Positions 1 through 64,000 of a DNA stretch of 64,000 bases are shown here, one piece after another. The translations under genes were made by a program, and so were the position numbers. The first letter of the stretch is position 1. The number at the start of each line of letters is the position of its first letter. The notes under the pieces are model-generated. The model was not told the origin of the DNA and made no database searches. It worked only from the letters and a program-made list of their open reading frames with translations. The stretch is taken from assembly GCF_004138485.1 (NCBI RefSeq), contig NZ_RYEV01000005.1, forward strand, positions 854,827 to 918,826. Reading direction: 5' to 3'. This DNA is from Peristeroidobacter soli. GTDB lineage: Bacteria; Pseudomonadota; Gammaproteobacteria; Steroidobacterales; Steroidobacteraceae.

Positions 1-549
1 AACGACCGCACGACGCCGCTCGCGAGCGCCGCGGGCTCCATCGTCGGGCCGGTCGGGCGCACGATCCTGGTCGTGGGCGCGGTGATCTCGATGTTTGGCT
101 ACTTGAGCGCGAATGTCTTGTCGGAGCCGCGCGGATTGTTCGCGATGAGTCGCGACCGGTTCCTGCCGCCCATCCTGACCGCGGTTCATCCGACGTTTCA
201 CAGTCCGCACAAGGCCATCGTCATCTATGGCGTGATCGTGGCGTCGATCGCGCTGTCCGGCACCTATGAGACTTTGACCATCTTTGCGAATCTGTCGGCG
301 TTGATGCTTTATTTCCTGTGCGCCATCGCGGCGTACGTGCTGCGGAAGAAAGATATCCGTACCGATGGCGAGCCGTATCTCACGCCTGGGGGACCGTTGG
401 TGCCGATCGCCGCGTGCCTGTCGTTGTCGTGGTTGTTCTATGAGACCGTGACGCGTGAGCAGTTCGTGGCGTTGCTGATCGTGCTGGTGGTGGTGTTTGT
501 ATTGTACGGGCTGAGAACGTGGCGACTGAAGGCCGCTCAGACCGCGTAA
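1..549 (+). CDS. APC-family amino acid permease, C-terminal part (5' end outside window)
   Basis: The frame is open from base 1 and ends at TAA 547-549, giving about 182 residues of the C-terminal part of an inner-membrane secondary transporter. Several hydrophobic segments are visible (ILVVGAVISMFGYLSANVL, IVIYGVIVASIAL, LTIFANLSALMLYFLCAIAAYVL, FVALLIVLVVVFVLYGL). The stretch LSEPRGLFAMSRDRFLPP, followed by a P-HSPHKAI loop, is typical of the later transmembrane helices of the amino acid-polyamine-organocation (APC) superfamily. The substrate cannot be told from this part. The end overlaps the start of the next gene by 31 bases, so the two are probably co-transcribed. Confidence 0.8.
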   Translation, partial: NDRTTPLASAAGSIVGPVGRTILVVGAVISMFGYLSANVLSEPRGLFAMSRDRFLPPILTAVHPTFHSPHKAIVIYGVIVASIALSGTYETLTIFANLSALMLYFLCAIAAYVLRKKDIRTDGEPYLTPGGPLVPIAACLSLSWLFYETVTREQFVALLIVLVVVFVLYGLRTWRLKAAQTA

Positions 550-1874
550 CACCCGCGCCGACCTTCCTGCGTCGGCATCCGGCGCTCTGGGTTGAATGGC
601 TGCGACTGGTGAATTCGCTGTCGCGCCTGCGCGGCGACGGACGTCGCGCGGTGCTGCTCATTCTCTGTGCTGTCGCGGTTGTCATCGCGCTGATGTTTTC
701 AGTGTCGGGGCACTTGGCCGGTGCGGTCGCGACGCTGGCGGAATACTGGGTGTTGCTGGCGGTGGTCGCGGCGATTTATGCGGCGACCTCCGTGAGTGGG
801 CGGCGGCGACAGCTCGAGGAGTCGAAGTCACAGTCGTGGTTGATTGCCACGCCGATTCCGCCGCGAAGTTTGCTCATATCGCAGGCGATTCGTGTGCTGC
901 TGCCTCTGTGCGCACTCGCCGTGATGGTAGTGATGGTGCCCGCGCTGGTCGCGCTGACGACTGACGGCATCACTGCCGCGGCTGAGAAGGTTGCGAGCGC
1001 TGCCGCCGGCGGATTGTTCATCGGTGGAGTGTTCGGATGGTGGACTGCGCGTCGAGCGAAACCGTTAGGCGTCGTGCCGTCGCGGTATGTGCCACAGCCC
1101 CGCGTTCGTCGTACGGCTGTTGCGCGGTCCTCACAGGTTTCCGGTGAAGCCGCGCAGACATCGCGCCAATTTACGGAAGACTCGGCACAGCCGTTACATC
1201 GGCCTGCGCATGAGTCGCACGAGTCGGTGCAGCCGTCGCACCGGCCTGCGCACGAGTCGCACGAGTCGGCGCAGCCGTCACGTCAGCTTACGCGAGCTAC
1301 ACAGTCTTCGGGCGCGGTCGCGCAGGCCACTGGCGAGTATGCAAGCGCTGATATGCGGCCTGATTCGGCCGGGCTGGCCGGTTGGCCCATCGCGCAGGTT
1401 TTGTCCTGGAGCCGTCCGGAAAACTCGCGGTATGTGCTGGTCGCCGCGTTGCTGGCGGTGCAGGGCGGGTCGTCGGCGGTCGCAGGCTTGTCCGTGGTCG
1501 CGATGTACTTCGTTGCAAGTTACCTGGCCGCGTTGGTATCGGCGATGACGACCGTCGCGAAGTCCGCCGCCCTCTGGTTGCGTGCGACTCCGATCACGTT
1601 GATGGGATTCGTCTGGTCCGTGTCCCGGCGGGCACTCGTTCATCAGCTCATCGGTATCGCGCTGGCGATCGTCTGCATGATCCTGCTCGGTGCGCCGGTC
1701 GGCATGGCGCTGCAGGTCGCCGCGCTCTGGATCGGGTTGTTCATTTCGATCTCTGGATGGGCGCTGGTCGATCATTATCGGGGTCGATCGCCGCTGGTGA
1801 AGATCGCGCTTTCGGTCGCGGCGTTCGCTGCTGTGGCGACCGTCTTGCAGCTACGCGCGGGAGCAAAGACATGA
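519..1874 (+). CDS. Multi-spanning membrane protein, probable ABC-exporter permease with repeat-bearing loop
   Basis: This 451-residue protein starts at GTG 519 inside the upstream permease gene. It has hydrophobic segments around residues 45-65, 70-90, 128-150 and 160-175, then a long hydrophilic stretch (about 185-280), then at least four more membrane segments (about 305-440). The hydrophilic part is rich in Ser, His, Gln and Arg and contains two copies of the 14-residue unit HRPAHESHES(V/A)QPS. The stop codon overlaps the start of an ABC ATPase by four bases (ATGA), so this is most likely the membrane subunit of that transporter. I do not recognise a specific family, and the cargo is unknown. 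The repeat region looks like a recently expanded linker between two membrane halves. Confidence 0.65.
   Translation: MATEGRSDRVTPAPTFLRRHPALWVEWLRLVNSLSRLRGDGRRAVLLILCAVAVVIALMFSVSGHLAGAVATLAEYWVLLAVVAAIYAATSVSGRRRQLEESKSQSWLIATPIPPRSLLISQAIRVLLPLCALAVMVVMVPALVALTTDGITAAAEKVASAAAGGLFIGGVFGWWTARRAKPLGVVPSRYVPQPRVRRTAVARSSQVSGEAAQTSRQFTEDSAQPLHRPAHESHESVQPSHRPAHESHESAQPSRQLTRATQSSGAVAQATGEYASADMRPDSAGLAGWPIAQVLSWSRPENSRYVLVAALLAVQGGSSAVAGLSVVAMYFVASYLAALVSAMTTVAKSAALWLRATPITLMGFVWSVSRRALVHQLIGIALAIVCMILLGAPVGMALQVAALWIGLFISISGWALVDHYRGRSPLVKIALSVAAFAAVATVLQLRAGAKT
1197..1280 (+). repeat. 42-bp in-frame tandem repeat, two full copies
   Basis: Two adjacent 42-base units (1197-1238 and 1239-1280) differ at only a few positions and encode HRPAHESHESVQPS and HRPAHESHESAQPS. 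A partial upstream copy (DSAQPL) is visible just before them. The unit length is a multiple of three, so copy-number change would keep the reading frame of the membrane protein. Confidence 0.9.
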
Positions 1875-2599
1875 CTTCGATCGTGCTCGATGTTCGTCAG
1901 GTGCATGCCAGGTACGGTAAGCGTGAAGTGCTGAGCGGCGTGAGTTTGCAGGTGCCGGCCGGCGAGTGGTTCTGTCTGCTCGGGCCGAATGGCGTCGGCA
2001 AGAGCACGTTGTTACGTTGTATCAGCGGTGCGCTCACGCCCTCGGAGGGCGACTTGCTGATCGCGGGGTATTCTGCGATCACCGATCCGCTGGCCGCCAA
2101 GCAACGACTCGGTTACGCCTGTGCGCCGGAGCAACTGCCGGGGCTGCTGACGGGAAGGCAGTGTCTCGAGGTGTATGCGCAGGCCAAAGGGTTGCGAGAG
2201 ATCAACGCCGATGTGTTGGCGCTGGCCAGCGAGCTGCGCTTCGATGGGTACTTCGACAGCTTCGTCGATACTTATTCGCTCGGGACGAGACAGAAGCTCT
2301 GCATCCTGCTCGCACTGCTCGGCGAGCCGACGCTGATCGTGCTGGATGAAGCCTTCAACGGGCTCGATCCGGCGAGTGCGTTACAGGTCAAACATCACTT
2401 GCAACACCGGCTGTCGGATGGACGCTGCGCCGTGCTGCTCGCGACACATTCATTGGATATCGTCGAGCACTACGCCGACAAAGCGGCGCTGCTGATCGAC
2501 GGCCGCATCGTGCGCGAGTGGAGCGAAACCGAGATTGCCGCATTCCGCGTGCAAGGAGACAGCGCTATGGAGACGGCGCTGGCACAAGCCTCGGCCTAG
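1871..2599 (+). CDS. ABC transporter ATP-binding protein
   Basis: A 242-residue nucleotide-binding subunit starting at ATG 1871, which overlaps the stop of the upstream membrane protein (ATGA). Walker A is GPNGVGKST (residues 38-46), Walker B is LIVLDEAF followed by NGLDP, and the switch histidine lies in LLATHSLD. The signature loop reads YSLGTRQKL instead of the usual LSGGQ, a variant common in ABC-2-type exporter ATPases. It would energise the membrane protein encoded just before it. No substrate can be assigned. Confidence 0.9.
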   Translation: MTSIVLDVRQVHARYGKREVLSGVSLQVPAGEWFCLLGPNGVGKSTLLRCISGALTPSEGDLLIAGYSAITDPLAAKQRLGYACAPEQLPGLLTGRQCLEVYAQAKGLREINADVLALASELRFDGYFDSFVDTYSLGTRQKLCILLALLGEPTLIVLDEAFNGLDPASALQVKHHLQHRLSDGRCAVLLATHSLDIVEHYADKAALLIDGRIVREWSETEIAAFRVQGDSAMETALAQASA

Positions 2600-2603
2600 T
2601 TGC

Positions 2604-2754
2604 AATGGCACTTAGATAGCGCCATTGCACAGCGGATGGCGGTTTGCGGGTGGCGGTTGGAACAGAACCAAGGCGAAAATCCGGCGTCCTTCTCCGGCTG
2701 TCCGCCAACCGCAAACCGCCATCCGCTGTGTTATGCGCTTAACCAAGTGCCATT
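2604..2754. repeat. Long imperfect inverted repeat between convergent genes
   Basis: Arms at 2604-2656 and 2702-2754 pair in three blocks: 10 perfect bases (2604-2613 with 2745-2754), 22 perfect bases (2628-2649 with 2709-2730) and 6 more inward (2651-2656 with 2702-2707). The unpaired centre is about 45 bases. It fills the gap between the ABC ATPase and the converging cupin gene. It could act as a bidirectional transcription terminator or be a small non-autonomous repeat element; no T-run follows either arm. Confidence 0.85.
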
Positions 2755-2758
2755 GGGC

Positions 2759-3241
2759 CTAGTTGAACGACGGCACGCGCGCGCCGACAGGCGCGGTCTT
2801 CACCCAGCCTTGAAACGCGGCCGTTGCGCCACCTTCCTCCGGCGCCCAACGTGCGAACTCGGCGGCGGTCGCGGGGTCGTACGGTCCCTCCTTCACTTCC
2901 ACGAAGGAAGCCCCGTCGGTGAGCGCGATCAGCGTATGCCAGGTCTGCGACGGCAGCTCGAACGCGAGATTCGGTGTGCCCTCGCCAACGACACTCCGTT
3001 CCGTAATCGTCCCATCCGCATCGAACACCACGCATTCAAACCGGCCGCGCACGATCGTGCACAGCTCCGACTTGGTCATGTGCCGGTGCGGGCGAATGTA
3101 AGTATCGCTCTGAGCCACGACCACAAAACGCTGCACCAGATCGCTCGGTGAACTGTGCAGATTGTGATGGGCGCGCCGGCGCGGGCTGGCGGCGGCTTTC
3201 GCGGCGATTTCATCGAGCAGCGTGTTGGAGATCAGTTTCAT
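2759..3241 (-). CDS. WbuC-like cupin-fold protein
   Basis: A 160-residue cytoplasmic protein with a cupin core. The metal-binding motif is visible in YIRPHRHMTKSELCTIVRG, and a second conserved stretch is LPSQTWHTLIAL. The N-terminal MKLISNTLLDEIAAKAAASPRRRAHHNLH is typical of the WbuC family, whose members are often found in O-antigen or cell-surface loci and whose reaction is not well established. It begins three bases after the relA stop codon on the same strand, so it is probably co-transcribed with relA. WbuC identity is from recalled family features. Confidence 0.8.
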   Translation of the reverse strand: MKLISNTLLDEIAAKAAASPRRRAHHNLHSSPSDLVQRFVVVAQSDTYIRPHRHMTKSELCTIVRGRFECVVFDADGTITERSVVGEGTPNLAFELPSQTWHTLIALTDGASFVEVKEGPYDPATAAEFARWAPEEGGATAAFQGWVKTAPVGARVPSFN

Positions 3242-3244
3242 CGT

Positions 3245-5416
3245 TCAAACCTTGCGTCGGGCGCTCAACACATTGGGCAGGCCCTGGATCCGCGCCAGCA
3301 CGCGCGACAGCTCCTCCAGGTCGTGCACGGTGATTTTCAGGTTCATGTCGGCGATGTCGTCGGTCTCGTGGGTCAACGTGTTCATGGCGTGAATGTTGAT
3401 CTTCGAGTCGGCCAGAATCGCGGTCACGTCGCGCAACAGACCGCGACGGTCGTAGGCGCGAACGTTGATATCGACCGGGAACGCGCGGTCGCCGCCGCTG
3501 CCCCATTCGACCGGAATGACCCGTTCGGGATTGGCGATCGCGAGCCGTTTGAAGTTGGCGCAGTCGTCGCGATGGATGCTGACGCCGCGGCCCAGCGTGA
3601 TGTAACCGGCGATGGACTCGGGCGGCACGGGACTGCAGCAGCCCGCGAAGTTCGACAGCAGATCGTCCACGCCATCGATGGTGATGCCCGAGGCCTTCTT
3701 CGGCTCGGCCGCGGGCCGTTTCACGACCGGCGTCGGCAACTCCTGCGGCTTGGCCCGGCGCTGCACGGCGCCGCTGATCTGAGCGACGTTGATCTCGCCT
3801 TCGCCGATGGCGCGATACAGCTGCTCCGCGTTGTCGAAATTGAACTCGCTGATCAGCTCGGGCAGCGTCACCGAGTGCACCGCCAGCCGCTGCAGTTCGC
3901 GTTCGAGAATCTGTCGACCCTGCTGAGTGTTCTGCTGCTCGTCGAGCTTGCGAAAGAATGCGCGGACCTTGTTTCGATTGCGCGGCGAGGCGAGGTAGCC
4001 GAGCGAGGGCACCAGCCAGTCGCGGCTCGGGTTGAGTTGCTTGCCGGTGATGATCTCGACCTGATCGCCGTTCTGCAGGATCTGGTTCAGCGGCACCATG
4101 CGGCCGTTGACCTTGGCGCCCCGGCAGCGATGGCCCAGATCTGAATGGATGTGATACGCGAAGTCGAGCGGGGTCGCGCCTCGCGGCAGATCGACCACCT
4201 CACCTCGCGGCGAGATCGCATAGACCCGATCCTCGAACAATTCCGAGCGCACCCGGTCCAGAAACTCGCCTTCGGTTTCCTCGCCGCGCTCGCTGGGTTC
4301 GAGCACTTGCCGAAGCCAGACGATCTTCTGTTCGTACGCGGGATTCGCTTTGCCGCCTTCTTTGTAGCGCCAGTGAGCGGCCACGCCGAGCTCGGCGTGG
4401 GCATGCATCTCGCGAGTGCGGATCTGCACTTCCAGCGGCAGCTTGCCGGGGCCGATGACGGCGGTGTGCAGGGATCGATACAGATTGTCCTTGGGGGTCG
4501 CGATGTAGTCGTCGAACTCGCCCGGAATGTACGGCCACATTCCATGCACGATGCCGAGCGCGGCATAGCAGTCGGCGATGCTGTCCACGAGCACACGCAC
4601 GGCGCGCACGTCGTAGAGCTGATCGAACTGCAGACCTTTGCGATGCATCTTTCGCCAGATGCTGTAGATGTGCTTCGGCCGGCCGGCGATCTCGGCGTGC
4701 TCGATGTGCGCCTTCTCCAGCTCCCGGCGCAACACGTCGATCACCTCGCCGATGTAACGTTCGCGATCGATGCGCTTGGAGGCGAGCCAGCCGGCGATGG
4801 TCTTGTAGTTCTCGGGATCCAGGTAGCGGAAGCTCAGATCCTCGAGCTCCCACTTCAGTTGCCACACACCGAGCCGGTTCGCGAGCGGCGCGTAGACTTC
4901 GCGCGTTTCATAAGCGAGCCGTTCGCGCTCGGCGGCCGGCGCATCCTTGCTATCGCGCAGCTGCTGCAATTGAGCGGCGAGCTTCACGAGCACCAGTCGC
5001 GGATCGGTCACGATGGCCAGCAGCATCTTGCGCAGGCCTTCGGCCTGATTGCCCGAGAGCGAGGGCGTGCCGCGGCCGCCGCCCGTTGCGGCTGGAATGG
5101 TGATGTTGAGCGAGCCCAGTCGTTGCAGCTCGCTGGCGATTCGATTGGCCGGGGCGCTCAGCGTTTTGAGGGCCTGTTCCGGCGTGAGCACCTCGGCTTC
5201 GAGCAGCGGCAGGAGCAGGGCGCCGCCGAGAATGTCGTCGTCATCGGTCAATGTGACCAGGATGTCGACGATGGCCTGCGCCCGGGCGAGCGCGGCCGGT
5301 GCCTTGGGCCGGTCCGCGCCGACCGCGGCCGACAATTTCGATAACAGCTCGTGGGCCCGGCGGCGGGCGTTCGCGGTCTGCTCGGTGTCGGATGCTGCGT
5401 CGTCGACGGAAGGCAT
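3245..5416 (-). CDS. relA: (p)ppGpp synthetase, RelA type
   Basis: This 723-residue protein makes the stringent-response alarmone (p)ppGpp from GTP/GDP and ATP on stalled ribosomes. Domains in order are a degenerate HD region (about 40-190), the synthetase domain (about 230-350), TGS (about 400-460) and a C-terminal ACT domain. The HD hydrolase motif is absent: where bifunctional SpoT has a His-Asp pair, this protein reads DDDDILGGALLLPLLEAEV. The synthetase carries EFDDYIATPK, the acidic EFDD form seen in RelA. The following segment is DNLYRSLHT, where most RelA proteins have PNGYxSxHT. TGS begins YAISPRGEVVDLPRGATPLDF. Length is close to E. coli RelA. The cupin gene follows three bases downstream. 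Confidence 0.93.
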   Translation of the reverse strand: MPSVDDAASDTEQTANARRRAHELLSKLSAAVGADRPKAPAALARAQAIVDILVTLTDDDDILGGALLLPLLEAEVLTPEQALKTLSAPANRIASELQRLGSLNITIPAATGGGRGTPSLSGNQAEGLRKMLLAIVTDPRLVLVKLAAQLQQLRDSKDAPAAERERLAYETREVYAPLANRLGVWQLKWELEDLSFRYLDPENYKTIAGWLASKRIDRERYIGEVIDVLRRELEKAHIEHAEIAGRPKHIYSIWRKMHRKGLQFDQLYDVRAVRVLVDSIADCYAALGIVHGMWPYIPGEFDDYIATPKDNLYRSLHTAVIGPGKLPLEVQIRTREMHAHAELGVAAHWRYKEGGKANPAYEQKIVWLRQVLEPSERGEETEGEFLDRVRSELFEDRVYAISPRGEVVDLPRGATPLDFAYHIHSDLGHRCRGAKVNGRMVPLNQILQNGDQVEIITGKQLNPSRDWLVPSLGYLASPRNRNKVRAFFRKLDEQQNTQQGRQILERELQRLAVHSVTLPELISEFNFDNAEQLYRAIGEGEINVAQISGAVQRRAKPQELPTPVVKRPAAEPKKASGITIDGVDDLLSNFAGCCSPVPPESIAGYITLGRGVSIHRDDCANFKRLAIANPERVIPVEWGSGGDRAFPVDINVRAYDRRGLLRDVTAILADSKINIHAMNTLTHETDDIADMNLKITVHDLEELSRVLARIQGLPNVLSARRKV

Positions 5417-5565
5417 GGAAGCGCGGATCGTGTCGGATTGTAGCCGTTGCCGGTATCATACCGACCTTCGCAACTCGAGACCCGAGCGGGTCAAGCAGAG
5501 GGGAGTCCTTGCGCAGACACAGGCGCCCGAAAAGTCTCGCCGAGCTCAACCTGGCCCGAGGTGAC

Positions 5566-6141
5566 GTGAAGGTATCGACGGCGATCGTCAGCCTCCGTCA
5601 GCGCGCGACCAAGGAAGCCCTGGCGCCGGCGCCGAGAGTGCGAATCCTTGGGCTGGACCCGGGCTCGTTATGCACCGGTTACGCGGTGGTTGAGACAGGA
5701 CCCAAGGTCACGTATGTGGTGAGCGGATCGATCCGGGCCCGCGGCGCCTCGCTGGCCGATCGTCTGCAGGAAATTTTTGCCGGCGTGGATAAGCTGGCGG
5801 CCGAGTACCAGCCGGACGAAGTCGCCATCGAGCGCGTGTTTATGCACCGCAATGCCGACAGCGCGTTGAAGCTGGGGCAGGCGCGGGGCGCGGCGTTGAG
5901 TGCGACTTTTGCCGTGCGTCCGCGGGTTTTTGAGTACGCGCCGCGTGAGGTGAAACTGGCGGTGGTCGGAACCGGTGCAGCCCAGAAGGAACAAGTGCAG
6001 TTGATGGTGCGACGTTTGTTGTCTCTCTCCGGGCCGCTCGGCGCCGACGCGGCCGATGCGCTGGCCATCGCGCTTTGCCATGCGCATTCCCGCAATCTCA
6101 ACGGCCAGCTGCGCCAGCTCGCGGCGGGCTCGGCGCAATGA
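5566..6141 (+). CDS. ruvC: Crossover junction endodeoxyribonuclease RuvC
   Basis: RuvC cuts Holliday junctions during recombinational repair, working with RuvAB. The RNase H-like core is clear: ILGLDPGSLCTGYAVV with the first catalytic Asp, the ERVFMHRNADSALKLGQARG segment, and the terminal acidic pair in DAADALAIALCHAH. The start is uncertain. GTG 5566 has an upstream GAGG but adds 24 residues before the usual N-terminus. GTG 5638 gives a 167-residue protein that begins VRILGLDPG and matches the family length, but has a poor ribosome binding site. The stop overlaps the ruvA start (AATGA). Confidence 0.93.
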   Translation: MKVSTAIVSLRQRATKEALAPAPRVRILGLDPGSLCTGYAVVETGPKVTYVVSGSIRARGASLADRLQEIFAGVDKLAAEYQPDEVAIERVFMHRNADSALKLGQARGAALSATFAVRPRVFEYAPREVKLAVVGTGAAQKEQVQLMVRRLLSLSGPLGADAADALAIALCHAHSRNLNGQLRQLAAGSAQ

Positions 6142-6743
6142 TCGGTTTTTTGCGCGGTCGGCTGACCGCCAAGCAACCTCCGCAGCTGGTGATCGACGTG
6201 GGCGGCGTCGGTTACGAGCTGGAAGCGCCCATGTCGACGTTCTATGGGTTGCCGGCGGCCGGGGCGGACGTTCATTTGTTCACCCATCTGGTGGTGCGCG
6301 AGGATGCGCACATCCTGTTCGGCTTCGGCACCGAGCGTGAGCGCCGGCTGTTTCGCGAGCTGCTGAAAGTTTCCAATGTGGGGCCGAAGCTGGCGCTGGC
6401 GCTGCTGTCGGGCCTCACCGTCGATGCCTTCCTGATGTGCATCGAGGCGCAGGACATCGATACATTGGTCCGCACGCCGGGCGTGGGTCGCAAGACGGCC
6501 GAGCGCCTGGTGGTCGAGATGCGCGACCGGGTGAAGGGTTTTGGCGACACGGGCCTCGCGGTGTTGCCGACCGGCGGAACCGCCGAGCCTGCGATCGGTC
6601 CACAAGCGGAGGCTTTCAGCGCGCTGGTCGCGTTGGGTTATAAGCCTGCCGAAGTGACGCGACTGCTGAAGTCGGTGGACGCGTCGGTGCAGACCACCGA
6701 GGAAATCATTCGCCGCGCATTGCAGGCCGCTGCCACCCGATAA
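6138..6743 (+). CDS. ruvA: Holliday junction branch migration protein RuvA
   Basis: This 201-residue protein forms the tetramer that holds the Holliday junction and loads RuvB. The N-terminal OB domain starts MIGFLRGRLTAKQPPQLVIDVGGVGYEL. Helix-hairpin-helix segments follow at LKVSNVGPKLALALLSG and LVRTPGVGRKTAERLVVEM. The C-terminal RuvB-binding domain reads EAFSALVALGYKPAEVTRLLKSV. ATG 6138 overlaps the ruvC stop by three bases, and this start matches the family N-terminus exactly. ruvB begins six bases after its stop. Confidence 0.96.
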   Translation: MIGFLRGRLTAKQPPQLVIDVGGVGYELEAPMSTFYGLPAAGADVHLFTHLVVREDAHILFGFGTERERRLFRELLKVSNVGPKLALALLSGLTVDAFLMCIEAQDIDTLVRTPGVGRKTAERLVVEMRDRVKGFGDTGLAVLPTGGTAEPAIGPQAEAFSALVALGYKPAEVTRLLKSVDASVQTTEEIIRRALQAAATR

Positions 6744-6749
6744 GCCATC

Positions 6750-7784
6750 ATGATCGAGCAGGACCGCATCGTATCCGCCGCTTCGCAGGGCGATGAAGCC
6801 GCCCTCGACCGCGCCGTGCGGCCGAAGAAGCTGGCCGACTATGTCGGTCAGACGGCGGTCAAGACGCAGATGGAAATATTCATCCAGGCGGCGCGCAACC
6901 GGCGCGAAGCGCTGGATCACGTGCTGATCTTCGGTCCGCCCGGCCTGGGCAAGACCACGCTGGCGAACATCATCGCCAATGAGCTCGGCGTGAATCTGCG
7001 CCAGACCTCGGGCCCGGTGATCGAGCGCGCCGGCGATCTGGCCGCGCTGCTGACCAATCTGCAGGCCAACGACGTGCTGTTCGTCGATGAGATTCATCGG
7101 CTCAGCCCGCAGGTCGAGGAGATCCTGTATCCGGCGATGGAAGATTTTCAGCTCGATATCATGATCGGCGAAGGCCCGGGCGCGCGCTCCATCAAGCTGG
7201 ACCTGCCGCCGTTCACGTTGATCGGGGCGACCACGCGCGCCGGCCTGCTGACCTCGCCGCTGCGAGACCGGTTCGGCATCGTGCAACGTTTGGAGTTCTA
7301 TGACATCGCCGAGCTGCAACGCATTGTGACTCGCTCGGCGAGCCTGCTGGGCGTGCCGGCGGATGCGGCCGGAGCGGCACGGATCGCCCAGCGTTCCCGG
7401 GGAACTCCCCGTATCGCCAATCGATTGCTCCGGCGCGTGCGTGACTATGCCGAGGTGCGCGCCGGTGGCCGGATTACCGACGAAGTGGCGCAGGCGGCAC
7501 TGGATATGCTGGACGTGGACCCGCTGGGTTTCGACCTGATGGACCGCAAGCTGCTACTGACCATCATCGAAAAATTCGACGGCGGGCCGGTGGGCGTGGA
7601 AAGCCTGTCGGCGGCGCTGGGCGAGGAGCGCGGCACGATCGAGGACGTGATCGAGCCGTATCTGATCCAGCAAGGTTTCATCATGCGCACCGCCCGCGGC
7701 CGGATGGCGACGCGCCTGGCGTATCAGCATTTCGGCTTGAAGCTGCCGGAACGGCCGGGCACCGGCGAGTTGTTCAATGACTGA
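6750..7784 (+). CDS. ruvB: Holliday junction branch migration helicase RuvB
   Basis: A 344-residue AAA+ motor that drives branch migration with RuvA. Early residues [16 protein letters not shown] are the usual RuvB lead-in. Walker A is [12 protein letters not shown] (about 61-72), Walker B is LFVDEIHRL, sensor 1 is [20 protein letters not shown] with the arginine finger region, and the C-terminal winged helix includes [32 protein letters not shown]. Length is normal. The 3' end overlaps ybgC by eight bases, linking the ruv and tol-pal clusters as in many gammaproteobacteria. Confidence 0.97.
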
Positions 7785-8178
7785 GTCGCGCCCGTTCGCC
7801 TGGCCGGTGCGTATTTACTGGGAAGACACCGACGCCGGCGGCATCGTCTACTACGCGAACTACATGAAGTTCATGGAGCGGGCCCGCACCGAATGGTTGC
7901 GCGCCGCCGGCATCGAGCAGCTGCCCTTGAAGGAGCAGCACGGGCTGATGTTCGTGGTCGTCGATATCGAAGCGCACTATCGCCGGCCGGCGCGGTATGG
8001 CGATGAGCTGCTGGTGACCTGCGTGATCGCCGAGCGCACGCGCGCCAGCTTCACGTTTCAACAACAGGTGTTTCGCGGCGGCCTCGACGGCGAGCTGCTG
8101 GTCGAAGGCAAGGTGCGCGTGGCGTGCCTGGACGCCGTGAGCTTGAGGCCGACGGCGTTACCAAAGGATCTGATGTGA
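7777..8178 (+). CDS. ybgC: Tol-Pal-associated acyl-CoA thioesterase YbgC
   Basis: A 133-residue hot-dog-fold thioesterase of the 4-hydroxybenzoyl-CoA thioesterase type. The diagnostic segment is [29 protein letters not shown], where the Asp of DTDAGG is the expected catalytic residue. It is normally the first gene of the tol-pal operon and is thought to act on acyl-CoA or acyl-carrier-protein thioesters near the inner membrane. The start at ATG 7777 lies inside the end of ruvB. Fifty-nine bases separate it from tolQ. Confidence 0.94.
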
Positions 8179-8237
8179 ATGCCCCCCGCGCGCAGCGCCG
8201 GGGCGCAGTCTGACTGGCTAATCGGGAGTGATGGGAA

Positions 8238-8948
8238 ATGGCAGAGAACCTGAATCCTCTGGAGCTGGTGCTGAACGCCAGCATCGTGGTGCAGATCGTG
8301 ATGGCGCTGCTGCTGCTGGCATCGCTGGTGTCATGGTCCATCATGCTGCGTAAACGCGCCGAGCTGAAAAAGGCGCGCACCGATGCCGACCGCTTCGAGG
8401 AATCGTTCTGGTCGGGCGGCGATCTGACCGCGATGTTTCGTTCCATCGATCAGAGCCGCCGGGTCACGCGCGGCATGGAAGCGATCTTCGAGCAGGGCTT
8501 TCGTGAGTTCTCACGCTTGCGCCAGCAGGGCGGCATCGCCTCCGCGCAGCTGATCGAAGGCGCCCGTCGCGGCATGCGCGTCGCACTGCTGAAGGAAAGC
8601 GATCGTTTGGAACTGGGTCTCGCGATGCTCGCGACCATCGGCTCGACCAGCCCGTACATCGGACTGTTCGGCACCGTGTGGGGCATCATGAATGCATTCC
8701 ACGGCCTGGGTAACGTACAGCAGGCGACGCTGTCGATGGTGGCGCCCGGCATCACCGAAGCGCTGATCGCGACCGCCATGGGTCTGTTCGCCGCCATTCC
8801 CGCGGTGGTCGCTTACAACCGTTATGCGGATCAGGTGACTCGCGTCGAAACGCGCTACGACACGTTCACCGAAGAGCTCTCGACGATTCTGCAGCGTCAC
8901 GCATCGGCTCCTCGTGAGTCGCAGCGAGGCGCCGAGGCGCACGCATGA
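8238..8948 (+). CDS. tolQ: Tol-Pal system proton channel TolQ
   Basis: A 236-residue inner-membrane protein of the MotA/TolQ/ExbB family that with TolR uses the proton gradient to energise TolA. Three membrane segments are visible: IVVQIVMALLLLASLVSWSIML near the N-terminus, then TSPYIGLFGTVWGIMNAFHGL and ITEALIATAMGLFAAIPAVVAYN. The latter two are the family signature. The ribosome binding site GGGAG lies in the 59-base gap after ybgC. The gene overlaps tolR by four bases. Confidence 0.96.
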   Translation: MAENLNPLELVLNASIVVQIVMALLLLASLVSWSIMLRKRAELKKARTDADRFEESFWSGGDLTAMFRSIDQSRRVTRGMEAIFEQGFREFSRLRQQGGIASAQLIEGARRGMRVALLKESDRLELGLAMLATIGSTSPYIGLFGTVWGIMNAFHGLGNVQQATLSMVAPGITEALIATAMGLFAAIPAVVAYNRYADQVTRVETRYDTFTEELSTILQRHASAPRESQRGAEAHA

Positions 8949-9403
8949 GCCCGATGAACAACCGCCGCGGCAGGCGGCTCGTGGCCGAGATGAACGTCGT
9001 TCCCTATATCGACGTGATGCTCGTGCTGCTGATCATTTTCATGATCACCGCGCCCATGCTGACCCAGGGCATCAAGGTGGATCTGCCCAAGGCGGCCGCC
9101 GAGCCGCTGCCGGAAGATCTCATGCGCCAGCATCAGCCGCTGATCCTGAGTGTCGATGCCGCGGGCAAGTATTACTTGAACATCGGCAAGGACGAGGAAA
9201 CCGCGCTGGATGAAAACGCCGTGGTCGAACGCGTCGGGACGGTGTTGAAGCGGGAGCCGCAGACGCCGGTGCTGGTGAAGGCCGACACCAATGTGCCGTA
9301 TGGCCGCGTGGTCACCGGCATGGTGCTGTTACAAGAAGCGGGCGCCGAGAAGGTGGGTTTCATCACCGACCCGGCCGAAGCGCGCAATAACAAAAAGCGC
9401 TAA
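8945..9403 (+). CDS. tolR: Tol-Pal system protein TolR
   Basis: A 152-residue ExbD/TolR-type protein with one N-terminal membrane helix (VVPYIDVMLVLLIIFMITAPML, with the conserved Asp expected to carry protons) and a periplasmic domain. The segment VKADTNVPYGRVVTGMVLLQEAGAEKVGFIT is the conserved C-terminal fold of the family. ATG 8945 overlaps the tolQ stop, and tolA starts six bases downstream, so the three are co-translated. Confidence 0.96.
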   Translation: MSPMNNRRGRRLVAEMNVVPYIDVMLVLLIIFMITAPMLTQGIKVDLPKAAAEPLPEDLMRQHQPLILSVDAAGKYYLNIGKDEETALDENAVVERVGTVLKREPQTPVLVKADTNVPYGRVVTGMVLLQEAGAEKVGFITDPAEARNNKKR

Positions 9404-9409
9404 GGCCGC

Positions 9410-10315
9410 ATGGTCGATTTCATCAAACAACACTGGACGTACATTCTCGGCGCGCTGCTGCTGCACGCGTTGTTTGCCGGCATTTTCGGTCTGACCATGC
9501 TGAACATGCAGCGCACGCCGCCGCCGGTGCAGCTCGCCATCCAGGCCGTCGTGGTCGATCCGAAAACCCTGAATGACGCCGCCCGTCAGCAACGTCAGCA
9601 GCGCGATCGCGACCGGGCTCAGCAACAGCAGCGTGAGGAGCAGGCCCAGCGCGACAAGGAACAGGCTGCCGAGCAGCGCAAACGCGAGCAGCAGGAGGTT
9701 CAGCGCAAGGAAGCGGAACAACGGGCGGAAGCGGAGCGTCAGGTCGAATTGAAACAACGCCAGGAAGCCGACCAGCGCCGCCAGGCGGAAGAGCAACAAT
9801 TGCGCGAGCGGCAGGAGGCGGAGAAGAAACGCGCCGCCGAGGACGCCGCTCGCAAGAAGCAGGCCGAGGATGAGGCGAAGAAAGTCGCCGAAATCCAGCG
9901 CCGGCAGAAGGAAGAGGCGGAACGTCGCAAGGCCGCCGATGACAAACGATTGCAGGAGGCGCGAGAGAATGATTTGCAGCGTCAATTGCAGGAAGAGGAG
10001 TCCAATGCCGCGGCCGATGCCGCCGCCGCCAGCTCGCCCGAGATGGCGCAGTACATCGCCATGATCGCCCAGGCGGTGGAACGTCGTTGGAATCGTCCGC
10101 TGTCGGCCCGCGACGATCTGCTGTGCCAGGTGACCGTGCGGCAAACGCCCGCCGGCGTCGTTCTGTCGGCGAAGATCGGAACCTGCAATGGCGATCCCGC
10201 CGTGAAGCAGTCGGTCGAGAATGCAGTGGTCAGTGCGTCGCCGTTGCCGACGCCGTCCAATCCGCGTCTGTTCCGGCCCGAGCTGACGTTCAATTTCAGG
10301 CCTGGCGCGGGTTGA
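9410..10315 (+). CDS. tolA: Tol-Pal system protein TolA
   Basis: A 301-residue inner-membrane protein spanning the periplasm. One membrane helix (ILGALLLHALFAGIFGLTML, about 12-31) is followed by a long charged Gln/Arg/Glu/Lys/Ala-rich helix (about 55-205) and a globular C-terminal domain (about 215-301) starting MAQYIAMIAQAVERRWNRP. The latter is the TolB/Pal-contacting domain. E. coli TolA has about 420 residues, so the helical rod here is shorter. It sits between tolR and tolB. Confidence 0.94.
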   Translation: MVDFIKQHWTYILGALLLHALFAGIFGLTMLNMQRTPPPVQLAIQAVVVDPKTLNDAARQQRQQRDRDRAQQQQREEQAQRDKEQAAEQRKREQQEVQRKEAEQRAEAERQVELKQRQEADQRRQAEEQQLRERQEAEKKRAAEDAARKKQAEDEAKKVAEIQRRQKEEAERRKAADDKRLQEARENDLQRQLQEEESNAAADAAAASSPEMAQYIAMIAQAVERRWNRPLSARDDLLCQVTVRQTPAGVVLSAKIGTCNGDPAVKQSVENAVVSASPLPTPSNPRLFRPELTFNFRPGAG

Positions 10316-10356
10316 CGCGCGTGGCTCACCGATTTCGCTCCATGGAGCTGTGACTG

Positions 10357-11658
10357 ATGAAAAAAACCTTTGCCGTTTTCGTTTGCTTCGCCCTGTCGTG
10401 GTTCGCGGTCGCGGCCAACGCCCAGCTGGTGATCGAGATCACCAAGTCCGCCGAGGACGCGGTGCCGGTCGCCATCGTGCCGTTCGGCTGGGAGTCCAGC
10501 GGCGCCGCGCCTTTCGACGTGGCTGAAGTGGTCGCCGCCGACCTGCGACGCAGCGGTCGCTTCGCGCCGCTGGATCGCAAGGAAATGATCGATCGGCCCA
10601 GCCAGGGCGATCAGATCCGTTTCCAGGACTGGCGCTATCTCAAGACCGATTTCATCGCGGTCGGCAAACTGATGCCGGAAGGCCCGGGCTTCGCCGCCAA
10701 CTTCGAGCTCTATAACGTGCTCACCGGTCAGCGCCTCGCGGGCCAGCGCCTCACCGCGAATGCCAATTCCATGCGCGCGCTCGCGCACCGGATTTCGGAC
10801 ATCATTTTCGAACAGCTGACCGGAGTGCGCGGCGCCTTCTCGACGCGCGTCGCCTTCATCAGCGCCGAAGGCACGCCGCCGAAGCAGCGTTACAAGCTCA
10901 TCGTCTCCGACTACGACGGCGAGAATCAGCAGGTGATCACCAGCTCGGATGAACCGATCATGTCGCCGGCGTGGTCGCCCGATGGTCAGAGCCTCGCGTA
11001 TGTCTCGTTCGAGACCAAGGCTTCGGCGGTCTATGTGCAAACACTGCGTACCGGCGAGCGTAAACGCGTGTCGGCACGCGCCGGTATCAATGGCGCTCCG
11101 GCGTGGTCGCCGGATGGCAAGACGCTGGCGATCACGTTGTCACGCAAGGACGGCGACGTGGACATCTATACGCTGGAGCTCAACAGCCAGGTGCTCACGC
11201 GCATGACGTTCGATCCCGGCATCGATACCGAGCCGAGCTGGTCCTCCGATGGCAAGAAGCTGTACTTCAACTCCGATCGTGCCGGCGGCCCGCAGATTTA
11301 TGAGATCGAGGTCGCCAACCCGAATCGCGCCACGCGGGTCAGCTTCGAAAACGGCTACAACGCCCGGCCGCGCGTGTCGCCGAATGGCAAACAACTCGCG
11401 GTCGTGACCCTGGACCGTGGCAATTACCGAATTGCCATCATCGACCTGGCCTCCAAGGGCATGCAGGTGCTGTCCGAGGGGCGTCAGGATGAGAGTCCGA
11501 GCTTCGCGCCGAATGGCGCGGTGCTGATCTACGCCACGCAGGAGCGGGGCAAAGGTGTGCTGGCGACGGTGTCGACCGATGGACGCACCGCCGAGCGGTT
11601 CACCAATACCGTCGGTGAAGTGCGAGAGCCCGTTTGGGCGCCGTTCCCGCAGCGCTGA
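10357..11658 (+). CDS. tolB: Tol-Pal system beta-propeller protein TolB
   Basis: A 433-residue periplasmic protein with a cleavable signal peptide (MKKTFAVFVCFALSWFAVAANAQ), an N-terminal alpha/beta domain (about 25-160) and a six-bladed beta-propeller built of PD40-type repeats. The blades are visible as repeated SPAWSPDGQSLAYVS, APAWSPDGKTLAIT and EPSWSSDGKKLYFNSDR units. TolB binds Pal and the TolA C-terminus. Its start is 41 bases after tolA. Length equals the family norm. Confidence 0.97.
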   Translation: MKKTFAVFVCFALSWFAVAANAQLVIEITKSAEDAVPVAIVPFGWESSGAAPFDVAEVVAADLRRSGRFAPLDRKEMIDRPSQGDQIRFQDWRYLKTDFIAVGKLMPEGPGFAANFELYNVLTGQRLAGQRLTANANSMRALAHRISDIIFEQLTGVRGAFSTRVAFISAEGTPPKQRYKLIVSDYDGENQQVITSSDEPIMSPAWSPDGQSLAYVSFETKASAVYVQTLRTGERKRVSARAGINGAPAWSPDGKTLAITLSRKDGDVDIYTLELNSQVLTRMTFDPGIDTEPSWSSDGKKLYFNSDRAGGPQIYEIEVANPNRATRVSFENGYNARPRVSPNGKQLAVVTLDRGNYRIAIIDLASKGMQVLSEGRQDESPSFAPNGAVLIYATQERGKGVLATVSTDGRTAERFTNTVGEVREPVWAPFPQR

Positions 11659-11821
11659 GCTGGAATTTGCCGGCCGCGGGCCGAAAAAAATCACAGGCAA
11701 AGCGCCGTGTCCAGGCCCGAATTGTGGCAAAATTCGCGGCAGTTTTGGTCTGTGAATGGCGACAAGGGATTTTTCAGCGGGTCCCGAGGTCGTAACAACT
11801 ACTAAATTCAGGAGAGTGTAG

Positions 11822-12346
11822 ATGCGTATGACTCGGCTGATGCTGATCGCGACGACTGGTCTGATGCTGGCGGCCTGCGGCAACAAGCCGTTGCCCGAGG
11901 CGCAGAACACCTCTGAGTCGGTGGGTCCTTCGACCAGCACCTCGGGTGCGGACAGCAGCGGCGTCGGCAGCAGCGCGCTGTCAGCCGAGCAGCAGGCGAT
12001 GGAAGCGGCCAAGGCCGCCGGTGTGATCGTTTACTTCGATTACGACCGCGCCGAGATCAAGCCGGAGTTCGTGCCGGTGGTCGCCGCCCACGCCAAATTC
12101 CTGAACGGCAGCCCGACCCGCAAGATTCGTCTCGAGGGTCACTCCGACGAGCGCGGCTCGCGTGAGTACAACATTGGTCTGGGCGAGCGTCGTGCGCAGG
12201 CCGTGCGTCGCGCGCTGATGCTCCAGGGCGTGACTGAAAATCAGATCACCACCGTGAGCTACGGCGAAGAGCGTCCGGCCGTGCAGGGCAGTGACGAGGC
12301 GGCCTACGCCAAGAACCGCCGCGTCGAGCTGGTCTACGGTCGATGA
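11822..12346 (+). CDS. pal: Peptidoglycan-associated lipoprotein Pal
   Basis: A 174-residue outer-membrane lipoprotein with lipobox LAAC (Cys19), a Ser/Thr-rich linker and a C-terminal OmpA-like peptidoglycan-binding domain. Diagnostic residues are VIVYFDYDRAEIKPE and RLEGHSDERGSREYNIGLGERRA, which contain the expected diaminopimelate contacts. The ribosome binding site AGGAGAG is close to ATG 11822. A 163-base gap after tolB could hold a separate promoter; I could not pick a convincing -35/-10 pair. The stop overlaps cpoB by four bases. Confidence 0.96.
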   Translation: MRMTRLMLIATTGLMLAACGNKPLPEAQNTSESVGPSTSTSGADSSGVGSSALSAEQQAMEAAKAAGVIVYFDYDRAEIKPEFVPVVAAHAKFLNGSPTRKIRLEGHSDERGSREYNIGLGERRAQAVRRALMLQGVTENQITTVSYGEERPAVQGSDEAAYAKNRRVELVYGR

Positions 12347-13131
12347 GCCGAGCCGCCATGACATTGCTGCCGAACATTACTGCCGTTCGCGTCGGACTGA
12401 TCGCCGTCGCGGCGACAGTGCTGTCGGGCTGTGCGACCACACCGCCGGAAGCCGATCCGACGGTGCAGAAGCTGTCGGAGCTCGACAGCCGTCTGTTGCG
12501 TCTCGAGCGCGTGCTCGCCAATCAAAGCCTGCTCGATCTGTCGCAACGGATCGAAGCGGCCCAGGCGGAAACGCGCGTACTGCGAGGCCAGCTCGATGAG
12601 CTGCAACACCAGGCGACGCAGAGCCAGACGCAGCAGCGCGAAATGTATGGCGATGTCGATCGGCGGCTGTCGGCGCTCGAAGGCAATCCCGGTGCGGCGG
12701 CGTCCAATGCGGCGCCGGCCACGGGCGGTCTGCCGATTCCGCAAGGCGACGATCGCGCCAACTATCAGGCCGCGTTCGATCTGCTGAAGGATGCGAAATA
12801 TCCGGAAGCGATCAGCGCGTTCAAGCAGTACCTGACCACGTTCCCGAACGGCCCGTTGGCCGACAACGCGCAGTACTGGCTGGGCGAGGCGCACTACGTC
12901 ACCAAACAGTATCCGGATGCGTTGCGCGATTTCCGGACGGTGATCGAGAAGTATCCGGAGTCGCGCAAGATTCCGGATGCGTTGCTCAAGATCGGTTACT
13001 GCAACTACGAGCTGAAGAACTGGGGTGAGGCGCGCTCGGCGCTCAACCAGGTCGTGCAGCGTTTTGGCGATACCACCGCCGCCCGTCTCGCGAGCCAACG
13101 CATCGCGAAGCTGGATAGCGAGGGCAGATAG
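12343..13131 (+). CDS. cpoB: Cell division coordinator CpoB (YbgF), with an apparent lipobox
   Basis: A 262-residue envelope protein with an N-terminal coiled coil (about 45-110, many Gln/Leu heptads) and C-terminal tetratricopeptide repeats (about 140-262: YQAAFDLLKDAKYPEAISAFKQYL, AQYWLGEAHYVTKQYPDALRDF). CpoB links peptidoglycan synthesis with Tol-dependent outer-membrane constriction. The leader ends VLSGCATT, a good lipobox around Cys30, so the protein may be lipidated rather than freely periplasmic as in E. coli. The gene overlaps pal. Confidence 0.93.
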   Translation: MSRAAMTLLPNITAVRVGLIAVAATVLSGCATTPPEADPTVQKLSELDSRLLRLERVLANQSLLDLSQRIEAAQAETRVLRGQLDELQHQATQSQTQQREMYGDVDRRLSALEGNPGAAASNAAPATGGLPIPQGDDRANYQAAFDLLKDAKYPEAISAFKQYLTTFPNGPLADNAQYWLGEAHYVTKQYPDALRDFRTVIEKYPESRKIPDALLKIGYCNYELKNWGEARSALNQVVQRFGDTTAARLASQRIAKLDSEGR

Positions 13132-13199
13132 TTCATTGCGGGCGCTTCTTTTCGGAGCGCCTGCTGTGCTGCCATCGCTCGCGTGGTTAGATCAGTCTC

Positions 13200-13892
13200 A
13201 TGAACCTCGCTGACTCAACCACTATCGATTCCGCCGTCACCGGCACCGGCGCCGCGCGCGTCAAGCTCACCGAGATCTTCCTGTCGATTCAAGGTGAAGC
13301 CGACAGCGTCGGTTGGCCCACGGTGTTCGTGCGTCTCACCGGCTGTCCGCTGCGTTGTCAGTACTGCGATACGGCTTATGCGTTTTACGGCGGCGAATGG
13401 TTTGCGCTCGACGATGTGCTGGCGCGGGTTGCCGCGTTCAATACCAGGCACATCTGTGTCACTGGCGGCGAGCCGCTGGCGCAGAAGGGCTGTTTTCCGC
13501 TGCTACAGAAACTTTGCGATGCCGGCTACAGCGTCTCGCTGGAAACCAGCGGTGCGATCGATGTGAGCAACGTCGATTCGCGCGTGGTGCGAGTCGTCGA
13601 TGTGAAGACACCGGGAAGCGGCGAGGTCGGGCGCAATCGTTACGAGAATCTGGACGTGCTGCGGCCGGAAGAGCAGGTGAAGTTCGTGCTCTGCAGCCGC
13701 GCCGATTTCGAATGGGCCCGCGATTTGGTTCGCGAACGCCGGCTGTACGAGCGCTGCATGGTGCTGTTCAGCCCGAGCTACGGTCAGGTGGACGGGCGCG
13801 ATCTGGCGCAGTGGGTGCTGGATGAGCGGCTGCCGGTGCGGCTGCAGATTCAGCTGCACAAGATTTTGTGGGGCGATACGCCCGGTAAATAG
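13200..13892 (+). CDS. queE: 7-carboxy-7-deazaguanine synthase QueE
   Basis: A 230-residue radical SAM enzyme that ring-contracts 6-carboxytetrahydropterin to 7-carboxy-7-deazaguanine in queuosine synthesis. The iron-sulfur cluster motif CxxxCxxC is in TGCPLRCQYCDTAY. Other conserved parts are EIFLSIQGEADSVGWP near the start and HICVTGGEPLAQ, the SAM-binding Gly-Gly-Glu. The start ATG 13200 follows a 68-base gap after cpoB that contains a short hairpin (about 13141-13161). queC follows after 72 bases. Confidence 0.95.
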   Translation: MNLADSTTIDSAVTGTGAARVKLTEIFLSIQGEADSVGWPTVFVRLTGCPLRCQYCDTAYAFYGGEWFALDDVLARVAAFNTRHICVTGGEPLAQKGCFPLLQKLCDAGYSVSLETSGAIDVSNVDSRVVRVVDVKTPGSGEVGRNRYENLDVLRPEEQVKFVLCSRADFEWARDLVRERRLYERCMVLFSPSYGQVDGRDLAQWVLDERLPVRLQIQLHKILWGDTPGK

Positions 13893-13964
13893 AGATTCGA
13901 TCTGCGGACCCGCGGCAGCGTAGCCATGTGCTCTACCGGCCCGGACTGAAGAGAAGCTTGAGTA

Positions 13965-14645
13965 ATGGCTAACAATCGCGCTGTCGTGCTGTTATCCGGT
14001 GGTCTGGATTCCGCCACCGTGCTTGCGATCGCCCGCGAGCAGGGCTTTCAGTGCTACGCGCTGAGCGTGGATTATGGTCAGCGGCATCGTGCCGAGCTGG
14101 ACGCGGCGGCGCGCGTTGCTCAGTCCTTGGGCGTCGTCGAGCATCGCACCTTGCGCATCGACCTCGGCGGCATCGGCGGCTCGGCACTGACCGACACGAG
14201 CATCGCCGTGCCCGAGTCGCCGCAGGTGGGCATTCCCGTCACCTACGTCCCCGCGCGCAATACCGTCATGCTGTCCTTCGCCTTGGGCTGGGCCGAGGTG
14301 CTCGAAGCCCCGCGCATTTTCATCGGCGTGAACGCGGTCGATTATTCAGGCTATCCGGACTGCCGGCCGGCCTTCGTCGCCGCCTTCGAGCGGGTCGCGA
14401 ACCTGGCCACGAAGGCGGGCGTGGAGGGCACGGTGGCGTTCAAGATCGTGACGCCGCTGATCGACCTGACCAAGGCCCAGATCATCCAGCGTGGCGTGTC
14501 CCTTGGCGTGGACTATTCACTGACAGTGTCCTGCTATCAGGCCGACGCCGACGGCCGGGCCTGTGGCAGCTGCGATTCCTGCCGCCTGCGCCGGTCCGGT
14601 TTCCAATCCGCCGGCGTGCCGGACCCGACGCGGTATTTTCGATGA
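13965..14645 (+). CDS. queC: 7-cyano-7-deazaguanine synthase QueC
   Basis: A 226-residue ATP-dependent enzyme that converts 7-carboxy-7-deazaguanine to preQ0. The PP-loop motif [15 protein letters not shown] is at residues 9-23. The zinc-binding cysteines are in [22 protein letters not shown] near the C-terminus. It works directly after QueE in the same pathway and lies in the same direction, so the two are likely one transcription unit. Confidence 0.96.
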
Positions 14646-14664
14646 ATTTCCGCGCCTCTTTAGG

Positions 14665-14670
14665 TATGAT
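14665..14670 (+). promoter_or_regulatory. Probable -10 element of the tRNA-Lys gene
   Basis: TATGAT lies 20 bases before the tRNA and is followed by a GC-rich stretch (GCGCGCCCCG), the kind of discriminator seen at stringently controlled stable-RNA promoters. No good -35 hexamer is visible at the right distance, partly because that region is the 3' end of queC. Confidence 0.5.
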
Positions 14671-14690
14671 GCGCGCCCCGTCAGGGCGGT

Positions 14691-14766
14691 GGGTCGGTAG
14701 CTCAGTTGGTAGAGCACTGGACTTTTAATCCATTGGTCGAGGGTTCGAATCCCTCCCGACCCACCA
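14691..14766 (+). tRNA. tRNA-Lys (anticodon TTT)
   Basis: A 76-base cloverleaf with acceptor arms 14691-14697 and 14756-14762, D arm GCTC/GAGC, anticodon loop CTTTTAA with anticodon at 14724-14726, T arm with TTCGAAT, and an encoded CCA end. It closely resembles the E. coli tRNA-Lys. The outermost pair of the anticodon stem (C at 14717, T at 14733) does not match. Confidence 0.98.
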
Positions 14767-14816
14767 TTTCAACTTCGCTGGGGGATGACGCGGCCCGAAT
14801 TGCCGTACGTCGCGCT

Positions 14817-14853
14817 CCTTGCATTTTTAACATTACGTTTTAAATCTGCAAGG
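14817..14853. terminator. Possible bidirectional terminator hairpin
   Basis: CCTTGCA (14817-14823) pairs with TGCAAGG (14847-14853) around an AT-rich interior. It lies between the tRNA and the 3' end of the minus-strand operon ending at 14884. The stem is short and the AT stretch is inside the loop, so termination activity is uncertain. Confidence 0.35.
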
Positions 14854-14883
14854 ATGCTCGCCAGGTGGCCTGTAAGCGCAGCG

Positions 14884-15204
14884 CTACGGACTGGCGCCCT
14901 CCGGCACATAGATCAATCGGCCGTCCGACAGCCGATACGTGATGCCGGCTTTCACGCCTTCCCCCTCGCCGATCTCCGCGCCGGCCTCGTAGCGCCGCAG
15001 TTCCTCGCCTTGCTTGATGAGCATGCGTTGATCGGCCTGGCCGGGGTTCTCGATCACCACGACATTCTGTTTCGAGAACGGATTGAGCGGATTGCGCACG
15101 ATCACGATCAGCAGAATGCCGATCACCACCAGGAACAGATCGATCAGGTTCACCAGCGACAGGATGGGATCGTCGGCTTCGTCATGTTCGAGAAAGCGGC
15201 TCAT
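14884..15204 (-). CDS. DUF2149 family inner-membrane protein (HmuV-like)
   Basis: A 106-residue protein with one N-terminal membrane segment (LVNLIDLFLVVIGILLIVIV, about 17-36) and a small soluble domain ending YRLSDGRLIYVPEG. The arrangement, a short N-terminus with an Asp in the helix and a periplasmic tail, recalls ExbD/TolR. It overlaps the ExbB-like gene by four bases and is the last gene of the receptor/CobN-like operon. DUF2149 proteins accompany CobN-like proteins and ExbB-like channels; their own function is unknown. Confidence 0.75.
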   Translation of the reverse strand: MSRFLEHDEADDPILSLVNLIDLFLVVIGILLIVIVRNPLNPFSKQNVVVIENPGQADQRMLIKQGEELRRYEAGAEIGEGEGVKAGITYRLSDGRLIYVPEGASP

Positions 15205-15677
15205 GCGGATGCCCCTGCGCGCTCGATCTCACGCAGCTCTTGCAACAGCCAGCGACGACGAATCGTGAGAACGAAGAAAGTAATACTGGCGCTGACGAGT
15301 GCGAGGATCACGGCCGAGAATGCAACCACCAGATTGTCGCCAACGCCCTGAGCATCGCTGCGCGTGAGCGCGAGCAGGGCGGGGCCCATCGGAATCATGG
15401 TGGCGACCAGACCCAGCATGGGAGCGCTGCGCGAAGTGATACGCAGCCACTCCAGGCGTTTCATGATCCACAGCTCCAGATCGTCGCTGCTGAATGGGTG
15501 CTGCTTGCCATATTCACCGAGGAGCGAGCGATAGGTCCCGCGACGACGTTGCCACGCTTCCACGGTGAACGCGCCGAGTGCGACGAACGCATAGATCAGC
15601 GCGGCGAGAATCAGCAGCAGGATGGGGGTCATGAACAGCCGGGTGAGGGCGTACAGAGTGCTTTCGAATTCATTCAT
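15201..15677 (-). CDS. MotA/TolQ/ExbB-type proton channel protein (HmuU-like)
   Basis: A 158-residue inner-membrane protein with an N-terminal helix (LLLILAALIYAFVALGAFTV), the family stretch SAPMLGLVATMIPMGPALLAL, and a final helix (VVAFSAVILALVSASITFFVLTI). It is shorter than TolQ but has the same order of parts. It starts 15 bases after the CobN-like gene and overlaps the DUF2149 gene by four bases. It probably forms a small ExbB/ExbD-like energising complex with that protein, dedicated to this uptake system. Confidence 0.8.
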   Translation of the reverse strand: MNEFESTLYALTRLFMTPILLLILAALIYAFVALGAFTVEAWQRRRGTYRSLLGEYGKQHPFSSDDLELWIMKRLEWLRITSRSAPMLGLVATMIPMGPALLALTRSDAQGVGDNLVVAFSAVILALVSASITFFVLTIRRRWLLQELREIERAGASA

Positions 15678-15692
15678 GGGGAGTCATTCCGT

Positions 15693-18600
15693 TCATACAG
15701 GTTTTGCGAGGAAAGAAGTCTGTCGGGCTTGCAGTGCGCCGCCGCTGCCGAAGCACAAAAACAGTGCGAGCAGCGCCAGCCACAGGCGCCACAGCGGTTC
15801 AGGCGTGGTTTGCTGAGTTGTTTCTTTCAGGACCTGGCCGCGTACGGTAGGTACTGAAGCTGAAGCCGCAGTGGCATCGTTCGTCTTGCCGGGCTGCAAT
15901 CCAAAGCCCGCTGCCATTTGCTGGGCAAACTCACGGGTGGCGGCCGCGCCGGTCGTCACGCCATTATCCGCCAACTCCTGCCAGCGCTCGGCGATTTCGC
16001 GACGCGTTTGCTCGCTGGCGTCCCAGTAACCTTTGCGAATGGCTTCGACCATGCGCTCCAGAACCTGTGCCTGCGCCGTTACGTTGTTCTTCTCGAACCA
16101 TTGCTTCATGTCGAGCTGATGTTTGTCCATCACGTAGACGTCGTGCATCGCTTGCCACTGATCCGCGCGTACTGTGGCGGGATCGAGCGCTTGCCAGCCG
16201 AAGAGATTGTTGACGGTATCGACGATCTCCAGCGTGCCGGCGTAGCCCTCGGCTTGCATGGGCTTGATCCATTCCGGGTTCAGATAACGCGTGCGCATCT
16301 CCTCGGAAAGAAAGCTTGCGGCGGATACCACGCGGCCTTGCGGTCGTCGTTGGTCGGAGATGTAGAGCTCGGGGCTCGTGCCATTGAGGTGACGAACCGC
16401 GAGCGACAGCCCGCCGAGGAACTGAAACGGATCGTCGCCGGTGAGCACGCCATACAGATTGGAGGAGCGCGACAGCACGGCTGCCTGCACGCCTTTCAGC
16501 TGTTCAGCATAGACGTTTACCTTACCGGCGCTGACGCCCCAGTCCTTGCTGCCATAGGCATACTGCAGACGTGACAGGTACTGCTCGGCGAGCGGAGCGT
16601 CGTTCTCCCACGCCGTTGAATCCAGCACCGCATCGGACAAGCCGACGCCATAGTCGCCGGGCTGATTGCCAAACAAACGAATGGCGGCCATCCGCTCGGC
16701 CTGCGCGGCATCCATTCCTTGCTGCTTCAGACTGAGCGCCGCGGCCTTTGTGTTTTTCGCGACCGTGTTACCGGGCTCATCGAGTCGCGACAGGCGTTCA
16801 GTAGCTTCAGCGAGCAGACGCATGAAATTCTCAAACTGATCTCGATAGGCGCCAGTCACCTGCACGACGGCGTCGATGCGCGGGCGCCCGAGCTCACGCG
16901 CCGGAATGATATCGAGCGCGACGACGCGACCGCCTTCATCCCAACGCGGACGAAGCCCCATCGCATGCAGCACCTGGCTCTCGGTGATGCCCATGTGTCG
17001 CATGGCCTCCACCGACCACAAGCTGAAGGCGAGCTTCGTGGGCGCGGCGCCGGCGTGTTTGGCGCGATAGTCATCGACGAGTGCATTCAATGCGTCCTTG
17101 GCGGCATCGAACGCACTCCGCGTTGGCAGTTTGTCCGGCTCGAAACCGAACAGATTGCGACCGTTGGGCACCTCTGGGTTGCGCACCGGATCGCCGCCGG
17201 GACCGGGCGGCACGAAAGCTCCGGCGAGTCCACTGAGCAGTGCCGTCAGCTCGTGATTGGCGGCGAGGTGACGGTCCAGCTTGATGGCGCGCTCGACGAG
17301 GGGCTGCAGCGTTGGACTCAATTGCGACAGCGGCTGCTGCTCGCGCAGATGACGCTGCAAGAGTTTGTAGGGCGGCGTGGAGGCGAGCTGCGAGGAGTCA
17401 CCGGTGAAGAATTCCTTGCCGGTGACTGCACCGGCCATCATGTGGCCGGGCGGATGAACTGCAGTCGATGCGGCGGGCGCCTGGTCGGCGGCGACTGCGT
17501 TCGCGAACTCATCGCCGAGTTGCTGGACCACGGTGCTCAGCCGGTGCTCGGGACTCGGTGACGATCCCAACGTATGCAATCCCAGGGGAATACTACGCTG
17601 CGCGAGTCCGTGCAGATGATCGTGAAACGCCGTGAGAAAGCCGTCGAAGTTCTCGCGCATGGCTGGCTCGGTCCAGTCCATGTCCTTTTGGAGCGAGTGT
17701 TCGATGATCAGCTGGCGCAGGTGCTCGGCGGTCCGGTCGCGAACCGCGCCCGGATCGAGCTGAATGTATTCATGCAGTAGTGCGTGAACCTCCGCGAGTT
17801 CTTTATAGAGGCCGGAGGGGGCGAACGGCGGCGTCTGGTGGCTGACGATCACCGCGCGACCGCGACGCTTGGCTTGCAAGGCTTCGCCGATGTTGTCCTG
17901 GATGTAGGGATAGAACACGGGCACGTCGCCAACTGCCAGTAATGGATAGTCATCGACGGAGAGCCCGCGATCTTTGCCGGGCAGCCATTCCTGCGTGCCG
18001 TGCGTGCCGAAGTGAATCAATGCGTGCGGCGCTTGTTCCCTCAGATACAAATAAGCCGCCATGTATAGATGATCGGGCGGCAGCGCGGCGTCGTGATATC
18101 CCTCGCCGGGCGTGCCACCACGAGGCATCTGAGGCATCAGTAGCAGATGACCGAGCTGCCAGCGCGGAATCACGAACTGCGGCGCGCCGTCGATCTGTCG
18201 AACGGCCCAGTGAGCTTGGGGGGCGCCCCAACGCTTACGCATCTGCGCACGGACGGCGGTCGAGGTCGTCGCCAGCCACTCATTATATTTTTTGACGGGC
18301 AGTGTGGCCGCTAGGCCTGAGCGGAGCAGATCGTCCAGCCGATCGTGGTGATACAGCACCGATAGCAGTCGCTGACCCGTGTCGATGATCTGTTGTTCGG
18401 TGGCGGGAGGAACCTGGTAGCCGGCGTCGTGTAAGGCGCGGGTCAATGATTCCAGGCTGCGCGGCACATTCAGATTCGAGGCGGAGAAGTTCTTCTCGCC
18501 TTGCGGATAGTTCCAGAACATCAACGCGAGGCGCTTTTCCGCCGGTGGTGTGTGACGCAGGTTCGCGAGCGCCGAGGCCTTGCGCAGGACCGCGTCGACC

Positions 18601-19595
18601 TGCGGCTGCATCGGGGCCAGCACACCCTCTTCGACGGCGGCGATGACCAGCGGATCGCTCATGCCCCAGGTCTCGTACACGGCGATGAAGGGGGCCACCA
18701 GACGCGACGGCGCGCCACTGGTTTCTTGCTTCCATTCTTCAATGTCGCCGTCCCGATAGTTCAATGTCTGTAACACCGGAATGCGCAGTTGCTCGAACTC
18801 GCGCATCCGCGCTCGGCCGTTGCCCATGTGCTGCATGTTGATGAGCACGTCGGCTCGCGCCGGCTGCAACATCTTCTTCAAGGCATCGGGATCTTCGCTG
18901 TCGAACCAGAAGGGCACCGGCATTTGTCCGAGCGCTTCGCTCCGGCGGATGACCGCATCGATCACCTGCGTTTGCAGGGTCGCAAACGCCGATGCGTGAA
19001 TCGCGAGCCCAACGCGCGGGGCAGTTGTCTTCCAGCGCGGTTGTCCCCACGCAATGTAGTCGTCCAGCTTCGCGAACAGGCGTGGCGCATCGGGATGGTA
19101 GTAACCATTGACCGGCACGACCATCGGCGGCATCACCTTGGAAAGATCCTCCTTGTCATGCCACGCGCGAACGTAGGCGAAGAAGTTGCGCAGATTGGCC
19201 TCGCCACCATTGCGGTAATACTCGATGAGCGTTCGACCCTGGCGCTCGGGCAGTCCGGTATACGACTCGCGTCGGGTGGTGGCCTCGATTCGAGGAACAT
19301 CGACGCGCGCCAATGTGTCGCCGACACTTTCATCGATGCGCTGTCGAGCGCTCTGCAAAGGGGCCTCGATGATCAGCAAGTCCGCTGCCCCGAGCCATTG
19401 CTGGGCGGGTTCCGGAAAGGCGTTGCCGTAGGTCCATTCGACGCGCACGCCGGCCGTTGCGCCGATGTCGCGAAGCTTTTCCAACCGTCCCTGGAGTACA
19501 GATTCGTCGGCCAGCACGCGGACCATTGGCGCACTTGCGTGCGCCAATGTGCTCGCGATGCTGGCGAGTGCCAGCGCGAGAAGTCTCCACGACAT
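15693..19595 (-). CDS. Periplasmic membrane-anchored CobN/Mg-chelatase H-like protein (HmuS-like)
   Basis: This 1300-residue protein belongs to the CobN/BchH family, which otherwise inserts Co or Mg into tetrapyrroles. Conserved stretches include HFGTHGTQEWLPGKDRGLS, YIQDNIGEALQAKRRGRAV, LFGNQPGDYGVGLSD and TGDDPFQFLGGLSLAVRHL. Unlike cytoplasmic CobN it has a signal peptide (about 1-22, ending ASTLAHA) and a C-terminal membrane anchor (WRLWLALLALFLCFGSGGA), so the body should lie in the periplasm. No CobS/CobT or ChlI/ChlD ATPase gene is nearby. This layout is that of HmuS in Bacteroidota haem-uptake operons, proposed to remove metal from haem. Its start overlaps the receptor stop by one base (TGATG). 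Haem versus corrinoid as substrate cannot be decided from sequence. Confidence 0.82.
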   Translation of the reverse strand: MSWRLLALALASIASTLAHASAPMVRVLADESVLQGRLEKLRDIGATAGVRVEWTYGNAFPEPAQQWLGAADLLIIEAPLQSARQRIDESVGDTLARVDVPRIEATTRRESYTGLPERQGRTLIEYYRNGGEANLRNFFAYVRAWHDKEDLSKVMPPMVVPVNGYYHPDAPRLFAKLDDYIAWGQPRWKTTAPRVGLAIHASAFATLQTQVIDAVIRRSEALGQMPVPFWFDSEDPDALKKMLQPARADVLINMQHMGNGRARMREFEQLRIPVLQTLNYRDGDIEEWKQETSGAPSRLVAPFIAVYETWGMSDPLVIAAVEEGVLAPMQPQVDAVLRKASALANLRHTPPAEKRLALMFWNYPQGEKNFSASNLNVPRSLESLTRALHDAGYQVPPATEQQIIDTGQRLLSVLYHHDRLDDLLRSGLAATLPVKKYNEWLATTSTAVRAQMRKRWGAPQAHWAVRQIDGAPQFVIPRWQLGHLLLMPQMPRGGTPGEGYHDAALPPDHLYMAAYLYLREQAPHALIHFGTHGTQEWLPGKDRGLSVDDYPLLAVGDVPVFYPYIQDNIGEALQAKRRGRAVIVSHQTPPFAPSGLYKELAEVHALLHEYIQLDPGAVRDRTAEHLRQLIIEHSLQKDMDWTEPAMRENFDGFLTAFHDHLHGLAQRSIPLGLHTLGSSPSPEHRLSTVVQQLGDEFANAVAADQAPAASTAVHPPGHMMAGAVTGKEFFTGDSSQLASTPPYKLLQRHLREQQPLSQLSPTLQPLVERAIKLDRHLAANHELTALLSGLAGAFVPPGPGGDPVRNPEVPNGRNLFGFEPDKLPTRSAFDAAKDALNALVDDYRAKHAGAAPTKLAFSLWSVEAMRHMGITESQVLHAMGLRPRWDEGGRVVALDIIPARELGRPRIDAVVQVTGAYRDQFENFMRLLAEATERLSRLDEPGNTVAKNTKAAALSLKQQGMDAAQAERMAAIRLFGNQPGDYGVGLSDAVLDSTAWENDAPLAEQYLSRLQYAYGSKDWGVSAGKVNVYAEQLKGVQAAVLSRSSNLYGVLTGDDPFQFLGGLSLAVRHLNGTSPELYISDQRRPQGRVVSAASFLSEEMRTRYLNPEWIKPMQAEGYAGTLEIVDTVNNLFGWQALDPATVRADQWQAMHDVYVMDKHQLDMKQWFEKNNVTAQAQVLERMVEAIRKGYWDASEQTRREIAERWQELADNGVTTGAAATREFAQQMAAGFGLQPGKTNDATAASASVPTVRGQVLKETTQQTTPEPLWRLWLALLALFLCFGSGGALQARQTSFLAKPV

Positions 19596-21526
19596 CAGAA
19601 ACTCCCCGTGAAGCCCGCCGAGTACGAGCGACCCACTTCGACGTAGTTGAAGCGGGTGGACAGCTCAGCCAGGAGCTCATCCGTGAGATTGTCGCCGGAC
19701 AAGTGCAGCTTGAACCGCGGGGTCAGTTGGTAGTTGAGATCCGCACCCCAGAGCGTGTAATCGGGCAGGCCATAGCGCACCTCGCTCGAATACATCGTTT
19801 GCTTGCCGTAGTAGTTGCCTCGAACCTGTGCATTGAGCTTGTCTGTGGCGAGCCATTTCAGCGTGAGGTTGGCGGCATGCTTGGGCTTCTCGGCCAGTGG
19901 CCGGTCGGCTGTCAGGTTCTTGGCGTTCAGGAACGTATAGTTCAGATCCAATGCCAGCTGCCGTGCCGGTGCGAAGGAGCTGGCGATCTCAACGCCCCGA
20001 ATGCGCGCCTCGGCGACGTTCTCATAGTTCAACACTCGCAGGGCGTTGCAGTCCGCCGCGCAGAAGCTTTGAATCAGATCCTTCACGTCGTTCTGAAACA
20101 GCGTCGCCTGCAACGACCACCGATCTGCTCGATAGTGCGTGCCGAGCTCGTAGCTGGTGTTGAACTCCGGCTTGAGGTCGGGATTGCCGTAGACCACGAA
20201 CGAGCTGGTCGTCACCGAATACTCCGGCGACAGCACTTTCAGATTCGGTGCCTTGAAGCCCCGACCGACGCCACCCTTGAAGATGAGATGGTCGGTCGCG
20301 TGATACACGGCATAGGCGCGGGGGCTGTTGTAACCGCCGAAGATGTCGTGGTCGTCGTAGCGCGTGCCCAGCACCAGCAGCCATCGCTGGACTTCGAGCT
20401 CGTCCTGCACGAACACCGCCCGATACCGTACGCTGTCGTAACCTTCGCGACTCATGGACGTGTCGAACAGTTCTTCCTCACGCCATTCGCCGCCGAGGCT
20501 GAGCCGGTTGGACTCGCCGAGATTCAGCGTCGTGCGCGCATCGTAGGTTCGGTCTTCGAGGCGCTGCGGACGCACTGGTGTGCCGCTCGATCGACGATTG
20601 GTTTTTTCGAGCCTGGTGCCATAGGCGCGGACGCTCGTTTCGCCCCAGTGCCAGCGTCCCGTGTGACTCAAAGCATACTGTTCACGATCGATCAGATCCG
20701 TCGAGACGTAATAGGTGCGGCCGGTGAGGGCATTGCGTTCGCGATCCTCGCTGCCTCGTCCGTAGTTCAGGCTGATCCGCTGCGCGTCGTCCGGCGTCCA
20801 GTTGAAGGCCAGATTGCCGTTGGTGACTTCGCGGCCTTCCATTTCCGACAGGCGCGGGTCGGTGGGACTGACGGTGGGCTCGCGGTCGCGAAATTCACCG
20901 TAGGCGGTGACGCCCAGTTTGTCTTGAACGAGCGGGCCGGAGACATACAGGCCGGTCTGCAAGACATCGCCGCCACGCCCGTCCTCACGCCATTCGCCGC
21001 GACTGGTCAGGCTGGCGCGCCATTCATCGGTGGCCGGTCGCGTGATGATGTTGATCACGCCGCCGAGTGCGTCCGATCCATACAACGACGACATCGGCCC
21101 TCGCACCACTTCGATGCGTTCGATGCCTTCCGTCGGCAGCCAGCCCACGTCGGCTTCTGAATGGCCGATCACGCTGGCGGTCTGGCTGACGCGGCGACCA
21201 TCGATCATGGTCAGCGTGTACTCGTTGGACATCCCGCGAATGCTGATGCCGCGGCGAGCCAGTCCCACGCCGCCCACGTGCACACCGGCTGCACCCACCA
21301 GTGCATCGGCCAGATCCTGCACGGGGCGGTTGTTCAACTCCTCGCGACCGATGACGGTGATCGAGGCGGGCGCGTCCTCGACCTTCTGCTCGATGAACGA
21401 AGCGGTCACCACGACCTGCGGAATGTCTTCCGGCGTCTGTGCACCAGCGTTCTGAGCGGCAATCGAACCAAGCAATACAGATAAAGCAAGCAGCCGCGGC
21501 CGGCGGCTGACAGATGCTTGACTCAC
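19595..21526 (-). CDS. TonB-dependent outer-membrane receptor (BtuB/HmuR-like)
   Basis: A 643-residue receptor with a signal peptide (cleavage near QNAGAQ), a TonB box-like PQVVVTAS, a plug domain (ASITVIGREELNNRPVQDLADAL ... IERIEVVRGPMSSLYGSDALGGVINIIT) and a 22-strand barrel ending in SAGFTGSF with a terminal Phe. The plug and modest size resemble the BtuB/CirA/haem receptor group. It is translationally coupled to the CobN-like gene. I see no cobalamin riboswitch in its 128-base leader, which argues mildly against a vitamin B12 receptor. Confidence 0.88.
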   Translation of the reverse strand: MSQASVSRRPRLLALSVLLGSIAAQNAGAQTPEDIPQVVVTASFIEQKVEDAPASITVIGREELNNRPVQDLADALVGAAGVHVGGVGLARRGISIRGMSNEYTLTMIDGRRVSQTASVIGHSEADVGWLPTEGIERIEVVRGPMSSLYGSDALGGVINIITRPATDEWRASLTSRGEWREDGRGGDVLQTGLYVSGPLVQDKLGVTAYGEFRDREPTVSPTDPRLSEMEGREVTNGNLAFNWTPDDAQRISLNYGRGSEDRERNALTGRTYYVSTDLIDREQYALSHTGRWHWGETSVRAYGTRLEKTNRRSSGTPVRPQRLEDRTYDARTTLNLGESNRLSLGGEWREEELFDTSMSREGYDSVRYRAVFVQDELEVQRWLLVLGTRYDDHDIFGGYNSPRAYAVYHATDHLIFKGGVGRGFKAPNLKVLSPEYSVTTSSFVVYGNPDLKPEFNTSYELGTHYRADRWSLQATLFQNDVKDLIQSFCAADCNALRVLNYENVAEARIRGVEIASSFAPARQLALDLNYTFLNAKNLTADRPLAEKPKHAANLTLKWLATDKLNAQVRGNYYGKQTMYSSEVRYGLPDYTLWGADLNYQLTPRFKLHLSGDNLTDELLAELSTRFNYVEVGRSYSAGFTGSF

Positions 21527-21654
21527 AAAATTCTCCCCAATAGCACGCCACGGGCGTGCGCAGCGGGTATTGCAGGTGACTGAATGTCACGCGCAGCCGC
21601 GGTCGGTCGCGCAGCTCAGCGCTGCACGAAGGTCATTTGAAAAACGACAGGGGA

Positions 21655-21978
21655 TCAGACGAGAGGCGGGCCGCGACTGTAATAGCGTGCGGTTGCCGGC
21701 GCGGAGACGCTCGGAAGGATTTCAACCGGCGGCAGGAAGGCATGCCGCTGAGGAGCGGCGACGAATGCCACGACGACGGGCGCGGCACCGGAGCTGGGAA
21801 CGGAGACGCAGAACGCGCAGAGCGCATGCGTGTTGTGGTGAGCGTCCTTGCCGTCGGCGTCGCCGAGATGGAAGTGCGACGCGACCGCCAGCATCCACAG
21901 GCACAGCGCGCCCGCCAGCACCAGGCTGAAGCGGCGCTGTAACCGGCGCAGAGCGGGTAGAGCGTGCGGGCGACTCAT
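21655..21978 (-). CDS. Small His-rich DUF2946-like protein
   Basis: About 107 residues from ATG 21978; GTG 22014 would add 12 more. One membrane or signal segment (FSLVLAGALCLWMLAVASHFHLG) is followed by a His/Cys stretch (DAHHNTHALCAFCVS) and a Pro-rich tail. This pattern matches the DUF2946 family, often found beside metal-related TonB receptors. It points the same way as the TonB-receptor/CobN-like operon 128 bases downstream and may be its first gene. A role in metal or haem binding is inference from the His and Cys residues. Confidence 0.6.
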   Translation of the reverse strand: MSRPHALPALRRLQRRFSLVLAGALCLWMLAVASHFHLGDADGKDAHHNTHALCAFCVSVPSSGAAPVVVAFVAAPQRHAFLPPVEILPSVSAPATARYYSRGPPLV

Positions 21979-22184
21979 GACACAACGCAAACCAGGAGTG
22001 CGAATCGATCGCACGATATCACATGAGGCGATGTTTGGAAGAGGCTCCGGCGACGTTCCCTGTGCCCGGCGGGCGACGCCGTCATGAGGGTGGAGGGTTC
22101 CAATCGCACTCGACCCGACACGTTCGAAGGGCGCCTTTGGGGCCGGACGCGCAAATTCCGACCCGAGGTTTTTGCTGCCCGTAA

Positions 22185-22204
22185 TTGCCTTTCTTGAAAT
22201 CGAC
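22185..22204 (+). promoter_or_regulatory. Shared 20-bp box, copy 1 (upstream of FAD oxidoreductase operon)
   Basis: TTGC-N7-TTGAAATCGAC, ending 56 bases before ATG 22261. The 11-base core is identical to three other copies at 29239-29258, 41416-41435 and 41337-41356 (minus strand). The upstream half is less well conserved here than in the other copies. It may be a promoter element or an operator. Confidence 0.6.
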
Positions 22205-22260
22205 AGCGTCGAGGTCGTTGCTCATCATTCCACCACGTCCTGGGGGCGGTGGTGGAGAGC

Positions 22261-23388
22261 ATGCAAGCGGATATCACGATCATCGGTGGAGGAATGGCGG
22301 GGGCGGCCGCGGCGTACTTTCTGTCGCGCGGTGCCGCTGTGGTTCTGCTCGAACGGGAGGAGGCTGCCGGGCTGCATAGCTCCGGGCGCTCGTCGGAACA
22401 GTTCACGGTCGGTATCAGTGCCGACACGATGCGCCGTCTGGCGCAGGCGAGCCGGCCATTCCTGGAGAATCCTCCGGGGGGTTTTGCGCCGCTGCCGCTG
22501 TTGGCCTCGCGCGGTTGTCTCACGGTGGGCCGGGCCGATCAGCAGGCTTCGTTGCAGCGCTTGTATGGCAGGTTGACCGGAGTGGGCGCCGAGGCGCGCT
22601 ACGTCGACCGCAACGAAGCACTTCAATTGTTTCCGGCGCTGCGCGCGGAAAAGTTCGATAGCGGTGTGCTCGAGCCCGGTGCGATGGACATCGACGTCAA
22701 CACGCTGTTGCAGGCCTACTTGCGCGGCGCCAGGGCGAACGGCGCAAAGATACTCACGAATGCCGGCGCCAACGCCATCGAGCGCAAGTCTGGCAAATGG
22801 ATCGTGACGACTCCGGTGGGTGAAGTCGTATCTTCCATGGTTCTCAATGCAGCCGGCGCATGGGTCGACGACATCACCCGGCTCGCGGGTCTCGCGCCGA
22901 TCGGCCTGACGCCGCATCGACGCACCGCTTTCACGTTCCTGCCGACCGGCATCGATGCGTCACGCTGGCCGCACGTCAGCAACGTCGACTATCGCTGGTA
23001 TGTGAGTCCTCGCGGCGACAGCCTGGTCGGCAGTCTGGCCGACGCGGTGCCCGTGCCGCCGGGCGACGTCTATCCGGACGATATGGACGTTGCCCAGGGC
23101 ATCGAGAACATCGAGCAGGACACGACGTTCAAGATCGATCGACCGCTCAGCAAGTGGGCCGGCCTGCGCAACTTCGTCGCCGACAAAAATCCTGTGTGCG
23201 GGACGCGCGTGGAGGCCGAGGGCTTCTTCTGGCTGGCCGGTCAGGGCGGCTGTGGAATTCTCACTTCACCGGCGCTGGGCCAGGCAGTGGCTGCATTGAT
23301 GTCTGGCCGCGAACTGCCGGAAGAACAACGCACGCTGGGCCTCACGGCAGAGGCTCTTTCACCGAGTCGTAAAGAGTTGCAGTCATGA
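22261..23388 (+). CDS. FAD-dependent amine/amino acid oxidoreductase (DAO family)
   Basis: A 375-residue flavoenzyme with an N-terminal dinucleotide-binding motif ADITIIGGGMAGAAAAYFLSRG and the DAO-family end WLAGQGGCGILTSPALGQ. Family members oxidise D-amino acids, glycine, sarcosine or related amines to imines. ATG 22261 was chosen because GGAG stands just upstream; GTG 22249 is also in frame. The stop overlaps the RidA gene by four bases, which suits an enzyme whose imine product is cleared by RidA. The exact substrate is unknown. Confidence 0.87.
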   Translation: MQADITIIGGGMAGAAAAYFLSRGAAVVLLEREEAAGLHSSGRSSEQFTVGISADTMRRLAQASRPFLENPPGGFAPLPLLASRGCLTVGRADQQASLQRLYGRLTGVGAEARYVDRNEALQLFPALRAEKFDSGVLEPGAMDIDVNTLLQAYLRGARANGAKILTNAGANAIERKSGKWIVTTPVGEVVSSMVLNAAGAWVDDITRLAGLAPIGLTPHRRTAFTFLPTGIDASRWPHVSNVDYRWYVSPRGDSLVGSLADAVPVPPGDVYPDDMDVAQGIENIEQDTTFKIDRPLSKWAGLRNFVADKNPVCGTRVEAEGFFWLAGQGGCGILTSPALGQAVAALMSGRELPEEQRTLGLTAEALSPSRKELQS

Positions 23389-23774
23389 CCCGTCGTCACA
23401 TCTCCTCCGGCAGCGAGTTCGAGCGTACTTACAGTTACAGCCGCGCAATCGTGCTCGGCAATCATGTCTTGGTCTCCGGCACGACCGGTTACAACTACGC
23501 CACCAGTACCCTCGCGGAGGGTGCGCACGATCAGACTGTGCAGCTGTTTCGCAACGTCGAGTCCGCGCTGGCACAAGCCGGTGCGACGCTGAAGGACGTG
23601 ATCCGGGTGCGCATGTATATCGCGCGGCCGGAGGACTACGAAACGATCATGCAGGTGTTCGCACGGACGTTTGCAGGGATCGATCCAACGTGCACGACGG
23701 TGCAGGCCGGGTTGTTCGATCCCGCGATCCGCATCGAGATGGACATGGATGCAGCGATCAATGCGGGCACTTAG
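23385..23774 (+). CDS. RidA family enamine/imine deaminase
   Basis: A 129-residue protein of the Rid (YjgF/YER057c/UK114) family. Visible family features are SGTTGYN near residue 30, the stretch VESALAQAGATLKDVIRVRMYIA, and TCTTVQAGLFDPAIRIEMDMDAAI at the end. Rid proteins hydrolyse reactive enamines and imines made by amino acid-oxidising enzymes. It lies between two FAD oxidoreductase genes, overlapping the first by 4 and the second by 14 bases. Confidence 0.9.
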   Translation: MTRRHISSGSEFERTYSYSRAIVLGNHVLVSGTTGYNYATSTLAEGAHDQTVQLFRNVESALAQAGATLKDVIRVRMYIARPEDYETIMQVFARTFAGIDPTCTTVQAGLFDPAIRIEMDMDAAINAGT

Positions 23775-25116
23775 TCTCTATCCTCACATTCCCGATGATG
23801 TGCTGGCGCGCATCGGCCCCCGGCCCAGCGTGTTCCCAAAGTCGGCCGATGTGGTGATCGTTGGCGGCGGCATCATGGGCTCGGCTGCGGCGTATTACCT
23901 TGCCAAGGCCGGCGTCGACGTGGTCCTGGTCGAGAAGGACAAAGTCGCGGCTCAGCAATCGGGGCGCAATTGGGGCTTCGTGCGCACCCAATATCGCGAT
24001 CCGGCCGAGCTGCCGCTGGCGGTCGAGGCGCTCTCGCTGTGGCCCACGCTCGAGCAGGAGCTCGGCTCGCAACTCGCCTGGCGGCGCACCGGTTGTATCT
24101 TTCTGGCGCAGAGCGAAGCCGAGCTCGAGCAGTTCGAACAATGGCTGAATCTGACATGCTATATCGCGACCGACGCCCGCATGCTCTCGGGGCGCGAAGT
24201 GGCGGCGCTCATGCCGGCGTTGCGTGTCAAAGCGGCTGGCGCGCTGTACACGCGCTCGGACGGACAGGCCGAGCCGGGGTTGGCGACGACGGCTTTTGCA
24301 CGCGCGGCCGAGAGCCTGGGCGCACAGATCCTGGAAGACTGCGGCGCGCTGGCGATCGATGCATCGGCCGGTGCGATCACGGGCGTGCTGACCGAGCATG
24401 GCTTCATCCGCTCGAACATGGTGATCTGCGCGGCCGGCGCCCACTCGCATCGTCTGCTCGGCAAGCTCGATTTGTTTCTGCCGCAGCAAGTGGTACGGAG
24501 CACCGTCTCACTCACGTCGCCGGCGCCGATGATCAGCGAAGCTTGTTTCTGCGGCTACGGCCTCGGTTTGCGACAGCGGCCCGACGGCTCGTGCATCGTC
24601 GCGGCAGAGTCGCTCTCGGATGTCGATCTCACATTGGATTCGATGCGCTCGGCGCGTTATTTCATTCCCGAGTTGTTACGCAACTGGCGCACGTTCTCGT
24701 TTCGTTTCGGCCGTCCGTTCATCGACGATCTGCACCGTCGACTCACCTTGCCGAAAGAGCGGCTGGCGCTGGAGCCGCGCCGTCCGCTCATCGCGCCGAA
24801 TCGCAAGCGTGCCGCGAACAACGTCGGGTTGTTCCACGGTTTATTCGGTGGCGCGCACGACGTTGCCATCGTCAAGTCCTGGGCCGGGCAGATCGACGTG
24901 CTGCCCGATGCGTTGCCGGTCATCGATACGCCGGCGGCGGTGCGCGGCTTGATCGTGGCGACGGGATTTTCCGGTCACGGCTTCGGGCTCGGCCCGGCGG
25001 TCGGCAAGAACGTCGCGACGCTTGCCATGGGCGCGACCCCGAACGACGCGCTCAAGCCGCTGCGCCTGGAGCGATTCGCACTCGGCGAGTACGGGCGTTC
25101 TCATGCGCCGTTGTAG
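23761..25116 (+). CDS. FAD-dependent oxidoreductase, DadA-like
   Basis: A 451-residue DAO-family flavoenzyme. The FAD-binding motif VVIVGGGIMGSAAAYYLAKAGVDVVLVEKD begins near residue 31, and the C-terminal VATGFSGHGFGLGPAVGKNVA completes the FAD domain. It resembles D-amino acid dehydrogenase and related amine oxidases; a role in polyamine-type oxidation is also possible given the aldehyde dehydrogenase that follows. ATG 23761 lies inside ridA; ATG 23749 is an alternative. It differs clearly in length and sequence from the oxidoreductase at 22261, so the two are not a recent duplication. Confidence 0.87.
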   Translation: MRALSLYPHIPDDVLARIGPRPSVFPKSADVVIVGGGIMGSAAAYYLAKAGVDVVLVEKDKVAAQQSGRNWGFVRTQYRDPAELPLAVEALSLWPTLEQELGSQLAWRRTGCIFLAQSEAELEQFEQWLNLTCYIATDARMLSGREVAALMPALRVKAAGALYTRSDGQAEPGLATTAFARAAESLGAQILEDCGALAIDASAGAITGVLTEHGFIRSNMVICAAGAHSHRLLGKLDLFLPQQVVRSTVSLTSPAPMISEACFCGYGLGLRQRPDGSCIVAAESLSDVDLTLDSMRSARYFIPELLRNWRTFSFRFGRPFIDDLHRRLTLPKERLALEPRRPLIAPNRKRAANNVGLFHGLFGGAHDVAIVKSWAGQIDVLPDALPVIDTPAAVRGLIVATGFSGHGFGLGPAVGKNVATLAMGATPNDALKPLRLERFALGEYGRSHAPL

Positions 25117-25144
25117 CGGCGCGCATTCGAGACGGGAGGCTGCT

Positions 25145-26653
25145 ATGAACGAGCAAGATCGAAGCTACTACGCACGCGTGGCGCAAAGTGTGCGCTTGCC
25201 GGGGGCGATGGCCTTTATCGACGGCGCATACGTCGCACCGGCGTCGGGGGGCGTCATGGAGACGCGCAATCCGGCGACGGGGGAGGTCATCGGTACCGTC
25301 GCTGATTGTCAGGTCGCGGATGTGGATCGCGCGGTCGCCGCTGCCAGGCGAGCGTTCAACGACGGCGCGTGGTCGCGTTCGGCGCCCGAGGAACGCAAGC
25401 GTGTACTGCTGCGACTGGCACATCTGGTTCGCGCGCACAGCGAGCGACTCGCGGTGCTCGAAAGCCTCGACAGCGGCAAGCCCATTCGCGATTGTCTGCG
25501 CGAGATCGGGACCGAAGTGCCGGCGACGTTCGAATGGTATGCCGAGCTGATCGACAAGACGTTCGGCAAAGTGGCACCGACCGGCGCCGACGCCTGCGCG
25601 CTCATCATCAAAGAGCCGCTGGGCGTGGCCGGGCTGGTGCTGCCCTGGAATTTCCCGTTGCTGATGGCGGCCTGGAAGCTGGCGCCGGCGCTCGCTAGCG
25701 GTTGCTCGGCGGTGGTGAAGCCGGCGGAACAAACATCCTTGTCGACGCTGCGGCTCGCTGAGCTTGCGATGGAGGCGGGCTTGCCGCCGGGCGTACTGAA
25801 TGTGGTGCCGGGGATGGGTGAGAGCGCGGGCCGCGCGATCGGTTGCCACAATGACATCGACGTGGTGTCGTTCACCGGCTCGACCGAAGTCGGTCGTTAT
25901 TTCCTGCGCTATTCGAGCGACAGCAACCTGAAGCCGGTGGGCCTGGAAATGGGCGGCAAGAGCCCGTTCATCGTGCTGGCGGACGCCCCGGTCACCGAGG
26001 AGCTGATCGAAAACGCGATCACCTCGGCGTTCTGGAACGGCGGGCAGAATTGTTCGGCCAATATGCGCCAGCTCGTCGATGTCGCGGTTCGCGAGGAATT
26101 CCTGCAGCGGGTGGTCGAGCGCGCCGGGCGCATCGTGGTCGGCGATCCACTCGATCCGCGAACCCAGCTCGGCCCCATGATCACCCCGGAGCATCGCGAT
26201 CGAGTGCTCGGCTACGTGGCGCAAGGCAAGGCCGAAGGCGCGCAGCTGGCGCTCGATCTGGCTCATGCCCATGACGACCGCCCCGGCTGGTTCGTCGGGC
26301 CGACGGTGTTCTCCAGCATGAGTGCCGACATGAAGATCGCGCGGGAGGAAATCTTCGGACCGGTGCTGGGCGTGATCGGGGTGCGCGGGCTCGAGGAGGC
26401 GTTGGCGGTGGCCAACGACACCGAATATGGCCTGCACGCGACGGTCTACACGCGCGATTTGAACAATGCGCTGGTGGCTGCCCGGCGGCTGGCCTGTGGG
26501 ACGGTCGCCATCAACGGCTTCACCGAAGGCGACATCAAGACGCCCTTTGGCGGCTACAAACGATCCGGCTCGCTGGCGCGGGACAAGGGAACCGAGGCCA
26601 TGGATCAGTACCTGCAGGCGAAGACCGTCTGGATGACGGTGCGGCAGCCGTGA
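25145..26653 (+). CDS. NAD(P)-dependent aldehyde dehydrogenase
   Basis: A 502-residue enzyme of the ALDH superfamily that oxidises an aldehyde to a carboxylic acid. Catalytic Cys303 is in GGQNCSANMR and Glu268 in LEMGGKSP. The oxyanion Asn is in LPWNFPLLMAAWKLAPAL and the coenzyme loop in FTGSTEVGRY. It resembles the gamma-glutamyl-gamma-aminobutyraldehyde and betaine aldehyde dehydrogenase groups. ATG 25145 has a GGGAGG sequence upstream. As the last gene after two amine/amino acid oxidases, it would handle aldehydes from oxidative deamination. Confidence 0.92.
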   Translation: MNEQDRSYYARVAQSVRLPGAMAFIDGAYVAPASGGVMETRNPATGEVIGTVADCQVADVDRAVAAARRAFNDGAWSRSAPEERKRVLLRLAHLVRAHSERLAVLESLDSGKPIRDCLREIGTEVPATFEWYAELIDKTFGKVAPTGADACALIIKEPLGVAGLVLPWNFPLLMAAWKLAPALASGCSAVVKPAEQTSLSTLRLAELAMEAGLPPGVLNVVPGMGESAGRAIGCHNDIDVVSFTGSTEVGRYFLRYSSDSNLKPVGLEMGGKSPFIVLADAPVTEELIENAITSAFWNGGQNCSANMRQLVDVAVREEFLQRVVERAGRIVVGDPLDPRTQLGPMITPEHRDRVLGYVAQGKAEGAQLALDLAHAHDDRPGWFVGPTVFSSMSADMKIAREEIFGPVLGVIGVRGLEEALAVANDTEYGLHATVYTRDLNNALVAARRLACGTVAINGFTEGDIKTPFGGYKRSGSLARDKGTEAMDQYLQAKTVWMTVRQP

Positions 26654-26735
26654 GTGCGGTGCGCCCTTTGCGCACACAACGGGAGTATCCTTATGATCGG
26701 TTTATCCTCGGCCACCGCACAGAAGATCGCCCGCC

Positions 26736-27644
26736 ATGCCGCGTCGGCTGCCATCGCTGAATGCCCTACGTTGTTTCGAGGTGGTGGCGACCCACCTGAG
26801 CATCAAGAAAGCCGCCGGCACGCTGCGGATCAGCGAAAGCGCCGTCAGTCGCCAGGTGCGCATCCTGGAAGATCAGCTCGGGGTGGCGCTGTTCAATCGC
26901 AACCACAACGGCCTGGAAATCACCGAGGCCGGCAGTGCGCTGGCCGAGAGCGCGCGCGGCGCCTTCGACCAGATCGCGAATACCATCGATTCGTTTCAGC
27001 GCGACCAGGACACCGTGCACATCCGTGTCTTGCCTACTTTCGCGCTCCGCTGGCTGTATCCGCGATTGCAGCGGTTCCAGGCGCAGAATCCGTTGATCCG
27101 GGTGGTCGTGCACACGCGTTGGCACGACATGGTGTCCGGCGACGGCGAGGCGCACCTGGGCATTCGCTATGGGTTGGGCAACTGGGCCGCCGAGCAGGCC
27201 ACCGAGCTGTATCCGGAGTGGCTGACGCCGGTGTGTGCCGCAAGTTATCTCGCCGGCCGCAAGCTGGAATCCGCGCAGGATTTCGAGAAGCTCACGTTGC
27301 TGCATCCGTTGCCGAGCCGGGACGACTGGCGGGTCTGGTCGGAGCGCTGGGGCGGCGGCCGCTTCGACACCAATGGCGGCCTGGATTTCGACGGGCTGGA
27401 TTGGGCGTTGCAGGCGGCGGAGGCCGGCTTCGGCATCGCCATCACGGACGTGGTGCTCGGTCACGATGCTCTCGAATCGGGACAGCTGATAGCACCGGTC
27501 GACAAATGCGTGCCGAGCGACGTGTCGTACTATCTGGTGCGCGCACCCGGTTTATCGGATCGCAGACAGGTGCGTCTGCTGCACGACTGGATCTGCGATG
27601 AGATCAGCGACGCACGCCAGATCATCGAACGTCATACCCATTGA
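26736..27644 (+). CDS. LysR family transcriptional regulator (GcvA-like)
   Basis: A 302-residue regulator with an N-terminal winged helix-turn-helix (LPSLNALRCFEVVATHLSIKKAAGTLRISESAVSRQVRILEDQLG, about 5-50) and a periplasmic-binding-protein-like effector domain. It lies between the oxidoreductase/dehydrogenase operon and the peptide-binding protein, overlapping the latter by 47 bases. It is the nearest candidate to read the shared box found upstream of neighbouring operons. It is only distantly related to the other two LysR proteins in the window. Confidence 0.92.
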   Translation: MPRRLPSLNALRCFEVVATHLSIKKAAGTLRISESAVSRQVRILEDQLGVALFNRNHNGLEITEAGSALAESARGAFDQIANTIDSFQRDQDTVHIRVLPTFALRWLYPRLQRFQAQNPLIRVVVHTRWHDMVSGDGEAHLGIRYGLGNWAAEQATELYPEWLTPVCAASYLAGRKLESAQDFEKLTLLHPLPSRDDWRVWSERWGGGRFDTNGGLDFDGLDWALQAAEAGFGIAITDVVLGHDALESGQLIAPVDKCVPSDVSYYLVRAPGLSDRRQVRLLHDWICDEISDARQIIERHTH

Positions 27645-29217
27645 TGGGCGGCCGTGGCGAGGATGGCAGCACCTGCTGATTGCGCTGGGCGCATTGGCGC
27701 TGCCGCTGTCGGCCTCGGCCGGCGGGTCGGGAGATACGCTGCGTGTGTCCCTCACCTCGGATATCCGGAGCACCAATCCAGGCGTCAACCGCGACGCCAA
27801 TACCGACACCGTGATGATGCATGTCCTGGAAGGACTGGTGGCCTATCGGGAGGATGGCAGCGTCGGGCCGCTGCTTGCCGAATCCATTGAGGTCTCAACA
27901 GACGGCACCGAGTACACCTTTCGCCTGCGACCGCAGGTACCCTTTCACAACGGAGCGTTGCTGACCGCGGACGATGTCGTTTGGTCGTGGCGACGGTATC
28001 TGGATCCGGCCACGGGCTGGAGTTGTTTGAGCGACTTCGACGGCTCACGCGGCCATCGCATCGAGTCGGTGACGGCCGTCGCCGTCGACCGCGTGGTTTT
28101 CAAGCTCAATCGTCCGCAGCCCCTGTTCCTGAGCCAGATGGCGGCGATCCAGTGTGGCGGCGGCGCGATCCTGCATCGCTCCTCGCTCAACGCGGATGGC
28201 AGTTGGAACGCCCCCGTCGCCACCGGGCCTTACCGGCTCGAGACCTGGAAGCGCGGGCAATACATCGACCTGCGTGCCTTCGACGGTTATCGCAGCCGAA
28301 GCGGCCCACGCGACGGCAATACGGGCGGCAAGATCGCGTCGGCAGCTCACGTGCGCTGGCTGATCATTCGCGATAGTGCCGCGCGGCTGGCGGCGCTGGT
28401 GAAGGGCCAGGTGGATGTGATGCCGGAGGTGCCGGCCGCGGAGACGGTGCAACTGCGGCGCATGCCCGGCATCACGCTGATCGCCAAACCGATGCTGGTC
28501 AACTACGCCATCTTGATTCAAGACCAGGCACCGCCGCTGGGCGATGTCCGCATCCGCCGTGCGCTGGCACTCAGCCTCGATCGGACGGCGATCGCCGCGC
28601 TGGTCACCAACGAGGTGGGTGTGGCGAACCCATCGGTCATTCCAAGCTCGAGTCCGTATCACTCGAAGCAGCATTTTGCAGGTGGCGAGCCTGACGTCCC
28701 GCAGGCGCGCGCATTGCTGGCGCAGGCCGGCTATCGAGGCGCGCCGATCGTGCTCACGACCAATCGCCGTTATCCGGCGATGTTCAACCAGGCGTTGCTG
28801 GTGCAGGCGATGGCGCGCCAGGCCGGCATCAATCTGCAGCTCGAAGTGCTGGAATGGGCCACGCAGCTGGATCGTTGGAAGTCGGGCAAATATCAGCTGA
28901 TGTCGTTCGGGTTCACGGCGCGCGCCGATCCGTATCTGAATTACGACGCGATGCTCGGCGATCGCAGCCGCAGCCACACGAAGCTATGGGACAACCCGGT
29001 GGCGCTGGAACTGCAGCGTGCCGCGGGAGAAAGCTCCGATCGGTTGACGCGACAGCAATTGTTCGATCGCATGCACGAGCTGATGATCGCGGACTGTCCG
29101 CTGATCGTGCTGTACAGCCTGTCCGACGTAAATGCCGTGCGCAGCGGCGTGAGCGGCTTCGATTCCTGGGTGTTCGGGCGTGCGCGCCTGTGGGGCGTGC
29201 GCCCGGCATCCAGCTGA
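27598..29217 (+). CDS. Peptide-type ABC transporter substrate-binding protein (DppA/OppA family)
   Basis: A 539-residue periplasmic solute-binding protein, family 5. A signal segment (LLIALGALALPLSASA) lies after an unusual 24-residue leader. The mature part starts DTLRVSLTSDIRSTNPGVNRDANTD and has the family stretch VLEGLVAYREDGSVGPLLAESIEVS. ATG 27598 lies within lysR and there is no good later start before the signal, so the 47-base overlap appears genuine. The matching permeases and ATPase (35753-39306) are about 6.5 kb downstream on the same strand. Confidence 0.88.
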   Translation: MRSATHARSSNVIPIDGRPWRGWQHLLIALGALALPLSASAGGSGDTLRVSLTSDIRSTNPGVNRDANTDTVMMHVLEGLVAYREDGSVGPLLAESIEVSTDGTEYTFRLRPQVPFHNGALLTADDVVWSWRRYLDPATGWSCLSDFDGSRGHRIESVTAVAVDRVVFKLNRPQPLFLSQMAAIQCGGGAILHRSSLNADGSWNAPVATGPYRLETWKRGQYIDLRAFDGYRSRSGPRDGNTGGKIASAAHVRWLIIRDSAARLAALVKGQVDVMPEVPAAETVQLRRMPGITLIAKPMLVNYAILIQDQAPPLGDVRIRRALALSLDRTAIAALVTNEVGVANPSVIPSSSPYHSKQHFAGGEPDVPQARALLAQAGYRGAPIVLTTNRRYPAMFNQALLVQAMARQAGINLQLEVLEWATQLDRWKSGKYQLMSFGFTARADPYLNYDAMLGDRSRSHTKLWDNPVALELQRAAGESSDRLTRQQLFDRMHELMIADCPLIVLYSLSDVNAVRSGVSGFDSWVFGRARLWGVRPASS

Positions 29218-29238
29218 CTCTCATTTTTGCACCCCGCG

Positions 29239-29258
29239 TTGCGGTTATTGAAATCGAC
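29239..29258 (+). promoter_or_regulatory. Shared 20-bp box, copy 2 (upstream of secreted protein/ABC operon)
   Basis: TTGCGGTTATTGAAATCGAC, ending 56 bases before ATG 29315, exactly the same spacing as copy 1 to its gene. The GCGGAT that follows a few bases downstream is shared with copy 3 at 41416. Confidence 0.65.
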
Positions 29259-29314
29259 ACGGGATGCGGATGTTTGATGTAGTGAGCGCACAGAGCACAC
29301 TTGGGGAGACAGCA

Positions 29315-29791
29315 ATGATTCGCAACCGAGACCAGTCCAGAAGAACGGCGCCTCTCGCAACTGCCGTTGCAGTGATGCTCGCCACGCTCACACCGCTCGC
29401 CAGCCTTGCGGGCGAGGACGTCGACAAAGGGCCGGTGTGGCGCACGTGGACCGCGCGCGTTGCCGAAGACAAGATGGACGACTACCTCAACTATCTCACC
29501 AAGGTCTACCAGCACAACATGGCGGCGTGGAAGGCCGCCGGGCTGCTCACCGACTACAAGATCCTGGTCACGCAGCCGCAGGGTGTCGACGATCCGAATA
29601 TTTTCATGATGTTCCAATACAAGAACATGGCGGCGCTGGACGCACCCTCGGCGCTGTGGGCCGAGGCCAGCAAGAAGGCGCTCGATCAGATCAAGGATCC
29701 GGAGGCGCGCAAGCTCATGGAGATCGATTACGAAGCGTGGCGCACGTTCACCGGTTGGGCCCCGACCGCTCGCGAGGTGATACTCAAATAG
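29315..29791 (+). CDS. Exported protein of unknown function
   Basis: A 158-residue protein with a signal peptide (LATAVAVMLATLTPLASLAGED). The mature domain (WRTWTARVAEDKMDDYLNYLTKVYQHNMAAWKAAGLLTDYKIL ... MMFQYKNMAAL) has the alternating pattern of a small dimeric alpha/beta-barrel fold. I do not recognise a named family. GGGGAG lies upstream of ATG 29315. It is the first gene after a shared regulatory box and precedes an ABC-2 exporter operon. A role in binding or sensing the substrate in the periplasm is only a guess. Confidence 0.7.
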   Translation: MIRNRDQSRRTAPLATAVAVMLATLTPLASLAGEDVDKGPVWRTWTARVAEDKMDDYLNYLTKVYQHNMAAWKAAGLLTDYKILVTQPQGVDDPNIFMMFQYKNMAALDAPSALWAEASKKALDQIKDPEARKLMEIDYEAWRTFTGWAPTAREVILK

Positions 29792-29884
29792 GCCGCGAGA
29801 CATTCACTTCGCGAGGACGGGGCACAGGGCGTCGCCGCCGCGAGGCGGCGATGTTTTCAAGAATCGAAGCCGACACGACAGCGC

Positions 29885-30589
29885 ATGTTACAGGCCATCA
29901 ATCTCCGCAAGACCTATGACGGTCACACTGCCCTGGACAATCTCAACTTGCACGTCAAGGGCGGCGAGATCTATTGCCTGCTCGGCGCGAATGGCGCCGG
30001 CAAGAGCACCACGATCAATTTGTTTCTCAGCTTCCTGCAGCCGTGCTCCGGCCAGGCACTGGTCGATGGTCGGAGCGCGCAGGCGCATCCGCTCGAAACC
30101 AAACGCGCGCTCGCCTACATCCCCGAGATCGTGATGCTCTATCGCAATCTCACCGGCATCGAGAATCTGCGTTACTTCAGCACGCTCGCGGGGCACGCGC
30201 ACTACTCGGACCGGGAATTGATCGGTTTTCTGCGCCGTGCCGGTCTGCCCGAGGATGCGCCACATCGGCGGGTGGGCGGCTACTCCAAGGGCATGCGTCA
30301 GAAGGTCGGTATCGCCATTGCGCTCGCCAAGCAGGCCAAGGCGCTGCTGCTCGATGAGCCGACGTCCGGGCTCGATCCCAAGGCCTCGAACGAGTTCTCC
30401 AGTCTGCTCACCGAACTGAGCGGGCAGGGGGTCGCCGTGCTGATGGCGACGCATGACTTGTTTCGTGCCAAGGAGAGCGGCACGCGCGCCGGCATCATGC
30501 GCCAGGGCCGCTTGCTGACCGAAGTCGCGATGAGCGACATCGGCCATGCCGATCTTGAGCGACTGTACCTCGACTTCATGCGCGATTGA
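29885..30589 (+). CDS. ABC transporter ATP-binding protein (ABC-2 exporter)
   Basis: A 234-residue nucleotide-binding protein. Walker A is GANGAGKST (34-42), the signature is YSKGMRQKVGIA, Walker B is ALLLDEPTSGLDP and the switch His is in MATHDLFRAKE. Two ABC-2-type membrane proteins follow directly, so this is the ATPase of a three-gene exporter or membrane-handling complex. The substrate is unknown. Confidence 0.92.
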   Translation: MLQAINLRKTYDGHTALDNLNLHVKGGEIYCLLGANGAGKSTTINLFLSFLQPCSGQALVDGRSAQAHPLETKRALAYIPEIVMLYRNLTGIENLRYFSTLAGHAHYSDRELIGFLRRAGLPEDAPHRRVGGYSKGMRQKVGIAIALAKQAKALLLDEPTSGLDPKASNEFSSLLTELSGQGVAVLMATHDLFRAKESGTRAGIMRQGRLLTEVAMSDIGHADLERLYLDFMRD

Positions 30590-30600
30590 GGTTGCCCGTC

Positions 30601-32052
30601 ATGATCTGGCACATCGCACGCAAGGAATTCACCGAGATCACTCGCGACGGGCGCTTTCTATGGAGCAGCCTGATCGTCGCCGCGCTGCTGTTGTTATCGC
30701 TGGCCCTGGGCGCGTCGCGCTATGCCGATGAGAGCGAATTGCGTGCGGCGGCCGTGCGGGAAACGCGGCAACAATGGCTCGATCAAGGGGCCAAAGGTCC
30801 GCACTCGGCAGCCCACTACGGCGTCTATGCATTCAAGCCGGCGACGCCGCTCGCGCTGTTCGATCCCGGCATGAACGACTACACCGGCATCGTCACCATG
30901 CTGGAAGCTCACAAGGAAAATCAGGCGAGCTACAAGCCGGCGCAGGACGCCACGGCCTTGCAGCGCTTCGGCGATCTTTCCGGCGCGATGGTGCTGCAAT
31001 TGCTGGTGCCGCTGCTGATCGTCCTGCTGTGCTTCGGCATGATTTCCGGCGAGCGCGAGGAGGGCACGCTGCGGCAGTTGTTGAGCGTCGGCGCGGATCA
31101 ACGCGATCTGATTTGGGGCAAGGTACTCGCCGTTGCCATGGTTCTGACGCTGTTGCTGGTACCGGCGGCCGTCGTCGGCGGTTTGATCGCCGCGACTCAA
31201 CTGCAAGCCGCCGATCGCCACGACCTGATCGATCTGCCGGCGAAGACCGCGATCCTCGCCGGCGCCTACCTGGTCTACTTCGGCATCTTCATCGTCGTGT
31301 CCATGTCGGCGTCGATCCTCATGCGCTCATCGAGTGCGGCGTTGACCATGCTGATGGCTTTCTGGATCGTCAGCGGCTTCTTGTTGCCACGAGCCGCGGC
31401 GGATATCAGCCGCCTCGTGCAGCCGACGCCATCCGCGCTGGAACTGTCGACGGCGGTGGCGCGCGACAAATCGAAAGGGCCGCATCCCCACGAGGTGAAT
31501 CACCCGAATCACATCGCGTTTCGCGATGAGATGCTTCGCAAGTATGGAGTCACGCGCGTCGAGGAGCTGCCCTACAGCTTCATCGGGCTGGCCTTGCAGG
31601 CGGACGAAGAGCACGGCTTCAAGGTCTTCGACAAATACTATGGAGCGCTGCGCGAGGCGCACGATCGTCAGAACCGCCTGCAACAGCTCGCGGGTCTGTT
31701 CTCGCCGTACATCGCGATCCGCTCGGTATCGGCGGCGCTGTCCGGCACCGATATCTATTTCTTCCAGGACTTCGCCGCGGCCGGCGAGGCCTATCGTCGC
31801 AATCTCGTCAGAGTGATGAACGACGACCTGATGCGCAGGACGGCGGGCCAATCCAACTACGCTGCCGAATGGCAGTACCGCGGCAACAAGGAGCTGTGGG
31901 CCAAGGTGCCGCCGTTCGATTTCGATGCACCCTCGCTCGGCACGATTCTCCAACGCAATGTGACGCCACTGATCGTGCTGGCACTATGGTTGGTTGCGAG
32001 TATCGCCCTGCTGCGCGGTCTCGCCCGACGCATGCAGGTGGAACGACAATGA
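30601..32052 (+). CDS. ABC-2 type membrane protein, first subunit
   Basis: A 483-residue inner-membrane protein. A first helix (FLWSSLIVAALLLLSLALG, about 20-40) is followed by a large soluble domain (about 45-130). Five more helices follow, including LQLLVPLLIVLLCFGMISGEREEGTLRQLLSVG, a sequence typical of ABC-2 permeases. A second soluble part and a final helix near the C-terminus (IVLALWLVASIALLRGL) complete it. ATG 30601 is 11 bases after the ATPase gene, and the stop overlaps the next gene (ATGA). Confidence 0.85.
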   Translation: MIWHIARKEFTEITRDGRFLWSSLIVAALLLLSLALGASRYADESELRAAAVRETRQQWLDQGAKGPHSAAHYGVYAFKPATPLALFDPGMNDYTGIVTMLEAHKENQASYKPAQDATALQRFGDLSGAMVLQLLVPLLIVLLCFGMISGEREEGTLRQLLSVGADQRDLIWGKVLAVAMVLTLLLVPAAVVGGLIAATQLQAADRHDLIDLPAKTAILAGAYLVYFGIFIVVSMSASILMRSSSAALTMLMAFWIVSGFLLPRAAADISRLVQPTPSALELSTAVARDKSKGPHPHEVNHPNHIAFRDEMLRKYGVTRVEELPYSFIGLALQADEEHGFKVFDKYYGALREAHDRQNRLQQLAGLFSPYIAIRSVSAALSGTDIYFFQDFAAAGEAYRRNLVRVMNDDLMRRTAGQSNYAAEWQYRGNKELWAKVPPFDFDAPSLGTILQRNVTPLIVLALWLVASIALLRGLARRMQVERQ

Positions 32053-33491
32053 TTGGAAACATCGTCAGGCACGAGTGGCTGCTGTTCCTCCGCGACCGGC
32101 TGTTGCTGATTACGGTCCCGGTGTATGCGTTGCTGATCGCCTATGCCGTCTATAACGGCGCGGCGTGGCAGGGCTTTTTGCAGCGGAGCACCACGGCGGC
32201 GCTCGCGCACGTGGAGCAGAACCTGGACGGCTTGCAGTCGATGCTGGATGACATCGAGCACGGAAAACCGTTCGGCGCTTACGAGGACCCGCGCAACCCA
32301 GGTTACTTCGCCCGCAGTCTCGGGTTCGAGATGGCGACCAAGCCTCCTGCGGCCACCGCGGCGCTCGCCGTAGGGCAGAGCGATCTCTATCCTTCTTATC
32401 TGAAGGTGCAGTGGCGGCAGGTGTTTTCGCAGACCAACCTCGACGAGACCGAGAATCCGGTCAATCTCGCGGCCGGTCGTTTCGATCTGGGCTACGTGCT
32501 GGTTTATCTGTTGCCGTTGCTCATCATTGCGTTGAGCTACGACATCCTCTCGGCGGAACGCGAGGGCGGCACGCAGGCGCTGCTGCTGTCCCAGCCGATC
32601 ACGTTGCGCCAATTCGTCCTTGGCAAGATTCTGCTGCGAGGGATCGTCATCGTGAGCATCGCCACGGGCCTGTCGTTGCTCGGTGTGCTGGCGAGCAATC
32701 CCGGCATCATCGCGGCGGGTGAGGGGTGGCGGCTTGCCATGTGGGCCGCGATCGTCATCGGCTACGCCACCTTCTGGTTCGGCCTGGCGGTTTTGGTCAA
32801 TGCACTGGCGAAGAAGTCCTCGACCAATGCCATCATCCTGATGGCCTGCTGGCTGGTGCTGGTGTTGATCGTGCCGGCGGCGCTGAACATGGTGGCGAAG
32901 GCGCTGTATCCGCTGCCCTCGCGTATCGAGCTGGTGCAGACCATGCGCCGGGCCGATGCGCAGGCGAAACAGGAGCAGCCCGCCTCGACCGATGCCAGCG
33001 CGACCGAGCTGGCAGCGCGGCTCGGCGAAGACGTGGTGGTCACGTCGCTGAATCAATATAACAAGCGCGTTTTGCCGCTGGAGCAGCGCGCCGAAGCCAT
33101 CGCCGCTCCGATCTTCGAGCGCTTCGAGACCCGGCGCTCGGCACAGCAGGCATTCGCGCAGCGGCTGCGTTTCCTGAGTCCGGCCATCGTCGTTCAGACG
33201 GCGATCGGCGAGATCGCCGATACCAGCACCGCGTCATACGATCGATTCAGCGCGGCGGTACGCGCATATCAGCAACTGTGGCGCGCCTATTTCCTGCCGC
33301 GCGTGTTGAACGATCGGATGCTGACCCGCGCGGAGATGGTTGGTATTCCGCGTTTCAAATATGTGCCGGCCTCCGGCGGGGAAGTGTTTCGCCGCACGCT
33401 GGTGGACCTGCTGTCGCTGGCGCTGCTCGCGGTTGTCGTCATCATTGCCGGGTCGTTGCGTCTGCGACGCTACCCGGTCGCTGGAAGTTGA
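32049..33491 (+). CDS. ABC-2 type membrane protein, second subunit (DUF3526-like)
   Basis: A 480-residue protein with the same layout as its upstream partner: N-terminal helix (LLLITVPVYALLIAYAVYNG), large soluble domain, a cluster of helices starting LGYVLVYLLPLLIIALSYDILSAEREGGTQALLLSQP, a second soluble part, and a last helix (LLSLALLAVVVIIAGSL). The shared SxEREGGT/EREEGT motif suggests the two are distant paralogues forming a heterodimer. This large extracytoplasmic-domain arrangement matches DUF3526-type proteins, often near PepSY proteins and TonB receptors. Confidence 0.82.
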   Translation: MIGNIVRHEWLLFLRDRLLLITVPVYALLIAYAVYNGAAWQGFLQRSTTAALAHVEQNLDGLQSMLDDIEHGKPFGAYEDPRNPGYFARSLGFEMATKPPAATAALAVGQSDLYPSYLKVQWRQVFSQTNLDETENPVNLAAGRFDLGYVLVYLLPLLIIALSYDILSAEREGGTQALLLSQPITLRQFVLGKILLRGIVIVSIATGLSLLGVLASNPGIIAAGEGWRLAMWAAIVIGYATFWFGLAVLVNALAKKSSTNAIILMACWLVLVLIVPAALNMVAKALYPLPSRIELVQTMRRADAQAKQEQPASTDASATELAARLGEDVVVTSLNQYNKRVLPLEQRAEAIAAPIFERFETRRSAQQAFAQRLRFLSPAIVVQTAIGEIADTSTASYDRFSAAVRAYQQLWRAYFLPRVLNDRMLTRAEMVGIPRFKYVPASGGEVFRRTLVDLLSLALLAVVVIIAGSLRLRRYPVAGS

Positions 33492-33506
33492 AGGAGCTTG
33501 CAAGAG

Positions 33507-34649
33507 ATGTCGTCGTCCTATCTGAGCGTTGCGGACTTTCGAACGTTCCTGTCCGGCAACATGCGGCCGGGCGTCGCCGTGCACACGTTCTCACATAGCG
33601 ATCAGATGTTTCCGTCGCGAGAAGTGCGGCGTGCCGGTCCGGTGCGCGTGTTGAGCGCGCGACGGCAGCCGCTTGCGGATGTGAGATTCGAGCAGGAGGG
33701 CCGTGGGTTCGACCTGAACGACTTCCTGGCCACCAACCGGGTGGCAGGACTGCTGGTGCTCAAGGATGGCGACGTCGCGCTCGAGAGCTATGAGTTGGGC
33801 ATCGCTCCGGAGACGCGTTGGGCTTCGTGCTCGATGGCGAAATCGGTGCTGTCGATGCTGGTCGGCGTGGCTGTCCGCGAGGGCGCGATCCGCAGCCTGG
33901 ACGATCTCGCCTCGCGTTACGTGCCGATGCTGGCGAGCGGCGCTTACGAGCAGGTGACCGTCCGTCATCTGTTGACGATGACGACCGCGGTGAGCTGGGA
34001 CGAGACTTACACGAATCCCGAATCGGACCGGCGGCGACTGCTCGAGTGCCAGATGACGCTGCGGCCCGGTGCCGTGATTCGCCACATGAGCTCGTTGCGA
34101 CGCGCCGGTCCGCCGGGCTCGATCTGGAAATACAACACGGGCGATTCGTACGTGCTGGGCGCGGTGATGGAGGCGGCCATCGGCGGTTCGCTGGTCGACT
34201 ATCTCTCCGAGAAAATCTGGGCGCCGGGCGGCATGGAGCGCGATGCCACGTGGTGGCTCGATTCACCCGGTGGCATGGCGGTGGCGGGCAGCGGCATGAG
34301 TGCGACCTTGCGCGACTATGGCCGCTTCGGCCAGATCGTGCTCGAGGGTGGGCGCGTGAACGGCAAGCAGATCGTGCCCGAGAACTGGGTCGCCGAAGGC
34401 GGCGTGCCGCAGATCGTCAGCGGCAGTCCGGTGCCGTATGGCTATCAGTGGTGGATTCCTCCGCAGAGCGAGCCGTTGCACGTCGGTGCCTTCCAGGCTG
34501 AAGGTGTGTTCGGTCAATACATCTACGTGCATCCACGCGAGCGGGTCGTGATCGTTCTGCTCAGTGCGCGCTCGAAGCCGAGCGTGGTATCCCGTGTCGA
34601 GCTGATCGACGAAACATTTTTCGCGGCCGTGGTCCGCGCCCTGCAATAG
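33507..34649 (+). CDS. Beta-lactamase-like serine hydrolase (NylB/EstB type)
   Basis: A 380-residue serine hydrolase of the class C beta-lactamase fold. The nucleophile motif is S109-M-A-K112 in ASCSMAKSVLSMLVG. A candidate second-motif Tyr is in WKYNTGDSYVLGAVMEAA, and GSGMSATLRDYGRFGQ is the usual later segment. Overall arrangement recalls 6-aminohexanoate-dimer hydrolase and esterase EstB, enzymes that cut amide or ester bonds outside the penicillin-binding role. ATG 33507 has AAGGAG ten bases upstream. No signal peptide is evident, so it may be cytoplasmic. It is clearly paralogous to the protein at 46265. Confidence 0.85.
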   Translation: MSSSYLSVADFRTFLSGNMRPGVAVHTFSHSDQMFPSREVRRAGPVRVLSARRQPLADVRFEQEGRGFDLNDFLATNRVAGLLVLKDGDVALESYELGIAPETRWASCSMAKSVLSMLVGVAVREGAIRSLDDLASRYVPMLASGAYEQVTVRHLLTMTTAVSWDETYTNPESDRRRLLECQMTLRPGAVIRHMSSLRRAGPPGSIWKYNTGDSYVLGAVMEAAIGGSLVDYLSEKIWAPGGMERDATWWLDSPGGMAVAGSGMSATLRDYGRFGQIVLEGGRVNGKQIVPENWVAEGGVPQIVSGSPVPYGYQWWIPPQSEPLHVGAFQAEGVFGQYIYVHPRERVVIVLLSARSKPSVVSRVELIDETFFAAVVRALQ

Positions 34650-35753
34650 ATGAAAGCGGCATTCCGAATCTGCCACAAGTATCTGGGGTTGTGCCTCGGC
34701 GCCCTCTGGTTGCTGCAGGCGCTGACCGGAATGCTGCTGGTGTTTCATCGTGAGCTGGATGACGCGTCGTTGCATGCCTCGGGCCGGGCCGTGAACTTTG
34801 CGGTCGTCGATCAGGCCGTCGCGCGAATTGAACGAAGCGCGCCGGCGACCAGGGTGGTCGAGTACTTTGCCAGCGGCGGGGTCGAGGGACAGACCGATTT
34901 GCTGGTCGATCGCGACGGCGCCGCGCGCGAAGTGGTGCGCATCGATGGTGCGACCGGCGACATTCTGCGCACGAGCGCTTGGGAGGAACCTCGTTCACAG
35001 CTCGGCGTGTTTCGCTTCGTGCTGCTGATTCATAAACAACTGCTCGCCGGCAAGGTCGGCGAGTGGCTCATCGGGCTCAGTGGGGTGTTCCTGATCGTGA
35101 GCGTCGCGTTGGGTTTGAAGCTTGCCTGGCCGCCGGCGGGGCAGTGGCGCGCCGCATTGTGGCCACGGCGTGCCAAAGCTCCCGTGGCCAGGGCGTTCGC
35201 GTGGCACAGGGCGCTGGGGCTGTGCCTCGCGCCGTTCGCATTGGTCGTGGCAATCACCGGCAGTCTCATGACGTGGACCAGTGAACTGCCGGCGGCGTTG
35301 CCGACGCCGGCGATGAATCATGCAGTGTCGGCTCGCGATGGGCGCATGATTTCTTCCGCCGCGGCGGTGGAGGTCGCGCGGCGTCTTTATCCGGACGCAG
35401 TGGTCGCAATCGTGTCGATGCCCAGCGCGCGACGCCCGTGGTACTCGATCCGGCTGCGCCAGCCTGGTGAGTTGCGGCAGATCTACGGAACCACGCAGGT
35501 GCGTGTCGATGCGGACACCGGCCAGCCACTGGCGATGGTCGACGCGCTCCGGATGTCGATCTCCGATCGGATGTTCGTCGCACTCTATCCCATTCATTCG
35601 GGAGAGTGGGGCGGTGTGACGACGCGTTTGCTGGCGCTCGTGGTGGGGTTGTGGCTCACGGGCACGATCGTATTCGGGGTGCTGTTATGGAGCGCCCGGC
35701 GGGCGCGCGACGGTGCGAAATCCACGCAGCGATTTGGTGTGAGCTCCGCGTGA
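34650..35753 (+). CDS. PepSY-associated membrane protein
   Basis: A 367-residue inner-membrane protein with four helices: YLGLCLGALWLLQALTGMLLVFHREL near the start, WLIGLSGVFLIVSVALGLKLAW, AFAWHRALGLCLAPFALVVAITGSLMTW, and a last one near the C-terminus (LLALVVGLWLTGTIVFGVLLW). PepSY-like periplasmic parts lie between them. The conserved His residues (HRELDD, LIHKQLLAG, WHRALG, YPIHSGEWGG) are typical of PepSY-TM proteins, which may pass electrons for ferric-siderophore reduction. It starts directly after the hydrolase stop, so the genes are coupled. Confidence 0.85.
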   Translation: MKAAFRICHKYLGLCLGALWLLQALTGMLLVFHRELDDASLHASGRAVNFAVVDQAVARIERSAPATRVVEYFASGGVEGQTDLLVDRDGAAREVVRIDGATGDILRTSAWEEPRSQLGVFRFVLLIHKQLLAGKVGEWLIGLSGVFLIVSVALGLKLAWPPAGQWRAALWPRRAKAPVARAFAWHRALGLCLAPFALVVAITGSLMTWTSELPAALPTPAMNHAVSARDGRMISSAAAVEVARRLYPDAVVAIVSMPSARRPWYSIRLRQPGELRQIYGTTQVRVDADTGQPLAMVDALRMSISDRMFVALYPIHSGEWGGVTTRLLALVVGLWLTGTIVFGVLLWSARRARDGAKSTQRFGVSSA

Positions 35754-36694
35754 TGCGATATCTTCTGCGCCGTCTGGCGCTCACCGTTCCGACGCTGCTG
35801 ATCGTACTGGCGGTCGTGTTCTTCATGATGCGCCTGATTCCCGGCGACCCCGCGCAACTGATGCTGGGCGAAGTGGACGATCCCGAGGCGCTCGCCCGGC
35901 TGCGCGCGCAGTTGGCGCTCGATCAGCCGATCGGCGTTCAGTTCCTGCACTGGCTGTTGCGGTTGGCGCGCGGCGACTTGGGTGTCTCGATCGCGCAGCA
36001 GAGTCCGGTGCTCGATCTGTTGATCCCGAGTTTCGGCGTGACCGCTTCGCTGGTGGTGCCTGCGGTACTGCTGGCGGCATTGATTGCGATTCCCGCCGGA
36101 TCGATCGCGGCCTGGAAACAAAACTCTCGAACCGATGCCGTGATCATGACGGCCGCGACGGTGGCGCTGTCGATTCCAAGCTTCTGGCTGGGTCTGCTGT
36201 TGCTGTTGTTCTTCGGGGTCAAGCTCGACCTGTTGCCAGTCGTGGGATATGTCTCGTTGCTCGAGAACTTTCGCGAGGGTGTGAGTTATCTGGTCATGCC
36301 GGTCATCGCGCTGGCGCTCATCGAGGCCGGCGTGCTGGTGCGGCTGATGCGCTCGAGCACGATCGACGTCGCACGGTTGGAATACATCACCCACGCGCGC
36401 GCCAAAGGATTGCCGGAATTTTCAGTCATGGCGCGCCACGCGCTGCCCAATGCCATGGCGCCGACCTGGACCATGATCGGCCTGACGCTCGGCTCGTTGC
36501 TCGGCGGGGCTGTCGTCACCGAGACGGTGTTTACGCTGCCAGGCCTGGGACGCCTGCTGGTCGAGAGCATCTTCGCCCGCGACTATCCGGTGATTCAGGG
36601 TTGCATGCTGTTCGTGACGCTCGCGTATGTGGTGGTGAACATCATCGTCGAGATGACGTATCCGTTGTTCAGTCCGGCGGTGGAACATGACTGA
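35753..36694 (+). CDS. Peptide ABC transporter permease, DppB-like
   Basis: A 313-residue inner-membrane subunit of a peptide importer. The N-terminus MRYLLRRLALTVPTLLIVLAVVFFMMRLIPGDPA is the signature of DppB/OppB-type permeases, and the EAA coupling loop reads YITHARAKGLPEFSVMARHALPNA. ATG 35753 overlaps the PepSY stop by one base, and the 3' end overlaps the next permease by eight bases. Confidence 0.94.
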   Translation: MRYLLRRLALTVPTLLIVLAVVFFMMRLIPGDPAQLMLGEVDDPEALARLRAQLALDQPIGVQFLHWLLRLARGDLGVSIAQQSPVLDLLIPSFGVTASLVVPAVLLAALIAIPAGSIAAWKQNSRTDAVIMTAATVALSIPSFWLGLLLLLFFGVKLDLLPVVGYVSLLENFREGVSYLVMPVIALALIEAGVLVRLMRSSTIDVARLEYITHARAKGLPEFSVMARHALPNAMAPTWTMIGLTLGSLLGGAVVTETVFTLPGLGRLLVESIFARDYPVIQGCMLFVTLAYVVVNIIVEMTYPLFSPAVEHD

Positions 36695-37523
36695 GCGCTG
36701 GTGGCAGGTGTTCGCCCGGCGTCCGAACGCGGTGGCGGGCGGCGTGCTGATCGCCATCATGCTGAGCGCCGCGTTGGCCGGCATCGTGTACACGCCGTAC
36801 GATCCGGTGGCGATCGATTTTCATCGGCGTCTGAGCGCACCCTCGATGGCGCACTGGCTCGGCACGGACGAGTGGGGGCGCGATGTAATCAGTCGCGTGC
36901 TGTCGGGCGCCGTCGTCAGCGTCGGCATCGCGGCGCTCACGTCGTTGATCGCCACGTCGATCGGTGCGTTGATCGGCGCCGTCTGCGGCTTCTACGGGCG
37001 TTGGATCGACAAGATCGTGATGGCCGTGATGGATGCGCTGCTCGCGTTTCCGTCGCTGATCATGGCGTTGGCGGTGGTGACGGTGTTCGGCGCGGGGCCG
37101 TATACGCCCGTGCTGGCATTGAGCGTCGCTTATCTGCCATCGGTGGTGCGCGTCGTCAGGGCCTCGGTGCTCGGGCTGAAACATCGAGACTTCGTCGATG
37201 CGTCGACCATCATGGGCAACAGCCGCGCCTTCACGCTATTGCGTCACGTGCTCCCGAACACGCTCGCTCCGGTGATCGTGCTCGCCACCTCGATCTTCGG
37301 TTGGGCGCTGCTCGCCGAGAGCGCATTGTCATTTCTCGGGTTGGGGGTGCCGCCGCCCGCGGCGAGTTGGGGAGGCATGCTGGCCGACAGCCGCGTGTAT
37401 TTCGAAGATGCACCCTGGCTCGCGCTCGCGCCCGGGTTCGCGTTGTCGATCTCCTTGCTCGGCGTCAATCTGTTCGGCGATGCCTTGCGCGACTACTTCG
37501 ATCCTCGCATGAAAAATCTTTGA
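36687..37523 (+). CDS. Peptide ABC transporter permease, DppC-like
   Basis: A 278-residue partner permease. Visible features are the DppC-type HWLGTDEWGRDVISRVLSGAVVS segment, the cytoplasmic coupling loop KHRDFVDASTIMGNSRAFTLLRHVLPN, and the late motif ESALSFLGLGVPPPAASWGGML. It overlaps the DppB-like gene and is followed ten bases later by the ATPase gene. Confidence 0.94.
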   Translation: MTERWWQVFARRPNAVAGGVLIAIMLSAALAGIVYTPYDPVAIDFHRRLSAPSMAHWLGTDEWGRDVISRVLSGAVVSVGIAALTSLIATSIGALIGAVCGFYGRWIDKIVMAVMDALLAFPSLIMALAVVTVFGAGPYTPVLALSVAYLPSVVRVVRASVLGLKHRDFVDASTIMGNSRAFTLLRHVLPNTLAPVIVLATSIFGWALLAESALSFLGLGVPPPAASWGGMLADSRVYFEDAPWLALAPGFALSISLLGVNLFGDALRDYFDPRMKNL

Positions 37524-37533
37524 TGAAGAATCC

Positions 37534-39306
37534 ATGAGCCGCGTGCTGACCATCGAGAAACTGAGCATCGACATTCGCGCGGGCGGCGCCGGCACGCGGC
37601 GCGTCGTCAACGACGTGAGTTTGAGTATCGATAGTGGCAGGATTGCGGCGCTGGTCGGCGAATCGGGCAGCGGCAAGACGCTGATCGGCCGCTCGGTCAT
37701 GCGGCTGTTGCCGCCGGTGGCGGCGCTGGTCGGCGGCGATATCGTTTTCAATGGCGCGTCGCTCACGAAGCTCGATGAGACGCAGATGCGCTCGCTGCGC
37801 GGACGGCAGATCGGCGCCGTATTTCAGGAACCCATGGTTTCGTTGAATCCCGCGCTCACCATCGGCTTCCAGATGATGGAGGCGATGCGCTTGCACGAGC
37901 GGGTGTCGCAGGCGGAGGCCAGGCGTCGTTGCATGACGATGCTGGAGAAAGTCAGGATCGTCGATCCGGAAGAAGCGCTGCGAGCCCATCCTCGCCAGTT
38001 CTCCGGCGGCATGCGTCAGAGAATCATGCTGGCGTCGGTGCTGGCGATGCGGCCAAGGCTGCTCATTGCGGATGAACCGACCACCGCGCTCGATGCGCTG
38101 ATCCGCAAGGAGATCATGGATCTCATGGTCGCACTGACGCGCGAGATCGGCACCTCGGTGCTGTTGATCAGCCACGACCTCGCGATGGTGGCGCAATATT
38201 CCGATGACGTGACGGTGTTGCGCCAGGGCGAGACAGTGGAGCAGGGCTCGCCGGCCGGCATGCTGCTGCGTCCGACTCACGAATACACGCGGGCGCTGAT
38301 GGATGCGTTGCCGGCACGCGCTCCGACCAACGGGGTCGTGCGTGCTCCGCTGGTCGAGATCAACGATCTATGCGTGGATTTCCATCGCAAGCGCGGCTTG
38401 CTGTCGCGTCGTGCGGCGGCCAAACGCGCCGTCGACAAAGCGTCTCTGTCCATCTTCGACGGCGAGGTACTGGCAGTCGTCGGGGAGTCCGGCTCGGGCA
38501 AGACCACCATCGGTCGCACGCTGCTGCGACTGTGCGACAGTAGCTCAGGGTCCATCCGTTTCGATGGCCAGGACTTCAACGGCATGGATGCCGACGCCGT
38601 TGCGCGCTTCAGGACCCGCACGCAGATGGTTTTCCAGGATCCATTTTCATCGCTCGATCCGCGAATGACACTCGGTGCGGCTGTGGCGGAGGGGTTGCGG
38701 CACGTCGCCGGCCTCGAGCATGGGGAGCGGCTGCGGCGCGCGGCGGAAATACTGGAGGAGGTTGGCTTGCCCGGCGCCTATGTCGAGCGCTATCCCCATG
38801 AATTGTCCGGCGGCCAGCGTCAGCGCGTGTGCATCGCGCGCGCCGTCGTGGCCCGACCGCGATTCATCGTCGCGGACGAGCCGGTTTCGGCGCTGGATGT
38901 GACGATCCAGCGCCAGGTGCTGAAGTTGCTGACTCAGCTGCAGGAGAAGTACGGGTTCACTTATTTGTTCATCTCGCACGACCTCGGCGTCGTGGAGCAA
39001 ATGGCCGATCGGGTCGCAGTGATGTTTCGTGGCCGGGTGCTGGAAGTCGGCCCGCGCAATACGATCTTCGACTCGCCCCTGCATCCCTACACGATGCGCC
39101 TGTTGGAGGCGACGCCGCGCCTGGTGCGTCGAGCCGACGGCGCGTTCGAGTTGCATACGTTTCCAACGCGCCGTCAGCCGGCGCCTGCCGGCCACGGCTA
39201 TTTCAATAACGGTTGCATTCCGGGCGCGCCTGAATCCGTGGGCGCTCCGCTCATGATCGAGGTGGCTGCGGGTCACAGTGTTTGTTGTGCTCGAGCTGAG
39301 CGATGA
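37534..39306 (+). CDS. Fused peptide ABC transporter ATPase, DppD-DppF type
   Basis: A 590-residue protein carrying two complete nucleotide-binding domains in one chain, as in GsiA or YejF. Domain 1 has Walker A GESGSGKT (about 46-53), signature FSGGMRQR and Walker B LLIADEPTTALD. Domain 2 has Walker A GESGSGKTT (about 317-325), signature LSGGQRQR and Walker B FIVADEPVSALD. An oligopeptide-type C-terminal extension (HPYTMRLLEATPRL ... NNGCIPGAPES) is present but its cysteine pattern looks reduced. The 3' end runs 56 bases into the convergent lyase gene. Confidence 0.94.
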   Translation: MSRVLTIEKLSIDIRAGGAGTRRVVNDVSLSIDSGRIAALVGESGSGKTLIGRSVMRLLPPVAALVGGDIVFNGASLTKLDETQMRSLRGRQIGAVFQEPMVSLNPALTIGFQMMEAMRLHERVSQAEARRRCMTMLEKVRIVDPEEALRAHPRQFSGGMRQRIMLASVLAMRPRLLIADEPTTALDALIRKEIMDLMVALTREIGTSVLLISHDLAMVAQYSDDVTVLRQGETVEQGSPAGMLLRPTHEYTRALMDALPARAPTNGVVRAPLVEINDLCVDFHRKRGLLSRRAAAKRAVDKASLSIFDGEVLAVVGESGSGKTTIGRTLLRLCDSSSGSIRFDGQDFNGMDADAVARFRTRTQMVFQDPFSSLDPRMTLGAAVAEGLRHVAGLEHGERLRRAAEILEEVGLPGAYVERYPHELSGGQRQRVCIARAVVARPRFIVADEPVSALDVTIQRQVLKLLTQLQEKYGFTYLFISHDLGVVEQMADRVAVMFRGRVLEVGPRNTIFDSPLHPYTMRLLEATPRLVRRADGAFELHTFPTRRQPAPAGHGYFNNGCIPGAPESVGAPLMIEVAAGHSVCCARAER

Positions 39307-40138
39307 GTTTCGCGCGTCTCAGTAGCGCGGCGGCTCGAGCCGCGACGGGGCGGTCGACCATGGTGCCATCGACCGAGGTTGCGCCGTCGCCAGCGCTCGC
39401 GGCGAGCACGCGTTCGGCGGCCATGATTTCAGCTGCTGTCGGAGCGAAAGCTTCGTTGAGAATCGGAACCTGCGCTGGATGAATGCACAGTCCGCCGGAT
39501 AGTCCCTGCGCGCGTGCGCGCCGGCAGGCGGCTCGATAATTGTCGAGTTCGCTGAAGTTCGAGTCGATCAGTGAATAGCTGGCTCGTCCTTGCGCCGAGG
39601 CTGCGAGCACCAGCAGCTGCCGCGCCAGTTGTAGCGTCTCGGACCGTGGATCGCAGCCGATGGCGGTCGAGAAATCTTCATCGCCCAGCGCCAGTCCGGC
39701 GATATTCGATTCGCAATCGAGCAGGCCGGAGATGGTCAGCAGGGCGTGGGGGGACTCGATCATGGGCAGCAGCAATGGCTGTCTCTTGTGCATGATCAGC
39801 AGCGACCGTTCCAGATGTCGGATCTGGCGGGCACTCTCCACCTTCGGCAGCACGAAACCCGCGATGCTGGCATGCCCGCAATAGGACAGATCCTGGTCCA
39901 GCGTGGCCAGGTCGGAGCCGACGCGGACCAGAACGTCGATGCCGTGGGATGCCAGCGTGGCCGCGGCGGACGATATCGCCGTGCGCGCCGCCGCTTTGTC
40001 GCGCCAGGAGATGCCATCCTCCAGGTCCAGGATCACTGCGTCAGCGCCGCTGACGCATGCTTTGGAAACATATCGCTCCACATGCGGCGGCACGAACAGG
40101 ATGGATCGCCAGATCGGCGAGCAGGCTGCGGTTTGCAT
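39251..40138 (-). CDS. CitE/HpcH family acyl-CoA lyase
   Basis: A 295-residue TIM-barrel lyase. Family motifs are RSILFVPPHVERYVSKA at the start, AVILDLEDGISWRDKAAAR, VLPKVESARQI, LPMIESPHALLTISGL and LALGDEDFSTAIG with metal-binding acids. Such enzymes split malyl-CoA, citramalyl-CoA or citryl-CoA into acetyl-CoA and a keto acid. The start overlaps the CoA-transferase stop by one base (TGATG), so the two are coupled. Activation of a hydroxy-acid by the transferase and cleavage by this lyase is the likely role, with citramalate or malate as the best guesses. Confidence 0.87.
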   Translation of the reverse strand: MQTAACSPIWRSILFVPPHVERYVSKACVSGADAVILDLEDGISWRDKAAARTAISSAAATLASHGIDVLVRVGSDLATLDQDLSYCGHASIAGFVLPKVESARQIRHLERSLLIMHKRQPLLLPMIESPHALLTISGLLDCESNIAGLALGDEDFSTAIGCDPRSETLQLARQLLVLAASAQGRASYSLIDSNFSELDNYRAACRRARAQGLSGGLCIHPAQVPILNEAFAPTAAEIMAAERVLAASAGDGATSVDGTMVDRPVAARAAALLRRAKLIAQLEHNKHCDPQPPRS

Positions 40139-41301
40139 CAGGAGGCACTCGACTGCTGTCTGGCCCGGCCGAACTCTTGTTCGATCGCGTGAGTATGCTC
40201 GCCACACGCGGGCACTTTCGGAGTGACGCGCGGCGCACTGTCGGAAAAGATGGCCGGCGGCGCCACGATACGCACTGAACCGTTCGGGGTCTCTACACTC
40301 ACGGTGCGCAGGTGAGGATGTGCTGTCGCCTCCGCGAGCGAGTTCAATCGTCCGTGCGCAATGTCCAACTGGCCCAGACGTAGGCTCGCCTCCGCATACG
40401 ATAACCGTGCACAAGTTTCGGCGACGATTGCATCGACCACGGGCCGGTTGGCGACACGCGCCGTGTTGTCACGGAAACGAAGATCCGTGCCGAGCTCGGC
40501 TCGCTGCAGAAAATCCGTGGCAAACGTAGACCACTCGCGGTCATTCTGCACGGAGAGAATCAGCTTCGAGCCGTCGGCACAGTCGAAAACGCCGTAGGGA
40601 GCGATGGTCGGATGCGCGACCCCCACACGTGGCGGCGTACGTCCGCCGTAGAGGTATTGCAACAGCGGCACGCTCATCCATTGCGCCAGACTGTCGAACA
40701 GCGAGACTTGAATGCCGCGCCCGCGCTTCGATCGTGTTCGCGCAAACAGTGCTTGCAGAATCGCGGCATGGGCGGTCACGCCCGCGGCAATGTCGCAAAT
40801 GGAGATGCCGACTCTGGCTGGCTCCGCGCTGCCGGTGATCGAGCACAACCCGACTTCGCCTTGCACGACCAGATCGTACGCCTTCAAATCGGCGCAGGGC
40901 CCGCTCGTACCGAAGCCGGTAATGTCGCAGGTGATGAGTTGCGGATGGCTCGCGCGCAACGCCGCCGAGTCGAACCCCAGGCGAGCCAGCGCTCCGGGCT
41001 TCAAGTTCTGAATGAAAACATCGGCCGCATCGACCAGCGCCGAGAGCAGCTTGCGGCCCCGATCTTCGCGCAGGTCCAGGCAGATCGATTCCTTGCCGGC
41101 GTTCAGCCAGACGAAGTAGGCACTGAGGCCCGCCACGTCACTGTCGTACTTGCGTGCGAAATCTCCCTCCGGGCGCTCCACCTTCAGCACGCGGGCGCCC
41201 GCCTGCGCGAGCAGGCCCGAAGCGAACGGTGCCGCCACCGCCTGTTCGACACTCACCACTGTCAACCCGTCCAGATCCACGATCCTGCTCCCGCTGCGCA
41301 A
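40138..41301 (-). CDS. Class III CoA-transferase (CaiB/BaiF family)
   Basis: A 387-residue enzyme that moves CoA between carboxylic acids. Visible motifs are VVSVEQAVAAPFASGLLAQAGARVLKVERPEGDFAR, NAGKESICLDLR, DVFIQNLKPGALARLGFD and GISICDIAAGVTAHAAILQALFAR, with the conserved Asp expected to form the acyl-anhydride. It starts 15 bases from the left arm of an inverted repeat that it shares with the divergent TonB receptor. The downstream gene is a CitE-type lyase; no enoyl-CoA hydratase lies beside the pair. Confidence 0.9.
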   Translation of the reverse strand: MRSGSRIVDLDGLTVVSVEQAVAAPFASGLLAQAGARVLKVERPEGDFARKYDSDVAGLSAYFVWLNAGKESICLDLREDRGRKLLSALVDAADVFIQNLKPGALARLGFDSAALRASHPQLITCDITGFGTSGPCADLKAYDLVVQGEVGLCSITGSAEPARVGISICDIAAGVTAHAAILQALFARTRSKRGRGIQVSLFDSLAQWMSVPLLQYLYGGRTPPRVGVAHPTIAPYGVFDCADGSKLILSVQNDREWSTFATDFLQRAELGTDLRFRDNTARVANRPVVDAIVAETCARLSYAEASLRLGQLDIAHGRLNSLAEATAHPHLRTVSVETPNGSVRIVAPPAIFSDSAPRVTPKVPACGEHTHAIEQEFGRARQQSSAS

Positions 41302-41336
41302 CGGCGGGCGCTAGCGCACCAGAAACGCGCCGGCGA

Positions 41337-41356
41337 GTCGATTTCAATAAACTCAA
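41337..41356 (-). promoter_or_regulatory. Shared 20-bp box, copy 4 (upstream of CoA-transferase)
   Basis: On the minus strand it reads TTGAGTTTATTGAAATCGAC, ending 35 bases before the CoA-transferase start. It is the core of the left arm of the inverted repeat. Confidence 0.65.
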
Positions 41357-41415
41357 GGCTGGCCACAAAAGCCGAGGGCAGGACGGGCCCTGGCCCAACA
41401 TTTTCGCGCCGACCC

Positions 41416-41435
41416 TTGCGTTAATTGAAATCGAC
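41416..41435 (+). promoter_or_regulatory. Shared 20-bp box, copy 3 (upstream of TonB receptor)
   Basis: TTGCGTTAATTGAAATCGAC, ending 76 bases before ATG 41512; the core of the right arm of the inverted repeat. If TTGAAA were a -35 element, the base run 17 positions later is TTCTGG, which is not a sigma-70 -10 box, so an operator or alternative promoter class is more likely. Confidence 0.65.
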
Positions 41436-41511
41436 AGCGCGGCGGATTTCTGGTGCCTTATACACACAAGAAAGCGGCATCCATTGGCTTTGTGGGGATT
41501 GGGGAAACAGA

Positions 41512-43647
41512 ATGACGCACATCAAACAGTTCGAGTCGGTGGTCGCCCGCGGCGCGGGTGAATCGGTGGCAGTGATGGCAACACTGCTCGTGTCCGCAAC
41601 GGCGCTGGCACAGGACGCGAAGCCACAGGAGCCGCGTGATGCGAACGCGCGCGACGGGGCGACTCTCGAGGAGATCGTGGTGACCGCCGACCGGCGGGAC
41701 AGCTTCGGCGCCGAGTTCGTCCAGGCGGGCACCTTCCGTAACCAGCGGGCGATCGACACACCCCTGACGGTCGCGGTCGTGACCAAGGATCTGCTCAATT
41801 CGCAGCAGGCCGTCACAGTGTTCGATGCCGCGCGCAACACGGCTGGTGTGACAGCGTCGCAAATCAACACCGTCATCTACAGCAATCTCGCCATCCGCGG
41901 CATTCCAGTGAACAATTTCACCAACTATCGCCTCAACGGCGTGTTGCCGATCGTGAACCTGATCGACATGCCGCTCGAAAACAAGGATCGCGTCGAGATA
42001 TTGAAGGGCGCCTCGGGGCTGTACTACGGCTTCGCCTCGCCCGCGGGCATCGTCAATCTCACCTCGGAGCGGCCGACCCCGGAGCCGTTCACCAGCGTGG
42101 ACCTCACCGGCAACAGCAATGGCGCTTACGGCGGCGGTTTCGATGTGAGTCGCAGCTGGGGCAACCAGGGGCTGCGTATCAATGCCGCCGCGGCGACCAT
42201 CGAGACCGGCGTGGATCGCACCTCGGGCGACCGCCGGTTCGCTTCGGCCGCTTACGTTTGGGAGCCGACCGAGAAGCTTTCGTTCGAGCTCGACGGTGAA
42301 TATATCTACCGCACGGTGACCGAGCCGACGGAATATGCGCTGCCGGCGCCGGTCAACGGCGTCACCACGATCCTGCCGTTACAGCGTGCGTCCAAGAACG
42401 TAGGCGCGGACTGGCTGCAGGCCGATGGCTACGAATACAACCTGATGTCGAAAGTCCGTTATGACTTCTCGCCCGCGTGGAGCGCGTCATTCAGCGTCGG
42501 GCAGTCCTCGCTGAGCCGCACGCGTCGCTATTCCTCGTTCGGTGGCTACGATCTCGCCACCGGCAACGGCACGGTCAATGTCGCGATTTTCTATCGCAAC
42601 GATTATGAGAACTTCATTTATCGCGGCGATCTCGCCGGCGCGTTCACCACCGGTCCCATCGAGCATGAAATCCTGCTCGGCTATTCGGAGACGACCACAC
42701 GGAGTTTCATCCCGACAGCCGCGCGCACCTCCTATGCGCAGAATCTGTACAACCCTGTCGAGATCCCCGAGCAGCCGAATCCCGTGCGCATCATCGCGAA
42801 CCCGGCGGAGGTGAGAGATGCGGGCTACTACATCATGGATCGCGCGAAGATCACCGACTGGCTGCAGCTCACCGCCGGCTATCGTGGCACCGATTATCGG
42901 AACCATAGTCCCGCATCTACGTATGAGGCTACGCCCGAGTCGCTCTCTTATGGCGTGCTGCTGAAGCCTCGTGAGTGGATCAGCCTCTACGGCACGTACA
43001 TCGAGGGCCTGGAGGAAGGGGGCACGGCGCCGGGTATCGCGCTCAATGCCGGCACGATCCTGCCAGCCGCGGTCAGCGAGCAGCACGAGTTCGGCGTGAA
43101 GATCCAGCCCATGCGGGGCCTCATGATCACTGCGGCGTACTTCGATATCGATCGCGCGTCGTCCTATTTGAATCCGAGCAACTATTTCGTGCGCGACGGA
43201 CGCGCCAGCTACAAGGGCTATGAGCTGAGCGCCACGGGCGAGATCACGCGCGACCTGTCGATCGCCATCAGCGCCATCTCGCTCGATGCCATCCAGGAGA
43301 GCGGCGCCGCTGCCGTGGTGGGCAAAAAAATCGAGAACACCGCGGAGACCACGGGTTCGGTGTTTCTGGAGTATCGGTTGCCGTTCGTGCCCGGCTTGCG
43401 CATTTCGGGAGGCGCGTTCTACACCGGCGAGCGTGCCGTGAACGCGGCGAATACCGCCTTCATCCCCGGCTATACGACCTACGACCTGGGCGCGAGCTAC
43501 TCGACGGACATGAACGGGCGCAAGGTCACATTCAGGGTCAACGGCGAGAACATCACCGGCAAACGCTACTGGGCCGCAACGGGCGCGAGCCTGGTGCAGC
43601 AGGGCATGCCGGGCTCGGTCCGTTTCAGCGTCAACACGGAGTTCTGA
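41512..43647 (+). CDS. TonB-dependent siderophore-type receptor
   Basis: A 711-residue outer-membrane receptor of the FhuA/FpvA-like group. Parts visible are a signal peptide (ending TALAQDA), a TonB box region (TLEEIVVTADRR), a plug domain (TPLTVAVVTKDLLNSQQAVTVFDAARNTAGVTAS ... RVEILKGASGLYYGFASPAGIVNLTS) and a barrel ending VRFSVNTEF with terminal Phe. ATG 41512 has a GGGGA sequence just upstream. Receptors of this shape import ferric siderophores but also other compounds. The shared promoter box ties it to the CoA-transferase and ABC operons. Confidence 0.9.
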   Translation: MTHIKQFESVVARGAGESVAVMATLLVSATALAQDAKPQEPRDANARDGATLEEIVVTADRRDSFGAEFVQAGTFRNQRAIDTPLTVAVVTKDLLNSQQAVTVFDAARNTAGVTASQINTVIYSNLAIRGIPVNNFTNYRLNGVLPIVNLIDMPLENKDRVEILKGASGLYYGFASPAGIVNLTSERPTPEPFTSVDLTGNSNGAYGGGFDVSRSWGNQGLRINAAAATIETGVDRTSGDRRFASAAYVWEPTEKLSFELDGEYIYRTVTEPTEYALPAPVNGVTTILPLQRASKNVGADWLQADGYEYNLMSKVRYDFSPAWSASFSVGQSSLSRTRRYSSFGGYDLATGNGTVNVAIFYRNDYENFIYRGDLAGAFTTGPIEHEILLGYSETTTRSFIPTAARTSYAQNLYNPVEIPEQPNPVRIIANPAEVRDAGYYIMDRAKITDWLQLTAGYRGTDYRNHSPASTYEATPESLSYGVLLKPREWISLYGTYIEGLEEGGTAPGIALNAGTILPAAVSEQHEFGVKIQPMRGLMITAAYFDIDRASSYLNPSNYFVRDGRASYKGYELSATGEITRDLSIAISAISLDAIQESGAAAVVGKKIENTAETTGSVFLEYRLPFVPGLRISGGAFYTGERAVNAANTAFIPGYTTYDLGASYSTDMNGRKVTFRVNGENITGKRYWAATGASLVQQGMPGSVRFSVNTEF

Positions 43648-43667
43648 CAACGGGTGGCGGTGTGAAG

Positions 43668-43706
43668 CCCTCACCATCGCTGCACCGATTGCAGCGATGG
43701 TGAGGG
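43668..43706 (+). terminator. Perfect 16-bp hairpin after the TonB receptor gene
   Basis: CCCTCACCATCGCTGC (43668-43683) pairs perfectly with 43691-43706 around a 7-base loop, 21 bases after the receptor stop codon. No T-run follows, so it may need Rho or act mainly as an mRNA end stabiliser. It also lies just before the aminotransferase promoter region. Confidence 0.6.
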
Positions 43707-43750
43707 GCCTGCCTGGGTATAACAGCCTCGTACTTCCAACGAGGCCGATC

Positions 43751-45127
43751 GTGTCCACTCTATCCGCAAGCTCCCGCCCGACGAGCGAATGGCAGCAGCT
43801 CGATCATGCGCATCAGGTTCATCCGTTCACCGACCAGAAAGCGCTGCATGGGCGCGGCGTGCGTGTCATCACCGGCGCGCAAGGCGTTTACATCTGGGAC
43901 AGCGAGGGCAATCGATTCCTCGACGGCATGGCCGGGCTGTGGTGTGTGAACGTCGGTTACGGACGCAAGGAACTCACGCAGGCCGTGCAGCGGCAAATGG
44001 AAGAGCTGCCTTATTACAATAATTTCTTTCAGACGGCGAACGTGCCGCAGATCGAGCTGGCCCGCATGCTCGCCGAGCTCACGCCGAACGGGCTGCGCCA
44101 TTTCATCTATTCATCGTCGGGCTCCGAGGCCAACGACACCGTCGTGCGACTGGTGCGTCACTACTGGGCCACGTTGGGCAAACCCACCAAGCGCGTGTTC
44201 ATCGGTCGGACGCTGGCCTATCACGGCAGCACGCTCGCGGCGGTGAGCTTGGGTGGTATGCCGAACATGCGAGGCATGGATCGCGTGCCGCTGCCCGAGT
44301 TCGAGCACATCATCCATCCGCACGCGTATTGGCAGGGCGAAGGAGTCACCAGGGAAAGTTATGGGTTGAAGGCGGCGCGTGCGCTGGAAGAGAAGATTCT
44401 CGAGCTCGGCGCCGATAACGTCGCTGCATTCATTGGCGAGCCGGCGCAGGGCGCGGGCGGAGTGTTTGAAGCGCCCGCGGGTTACTGGGCCGAGATTCAG
44501 CGGATCTGCAGGAAATACGACGTACTGCTGGTGGCCGACGAGGTCATCTGCGGCTTCGGCCGCACCGGTCGGTGGTTCGGCTCACACACGTATGACATCG
44601 CGCCCGACCTGATGAGCATGGCGAAAGGGCTGTCGTCTGGTTATCTGCCGATCTCGGCGGTCGCGATGACGGATCGGATCTTCGACGTCATCGCCGGCGG
44701 CGGTCCGATCGCGCACGGCTACACCTATTCGGGACACCCGACGGCATGCGCCGTTGCGATCGCGAATCTCGAAATCATGAAACGCGAGCGCATCGTCGAG
44801 CATGTGCGCGAGGTGGCCTCGCCGTATTTCTTCCAGAAGCTGCGGGAGCTGGCGCAGCGTCATCCATTGATCGGCGAAGTGCGGGGTGTCGGCTTGATGG
44901 CCGCCGTGCAGCTGGTAAGAGATAAACAAAAGCGCATTCCGTTCGATCCGAAGCAGGAGCCGGCCATCAAGTGTCGTGAAGCCAGCCTGCAGGAAGGGCT
45001 CATCGTTCGCGCCGTAGGCGAGGCGGTGGTGCTCAGCCCGCCGCTCATCATTTCGCGCGCGGAGATTGATGAGCTGGTCAGCAAGTTGAGCGCGGGCCTC
45101 GACCAGGCGGCGGCACAGCTGGGGTAA
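43751..45127 (+). CDS. Class III aminotransferase (omega-amino acid:pyruvate type)
   Basis: A 458-residue PLP enzyme. The cofactor lysine is in MSMAKGLSSGYLP. Other family parts are GVYIWDSEGNRFLDGMAGLWCVNVGYG, SSSGSEANDTVVRLVR, ADEVICGFGRTGRWFG and HGYTYSGHPTACAVAIAN. The full pattern resembles beta-alanine or putrescine:pyruvate aminotransferases, which move amino groups from terminal amines or beta-amino acids. GTG 43751 was chosen; an upstream in-frame ATG (43697) would fall inside the hairpin. It ends base to base with the convergent LysR gene. Confidence 0.9.
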   Translation: MSTLSASSRPTSEWQQLDHAHQVHPFTDQKALHGRGVRVITGAQGVYIWDSEGNRFLDGMAGLWCVNVGYGRKELTQAVQRQMEELPYYNNFFQTANVPQIELARMLAELTPNGLRHFIYSSSGSEANDTVVRLVRHYWATLGKPTKRVFIGRTLAYHGSTLAAVSLGGMPNMRGMDRVPLPEFEHIIHPHAYWQGEGVTRESYGLKAARALEEKILELGADNVAAFIGEPAQGAGGVFEAPAGYWAEIQRICRKYDVLLVADEVICGFGRTGRWFGSHTYDIAPDLMSMAKGLSSGYLPISAVAMTDRIFDVIAGGGPIAHGYTYSGHPTACAVAIANLEIMKRERIVEHVREVASPYFFQKLRELAQRHPLIGEVRGVGLMAAVQLVRDKQKRIPFDPKQEPAIKCREASLQEGLIVRAVGEAVVLSPPLIISRAEIDELVSKLSAGLDQAAAQLG

Positions 45128-46084
45128 TTAACTCGCGGGCGGCACCAGATTCGGTGCCGCCTTGGCGATTTCTTCGATGAGCCACTCGCGAAAGCCGCGT
45201 ATGAGTGGCGCGTCCCATCGATCCGCTCGCGCGGCGAGCTGATAAATACCCATGCTGTAGGGCTGGAAGGTCGCAAGTCCTGCGCCGACTTCAACGAGTC
45301 GCCGCGCGGCGATGTCATCCGCGATGATGAGTTTGTTACTGAGCGCGATGCCGCGACCGTAGCGTGCGGCATTCAACGTCAGATCGCCTTGCCACAGGCG
45401 CGGACCGATGAGGTCCACTTCTTCTTGCACGCCATGCGCGGCCAGCCAGTTGCTCCAGCGATCGAAGTTTTCTTCGTGCAGCAGTTTGTGTTGCAGCAGA
45501 TCGGCGGGCTTGCGAATCGGCGGCGCCTTGGCGAGATAAGCCGGGCTCGCCGTCGCGACAATAGGCGCATATGCGATGTCGACGCTGCGAAGTTCGGGCG
45601 GCAACGTGGGCTCGACGCGATAGGTCGCGATGAAACGAATGTCCACGTCTACTTCCTGTGACGAGAAATCCGGCACGCGCGTGGTGGGACGCAGCTCGAT
45701 GTCGACCTCCGGATTGAGCCGTTCGAACTCGGCGAGCCGGCTGGACAGCCATTGCAACGCGAGGCCGGCCATGCAGCGCACGTGCAGACGCCGGAGCTCG
45801 CCATGTCGCATCAGCTCGATCGTGGCCTGCGTCAGCATGTCGAACGCCGCGGCCACTTGTTTGTGATATCGCTTGCCGTCCTCGGTGAGCACGATGCCCG
45901 CCGGGCTGCGTTGAAACAGCGTCGCGCCGGTCCAGGTTTCGATGGTGCGCAGGTGTCGGCTCACCACCGCGTGATCGCGGCCCAGGGCAGGGGCCGCTTT
46001 GCGTACACCGCCGAGGCGCGCGACAGCGTCGAAAGCACGCAGCGCTTCGAAAGGCGGCAGCGATTTGCGCGGATCGTTCTTCAT
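45128..46084 (-). CDS. LysR family transcriptional regulator (paralogue of the one at 59136)
   Basis: A 318-residue regulator with the N-terminal helix-turn-helix LPPFEALRAFDAVARLGGVRKAAPALGRDHAVVSRHLRTIE and a LysR effector domain. It shares long near-identical stretches with the regulator at 59136, such as LPPFEALRAFDAVA, GGVRKAA and LLHEE-FDRW-NWL. Convergent to the aminotransferase and divergent from the serine hydrolase at 46265, it is a natural candidate to control both. Confidence 0.93.
   Translation of the reverse strand: MKNDPRKSLPPFEALRAFDAVARLGGVRKAAPALGRDHAVVSRHLRTIETWTGATLFQRSPAGIVLTEDGKRYHKQVAAAFDMLTQATIELMRHGELRRLHVRCMAGLALQWLSSRLAEFERLNPEVDIELRPTTRVPDFSSQEVDVDIRFIATYRVEPTLPPELRSVDIAYAPIVATASPAYLAKAPPIRKPADLLQHKLLHEENFDRWSNWLAAHGVQEEVDLIGPRLWQGDLTLNAARYGRGIALSNKLIIADDIAARRLVEVGAGLATFQPYSMGIYQLAARADRWDAPLIRGFREWLIEEIAKAAPNLVPPAS
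45138..45161 (+). terminator. Perfect 9-bp hairpin after the aminotransferase, inside the LysR 3' end
   Basis: GGCGGCACC (45138-45146) pairs with GGTGCCGCC (45153-45161) around a 6-base loop, followed by only two T. It lies within the last codons of the convergent LysR gene and could end transcripts from either side. Confidence 0.55.
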
Positions 46085-46264
46085 GTCGCAGGACGATAGC
46101 CGCCCGCATCGCCAGGGTCCAGCCTCGCTGGTGTGATCAGCTCACCGGCAGCGGATCGAATTGCAATCACCTGCCTGGAGGCAAGCAGCGTAAATAGACA
46201 CCTGTCACGCGCAGCGCAGGTCGGTATCTTGCAAACGGGTAATCGGTTCGAAGTGAAGGGCGAG

Positions 46265-47395
46265 ATGCCCGATCGGCGGCAGCTGAGTCGTCTGGCCTAC
46301 GCCGGCAAATTGCTGCCGCCCACGCAGCGGTCGCTGTTCCTCGATGGCAGTTGGGCCTTCGCGACCCGATCCATCGCGCGCGGCTCGCGAGTGCGTGCGC
46401 TGCCAGCGAGCGATCGCGAGTTGCGTGACGTTGCGATTCAGTCGCGCGGTGTCGAGTTCGATCTCGCCGATTACATTTCGCGCAATCGCGTGGCCGGCCT
46501 GCTCATCGCGCATCGAGGCAGCGTGGCACTCGAACATTACGACCTCGGGCTCGACGCGGACGCGCGCTGGATTTCGATGTCGTGCGCCAAGTCGGTCAGC
46601 ACCACGCTGGTCGGGGCGGCCATCCAGGACGGCCTGATCGGCGGCGTCGAGGAGCCGCTCACCGACTACTTGCCGCAACTCCGAGGCAGCTCGTACGATG
46701 GCGTTTCGGTGCGCCAGCTGTTGCAGATGACGTCGGGCGTGAAGTGGGACGATACCCACACGGATCCGGGCTCCGAACGTTCGCACATGCTGGAATTGCA
46801 GATCGCCCAGCGCTCCGGTGCCATCCTCGATTTCGTCGCAAGCCTGCCGCGGGTTGCTCCGGCCGGGAGCGTCTGGAATTACAGCACCGCCGAAACGCAC
46901 GTCGTTGGTGCGCTGGTGCAGGCCACGACGGGGCGGTGGTTGAGCGATTACCTGTCGGAAAAAATCTGGGTCCCCTTCGGGATGCAGAGCGAGGCGACCT
47001 GGTGGCTGGAGTCGCCCGAGGGCCTCGAGGTCGCTGGCAGCGGCATTCACGCCACGCTGCGCGATTACGCGCGCTTCGGCCTGTTCCTCATGAACGACGG
47101 CCTGATCGAGGGCAAGCGCGTGTTACCCGAAGGCTGGGTTGCTCAGGCAAGTGCGTCGCTGGCCATTCATGGCAAGCGGGTGGACTACGGCTACATGTGG
47201 TGGCCAGTGCCGGACGCCGAGGGCTCGTTTGCCGACGGCGCTTTTGGCGCACGCGGCATCTTCGGCCAGTTCATTTACGTCAACCCGCGCGCCGAAGTGG
47301 TGATCGCGGTGTGCAGTTCGCGCTCGAAGCCCAAGTTCGCCGAGGCGATCGTCGACAACGATTTCTTCAACGGTGTGGTGGCGGCGTTGCGCTGA
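46265..47395 (+). CDS. Beta-lactamase-like serine hydrolase (NylB/EstB type), second copy
   Basis: A 376-residue serine hydrolase. The nucleophile motif is S106-C-A-K109 in SMSCAKSVSTTLVG; the second-motif region reads WNYSTAETHVVGALVQATTG. It shares the order DYLSEKIW-P-GM-ATWWL-SP-G and SGIHATLRDYARFG with the protein at 33507, so the two are paralogues with about the same length. ATG 46265 has AAGGG upstream; an earlier in-frame start (46133) would add 44 residues that look unlike coding sequence. It starts on the divergent side of a LysR gene. Confidence 0.84.
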   Translation: MPDRRQLSRLAYAGKLLPPTQRSLFLDGSWAFATRSIARGSRVRALPASDRELRDVAIQSRGVEFDLADYISRNRVAGLLIAHRGSVALEHYDLGLDADARWISMSCAKSVSTTLVGAAIQDGLIGGVEEPLTDYLPQLRGSSYDGVSVRQLLQMTSGVKWDDTHTDPGSERSHMLELQIAQRSGAILDFVASLPRVAPAGSVWNYSTAETHVVGALVQATTGRWLSDYLSEKIWVPFGMQSEATWWLESPEGLEVAGSGIHATLRDYARFGLFLMNDGLIEGKRVLPEGWVAQASASLAIHGKRVDYGYMWWPVPDAEGSFADGAFGARGIFGQFIYVNPRAEVVIAVCSSRSKPKFAEAIVDNDFFNGVVAALR

Positions 47396-47492
47396 ACACA
47401 CCGCTGCCTGCATCGGATGCAGTGTTCACGTAGCGGGTCACCTCAATTATTTTGGCACCGTGCCGGCTTCCCGGCGCAAGGGGATGGGGAAA

Positions 47493-49574
47493 ATGAACAG
47501 AAATACCAAATGTCTGCTGGCAATGTCGCTGGCGACCGTGCAACCGATCGCCAGCTGGGCCCAGGACAGCGTGGTTGAGGAAATCGTCGTGACGGCGCAG
47601 AAGCGTGAGGAGCGCACCATCGACGTGCCGATGAGCCTCACGGTGATGGGCGCCACCGAGCTGGAACAGCGCGGCGTGCGCTCGATTCAGGACCTGTCGT
47701 TCGCGGTGCCCGGCGTGGCCATGCGCGTCGACGGTCCGGGCTCGCTGCAGCTCTTCATGCGCGGCATCGGCAATCTCGCCGGTTCCGAAGCGCTCACGTC
47801 CGTGTACATGGACGAGACGCCGACCACGCTGTATTTGTTTCGACAACTGGATCTGCGCTCGCTCGACATGGAGCGTATCGAAGTCCTCAAGGGCCCGCAG
47901 GGCACGCTGTACGGCCAGGGCTCGGCCGCCGGTACCGTCCGCTTCATTACGCAGAAGCCGAAACTGGATCGCTTCGAGGGACGCGCCGAGGGTGAGCTGT
48001 CGTTCATCGAGGATGGCGACTCGAACGAGAAGCTCACCGGCATCGTCAACCTGCCCATCGTCGATGGCGTGTTCGGCGTGCGTGTCGCGGCGTCGGGTGA
48101 ACAGGGCGGTGGCTGGATCGATCAGCCCGAAGCCGGCATCAAGGACGGCAACAATCAGGACGTCTACAACATCCGCACCAAGGCGCTGTGGCGTCCCAGC
48201 AATGCGCTGGAGATCGAAGGCACCATCGCCGCGTATCAATTGAAGAGCGAGCTGGGTCTGGACTACGAGGGGCCGGATCGCACCATCGACATGGGGCTCG
48301 ACCGCTCGCGCCGCATCCGTCCGCGCGTCGATCGTTATCAGCTGTACAACCTCACCGGCACGTACTCGTTCGAGAACTCCGCGCTGACCAGTGCGACCAG
48401 TTACATCGATTACATGCGTGACTACGCGTTGCCGTACATCACGCCGGTGGAGTCGACCTATCGGCCGCCGGGAGGCAATCTGGAAGGTATCAGCACCTAC
48501 GACGATCAAACGTATCAATTCACGCAGGAGCTGCGACTGGTCTCCACCGGCGAGCGCCGCTTCAACTACACGCTCGGTGCCTACTACCGCCAGGTCGATT
48601 CGGCGTTCTCCGGTCCGATCGAGACGCTGTACAACTCGGTGGTGCTCGAGCCGTACATTTACATCTCCGACAACCATAGCGAATCCTGGTCGTTGTTCGC
48701 CGATGGCTCGGTCAAGCTCGGCGAGCGCTTCGAAGTGGGCGCGGGCGTGCGTCACTTCACGGACGATTCCTCGATCTTCGACGGCACGCGCACGCAAAGC
48801 GATACATTCGAGTCGACCGATCCGCGTATCTATGCGTCCTACGCGCTCACCGACAGCGTGAAGATCTACACCAATGTCGCGAAGGGTTTCCGCAGCGGCG
48901 GTTTTAATTCGTACGGTCAGCCGCCGTACGATCCCGAGAAGATCTACAACTACGAAATCGGCGCCAAGGGTTCGGTGATGGACGGCCGGTTCCAGTTCGA
49001 GACGGCGGCCTATTACACCGACTACAAGAACATGATTCGCCGCGGCCTGGTGGTGGTCAATCAACAGTTCCAGAACATCGCCGCCAACATCGGCACGGTG
49101 GAGATCAAGGGCATCGAGGCGGGCTTCGGCTGGCGCGCTACCGATCAATTGATGTTGAGCGCGTCCGGCTCCTACATCGACACCGAAGTGGTCGAGCTCG
49201 ACGCCGACAATGCGGCCAACGAGGTCGGCGATCCGTCCGATTACGTGCCGAAGGTGAGCTACACGCTGGCGGCGAACTACTCGTTCCAGTGGGCCGCCGG
49301 CATCGACGGCTTCGTGCACCTGGACATCAACCATCGCGATGAGGTGCTGTACACCGACCGTTTCATGTACTACCCGCAGTACGTCACGCAGGCTTCCGAC
49401 AGCTTCACGCTGCTCGGTGCCCGGCTCGGCATGAGCTGGGGCAAGACCTCGCTCGAGCTGTTCGGTACCAACCTCACCAACGAGAACAAGGCGGTGGACC
49501 CGTTCGTGCTGTGGTCGCAGGCGAATCGCACCAAACCGCGTACCATCGGCATCAAGGCGGCGTTCAACTTCTGA
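47493..49574 (+). CDS. TonB-dependent receptor
   Basis: A 693-residue outer-membrane receptor. The signal peptide ends ASWAQD, and the TonB box region is SVVEEIVVTAQKREERTIDVPMSLTVMG, as in the large FecA-like receptor group of carbohydrate and peptide scavengers. The plug has LRSLDMERIEVLKGPQGTLYGQGSAAGTVRFIT, and the barrel ends IGIKAAFNF. ATG 47493 follows GGGGA; ATG 47484 is also in frame. It precedes two secreted amidohydrolase genes on the same strand and may take up what they release. Confidence 0.9.
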   Translation: MNRNTKCLLAMSLATVQPIASWAQDSVVEEIVVTAQKREERTIDVPMSLTVMGATELEQRGVRSIQDLSFAVPGVAMRVDGPGSLQLFMRGIGNLAGSEALTSVYMDETPTTLYLFRQLDLRSLDMERIEVLKGPQGTLYGQGSAAGTVRFITQKPKLDRFEGRAEGELSFIEDGDSNEKLTGIVNLPIVDGVFGVRVAASGEQGGGWIDQPEAGIKDGNNQDVYNIRTKALWRPSNALEIEGTIAAYQLKSELGLDYEGPDRTIDMGLDRSRRIRPRVDRYQLYNLTGTYSFENSALTSATSYIDYMRDYALPYITPVESTYRPPGGNLEGISTYDDQTYQFTQELRLVSTGERRFNYTLGAYYRQVDSAFSGPIETLYNSVVLEPYIYISDNHSESWSLFADGSVKLGERFEVGAGVRHFTDDSSIFDGTRTQSDTFESTDPRIYASYALTDSVKIYTNVAKGFRSGGFNSYGQPPYDPEKIYNYEIGAKGSVMDGRFQFETAAYYTDYKNMIRRGLVVVNQQFQNIAANIGTVEIKGIEAGFGWRATDQLMLSASGSYIDTEVVELDADNAANEVGDPSDYVPKVSYTLAANYSFQWAAGIDGFVHLDINHRDEVLYTDRFMYYPQYVTQASDSFTLLGARLGMSWGKTSLELFGTNLTNENKAVDPFVLWSQANRTKPRTIGIKAAFNF

Positions 49575-49583
49575 CGATCGCGC

Positions 49584-49609
49584 ACGGCCGCTGCAGAGGT
49601 AGCGGCCGT
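49584..49609 (+). terminator. Perfect 9-bp hairpin after the TonB receptor gene
   Basis: ACGGCCGCT (49584-49592) pairs with AGCGGCCGT (49601-49609) around an 8-base loop, 9 bases after the receptor stop, followed by CCCTTATCC. It is the third perfect gene-end hairpin in the block and likewise lacks a real T-run. Confidence 0.55.
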
Positions 49610-49680
49610 CCCTTATCCATCAATGACGACAGGGCCGGCACGATGCCAGGCCTGTCGCACCAGGGGATCGAGCCTCCAGA

Positions 49681-52600
49681 ATGTTTCAGTCGAATTCAGC
49701 GAGCGGTTCAGCGCGTCGATGGCGGTGGACTGTCGGTTTGGCGTGGATGGCGCTCGCGGGCGCCGCGACGGCGGCGCAGAGTTGGGACGTGTCGAGTCCC
49801 GGCCAGCCATATCGCGATGTCGAGTTCACGGTGCAGGAAGGCACGTGGATGAGTGTGGATGTGAGTCCGGACGGCCAGTTGCTGGTGTTCGATCTGCTGG
49901 GCGACATCTTCACGCTGCCGGTGAACGGCGGCGAGGCCAGGCTGGTTCAGGGCGGGCCGGCGATGCAACGCACGCCGCGCTTCAGCGCCGATGGCAAGCA
50001 GTTGTTGTTCGTCAGCGATGCCTCGGGGGCGGAGAACGTCTGGATCTCCAACGTCGATGGTAGCAATGCGCGAGCGGTCACGCATGAAACTCGCGATCTG
50101 ATTCAGGCGGCCAACTGGGGGCCGGACCAGCAAAGTGTCGTGGCGTCGTTCATTCCCGCGCGGCATCCGATGCGGTGGAGCGCCGAGATCAAGCTCTATG
50201 AAGTGGGCGGTGGCAGTCGCACGCTGGTGCCAGTTCCAGCGAACAAGCGGGACGTCGCCGAGCCTGAGATGTCTGCCGATGGTCAGTACGTGTACTACAG
50301 CGAGCGTCTGACCACGCCGAATATTTATATCGACGCCAATCACATCAACTACGCAGTCAAGCGGCGCGATGTGCGCACCGGCCAGAGCGAAGAGCTGGCG
50401 AGCGGGTGGGGCGCGGCACTCGCGCCGCAAATCTCAAAGAGCGGCAAACATCTCGCATTCGTGCGCCGGGTCAAGGACAAAACGCTACTGTTCCACATGG
50501 ATCTCACGACACGCGCGCAACGCGCGGTCTACGACGGGCTCGATCGGGATCTGCAAGCCTCCTACGAAGCGCAGGTGAACTACTATCCTGGCTACGCCTG
50601 GTTTCCGGATGAAAAGCACATTGCCGTCTGGGCGCAGGGCAAGTTGATGAAGATCGATGTGGAGACGGGAGCCGCCACGCCGATTCCCTTCCGAGCGCAT
50701 GTTCGTGCGCGTGTCGTCGAGCCGGTGCGCTTCGAGCAGGATCTGGCGCCGGCTCAGGTGCAGGTCCGGGCGATTCGCGATCTCGCCGTGAGTTCGGATG
50801 AGAAGGTGACGATTTTCACCGCACTGAATCGTCTGTGGCGTCGTGCCGGGGCGGATGGTGAGCCGACGGCGTTCGGTCGGTCGGGCGCAGCCGGGTTCGA
50901 GCCAGCGTTCGCCAGCGATGGCAAGCGCGTCGTCTATGTCGAATGGGACGACGAGCGTGGCAGCGCGCTCAACATCGCGAACCAGAGCGGCAAGGGCCTG
51001 CGAACGATTGCGATGAGTCGCGGCGTGATCCGGCAGCCGCAGTTTTCCGCTGATGGCAAACGCGTGACGTTTCGTATCCAGGCCGCCGACGTGAGCATGG
51101 GCGGCGCGCGTGCCAAGCCGGGTATCTATTGGGTCGAGGCCACAGGCGGTGAGCCTCACTTCATCGCGGCGGGTGACGACGCGCCACAGTTCTCGCCGGA
51201 CGGTCAGCGCGTGTACTTCGTCGTGTCCGACTACTCCGGACCCAGCGTTGCCCAGAGCTTGCGGAGCGCGACGCTCGATGGCTTGGATATTCGCGAACAC
51301 GCTCGCACGCCAAATGCCGACACGACGGACCTGCGCGCGAGTCCCGATCTGCGCTGGATCGCGTTCCGGGATCGGCAGCAGTACTTCGTCGTGCCGTATC
51401 GCGAGACTGGCGCGCCGCTGCGAGTGAGTGCGAACACCACCGAAGTCGCGGCGACGAAGCTGACGAATCGTGGAGGCTATGCGCTCACCTGGGCGAGCGA
51501 TTCGCGGTCGCTGCATTGGGCGTTGGGGCCGGAGTTGTATCGAGCCGCCGCGCCGTTCGCCAACGCATCGAGCAGCGCGCAAAGCTCGATCAATCTGAGC
51601 ATGCCGCTGGATGTGCCCAAAGGCACGGTCGCGTTCACGCACGCGACCATCCTCACCATGCGTGGCGATGAGGTGATTGAAGACGGCACGGTGGTCGTGG
51701 CCGGCAACCGAATCGCCGCGCTCGGTCCTTCGGCCAGCGTCGCGATTCCGGCAGGTGCCAAGGTTATCGATGCGGCGGGCAAGACCATCCTGCCAGGCCT
51801 CATCGATGCCCACGGTCACATCGATTGTTGTTACGGCACCGGCACGTCGCCGCAGAAGCAGGCGAGTCGTTACGCGGCGCTGGCGTTCGGCGTCACGACC
51901 AACTTCGATCCGTATCCGAACGAGCTGACCAGTTACGAGAGCACCGAAACCACGCTCGCGGGATTGAACGTCGGACCGCGCTGGATCGGCACGGGCGGCG
52001 CGCTGTGGGGCCGGTCCGAACAGGCCTCGAATCTGTATGAGCCTATCGAAACGCTCGACGATGCGCGCAATGTGATGGCTCGCAAGCGCGCCATCGGCGG
52101 CGCGATCGTGAAGAGCTATCGCTATCCGGCGCGGCGCGAACGCCAGCTGCTGGTGGCCGCCGGTCGCGAGGCGGGCATCATGGTCGATATCGAAGGCGAG
52201 AGTCAGTTCTATAACAATATCACCGCGGTGATCGACGGCCACACCAATCTCGAGCACAACCTGCCGTTCGCGAACTACTACGACGACATCGTGCAGCTGT
52301 TCGCGCAGGCGAAGGTGCACAACACGCCGACGCTGGTGGTCAACTTCGGCGAGCTGTTCGGCGAGAACTACATGTATCAGCACACCGAGGCCTGGAAAGA
52401 TCCCCGGATCCAGACCTTCGTGCAGGAAACGTTGAGCGGCTATAGCCCACTGAGCACACCGTACGGCGCGCCTCCGTATGCGCGTGCCATGACGTCCATT
52501 CACGTCGCCGATGAGTTGTGGGAGATCGGATTTCGCGGTGTTGCGCGTGCGACCGCGAAGCTCGATGCCGCGGGCGTCGTGATCAATGTCGGCTCGCATG

Positions 52601-52956
52601 GCGAGGTTCCGGGTCTCGCGATGCATTGGGAGATGCGCCTGCTCTCGCAAGGCGGGATGAGTCCGATGCGTATCCTGCACGCGGCCACGATCAACGGCGC
52701 GCGCACGCTGGGTATCGATCGACAGATCGGCTCGCTGGAGCCGGGCAAGCTGGCGGATCTCATCGTACTCGATCGCAATCCGCTCCAGGACATCGCCAAC
52801 ACCGACAGCGTACGGCTCACCATGGTGAACGGACGCCTCTATGACTCGATGACCATGAACGAAACCGGCAACTACGACCGACCTCGAAGCAAGTTCTATT
52901 GGGAGCTGCAACAACGCAACGGTATCGATTGGAACGAAGCATGGGGAGGGCGTTGA
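49681..52956 (+). CDS. Exported TolB-like beta-propeller/amidohydrolase, first of a tandem pair
   Basis: A 1091-residue protein with a signal peptide (ALAGAATAAQ). The N-terminal half is built of PD40 beta-propeller repeats (EGTWMSVDVSPDGQLLVFD, TPRFSADGKQLLFVSD, QFSADGKRVTF). The C-terminal amidohydrolase domain starts about residue 650 (TILTMRGDEVIEDGTVVVAGNRIAALG). Metal-ligand regions are LIDAHGHIDCC, IVKSY (Lys), TNLEHNLPF and VGSHGEVPGLAMHWEM, and the domain closes GKLADLIVLDRNPLQDI. This architecture occurs in exported peptidase-like or amidase-like enzymes. The true substrate is unknown. The next gene is a full-length paralogue two bases downstream. Confidence 0.88.
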   Translation: MFQSNSASGSARRWRWTVGLAWMALAGAATAAQSWDVSSPGQPYRDVEFTVQEGTWMSVDVSPDGQLLVFDLLGDIFTLPVNGGEARLVQGGPAMQRTPRFSADGKQLLFVSDASGAENVWISNVDGSNARAVTHETRDLIQAANWGPDQQSVVASFIPARHPMRWSAEIKLYEVGGGSRTLVPVPANKRDVAEPEMSADGQYVYYSERLTTPNIYIDANHINYAVKRRDVRTGQSEELASGWGAALAPQISKSGKHLAFVRRVKDKTLLFHMDLTTRAQRAVYDGLDRDLQASYEAQVNYYPGYAWFPDEKHIAVWAQGKLMKIDVETGAATPIPFRAHVRARVVEPVRFEQDLAPAQVQVRAIRDLAVSSDEKVTIFTALNRLWRRAGADGEPTAFGRSGAAGFEPAFASDGKRVVYVEWDDERGSALNIANQSGKGLRTIAMSRGVIRQPQFSADGKRVTFRIQAADVSMGGARAKPGIYWVEATGGEPHFIAAGDDAPQFSPDGQRVYFVVSDYSGPSVAQSLRSATLDGLDIREHARTPNADTTDLRASPDLRWIAFRDRQQYFVVPYRETGAPLRVSANTTEVAATKLTNRGGYALTWASDSRSLHWALGPELYRAAAPFANASSSAQSSINLSMPLDVPKGTVAFTHATILTMRGDEVIEDGTVVVAGNRIAALGPSASVAIPAGAKVIDAAGKTILPGLIDAHGHIDCCYGTGTSPQKQASRYAALAFGVTTNFDPYPNELTSYESTETTLAGLNVGPRWIGTGGALWGRSEQASNLYEPIETLDDARNVMARKRAIGGAIVKSYRYPARRERQLLVAAGREAGIMVDIEGESQFYNNITAVIDGHTNLEHNLPFANYYDDIVQLFAQAKVHNTPTLVVNFGELFGENYMYQHTEAWKDPRIQTFVQETLSGYSPLSTPYGAPPYARAMTSIHVADELWEIGFRGVARATAKLDAAGVVINVGSHGEVPGLAMHWEMRLLSQGGMSPMRILHAATINGARTLGIDRQIGSLEPGKLADLIVLDRNPLQDIANTDSVRLTMVNGRLYDSMTMNETGNYDRPRSKFYWELQQRNGIDWNEAWGGR

Positions 52957-52958
52957 AC

Positions 52959-55900
52959 ATGCGCGCGTATCTGATGAGCGCGTGGCTGGCGTACAGTGTC
53001 GCGAGTGCGGCTTCGAATTGGGATATCGAGAACACCGGGCAGCCGACGACGGACGTGGCGTTCGATGTCGAGGAAGGCACCTGGATGAGCGTCGATGTCA
53101 GCCCGGACGGCAAGACGCTGATGTTCGATTTGCTCGGCGATATCTATTCCTTGCCGGCGACCGGCGGTGAAGCACGCCTCGTCCACGGTGGCGCAGCCAT
53201 GCAACGCGGGCCGCGTTTCAGCCCCGATGGCAAGCAGATGCTCTACATCAGTGATGGCAGCGGTGGCGACAATGTTTGGTTGTCCAATGTCGATGGCTCC
53301 GCTGCGCACGCCGTCACCTCGCAGACCGTAAATTCATTGGCCGGTGCGCAGTGGCTGCCCGATGGTCAATCGTTTGCAGCGGCACAGTTGTTCGCGGGCG
53401 ATGACAAGCTGCATGCGGCAGAGCTGCGATTGTTCGAGCTGTCGGGCGGTGAGGGGCGGATTCTGGTGCCCGCGCCTGCCAGCGGCGAGAACGTGCACGA
53501 GGCACAGTTCTCACCGGACGGTCGCTATCTCTATTACACCGAGAAGATCACGCCGCCGTCGAATTCGGTCGTTTACATCGACGCCAATGCCATTCACTAC
53601 GCGGTCATGCGTCGTGATCTGCGGACGGGCGCGACAGAGTCGCTGATTCGAGGCTTCGGCAGCGCCACCACGCCACAGCCGTCGCCAGACGGTAAATACA
53701 TCGCTTTCGTGCGACGGGTGAAGGCCAAGACGGTGCTGTTCAGATACGACATCGCGACCGGCGAGCAGCGGCCCATCTATGACGCGCTGGATCGCGATGC
53801 CCAGGCCGATTACACCTGGCAGGGCATCTACTATCCGGCGTTCGACTGGTTCCCGGACAGCCGTCACGTTGCCATTTGGGGCAAGGGCAAGCTCTGGAAG
53901 ATCGATATGGAAAACGGCTCGGCCGCGCCGATTCCATTTCGGGTGCATGCCAGGCACAAGGTGACTACGCCACCGCGATTCACGCACGATCTGGCGCCCG
54001 AGCGGTTCCCGGTGAAGGCGATCCGTCAGCCTGCGTATTCGCCGGACGGGGCTACGGTGATCTTCAACGCACTCGGTCGGTTGTGGCGCAAGTCCGGCAC
54101 CGCGACACCGGCGCGTCTGACTAAAGCCTCCGCGTTGGAGTTCGAGCCGGCGTTCTCGGCCGATGGCAAACGGGTCGCGTACGTGGAGTGGGCCGACGAA
54201 ATCGGTGGGGCACTGAAGCTGCTCGATCTCGGCAGTGGCACTTCGCGCTCGTTAATGACCAGCGGCGGCGTGTTGCGTTCTCCATCGTTCTCTCGCGATG
54301 GGCGGCGGCTGCTATACAAGATCGACGCGGGTGATCGCTGCCTCGGCGGTCACGAAGCGAAAGTCGGCATCTATTGGATGGAGCTGAGCACCGGAGAGAA
54401 TCATTACGTGACCCTCCCGGGCGAAGCACCGATGTTCTCGCCGAACGGCCAGCGCATCTACTACACCGTCGAGGCTTACATCGATCACCAGACCGTCACG
54501 ACGCTGGAAAGCGTGGATCTGAACGGGTTGGACAAGCGTGTGCATGCGGTGACGCGCGACGCCGATACATCCGAGCTGCGCCTGAGCCCGGATCTGAAGT
54601 GGCTGGCATTCCGCGATCACCAGCAGTATTACGTCGGCCGGTTTCGAGAGCTCGCCGAGCCGCTGACGGTGAATACCAGCGGCCAGGCATTCAAGACGGT
54701 GCAGATCAGCGATCTCGGTGGCTACGGTCTCAAGTGGTCGGCGACCTCGCAGCGACTTCACTGGTCGGTAGGCAACATTCTCTACACGGCGCCGATCGGG
54801 GTGCAGCTCGATGCAGGGCAGGCGCCGACGACCCAACGAGTCGACGCAGGGCTGACCGCGCAGGCGGATCGGCCGTCGGGCACGGTGGCGCTCGCCAATG
54901 CTCGCATCATCACCATGGCGGAGAATGCCGCGGGCGACGGCGTCATCGAGCGCGGCACGTTGGTTGTCAAGGACAATCGCATTGTCGCACTTGGCGATGC
55001 GCAGAGCGTCGCGATTCCGGCGGGCGCGAAAGTCATCGATGTGACCGGCAAGACGATCATGCCGGGCCTCATCGACATGCACGGTCACATCAACAATTGT
55101 TACTACACATCCTCCGGACTGATGCCACAGAAGCAGCAGTCGCGTTACGCCGACCTTGCGTATGGAGTCACGACGAACTACGACCCGTACACCTCGGAGT
55201 TGCCGAGCTATTCGCAAGCCGAGATGACGTTGTCGGGTGACATGGTCGGACCGCGCGCCATTGAGTCGGGATTCATTGCGTTCGGTCGCAATGGCAAGGG
55301 TGACAACGCATTCCTGCCGGTGAACAGCTACGAAGACGCGAAAGTGTTGATGGAGCGCAAGCGCGCGCTCGGCGGCATCATCGTCAAGAGCTACCGCCAG
55401 CCCATGCGCAGCCAGCGTCAGCAGTTGATCAAGGCCGGTCGTGACACCGACATCATGGTGGACGTGGAGGGCGAGAGCAATTTCTTCGACAACATCACCA
55501 TGATTCTGGATGGCAACACCAACCTCCAGCACAACATGCCGGTGGCCACGTACTACGACGACGTCGTGCAGTTGATGGCGCGCGCCAGGAGCTTTCATAC
55601 GCCGACGCTGGTGATGACGTTCGGCGAGCTGCTCGGTGAGAACTACATCTACCAGCACACGCGGCTGTGGGATGATCCGAAGGCGCAGACGTTCATCCAG
55701 GTGACGACCAGCGGTTACAACCCGCTGGGCTCGCCGCACTATGCGCCGCCGTATGTTCGTGGCATGACGACGATCCACGCCGCCGATGAGATCTATGACA
55801 TTGGCTTCCGCTCGGTGTCGCGCTCGATGAAGAAGCTCGATGACGCGGGCGTGACCGTGAATGCGGGCTCCCATGGCGAGGCGCCCGGCGTGGCTCAGCA

Positions 55901-56234
55901 CTGGGAAATGTGGCTGCTCGCCGAAGGCGGCATGAGCAATCTCCATGTGCTGCGCTCGAGCACTTTGAACGGTGCCAGGACCCTGGGTCTGGATAAACAG
56001 ATCGGCTCGCTGGAAGTTGGCAAGCTCGCCGATGTCATCGTGCTGGATGGCAATCCGCTCGCAGACATCCGCCAGACCAACACCGTGCGCTACACGATGG
56101 TGAATGGCCGGCTCTACGACTCTTACAGCATGAACGAGATCGGGCTGCGCGAGCGGCCCCGTAGCAAGTTCTATTGGGAAGTGGGCCACACTCAGAACAT
56201 CATCGATTGGAAGCAAGCCTGGGCGCATCAATAG
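52959..56234 (+). CDS. Exported TolB-like beta-propeller/amidohydrolase, second of a tandem pair
   Basis: Also 1091 residues, colinear with the gene at 49681 throughout. A short signal region (MSAWLAYSVASAASN) is followed by propeller repeats (EGTWMSVDVSPDGKTLMFD, GPRFSPDGKQMLYISD). The amidohydrolase domain has LIDMHGHINNCY, GGIIVKSYRQP, TNLQHNMPV, AGSHGEAPGVAQHWEM and GKLADVIVLDGNPLADI. Differences cluster between motifs, as expected for duplicates with shifted specificity. ATG 52959 follows GGGGAGGG; an in-frame ATG at 52941 lies inside the upstream gene. Stop and start are two bases apart, so the pair is co-translated. Confidence 0.88.
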   Translation: MRAYLMSAWLAYSVASAASNWDIENTGQPTTDVAFDVEEGTWMSVDVSPDGKTLMFDLLGDIYSLPATGGEARLVHGGAAMQRGPRFSPDGKQMLYISDGSGGDNVWLSNVDGSAAHAVTSQTVNSLAGAQWLPDGQSFAAAQLFAGDDKLHAAELRLFELSGGEGRILVPAPASGENVHEAQFSPDGRYLYYTEKITPPSNSVVYIDANAIHYAVMRRDLRTGATESLIRGFGSATTPQPSPDGKYIAFVRRVKAKTVLFRYDIATGEQRPIYDALDRDAQADYTWQGIYYPAFDWFPDSRHVAIWGKGKLWKIDMENGSAAPIPFRVHARHKVTTPPRFTHDLAPERFPVKAIRQPAYSPDGATVIFNALGRLWRKSGTATPARLTKASALEFEPAFSADGKRVAYVEWADEIGGALKLLDLGSGTSRSLMTSGGVLRSPSFSRDGRRLLYKIDAGDRCLGGHEAKVGIYWMELSTGENHYVTLPGEAPMFSPNGQRIYYTVEAYIDHQTVTTLESVDLNGLDKRVHAVTRDADTSELRLSPDLKWLAFRDHQQYYVGRFRELAEPLTVNTSGQAFKTVQISDLGGYGLKWSATSQRLHWSVGNILYTAPIGVQLDAGQAPTTQRVDAGLTAQADRPSGTVALANARIITMAENAAGDGVIERGTLVVKDNRIVALGDAQSVAIPAGAKVIDVTGKTIMPGLIDMHGHINNCYYTSSGLMPQKQQSRYADLAYGVTTNYDPYTSELPSYSQAEMTLSGDMVGPRAIESGFIAFGRNGKGDNAFLPVNSYEDAKVLMERKRALGGIIVKSYRQPMRSQRQQLIKAGRDTDIMVDVEGESNFFDNITMILDGNTNLQHNMPVATYYDDVVQLMARARSFHTPTLVMTFGELLGENYIYQHTRLWDDPKAQTFIQVTTSGYNPLGSPHYAPPYVRGMTTIHAADEIYDIGFRSVSRSMKKLDDAGVTVNAGSHGEAPGVAQHWEMWLLAEGGMSNLHVLRSSTLNGARTLGLDKQIGSLEVGKLADVIVLDGNPLADIRQTNTVRYTMVNGRLYDSYSMNEIGLRERPRSKFYWEVGHTQNIIDWKQAWAHQ

Positions 56235-56235
56235 C

Positions 56236-57612
56236 GTGAATACCGCCAACCTGGAAAGCGACGCCGCCGTGCCACGCCCAGCCGTGGCCGGTGAGTTCCT
56301 GGGCCATCCTCGCGGCCTGGCCTATATCTTTTTCACCGAGGCGTGGGAGCGGTTCTCGTTCTACGGCATGCAGGCGCTGCTGATGCTGTACATGACCGGC
56401 TACCTGTTGCAGCCGGGCGCAGTGGAAGGCATTGCTGGCTTCGCGGGATTCAAGGCGGCGCTCGAAAGTGTGTTCGGTGAGCTGTCGACGCAGGCGCTCG
56501 CGTCGCAGATCTTCGGCCTGTATGTCGCGCTCATTTATTTCACGCCCATCGTCGGTGGCTTGATCGGCGACCGTCTCATCGGACGCACTCGCGCCGTGCT
56601 CGCGGGCGCGATGCTCATGGCGGCGGGCCATTTCATGATGGCCTTCGAGGCGGCGTTCCTGTCCGCGTTGCTGTCGTTGATCCTGGGTTCCGGTCTGCTC
56701 AAGGGCAATCTGGCCGCGCAGGTGGGTGCGTTGTATGCGAAGGACGATCGTCGACGCGATAGTGCTTACACCGCCTACGTCACTGCCATCAACATCGGTG
56801 CGTTCATATCTCCGCTGGTGTGTGGCTCGCTCGGTGAGTTGTATGGCTGGCACTATGGCTTCACGGCGGCTGGCTTCGGCATGTTGCTCGGCATCGTGAT
56901 CTATTTGTCGGGCCGTCGATATTTGCCACCCGATTCGCCGCGTCATGCCGGCGGCGCTCGTGTGTCACTCGCGCCCGGCGATGCCCGGGTGATCGTGGCG
57001 TTGCTCGCGCTGCTGGCGTTGACGTCGACGTTCTGGATCGTCCAGGCGCAGGTCTGGAACATTTATCCGCTGTGGCTGCGCGATGTCGTGGATCGTGAGT
57101 TGTTCGGCTTCACCATTCCCGTCACCTGGTTTCAATCGCTGGATGCGCTGGCGGTGCTGGTGCTCGCGCCATTCACCGTGCTGTTCTGGCGCTGGCAGTC
57201 GAAGCGGGCGGCCGAGCCCACCGACCTCGTGAAGATCGCGCTGGGCTGCGGCTTCTTTGGTTTGTCGTGCGTCCTGCTGAGCCTGGGGCAGGCGCTGGCG
57301 GTCGATGGCCGCGTGCTGGTCGGCTGGCCCGTGGTGTTTCACTTCCTGGTCGCCGCCGGTTATCTGTATGCGGCGCCGATCGCGTTGTCGCTGGTGTCGC
57401 GGGCAGCGCCGGCCGCGGTGAATGCGATGCTGGTGGGCTCGTATTATCTGGGCATCTTCATCGGCGGCATCGTCAGCGGCTGGCTGGGGCGCTTCTATGA
57501 AACATTGCAGCCGAGCGTGTTCTGGCTGTTGCACGCGGCCATCGGCATCGGTGGCGGCGTGGTGATCCTGATCTGCAAACATCGCTTCGTACGCGAGCTG
57601 CGGCTCGCTTAG
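56236..57612 (+). CDS. POT family proton-dependent peptide transporter
   Basis: A 458-residue inner-membrane symporter with about 12-14 helices. The proton-coupling motif ExxER is FTEAWERFSFYGMQALLMLYM near the start, followed by PIVGGLIGDRLIGRTRAVLAGAML and the later FYMAINIG-like segment AYVTAINIGAFISPLVCGSLGE. It imports di- or tripeptides with protons. It begins one base after the second amidohydrolase gene, so products of those enzymes are plausible cargo. Confidence 0.9.
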   Translation: MNTANLESDAAVPRPAVAGEFLGHPRGLAYIFFTEAWERFSFYGMQALLMLYMTGYLLQPGAVEGIAGFAGFKAALESVFGELSTQALASQIFGLYVALIYFTPIVGGLIGDRLIGRTRAVLAGAMLMAAGHFMMAFEAAFLSALLSLILGSGLLKGNLAAQVGALYAKDDRRRDSAYTAYVTAINIGAFISPLVCGSLGELYGWHYGFTAAGFGMLLGIVIYLSGRRYLPPDSPRHAGGARVSLAPGDARVIVALLALLALTSTFWIVQAQVWNIYPLWLRDVVDRELFGFTIPVTWFQSLDALAVLVLAPFTVLFWRWQSKRAAEPTDLVKIALGCGFFGLSCVLLSLGQALAVDGRVLVGWPVVFHFLVAAGYLYAAPIALSLVSRAAPAAVNAMLVGSYYLGIFIGGIVSGWLGRFYETLQPSVFWLLHAAIGIGGGVVILICKHRFVRELRLA

Positions 57613-57621
57613 CCGCAGCTC
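57595..57621 (+). terminator. Perfect 10-bp hairpin spanning the POT gene stop codon
   Basis: GAGCTGCGGC (57595-57604) pairs with GCCGCAGCTC (57612-57621) around the 7-base loop TCGCTTA. The TAG stop (57610-57612) is at the loop edge. The next gene is convergent, starting its 3' end at 57643. No T-run follows. Confidence 0.55.
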
Positions 57622-57642
57622 GGCACAAAGCGACGAGGCTCG

Positions 57643-59025
57643 CTATTTCCTGCGCGAGCCGACCTGCTGCCAGTGGCCGGGATTGAGCACGAGCTTGCCT
57701 TTCCCGGCGAAGCTCAGCGTCGTCGGATAGCGGCCCGGCACGACGAATTCCGTCTTCGAGGCGGGCAACAATTCAACCGTCTCCTTGCGGACCGCGAACG
57801 CCGCACGCGCGCCGCTCGCCTGCGCCATCAGCTTGTTCCCCTCGACAGTGACGCGCACGCTGACATTGTTACTGAAGACGTACTCGCCGGCGAAAACGCG
57901 CAGCTGTGCGGTGCTGAATGTGACGTTTGGATCGGGCTGCCTGATGGGCTGTTGCGCCGGGATCGAGGCCAGCACCGCGTCCCACATCAGTTCTGAAGCG
58001 ATGATGTCGAGATCCACGTTGGGAGTGGGGGATTCATCGACCGGGCCCTGCAGCTCGGCCGTGGAGACCGCGTAGAGCACGTCGCCATCGAGCTCCGTCG
58101 CGAACGGTTGCAGGGCGCGGCCCATGGAAGAGTGGACTTGCGTGGCGAGACGCTCCAGTCGCGCGCGATCCAGCTTTTGATTGGTGATGACCAGGCTGAC
58201 CGTGGTGTTGCGCTTGGCATCGAGCTTCTGAGCCATGGGCCGCCACGCGCCTTGCTGGCTGCTGGCGGGAAAGGCGCTGAACAGCTCCGCCGTTTTCAGC
58301 TCGCCCTGCGGCCAGTCTTTATCGCGATAACAGGCGGCGACGCGTCCTTCGCGATCCGTGACGACGCCGACGGCGTTGACCACGGTGAACGCAGCGATCT
58401 TCAAATCGCCGATTTGTTTGAAGGCACCGCCTTGGCCTGAGTACGCGCCGCAATCGAAGATGTGGCCGGTCTTCGCCATGCGGCCCGCGCCATGCGCGCC
58501 CAAAGGAAACATTCCGGGTCGGGCGGCGCGTGCCGCGGCCTGTGCGAGACGCTTGTCGGGATAGATCTCGTTGAGGCGTCGATCGCCGAAGTCATAAATG
58601 ATGGCGCCGACGGAGAGCGCGAGGTTGGTCCAGATGCCGTCGCGAATATGGTCATCCTTGAGTGCGGTTGCCACGGCGGTCGTGCTTTCGAGGCCGTACC
58701 ACGAGCCGCCGGAGAACACGACGGAGTCCACTTCCGGCACTTCATAGCCGATGCGCAAATAGTCTGTATTCACTGTCCCAGGACCGCCGCCGCGTACGTC
58801 GACCGCCGCATGCACGCGTCGATCGAAGCGGAACACGGTGACGCCCGTGGGCCCTTCTTCATATTCGCCGGTGCCGACCGATACGGCCGGCCAGTCGAAC
58901 TTGAGCACGTTGTCGCCGGCGTTCAGCACCGGTTGCAACGACGATTGATCGTCGGCGGCGCGGGCGACGCCAGAAAGAGTTGCGGTGACGGCCAGAGCAA
59001 TGAGCAGCGATCGCCGGACGATCAT
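57643..59025 (-). CDS. P1 family self-processing aminopeptidase (DmpA/BapA type)
   Basis: A 460-residue exported enzyme (signal peptide ending GVARA) of the Ntn-hydrolase-like P1 family. Family segments are GPTGVTVFRF, AAVDVRGGGPGTVNTDYL and VDSVVFSGGSWYGLESTTAV. The self-cleavage site expected in NTTVSLVITN puts the break between Asn273 and Thr274, with Thr274 as the new N-terminal nucleophile. Members remove N-terminal residues, including D- or beta-amino acids, from short peptides, a useful clue for the island. It faces the POT gene and lies downstream of a LysR gene. Confidence 0.87.
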   Translation of the reverse strand: MIVRRSLLIALAVTATLSGVARAADDQSSLQPVLNAGDNVLKFDWPAVSVGTGEYEEGPTGVTVFRFDRRVHAAVDVRGGGPGTVNTDYLRIGYEVPEVDSVVFSGGSWYGLESTTAVATALKDDHIRDGIWTNLALSVGAIIYDFGDRRLNEIYPDKRLAQAAARAARPGMFPLGAHGAGRMAKTGHIFDCGAYSGQGGAFKQIGDLKIAAFTVVNAVGVVTDREGRVAACYRDKDWPQGELKTAELFSAFPASSQQGAWRPMAQKLDAKRNTTVSLVITNQKLDRARLERLATQVHSSMGRALQPFATELDGDVLYAVSTAELQGPVDESPTPNVDLDIIASELMWDAVLASIPAQQPIRQPDPNVTFSTAQLRVFAGEYVFSNNVSVRVTVEGNKLMAQASGARAAFAVRKETVELLPASKTEFVVPGRYPTTLSFAGKGKLVLNPGHWQQVGSRRK

Positions 59026-59135
59026 GTCGCCTCCAAGTGAGCAAACCAGGGTGGTGCACCGATGATGACGCCAAAGCCACGCCCAAGTTTGGGATGCCGC
59101 GCCGCTCGTGGTGAGCGCGGCACACCGCGAGGTGG

Positions 59136-60119
59136 CTAGGAAGTTTTCAGATTCGGAAAGTCGGCACGCACGGCATCGGTGAGCCAGTCACGGAAGCGGC
59201 GGATGAGAGAAGAGTCCCAGCGATTGGCTTTGGCGATGAAATAGTAGGTGCCCATGGCCTGCGGCTGAAAGCCGGCTTTGTCAGCGCCCACATCCACCAG
59301 CCGACCGGCGGCGAGGTCTTCGCTGGCAATCACATAGTTGGCGAGCGCGATGCCGCGCCCTTGGCAGGCCGCGTGCAGCGTCAGATGTCCTTGCCACAAC
59401 CGCGGACCGGTCAGGTCGGCGGCGTCCTTAACCTGATACGAGCCCAGCCAGTTGCGCCAGCGATCGAAGCTCTCTTCATGTAACAGCTGATGCTGGAGCA
59501 GGTCGTGAGGCTCATGAATCGGGGCGCTGCGCGCCAGATACTCGGGACTCGCCACAGCGAGCACGGGCGAATGCACGATCAGCGAGCTGCGGAATTCCTC
59601 CGGCGGCTCCGACTCGTGGTTGTAGCCGGCGACGAAACGGATTTCGACATCGGCGTCGAAGCTCAGAAAGTCCGGGCGGCGTTCGGCCGGATGCACGGTG
59701 TAGAAGCCCGGATGAGATTCCTCGAAGCTGCCGAGCCGACGTGACAACCAATGCAACGCGAAGCCGGGCATGCAGCGGATGTGCAGGCTGCCGGTATCGC
59801 CACGCTTGACCAGATCCGCGGTGGCGGCGGCGATCGCATCGATGGCTGCGGCAATCTGCTTGTGGTACTGCGAGCCTTGCTCGGTGAGCATGCTGCCCGA
59901 CGGCGTGCGCACGATGAGCTTGGCGCCGACCCAGTCCTCGACGGTGCGCAGATGACGACTGATGACGGTCTGGTCGCGGTACAGGTAGTCGGCGGCTTTG
60001 CGAACGCCGCCGAGTTGGGCCACGGCGTCGAACGCCCGTAGCGCCTCGAACGGCGGGAGTCCCTTGCGAGGCGGCAGCCTTGGACTCGGGACGTACAGCT
60101 CAGTCTTTTCATCGCCCAT
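59136..60119 (-). CDS. LysR family transcriptional regulator (paralogue of the one at 45128)
   Basis: A 327-residue regulator with helix-turn-helix LPPFEALRAFDAVAQLGGVRKAADYLYRDQTVISRHLRTVE and an effector domain with LLHEESFDRWRNWLGSYQ and GPRLWQGHLTLHAACQGRGIALANY. ATG 60119 was chosen; the frame is open further up but the sequence before it does not resemble LysR. It points away from the lipoprotein gene at 60240 and towards the P1 peptidase, which is 110 bases downstream and may be its target. Confidence 0.92.
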   Translation of the reverse strand: MGDEKTELYVPSPRLPPRKGLPPFEALRAFDAVAQLGGVRKAADYLYRDQTVISRHLRTVEDWVGAKLIVRTPSGSMLTEQGSQYHKQIAAAIDAIAAATADLVKRGDTGSLHIRCMPGFALHWLSRRLGSFEESHPGFYTVHPAERRPDFLSFDADVEIRFVAGYNHESEPPEEFRSSLIVHSPVLAVASPEYLARSAPIHEPHDLLQHQLLHEESFDRWRNWLGSYQVKDAADLTGPRLWQGHLTLHAACQGRGIALANYVIASEDLAAGRLVDVGADKAGFQPQAMGTYYFIAKANRWDSSLIRRFRDWLTDAVRADFPNLKTS

Positions 60120-60239
60120 CTTGGTTCCGATTGTGTCACAGCGGTGATCCTCCGGCACCAGGAGTGACCAACTTCGCATCTTCCCAACGCGCGGCGGCTG
60201 CCAACATAAGGCGCTCATCGAACTGCAGCAAGAACCCGA

Positions 60240-61280
60240 ATGCCCCAACGAACGAGCCTGATCGCCGTCTTGATCGCGAGCGTCCTGACCGGCTGCGCGC
60301 CGCGCCCGATCGAGACCGTGTCCGCGACGCCCGGCACCGGTCCCCATACTCACATCGTGTGCCCGACGGCCAACATGGCGGCGGACTGCGCGTTTGCAGG
60401 TGGCTCAGGGATTCAAGCCGCGATCGATGCGGCAGCGGATGGCGATACGGTCCAGCTGCGCGCCGGTACTTACAGCGCGACGGCAGTGCGAGACGTGCCC
60501 TACAGGATCCATACGATTCGCGGTTTCGTCGTGATCGATGGCAAGCGACTGAGCCTGGTGGGCGAGCCCGGCGTCGTGCTCGACGGCGGCACGGGCCCGC
60601 GCAGCACCGGCATCGTCGTGAATCGCGCCAACCTCGAGGTGCGCGGCCTTACCCTGACCGGATTCAAATTCGACGTTGAGGAAGATGAAATCTACGAAGG
60701 CCACGGCATCTTCGCGATGGACAGCCGCGTGCGCCTGCACGATGTGACCATCGAGAAGTATCAGAAGATGGGCCTCACCGGTCGCGGCGACACCATTCTG
60801 GACGTCGACGGGTTGCGCATCCTCGATGGACACGTCGCGATCTGGCTGCACGAAACGGCCTATCTGCGCCTGAGCAACGCGGTGATCCGTGGCAACGATT
60901 CCAGCGCCATCGCGGCTTACGACAACTCGACCGCGCACGTCGCGAACTCAGTCATCGATCGGAACATCGACGACGGCCTGTACACCGAGCACGACGCGTC
61001 GATCTATGTGACCAACTCGATCGTGGTGAACAACAAGCCCTATGCCGCGCACGCCCTGGGCAATAGCAAGATCTGGCTTGGCTACAGCGCGCTGTTCGGC
61101 AACGAGAATGCGATGCTCACGAAGGATGCGGCGTCGGTGCGCAAGGGCCCGAACGTGATCGAGCAGGATCCGAAGCTCGATGCGGAGTATCGTCAGCAGC
61201 CGCAGTCGCCGCTGGCGGGCAAGGGCGATCCGGACTTCGGTACGCCAGTGAGCAGCCCGTCGCAAATCGGGCTGCGCTGA
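60240..61280 (+). CDS. Parallel beta-helix lipoprotein
   Basis: A 346-residue lipoprotein with lipobox LTGC (Cys19). The body shows right-handed parallel beta-helix repeats (GDTVQLRAGTYSATAV, ANLEVRGLTLTGFKF, SRVRLHDVTIEKYQKMGLTG, TAYLRLSNAVIRGNDSSAI, STAHVANSVIDRNIDDGL, ASIYVTNSIVVNNKPYAA). Such proteins are often carbohydrate lyases or surface-binding proteins; no polysaccharide lyase active site is evident. It is divergent from a LysR gene and convergent with the aminotransferase at 61301, and its role here is unknown. Confidence 0.82.
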   Translation: MPQRTSLIAVLIASVLTGCAPRPIETVSATPGTGPHTHIVCPTANMAADCAFAGGSGIQAAIDAAADGDTVQLRAGTYSATAVRDVPYRIHTIRGFVVIDGKRLSLVGEPGVVLDGGTGPRSTGIVVNRANLEVRGLTLTGFKFDVEEDEIYEGHGIFAMDSRVRLHDVTIEKYQKMGLTGRGDTILDVDGLRILDGHVAIWLHETAYLRLSNAVIRGNDSSAIAAYDNSTAHVANSVIDRNIDDGLYTEHDASIYVTNSIVVNNKPYAAHALGNSKIWLGYSALFGNENAMLTKDAASVRKGPNVIEQDPKLDAEYRQQPQSPLAGKGDPDFGTPVSSPSQIGLR

Positions 61281-61300
61281 CGCAATCGACGGCGCGGGCG

Positions 61301-62536
61301 TTACAACACCTGCGCCAGCGTGTCGAGCAACTGGTCGACGTGCTCTTGTTTGAAGACCAGTGGCGGTCGGATCTTGAGCGCGTCACCGTTGCGACCGGCC
61401 GAGCCGATCAGCACGCCACGCTGACGGAGCGCGTTGACGATGCGCGTCGTCTCAGCTCTGCCCGTGGTGATCTGCGCTCCAATGAACAGGCCGGCGCCGC
61501 GAATGGCGCCGAGCGTCGGATGACGTGACGCGAGCTCCTCCAGGCCGCGACGTAGCTGTGCGCCGATCTCGCGAGCGTTCGTGATGAGTTGTTCCTGCTC
61601 GATGACATCGAGCACGGCCAACGCAACGGCGCACGCGACGGTGTTGCCACCGAAGGTGTTGAAGTAGCGCGTCTGTCGCGCGAAGTCCGCAATCACTTCC
61701 GGGCGTGCAATCAGCGCCGAGATGGGATGTCCGTTGCCCATGGGTTTGCCCATGGTTACCAGGTCCGGCACGACGCCGTGCCGCTGAAAGCCCCACATCG
61801 AGTGGCCAGTGCGACCGAAGCCCGGCTGCACTTCATCAGCAATCAACAATCCGCCGGCGGCGCGTATGTGCGCGGCCGCTGCAGCCAGATATCCCGGCGG
61901 ATCCGAGCCGACGCCGTCGCTCGAGAAGATCGTGTCGACCAGCAATGCCGCGGGTTTCACACCATTCGCGCGCATCGTTTCGATACAAGCTTGCACTCGG
62001 GCGGCGAATTGGCCTGCGCTTTCCGGATCGATCGGGGCCGGCACCGTGTAGACGTGCGTGCCGAGACGGCCGGTGCCTGAGGAAGGCGACATGCCGGCCA
62101 GCGTTTCCGTCGTGCCGTGATAGGCCCACTCAGTCACGATGACGCCCGTGCCGCCGGTCGCCACCTTGCTGACACGAATGGCGAGGTCGTTCGATTCGCT
62201 GCCGGTGCAGGTGAAGATCGCCGTCGCAAGCTCCGGCGGGAAGGTTGCAAGCAACCGCTCCGCCAGTTCGATGGGCTTGTCGGTTAGATAGCGCGTGTGT
62301 GTATTCAGCAGCGCGGACTGACGGGCCAACGCTGCGACGACATGAGGATGACAATGGCCGACGACCGGCACGTTGTTATAAACATCCAGGTAGGCGCGGT
62401 CGTCCGGTCCATACATCCATACGCCCGAGGCGCGCGTGATGTGCACCGGCTCTTCGTAAAAGAGCCCGTAGGTGGGGGCGAGCAGGCGTCTGCGGCGTGC
62501 GAGCAGGTCGGCGGTCCTGGAAGATGAGCTCGACAT
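61301..62536 (-). CDS. Class III aminotransferase-fold enzyme (ETNPPL/PHYKPL-like)
   Basis: A 411-residue PLP enzyme with N-terminal RRRRLLAPTYGLFYEEPVHITRASGVWMYGPDDRAYLDVYNNVPVVGHCHP, SGSESNDLAIRVSK, ADEVQPGFGRTGHSMWGF and the cofactor Lys in TMGKPMGNGHP. The order and spacing match the subgroup of ethanolamine-phosphate and 5-phosphohydroxylysine phospholyases more closely than ordinary transaminases. A kinase-like gene ends 12 bases upstream on the same strand, which fits a phosphorylate-then-eliminate route. A plain aminotransferase remains possible. Confidence 0.85.
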   Translation of the reverse strand: MSSSSSRTADLLARRRRLLAPTYGLFYEEPVHITRASGVWMYGPDDRAYLDVYNNVPVVGHCHPHVVAALARQSALLNTHTRYLTDKPIELAERLLATFPPELATAIFTCTGSESNDLAIRVSKVATGGTGVIVTEWAYHGTTETLAGMSPSSGTGRLGTHVYTVPAPIDPESAGQFAARVQACIETMRANGVKPAALLVDTIFSSDGVGSDPPGYLAAAAAHIRAAGGLLIADEVQPGFGRTGHSMWGFQRHGVVPDLVTMGKPMGNGHPISALIARPEVIADFARQTRYFNTFGGNTVACAVALAVLDVIEQEQLITNAREIGAQLRRGLEELASRHPTLGAIRGAGLFIGAQITTGRAETTRIVNALRQRGVLIGSAGRNGDALKIRPPLVFKQEHVDQLLDTLAQVL

Positions 62537-62548
62537 CGGACAGGTCTC

Positions 62549-63568
62549 TCAAGCAGTGGTCAGCAGCGTTTCGGCGATCAGCATTCGTTTGCTGACGAAG
62601 TCGCGGGTGACTCTGGCGTAGTGGGTGTTGGTGGGATTGCGATGACGATGCCACGACGGAATCACCGCGCTCATTACGATGCGCGCGACGATCAGTTCAC
62701 GCAGTATCGCCAGCTCCGATTCCTGCAGCGGCGTAACGCTTTCGTAGCCCGCGAGCAAGTCGGCGACGACCTGCTCGGCCTCGTGCGGTTCACGGATCTG
62801 CTCGGCCATCATGATGGCGACATCGGCGACCAGCGCGGTGTGGACCGTATCGCCGAAGTCGATGATGCCCGCGATCCGACGGTCGTCGCCGTCGGCGACC
62901 AGGATGTTGCGATCGTTCAGATCGTTATGGGTCACTTGCTGGCGCAACGTGGCGAGGCGGGAGGCGATGTCGGTCTGGAAGTGCGCAATGAATTCTGCAA
63001 TCAGATCGGCGCGCGGGAAGTCGGGCAGTTCCTCGAGCAGTTTCTGCATCTTCGGCAGATGGCGAAGATTCCAGACGATCGGGCGATGCACGGCGGGATG
63101 TGAGAAGTCTCGCAGAGCGAGCGACAGTCGCGCGGCGAGCTGGCCGCAATGCCGGCGCTGTTCGGCCGACCGCTGCGCCATTCGCAGAGGCTTGCCGGCG
63201 ACCCAGGTCAGCATGCGTGCGGACCGGGCGGCGCCATCTTCGTCGCGTACCTCGGTTTGAGACTGACCGGACAGATCTCGATGCACGTGCGGGCAAGGCA
63301 GCGTCGGATCGGCCTGCTCGACGTGCAGCAGCGCGGCCGTCAACAGCTCCAGAAATGCGCGTTCCTCCAGGGGATTCGCGATCTTGAGCACGTACATCGC
63401 GCCATCCGGGGTCTGCAACTGGAAGTTTTCGTCGCGCTCGCCGGTCAGGCGCTGGGCGATTGCCTCGATCCCGTAGTGATCGAGTGCAATCCGCTCGGCG
63501 TGCCGGGTCGACACCGGGGCCGCTTGGGCGGTCATGCCCGACAGCAGTTCACTGAGTTCTGTTCGCAT
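62549..63568 (-). CDS. Aminoglycoside-phosphotransferase-fold small-molecule kinase (HYKK-like)
   Basis: About 339 residues from ATG 63568; ATG 63661 would add 31 residues with weaker coding character. Kinase features are MYVLKIANPLEERAFLELL, the catalytic loop THNDLNDRNILVAD (Asp and Asn) and GIIDFGDTVHTALVADVAIMM (metal-binding Asp). The same fold occurs in hydroxylysine kinase, choline kinase and homoserine kinase II. Paired with the phospholyase-like gene at 61301, it probably phosphorylates an amino alcohol or hydroxy amino acid. It is divergent from a LuxR-type gene. Confidence 0.82.
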   Translation of the reverse strand: MRTELSELLSGMTAQAAPVSTRHAERIALDHYGIEAIAQRLTGERDENFQLQTPDGAMYVLKIANPLEERAFLELLTAALLHVEQADPTLPCPHVHRDLSGQSQTEVRDEDGAARSARMLTWVAGKPLRMAQRSAEQRRHCGQLAARLSLALRDFSHPAVHRPIVWNLRHLPKMQKLLEELPDFPRADLIAEFIAHFQTDIASRLATLRQQVTHNDLNDRNILVADGDDRRIAGIIDFGDTVHTALVADVAIMMAEQIREPHEAEQVVADLLAGYESVTPLQESELAILRELIVARIVMSAVIPSWHRHRNPTNTHYARVTRDFVSKRMLIAETLLTTA

Positions 63569-63793
63569 GGCCTCGGAATTAACGCCCGGAGCGGGCTCGT
63601 CGAACAAGTGTATCCGCCGCGTGTCCCGGTGTGCCGTGCGCACCGACCGGGTGACGTTCATGGCTCTTTTAGTGAGTGTTACGCCCGCCGATCCCTCGGT
63701 ATCACGCGGAAAAACCTACAGCGCAGTCCATATGTCATCCTCGGCATTCGCGCACACAAGATCCGGCCGCCACGCTCGCGAGGGCATTTTGTC

Positions 63794-64000
63794 GTGCGTT
63801 CGACGCTCGAACGTCGGCTGGCGCAGGCGGTTACCGACTGCCAGAACCAACTGACAGTCCGCGAGCGGGAAATCCTTCAACGCATTGCCTCGGGCGATAC
63901 AAACAAAATTATTGCACGTGCGTTTGACCTCAGTCCGCATACCGTGAAGCGACATGTCGCCAACATCCTGGACAAACTTGGCGTCGCGTCGCGGGCTGAA
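63794..64000 (+). CDS. LuxR-type DNA-binding protein, 5' part (continues past window)
   Basis: From GTG 63794 the frame encodes RSTLERRLAQAVTDCQNQLT followed by a LuxR helix-turn-helix: VREREILQRIASGDTNKIIARAFDLSPHTVKRHVANILDKLGV. GAGGG lies nine bases before GTG 63794, supporting that start. A GTG at 63629 is also in frame but overlaps the divergent kinase gene's leader. The N-terminal part is too short for a receiver or autoinducer domain, so this may be a stand-alone HTH protein. The 3' end is outside the window. Confidence 0.75.
   Translation, partial: MRSTLERRLAQAVTDCQNQLTVREREILQRIASGDTNKIIARAFDLSPHTVKRHVANILDKLGVASRAE

Follow-up and report, generated by a model that had tools for sequence, protein, structure and literature searches.

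A conserved DNA box stands ahead of each of the four units of a 23 kb gene cluster in the window (the whole 64 kb stretch of DNA analysed), and is very probably the operator of LysR1, a GcvA-like LysR-type regulator that would coordinate the uptake of a D-amino-acid- or peptide-like substrate with its oxidation. The box, the core cluster and the LysR1 gene are conserved together in 16 genomes, including that of the window. In other bacteria too, the box is found alongside these core genes and this regulator gene, which makes it very likely to be the docking site of LysR1; what it co-occurs with, however, is the core cluster as a whole, in which LysR1 stands out solely as the conserved regulator. 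Cross-genome comparison supports two proposals of the earlier note: that the LysR protein encoded at 26736 is the putative binder, and that the box serves regulation, tying uptake to catabolism.

Results

The core of the box, TTGAAATCGAC, occurs exactly four times in the window, compared with a mean of 0.03 and a maximum of 1 in 100 dinucleotide shuffles, and all four copies carry matching flanks. The earlier note had described a 20-bp box at 22185-22204, 29239-29258 and 41416-41435 on the forward strand, and at 41356-41337 on the reverse, sharing an 11-base core and not occurring again within the 64 kb; the places and the core are exact, and the last statement is true of exact copies. The copies are real, but 20 bp is not the complete unit, as they form part of a longer footprint with a shared T-tract ~20 bases upstream of ATTGAAATCGACA. 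The conserved span, from the T-tract through the end of TCGACA, is 36 bases, and a matrix built from the four window copies scores those copies at 33-36 bits and the next place in the window at 16.4. The box is no clean LysR dyad: each of the four boxes has T-N11-A at three offsets, and in the best dyads only 3 of 15 column pairs are complementary throughout. Reading the four boxes by eye, the GcvA motif (CTAAT, or ATTAG-n5-CTAAT) was absent from each, and the literature yielded no paper on the box, those containing the 11-mer being judged by title only.

From its gene content, the cluster is predicted to import and break down an amino-acid-like compound, with the box marking the start of each of four transcription units, the extents of which we infer. 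Box 1 (22170..22205, forward strand), comprising the T-tract and CTTGAAATCGACA, lies upstream of six forward-strand genes. These encode DAO1 (22261..23388), an FAD-dependent oxidoreductase with D-arginine dehydrogenase DauA as its closest solved relative (305 bits), and orthologues at 59-65% in the 15 other box-bearing genomes; a RidA-like imine deaminase (23385..23774; PF01042); DAO2 (23671..25116), a second FAD oxidoreductase resembling sarcosine oxidase or L-amino acid deaminase, the listed frame of which overlaps RidA, its real start probably being further downstream; ALDH (25022..26653), an aldehyde dehydrogenase with PuuC as its best NCBIfam model (507 bits, under the cut-off of 850); LysR1 itself (26736..27644), with HTH_1 and LysR substrate-binding domains; and SBP5 (27598..29217), by domain scan a Dpp/Opp-type periplasmic binding protein.

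Box 2 (29224..29259, forward) precedes a second forward-strand unit, beginning with a secreted-looking protein of no family (29315..29791, scanned as a longer frame from 29264). It continues with an ABC-2 type ATPase and two permease-like proteins, one with DUF3526 (29885..33491); BLA1 (33498..34649), a class C beta-lactamase-related serine hydrolase whose solved relatives are 8rlj (PIB-1) and 6-aminohexanoate-dimer hydrolase; a PepSY membrane protein (34650..35753); and the DppB, DppC and DppDF inner-membrane importer (35606..39306), the ABC, PepSY and Dpp assignments coming from domain scans. Box 3 (41401..41436, forward) stands before TBDR1 (41512..43647, forward), which domain and NCBIfam scans identify as a TonB-dependent siderophore-type receptor, and AT3 (43697..45127, forward), a class III aminotransferase above the cut-off for subfamily PRK07480. 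Divergent from it, box 4 (41336..41371, reverse) precedes an HpcH/HpaI-type lyase and class III CoA-transferase (39251..41301, reverse; domain scan). All four placements in the earlier note, ahead of flavoenzyme/RidA, secreted protein/ABC/Dpp, TonB receptor and CoA-transferase/lyase units, thus hold.

With start codons of our own choosing, the distance from core end to start is 56 bases for box 1 (ATG 22261) and box 2 (ATG 29315), 76 for box 3 (ATG 41512), and 56 for box 4 if the start is the GTG at 41280. Hence the 56 bases noted earlier for the first two copies are correct, but the same distance in six other genomes is about 50-63 (RidA) or 82-86 (DAO1), and a fixed 56-base spacing was therefore rejected as a conserved rule.

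Across the 9.37 Mb genome there are 19 copies of the bare 11-mer, yet only four of these sites have the flank within one mismatch, all of them in this cluster and one per unit. The regulon is therefore local; the genome-wide regulon ahead of transport and catabolism operons, for which the earlier note had suggested a scan, was rejected, as the extended box is restricted to one cluster. The 15 further copies, for which 1.3 would be expected by composition, are without flanks. Their location inside open frames was discarded as evidence, since long open frames also cover the four boxes themselves, the DNA being GC-rich. In a sample of the class, a match with at most one mismatch was found in 27 of 369 genomes, and more than one match only in the window's own, while the reversed control pattern matched in 12 genomes of the same sample by hand count. 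Apart from a generic ABC ATPase, no cluster gene was present at the 26 other loci, whose best full-matrix scores ranged from -12.3 to 17.8. Two of the 26 carry the exact 20-mer of box 1, within a coding gene and on the opposite strand; the gene is apparently the same in both, and is one we take to be argininosuccinate synthase.

When GTDB contigs were searched by DNA alone for the divergent core pair, nine matches emerged, five of which (four Bosea and one Rhizobiales record) sit between orthologues of the two flavoenzyme units, with a LysR1 orthologue (60-62%) in all five genomes. The other four (L107, L110, L112 and L115), lacking any cluster homologue, were taken as chance. Searching by the LysR1 protein alone found ten further genomes, with orthologues at 61-66%, every one of which has both cluster and box. 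Among 347 genomes of the order this protein search gave four matches, including the already known G913; G1211, at 66%, has the cluster and three boxes, one with two mismatches. Two LysR1 matches at 44-46% had neither cluster nor box in the 20 kb read around them.

Across the 67 genomes of the Bosea genus, 14 have a LysR1 orthologue, and the nine newly found all have cluster and box. An extended pattern drawn from sites already seen, which misses window boxes 1 and 4, was present in 14/14 LysR1-bearing and 0/53 LysR1-less genomes, the former being expected because the pattern was drawn from them. All 26 of its matches fall within cluster stretches, though these genomes are related and are not independent counts. 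In each of the 15 other box-bearing genomes LysR1 adjoins DppC, and the box is kept before the same orthologous genes while the intergenic sequence around it differs. The DNA-binding stretch (V/I)SESAVSRQV(R/K)ILE(D/E)QLG is common to the 16 box-bearing LysR1 proteins, and differs in the two LysR1 matches that lack a box.

Elsewhere, LysR1 was found only in its own genome among 147 of its own order, while homologues in 20 of 398 phylum-sample genomes (its own included; 35-39%) and on plasmids (39% at best) were too distant. The 19 short phylum-sample loci contained no other cluster gene. An Ensifer plasmid with a distant homologue has Dpp and aldehyde dehydrogenase genes nearby. These searches scored the best candidates per genome, numbering 5 (phylum), up to 16 (own order), 6 (347 genomes) and 35 (Bosea), and misses are therefore possible. 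The ABC permease was matched in 2 other genomes of 274, at 34%, and the TonB receptor had no match in a first scan of genome contigs. Two paralogues of the receptor (49%, C3:527946; 31%, C1:716681) and a relative in G008 were of no use for footprinting, a single stray amidohydrolase match being all that lay next to them. A scan of viral contigs gave one match.

A matrix whose training excluded the window ranked the window's four boxes first, at 32.6 (box 2), 27.2 (box 3), 26.6 (box 1) and 13.7 (box 4), with the next place at -0.7; as its 33 training sites had been chosen for having the core and a T at -22, the window's own match to the core adds nothing, and the comparison is partly circular. 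The score of box 4 is close to that of a core copy elsewhere in its own genome (L001, 11.6). Conversely, with a matrix built solely from the four sites of the window, boxes came top in 15 of 16 fetched stretches, the exception being L123, where another place reached 19.7 against 19.2 and 12.7 for the boxes. Every matrix match above 9 in the fetched stretches stands upstream of, and points towards, a cluster gene. At L150 there was one match of 5.3 with no gene nearby. Leave-one-locus-out scores leak between near-identical Bosea loci, and were not counted as independent.

Discussion

In the proposed mechanism, LysR1 would bind an asymmetric two-block site in which the T-tract precedes ATTGAAATCGACA by about two helical turns, and which overlaps the -35 region of each promoter or lies immediately upstream of it. 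The inducer is probably the imported compound or a product of its breakdown, and in its presence LysR1 would turn on all four units together; we infer activation rather than repression. As its gene lies inside unit 1, itself a box target, LysR1 would also control its own expression. The substrate would presumably cross the outer membrane through the TonB receptor and the inner membrane through Dpp, be cleaved by the serine hydrolase, and be oxidised by the DauA-like oxidase with RidA, the second oxidase and the aldehyde dehydrogenase, before downstream CoA and amino-group chemistry.

The box might instead be the local operator of another regulator, whether LysR2 (45128-46084), which adjoins the last boxed unit, LysR3 (59136-60353) or one encoded elsewhere, and co-occurrence cannot separate LysR1 from other cluster genes or a further factor common to these genomes. 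This is nevertheless unlikely, as it is LysR1 that adjoins DppC in every cluster of the 15 other box-bearing genomes, whereas separate LysR2-like matches (28-29%) occur only in L143-L146, at the cluster's outer side. Furthermore, the absence of the extended box from all 53 LysR1-less Bosea-genus genomes indicates that box and cluster go together, LysR1 being the regulator observed there. It is also rather improbable that the box is mainly a promoter element, with TCGACA as a -35 or an alternative sigma factor site and no separate operator. TCGACA agrees with TTGACA at 5/6 positions and hardly varies (15/17 sites end in A), and across 20 non-redundant sites the average -10 score peaks at spacers of 17 and 18, though still negative; yet 36 conserved bases are too long for a -35 alone, conservation of a downstream -10 is weak, the site is restricted to this cluster, and the scanned cluster proteins include no sigma factor.

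The position of the box, about 50-86 bases upstream of start codons, would suit a leader element or riboswitch acting in RNA. We consider this very improbable, because the conservation is in sequence rather than pairing, the four leaders have no common fold (z-scores of -2.6, -0.4, 0.6 and 0.3), and there was no Rfam match near the boxes, nor any at gathering score in 22000-42000. The 15 additional genomic copies of the bare 11-mer might suggest a chance or duplicated repeat without function, but this is scarcely credible given the rarity of the core in shuffled sequence, and the retention of the box upstream of the same orthologous genes where the remaining intergenic sequence has changed.

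The preferred reading, regulation by LysR1, has precedents. GcvA of E. coli is both the best NCBIfam model for LysR1 and, as 8y6u, its only solved-structure match at E 1e-20, although the score of 245.7 bits is under the GcvA cut-off of 288. In its amino-acid pathway GcvA serves more than one unit, and it also controls its own gene (PMC5002191), as proposed for LysR1. According to the same source, GcvA sites are ATTAG-n5-CTAAT inverted repeats and gcvA is divergent from gcvB, whereas in this cluster ATTGAAATCGACA is preceded by a T-tract, and the gene for LysR1 lies inside a target unit. PnpR is a single LysR protein that switches on several operons of p-nitrophenol degradation (PMC5603801). 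This resembles, in regulon layout, the proposed role of LysR1 over several catabolic operons in one cluster, but the substrate and genes differ. Among solved structures DAO1 is closest to DauA, of the D-arginine catabolism of Pseudomonas aeruginosa, the reaction of which is faster in vitro with Rid proteins (PMC5619798); D-arginine is one candidate for the substrate here. This cluster adds to DauA and RidA a peptide-type importer, a serine hydrolase, a second oxidase, a TonB receptor and a LysR regulator.

The proposed regulator/operator pair is new, while its kind, a local LysR regulon, is common. It is conceivable, if doubtful, that a GcvA-like LysR has moved between lineages with its targets, using an unusual, asymmetric and nearly invariant ATTGAAATCGACA operator that fuses the regulator contact with the -35 (TCGACA), plus a T-tract two turns upstream. 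If true, a complete uptake-and-oxidation module for an undescribed nutrient of peptide or D-amino-acid type would arrive already equipped with a self-contained switch. The box suggests the boundary of that module, in that boxed units belong and unboxed neighbours do not, and provides a sequence signature for locating it in other genomes. For a catabolic module so far uncharacterised, this work offers a candidate regulator and operator that can be tested.

A conserved box upstream of four predicted transcription units

The core TTGAAATCGAC, with similar flanks, occurs four times in the window, at 22185 (+), 29239 (+), 41416 (+) and 41356 (-), here boxes 1 to 4. Across 100 shuffles of the window the exact core averaged 0.03 copies and never reached four, and a matrix built from the four copies scored them at 33-36 bits, against 16.4 for the next-best place in the window. 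Besides the core, all four share a T-tract about 20 bases upstream, and the box is asymmetric, with T-N11-A spacings and no good dyad. Boxes 3 and 4 also have TTTCTGGTGC at 41447-41456 (+) and 41325-41316 (-), starting 11 bases past the core, a sequence that boxes 1 and 2 have only in vague form.

Transcription units were inferred from strand and gene order; a single box precedes each of the four in the 22.2-45.1 kb interval and is oriented toward the first gene of the unit. Box 1 precedes the FAD oxidoreductase DAO1 (22261-23388), RidA, a second such enzyme, DAO2 (23671-25116), an aldehyde dehydrogenase, the LysR-type regulator LysR1 (26736-27644) and a Dpp-type binding protein. Downstream of box 2 come a secreted-looking protein, an ABC-2 type system, the serine hydrolase BLA1, a PepSY protein and DppBCDF. 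The remaining two boxes are divergent: box 3 faces a TonB receptor and an aminotransferase, box 4 a CoA-transferase and an HpcH-type lyase. No box was found in the adjoining block (45128-60353), comprising LysR2 (45128-46084), LysR3 (59136-60353), a second serine hydrolase, a TonB receptor, amidohydrolases, a PTR2-type transporter and a Peptidase_S58 protein. Within this block the paralogous LysR2 and LysR3 are 57% identical, the serine hydrolase is 45% identical to BLA1, and two PD40-amidohydrolases are 54-55% identical to one another.

A probable local regulon rather than a genome-wide one

The bare 11-mer occurs 19 times in the genome of P. soli (9.37 Mb, 17 contigs), four times in the window and 15 times elsewhere, the latter being about 12 times the 1.3 predicted from base composition; the reversed pattern occurs once. 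Common codons (xTT GAA ATC GAC) are the likely source of this excess. With the left flank included and at most one mismatch, only the window's four copies remained, and two mismatches gave three places. Among 369 genomes sampled from the class, 27 had a match with at most one mismatch, only P. soli had more than one, and none of the 26 other loci had cluster-like surroundings. The genome-wide scan that an earlier note proposed as a check of its regulon therefore shows no wide regulon; the box very probably belongs to a local LysR regulon.

Recovery of the cluster from DNA alone

The GTDB contig collection was scanned, without protein information, for the divergent bare-core pair GTCGATTTCAA-N62..92-TTGAAATCGAC. 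Five of the nine matches were flanked by divergently oriented orthologues of DAO1 (59-61%) and DAO2 (62-64%), in Bosea lathyri, Bosea UNC402CLCol, Bosea CRIB-10, Bosea Root381 and Rhizobiales AFS063105, the last placed in the same genus group as the others; no cluster homologue was found at the remaining four. In larger stretches of these five loci, DAO2 was followed on one side by a serine hydrolase (48-52%), with an aldehyde dehydrogenase between them in two, and on the other side lay DAO1, DppB, DppC and LysR1, with a TonB receptor (25-30%) beyond. DppB and DppC were only 34-41% identical to the window's, hence the importer is of the same kind, not clearly the same gene. Pfam annotation of one locus, L150, placed RidA between box and DAO2 and a binding protein after DAO1; RidA-length start-codon frames occupied the former position in the six genomes examined. 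The earlier note was thus right to call the box a regulatory site, as it is conserved before the same cluster in other genomes.

Transfer of the motif between genomes

A matrix from 33 other-genome sites, excluding the window, ranked the window's four first (32.6, 27.2, 26.6 and 13.7; next place, -0.7). Because the training sites were chosen by core and T at -22, this ranking bears on the flanks and on the distance in score to the next place, and not on the core. Box 4 scored lowest (13.7); a core copy elsewhere in the P. soli genome, L001, scored 11.6. Conversely, with a matrix from the window's sites only, boxes were the best-scoring places in 15 of the 16 stretches retrieved, with a margin of 0.4 in L122; in the exception, L123, another place scored 19.7 against 19.2 and 12.7 for the boxes. 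Leave-one-locus-out matrices revealed a third box before the TonB receptor in L149-L151 and, more weakly, in L122, L123, L124 and L126, one before the serine hydrolase gene in L130 and L143-L146, and a weak box (4.1) before the CoA-transferase in L124, all functions that follow boxes in the window. Just the two flavoenzyme boxes exceeded threshold in L125, L147 and L148. The degenerate boxes L124:17999 and L124:16693 retain the T-rich start and ATCGAC, with an altered core middle, and precede the TonB receptor and CoA-transferase, the genes flanking boxes 3 and 4.

Co-occurrence with LysR1

LysR1 orthologues (60-62%) were present in all five genomes from the DNA-only search. In the reverse test, searching by LysR1 protein alone, 347 genomes of that order gave four matches: G913 (already known), G1211, G962 and G1037. 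G1211 (66%) has the cluster, with exact boxes before RidA-DAO2 and before the serine hydrolase adjoining LysR1, and a two-mismatch box before DAO1. The 20 kb stretches around the LysR1 matches of G962 (46%) and G1037 (44%) contained neither further cluster genes nor a box, save one two-mismatch match in G1037.

Within the Bosea genus, 14 of 67 genomes encode an orthologue, and all nine newly found have cluster and box; the aldehyde dehydrogenase is present in 10 of the 15 box-bearing genomes other than P. soli, once as a partial match. The extended pattern TTYY-N19-ATTGAAATCGACW, which would overlook boxes 1 and 4 of the window, occurred in 14/14 genomes with the orthologue, by construction, because it was derived from sites already seen there; the informative part is its absence from all 53 without it. 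All 26 matches lay within cluster stretches, and a reversed control had none in the 67 genomes. These genomes are related, so such tallies do not count independent events. A distantly related version of the module may exist on an Ensifer adhaerens plasmid (L103, 9001-9915), where genes for Dpp permeases and an aldehyde dehydrogenase lie close to a 39% LysR1 homologue.

Substrate and regulation

DAO1 is closest to the D-arginine dehydrogenase DauA, whose reaction Rid proteins are described as helping in vitro (PMC5619798). BLA1 is related to PIB-1 and 6-aminohexanoate-dimer hydrolase, and the uptake genes encode Dpp and TonB systems. From these genes one would guess at a substrate resembling a D-amino acid or a peptide. 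One region holds BLA1 (33498-34649), the S58 peptidase (57643-59025), an omega-type aminotransferase (43697-45127) and the aldehyde dehydrogenase (25022-26653), a set that may parallel nylon-oligomer breakdown, in which enzymes of these kinds also act.

LysR1 has HTH_1 and LysR substrate domains, and GcvA is its nearest relative, although it falls below the GcvA cut-off. Its DNA-binding part is 77-82% conserved relative to the window protein, against 54-60% for the rest. The 16 proteins from loci with a box share the stretch (V/I)SESAVSRQV(R/K)ILE(D/E)QLG, taken to hold the recognition helix; in the two proteins from loci lacking a box this stretch is different. The nearly invariant 3' end of the box, TCGACA, resembles a -35 element. 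Averaged over 20 non-redundant sites, the -10 score peaks at 17- and 18-base spacers, where it is still negative, a pattern that is no more than suggestive. LysR1 is proposed to be an activator bound near the -35 of each promoter, and lysR1 would be under its own control. The earlier note's choice of regulator, the LysR at 26736, is probably correct, since its orthologues accompany cluster and box. Judged from sequence, the box is real and conserved, and it is very probably the operator of a local LysR regulon, with LysR1 as its putative binder; the regulator and operator pair is novel, and the kind of system, a local LysR regulon, is ordinary.
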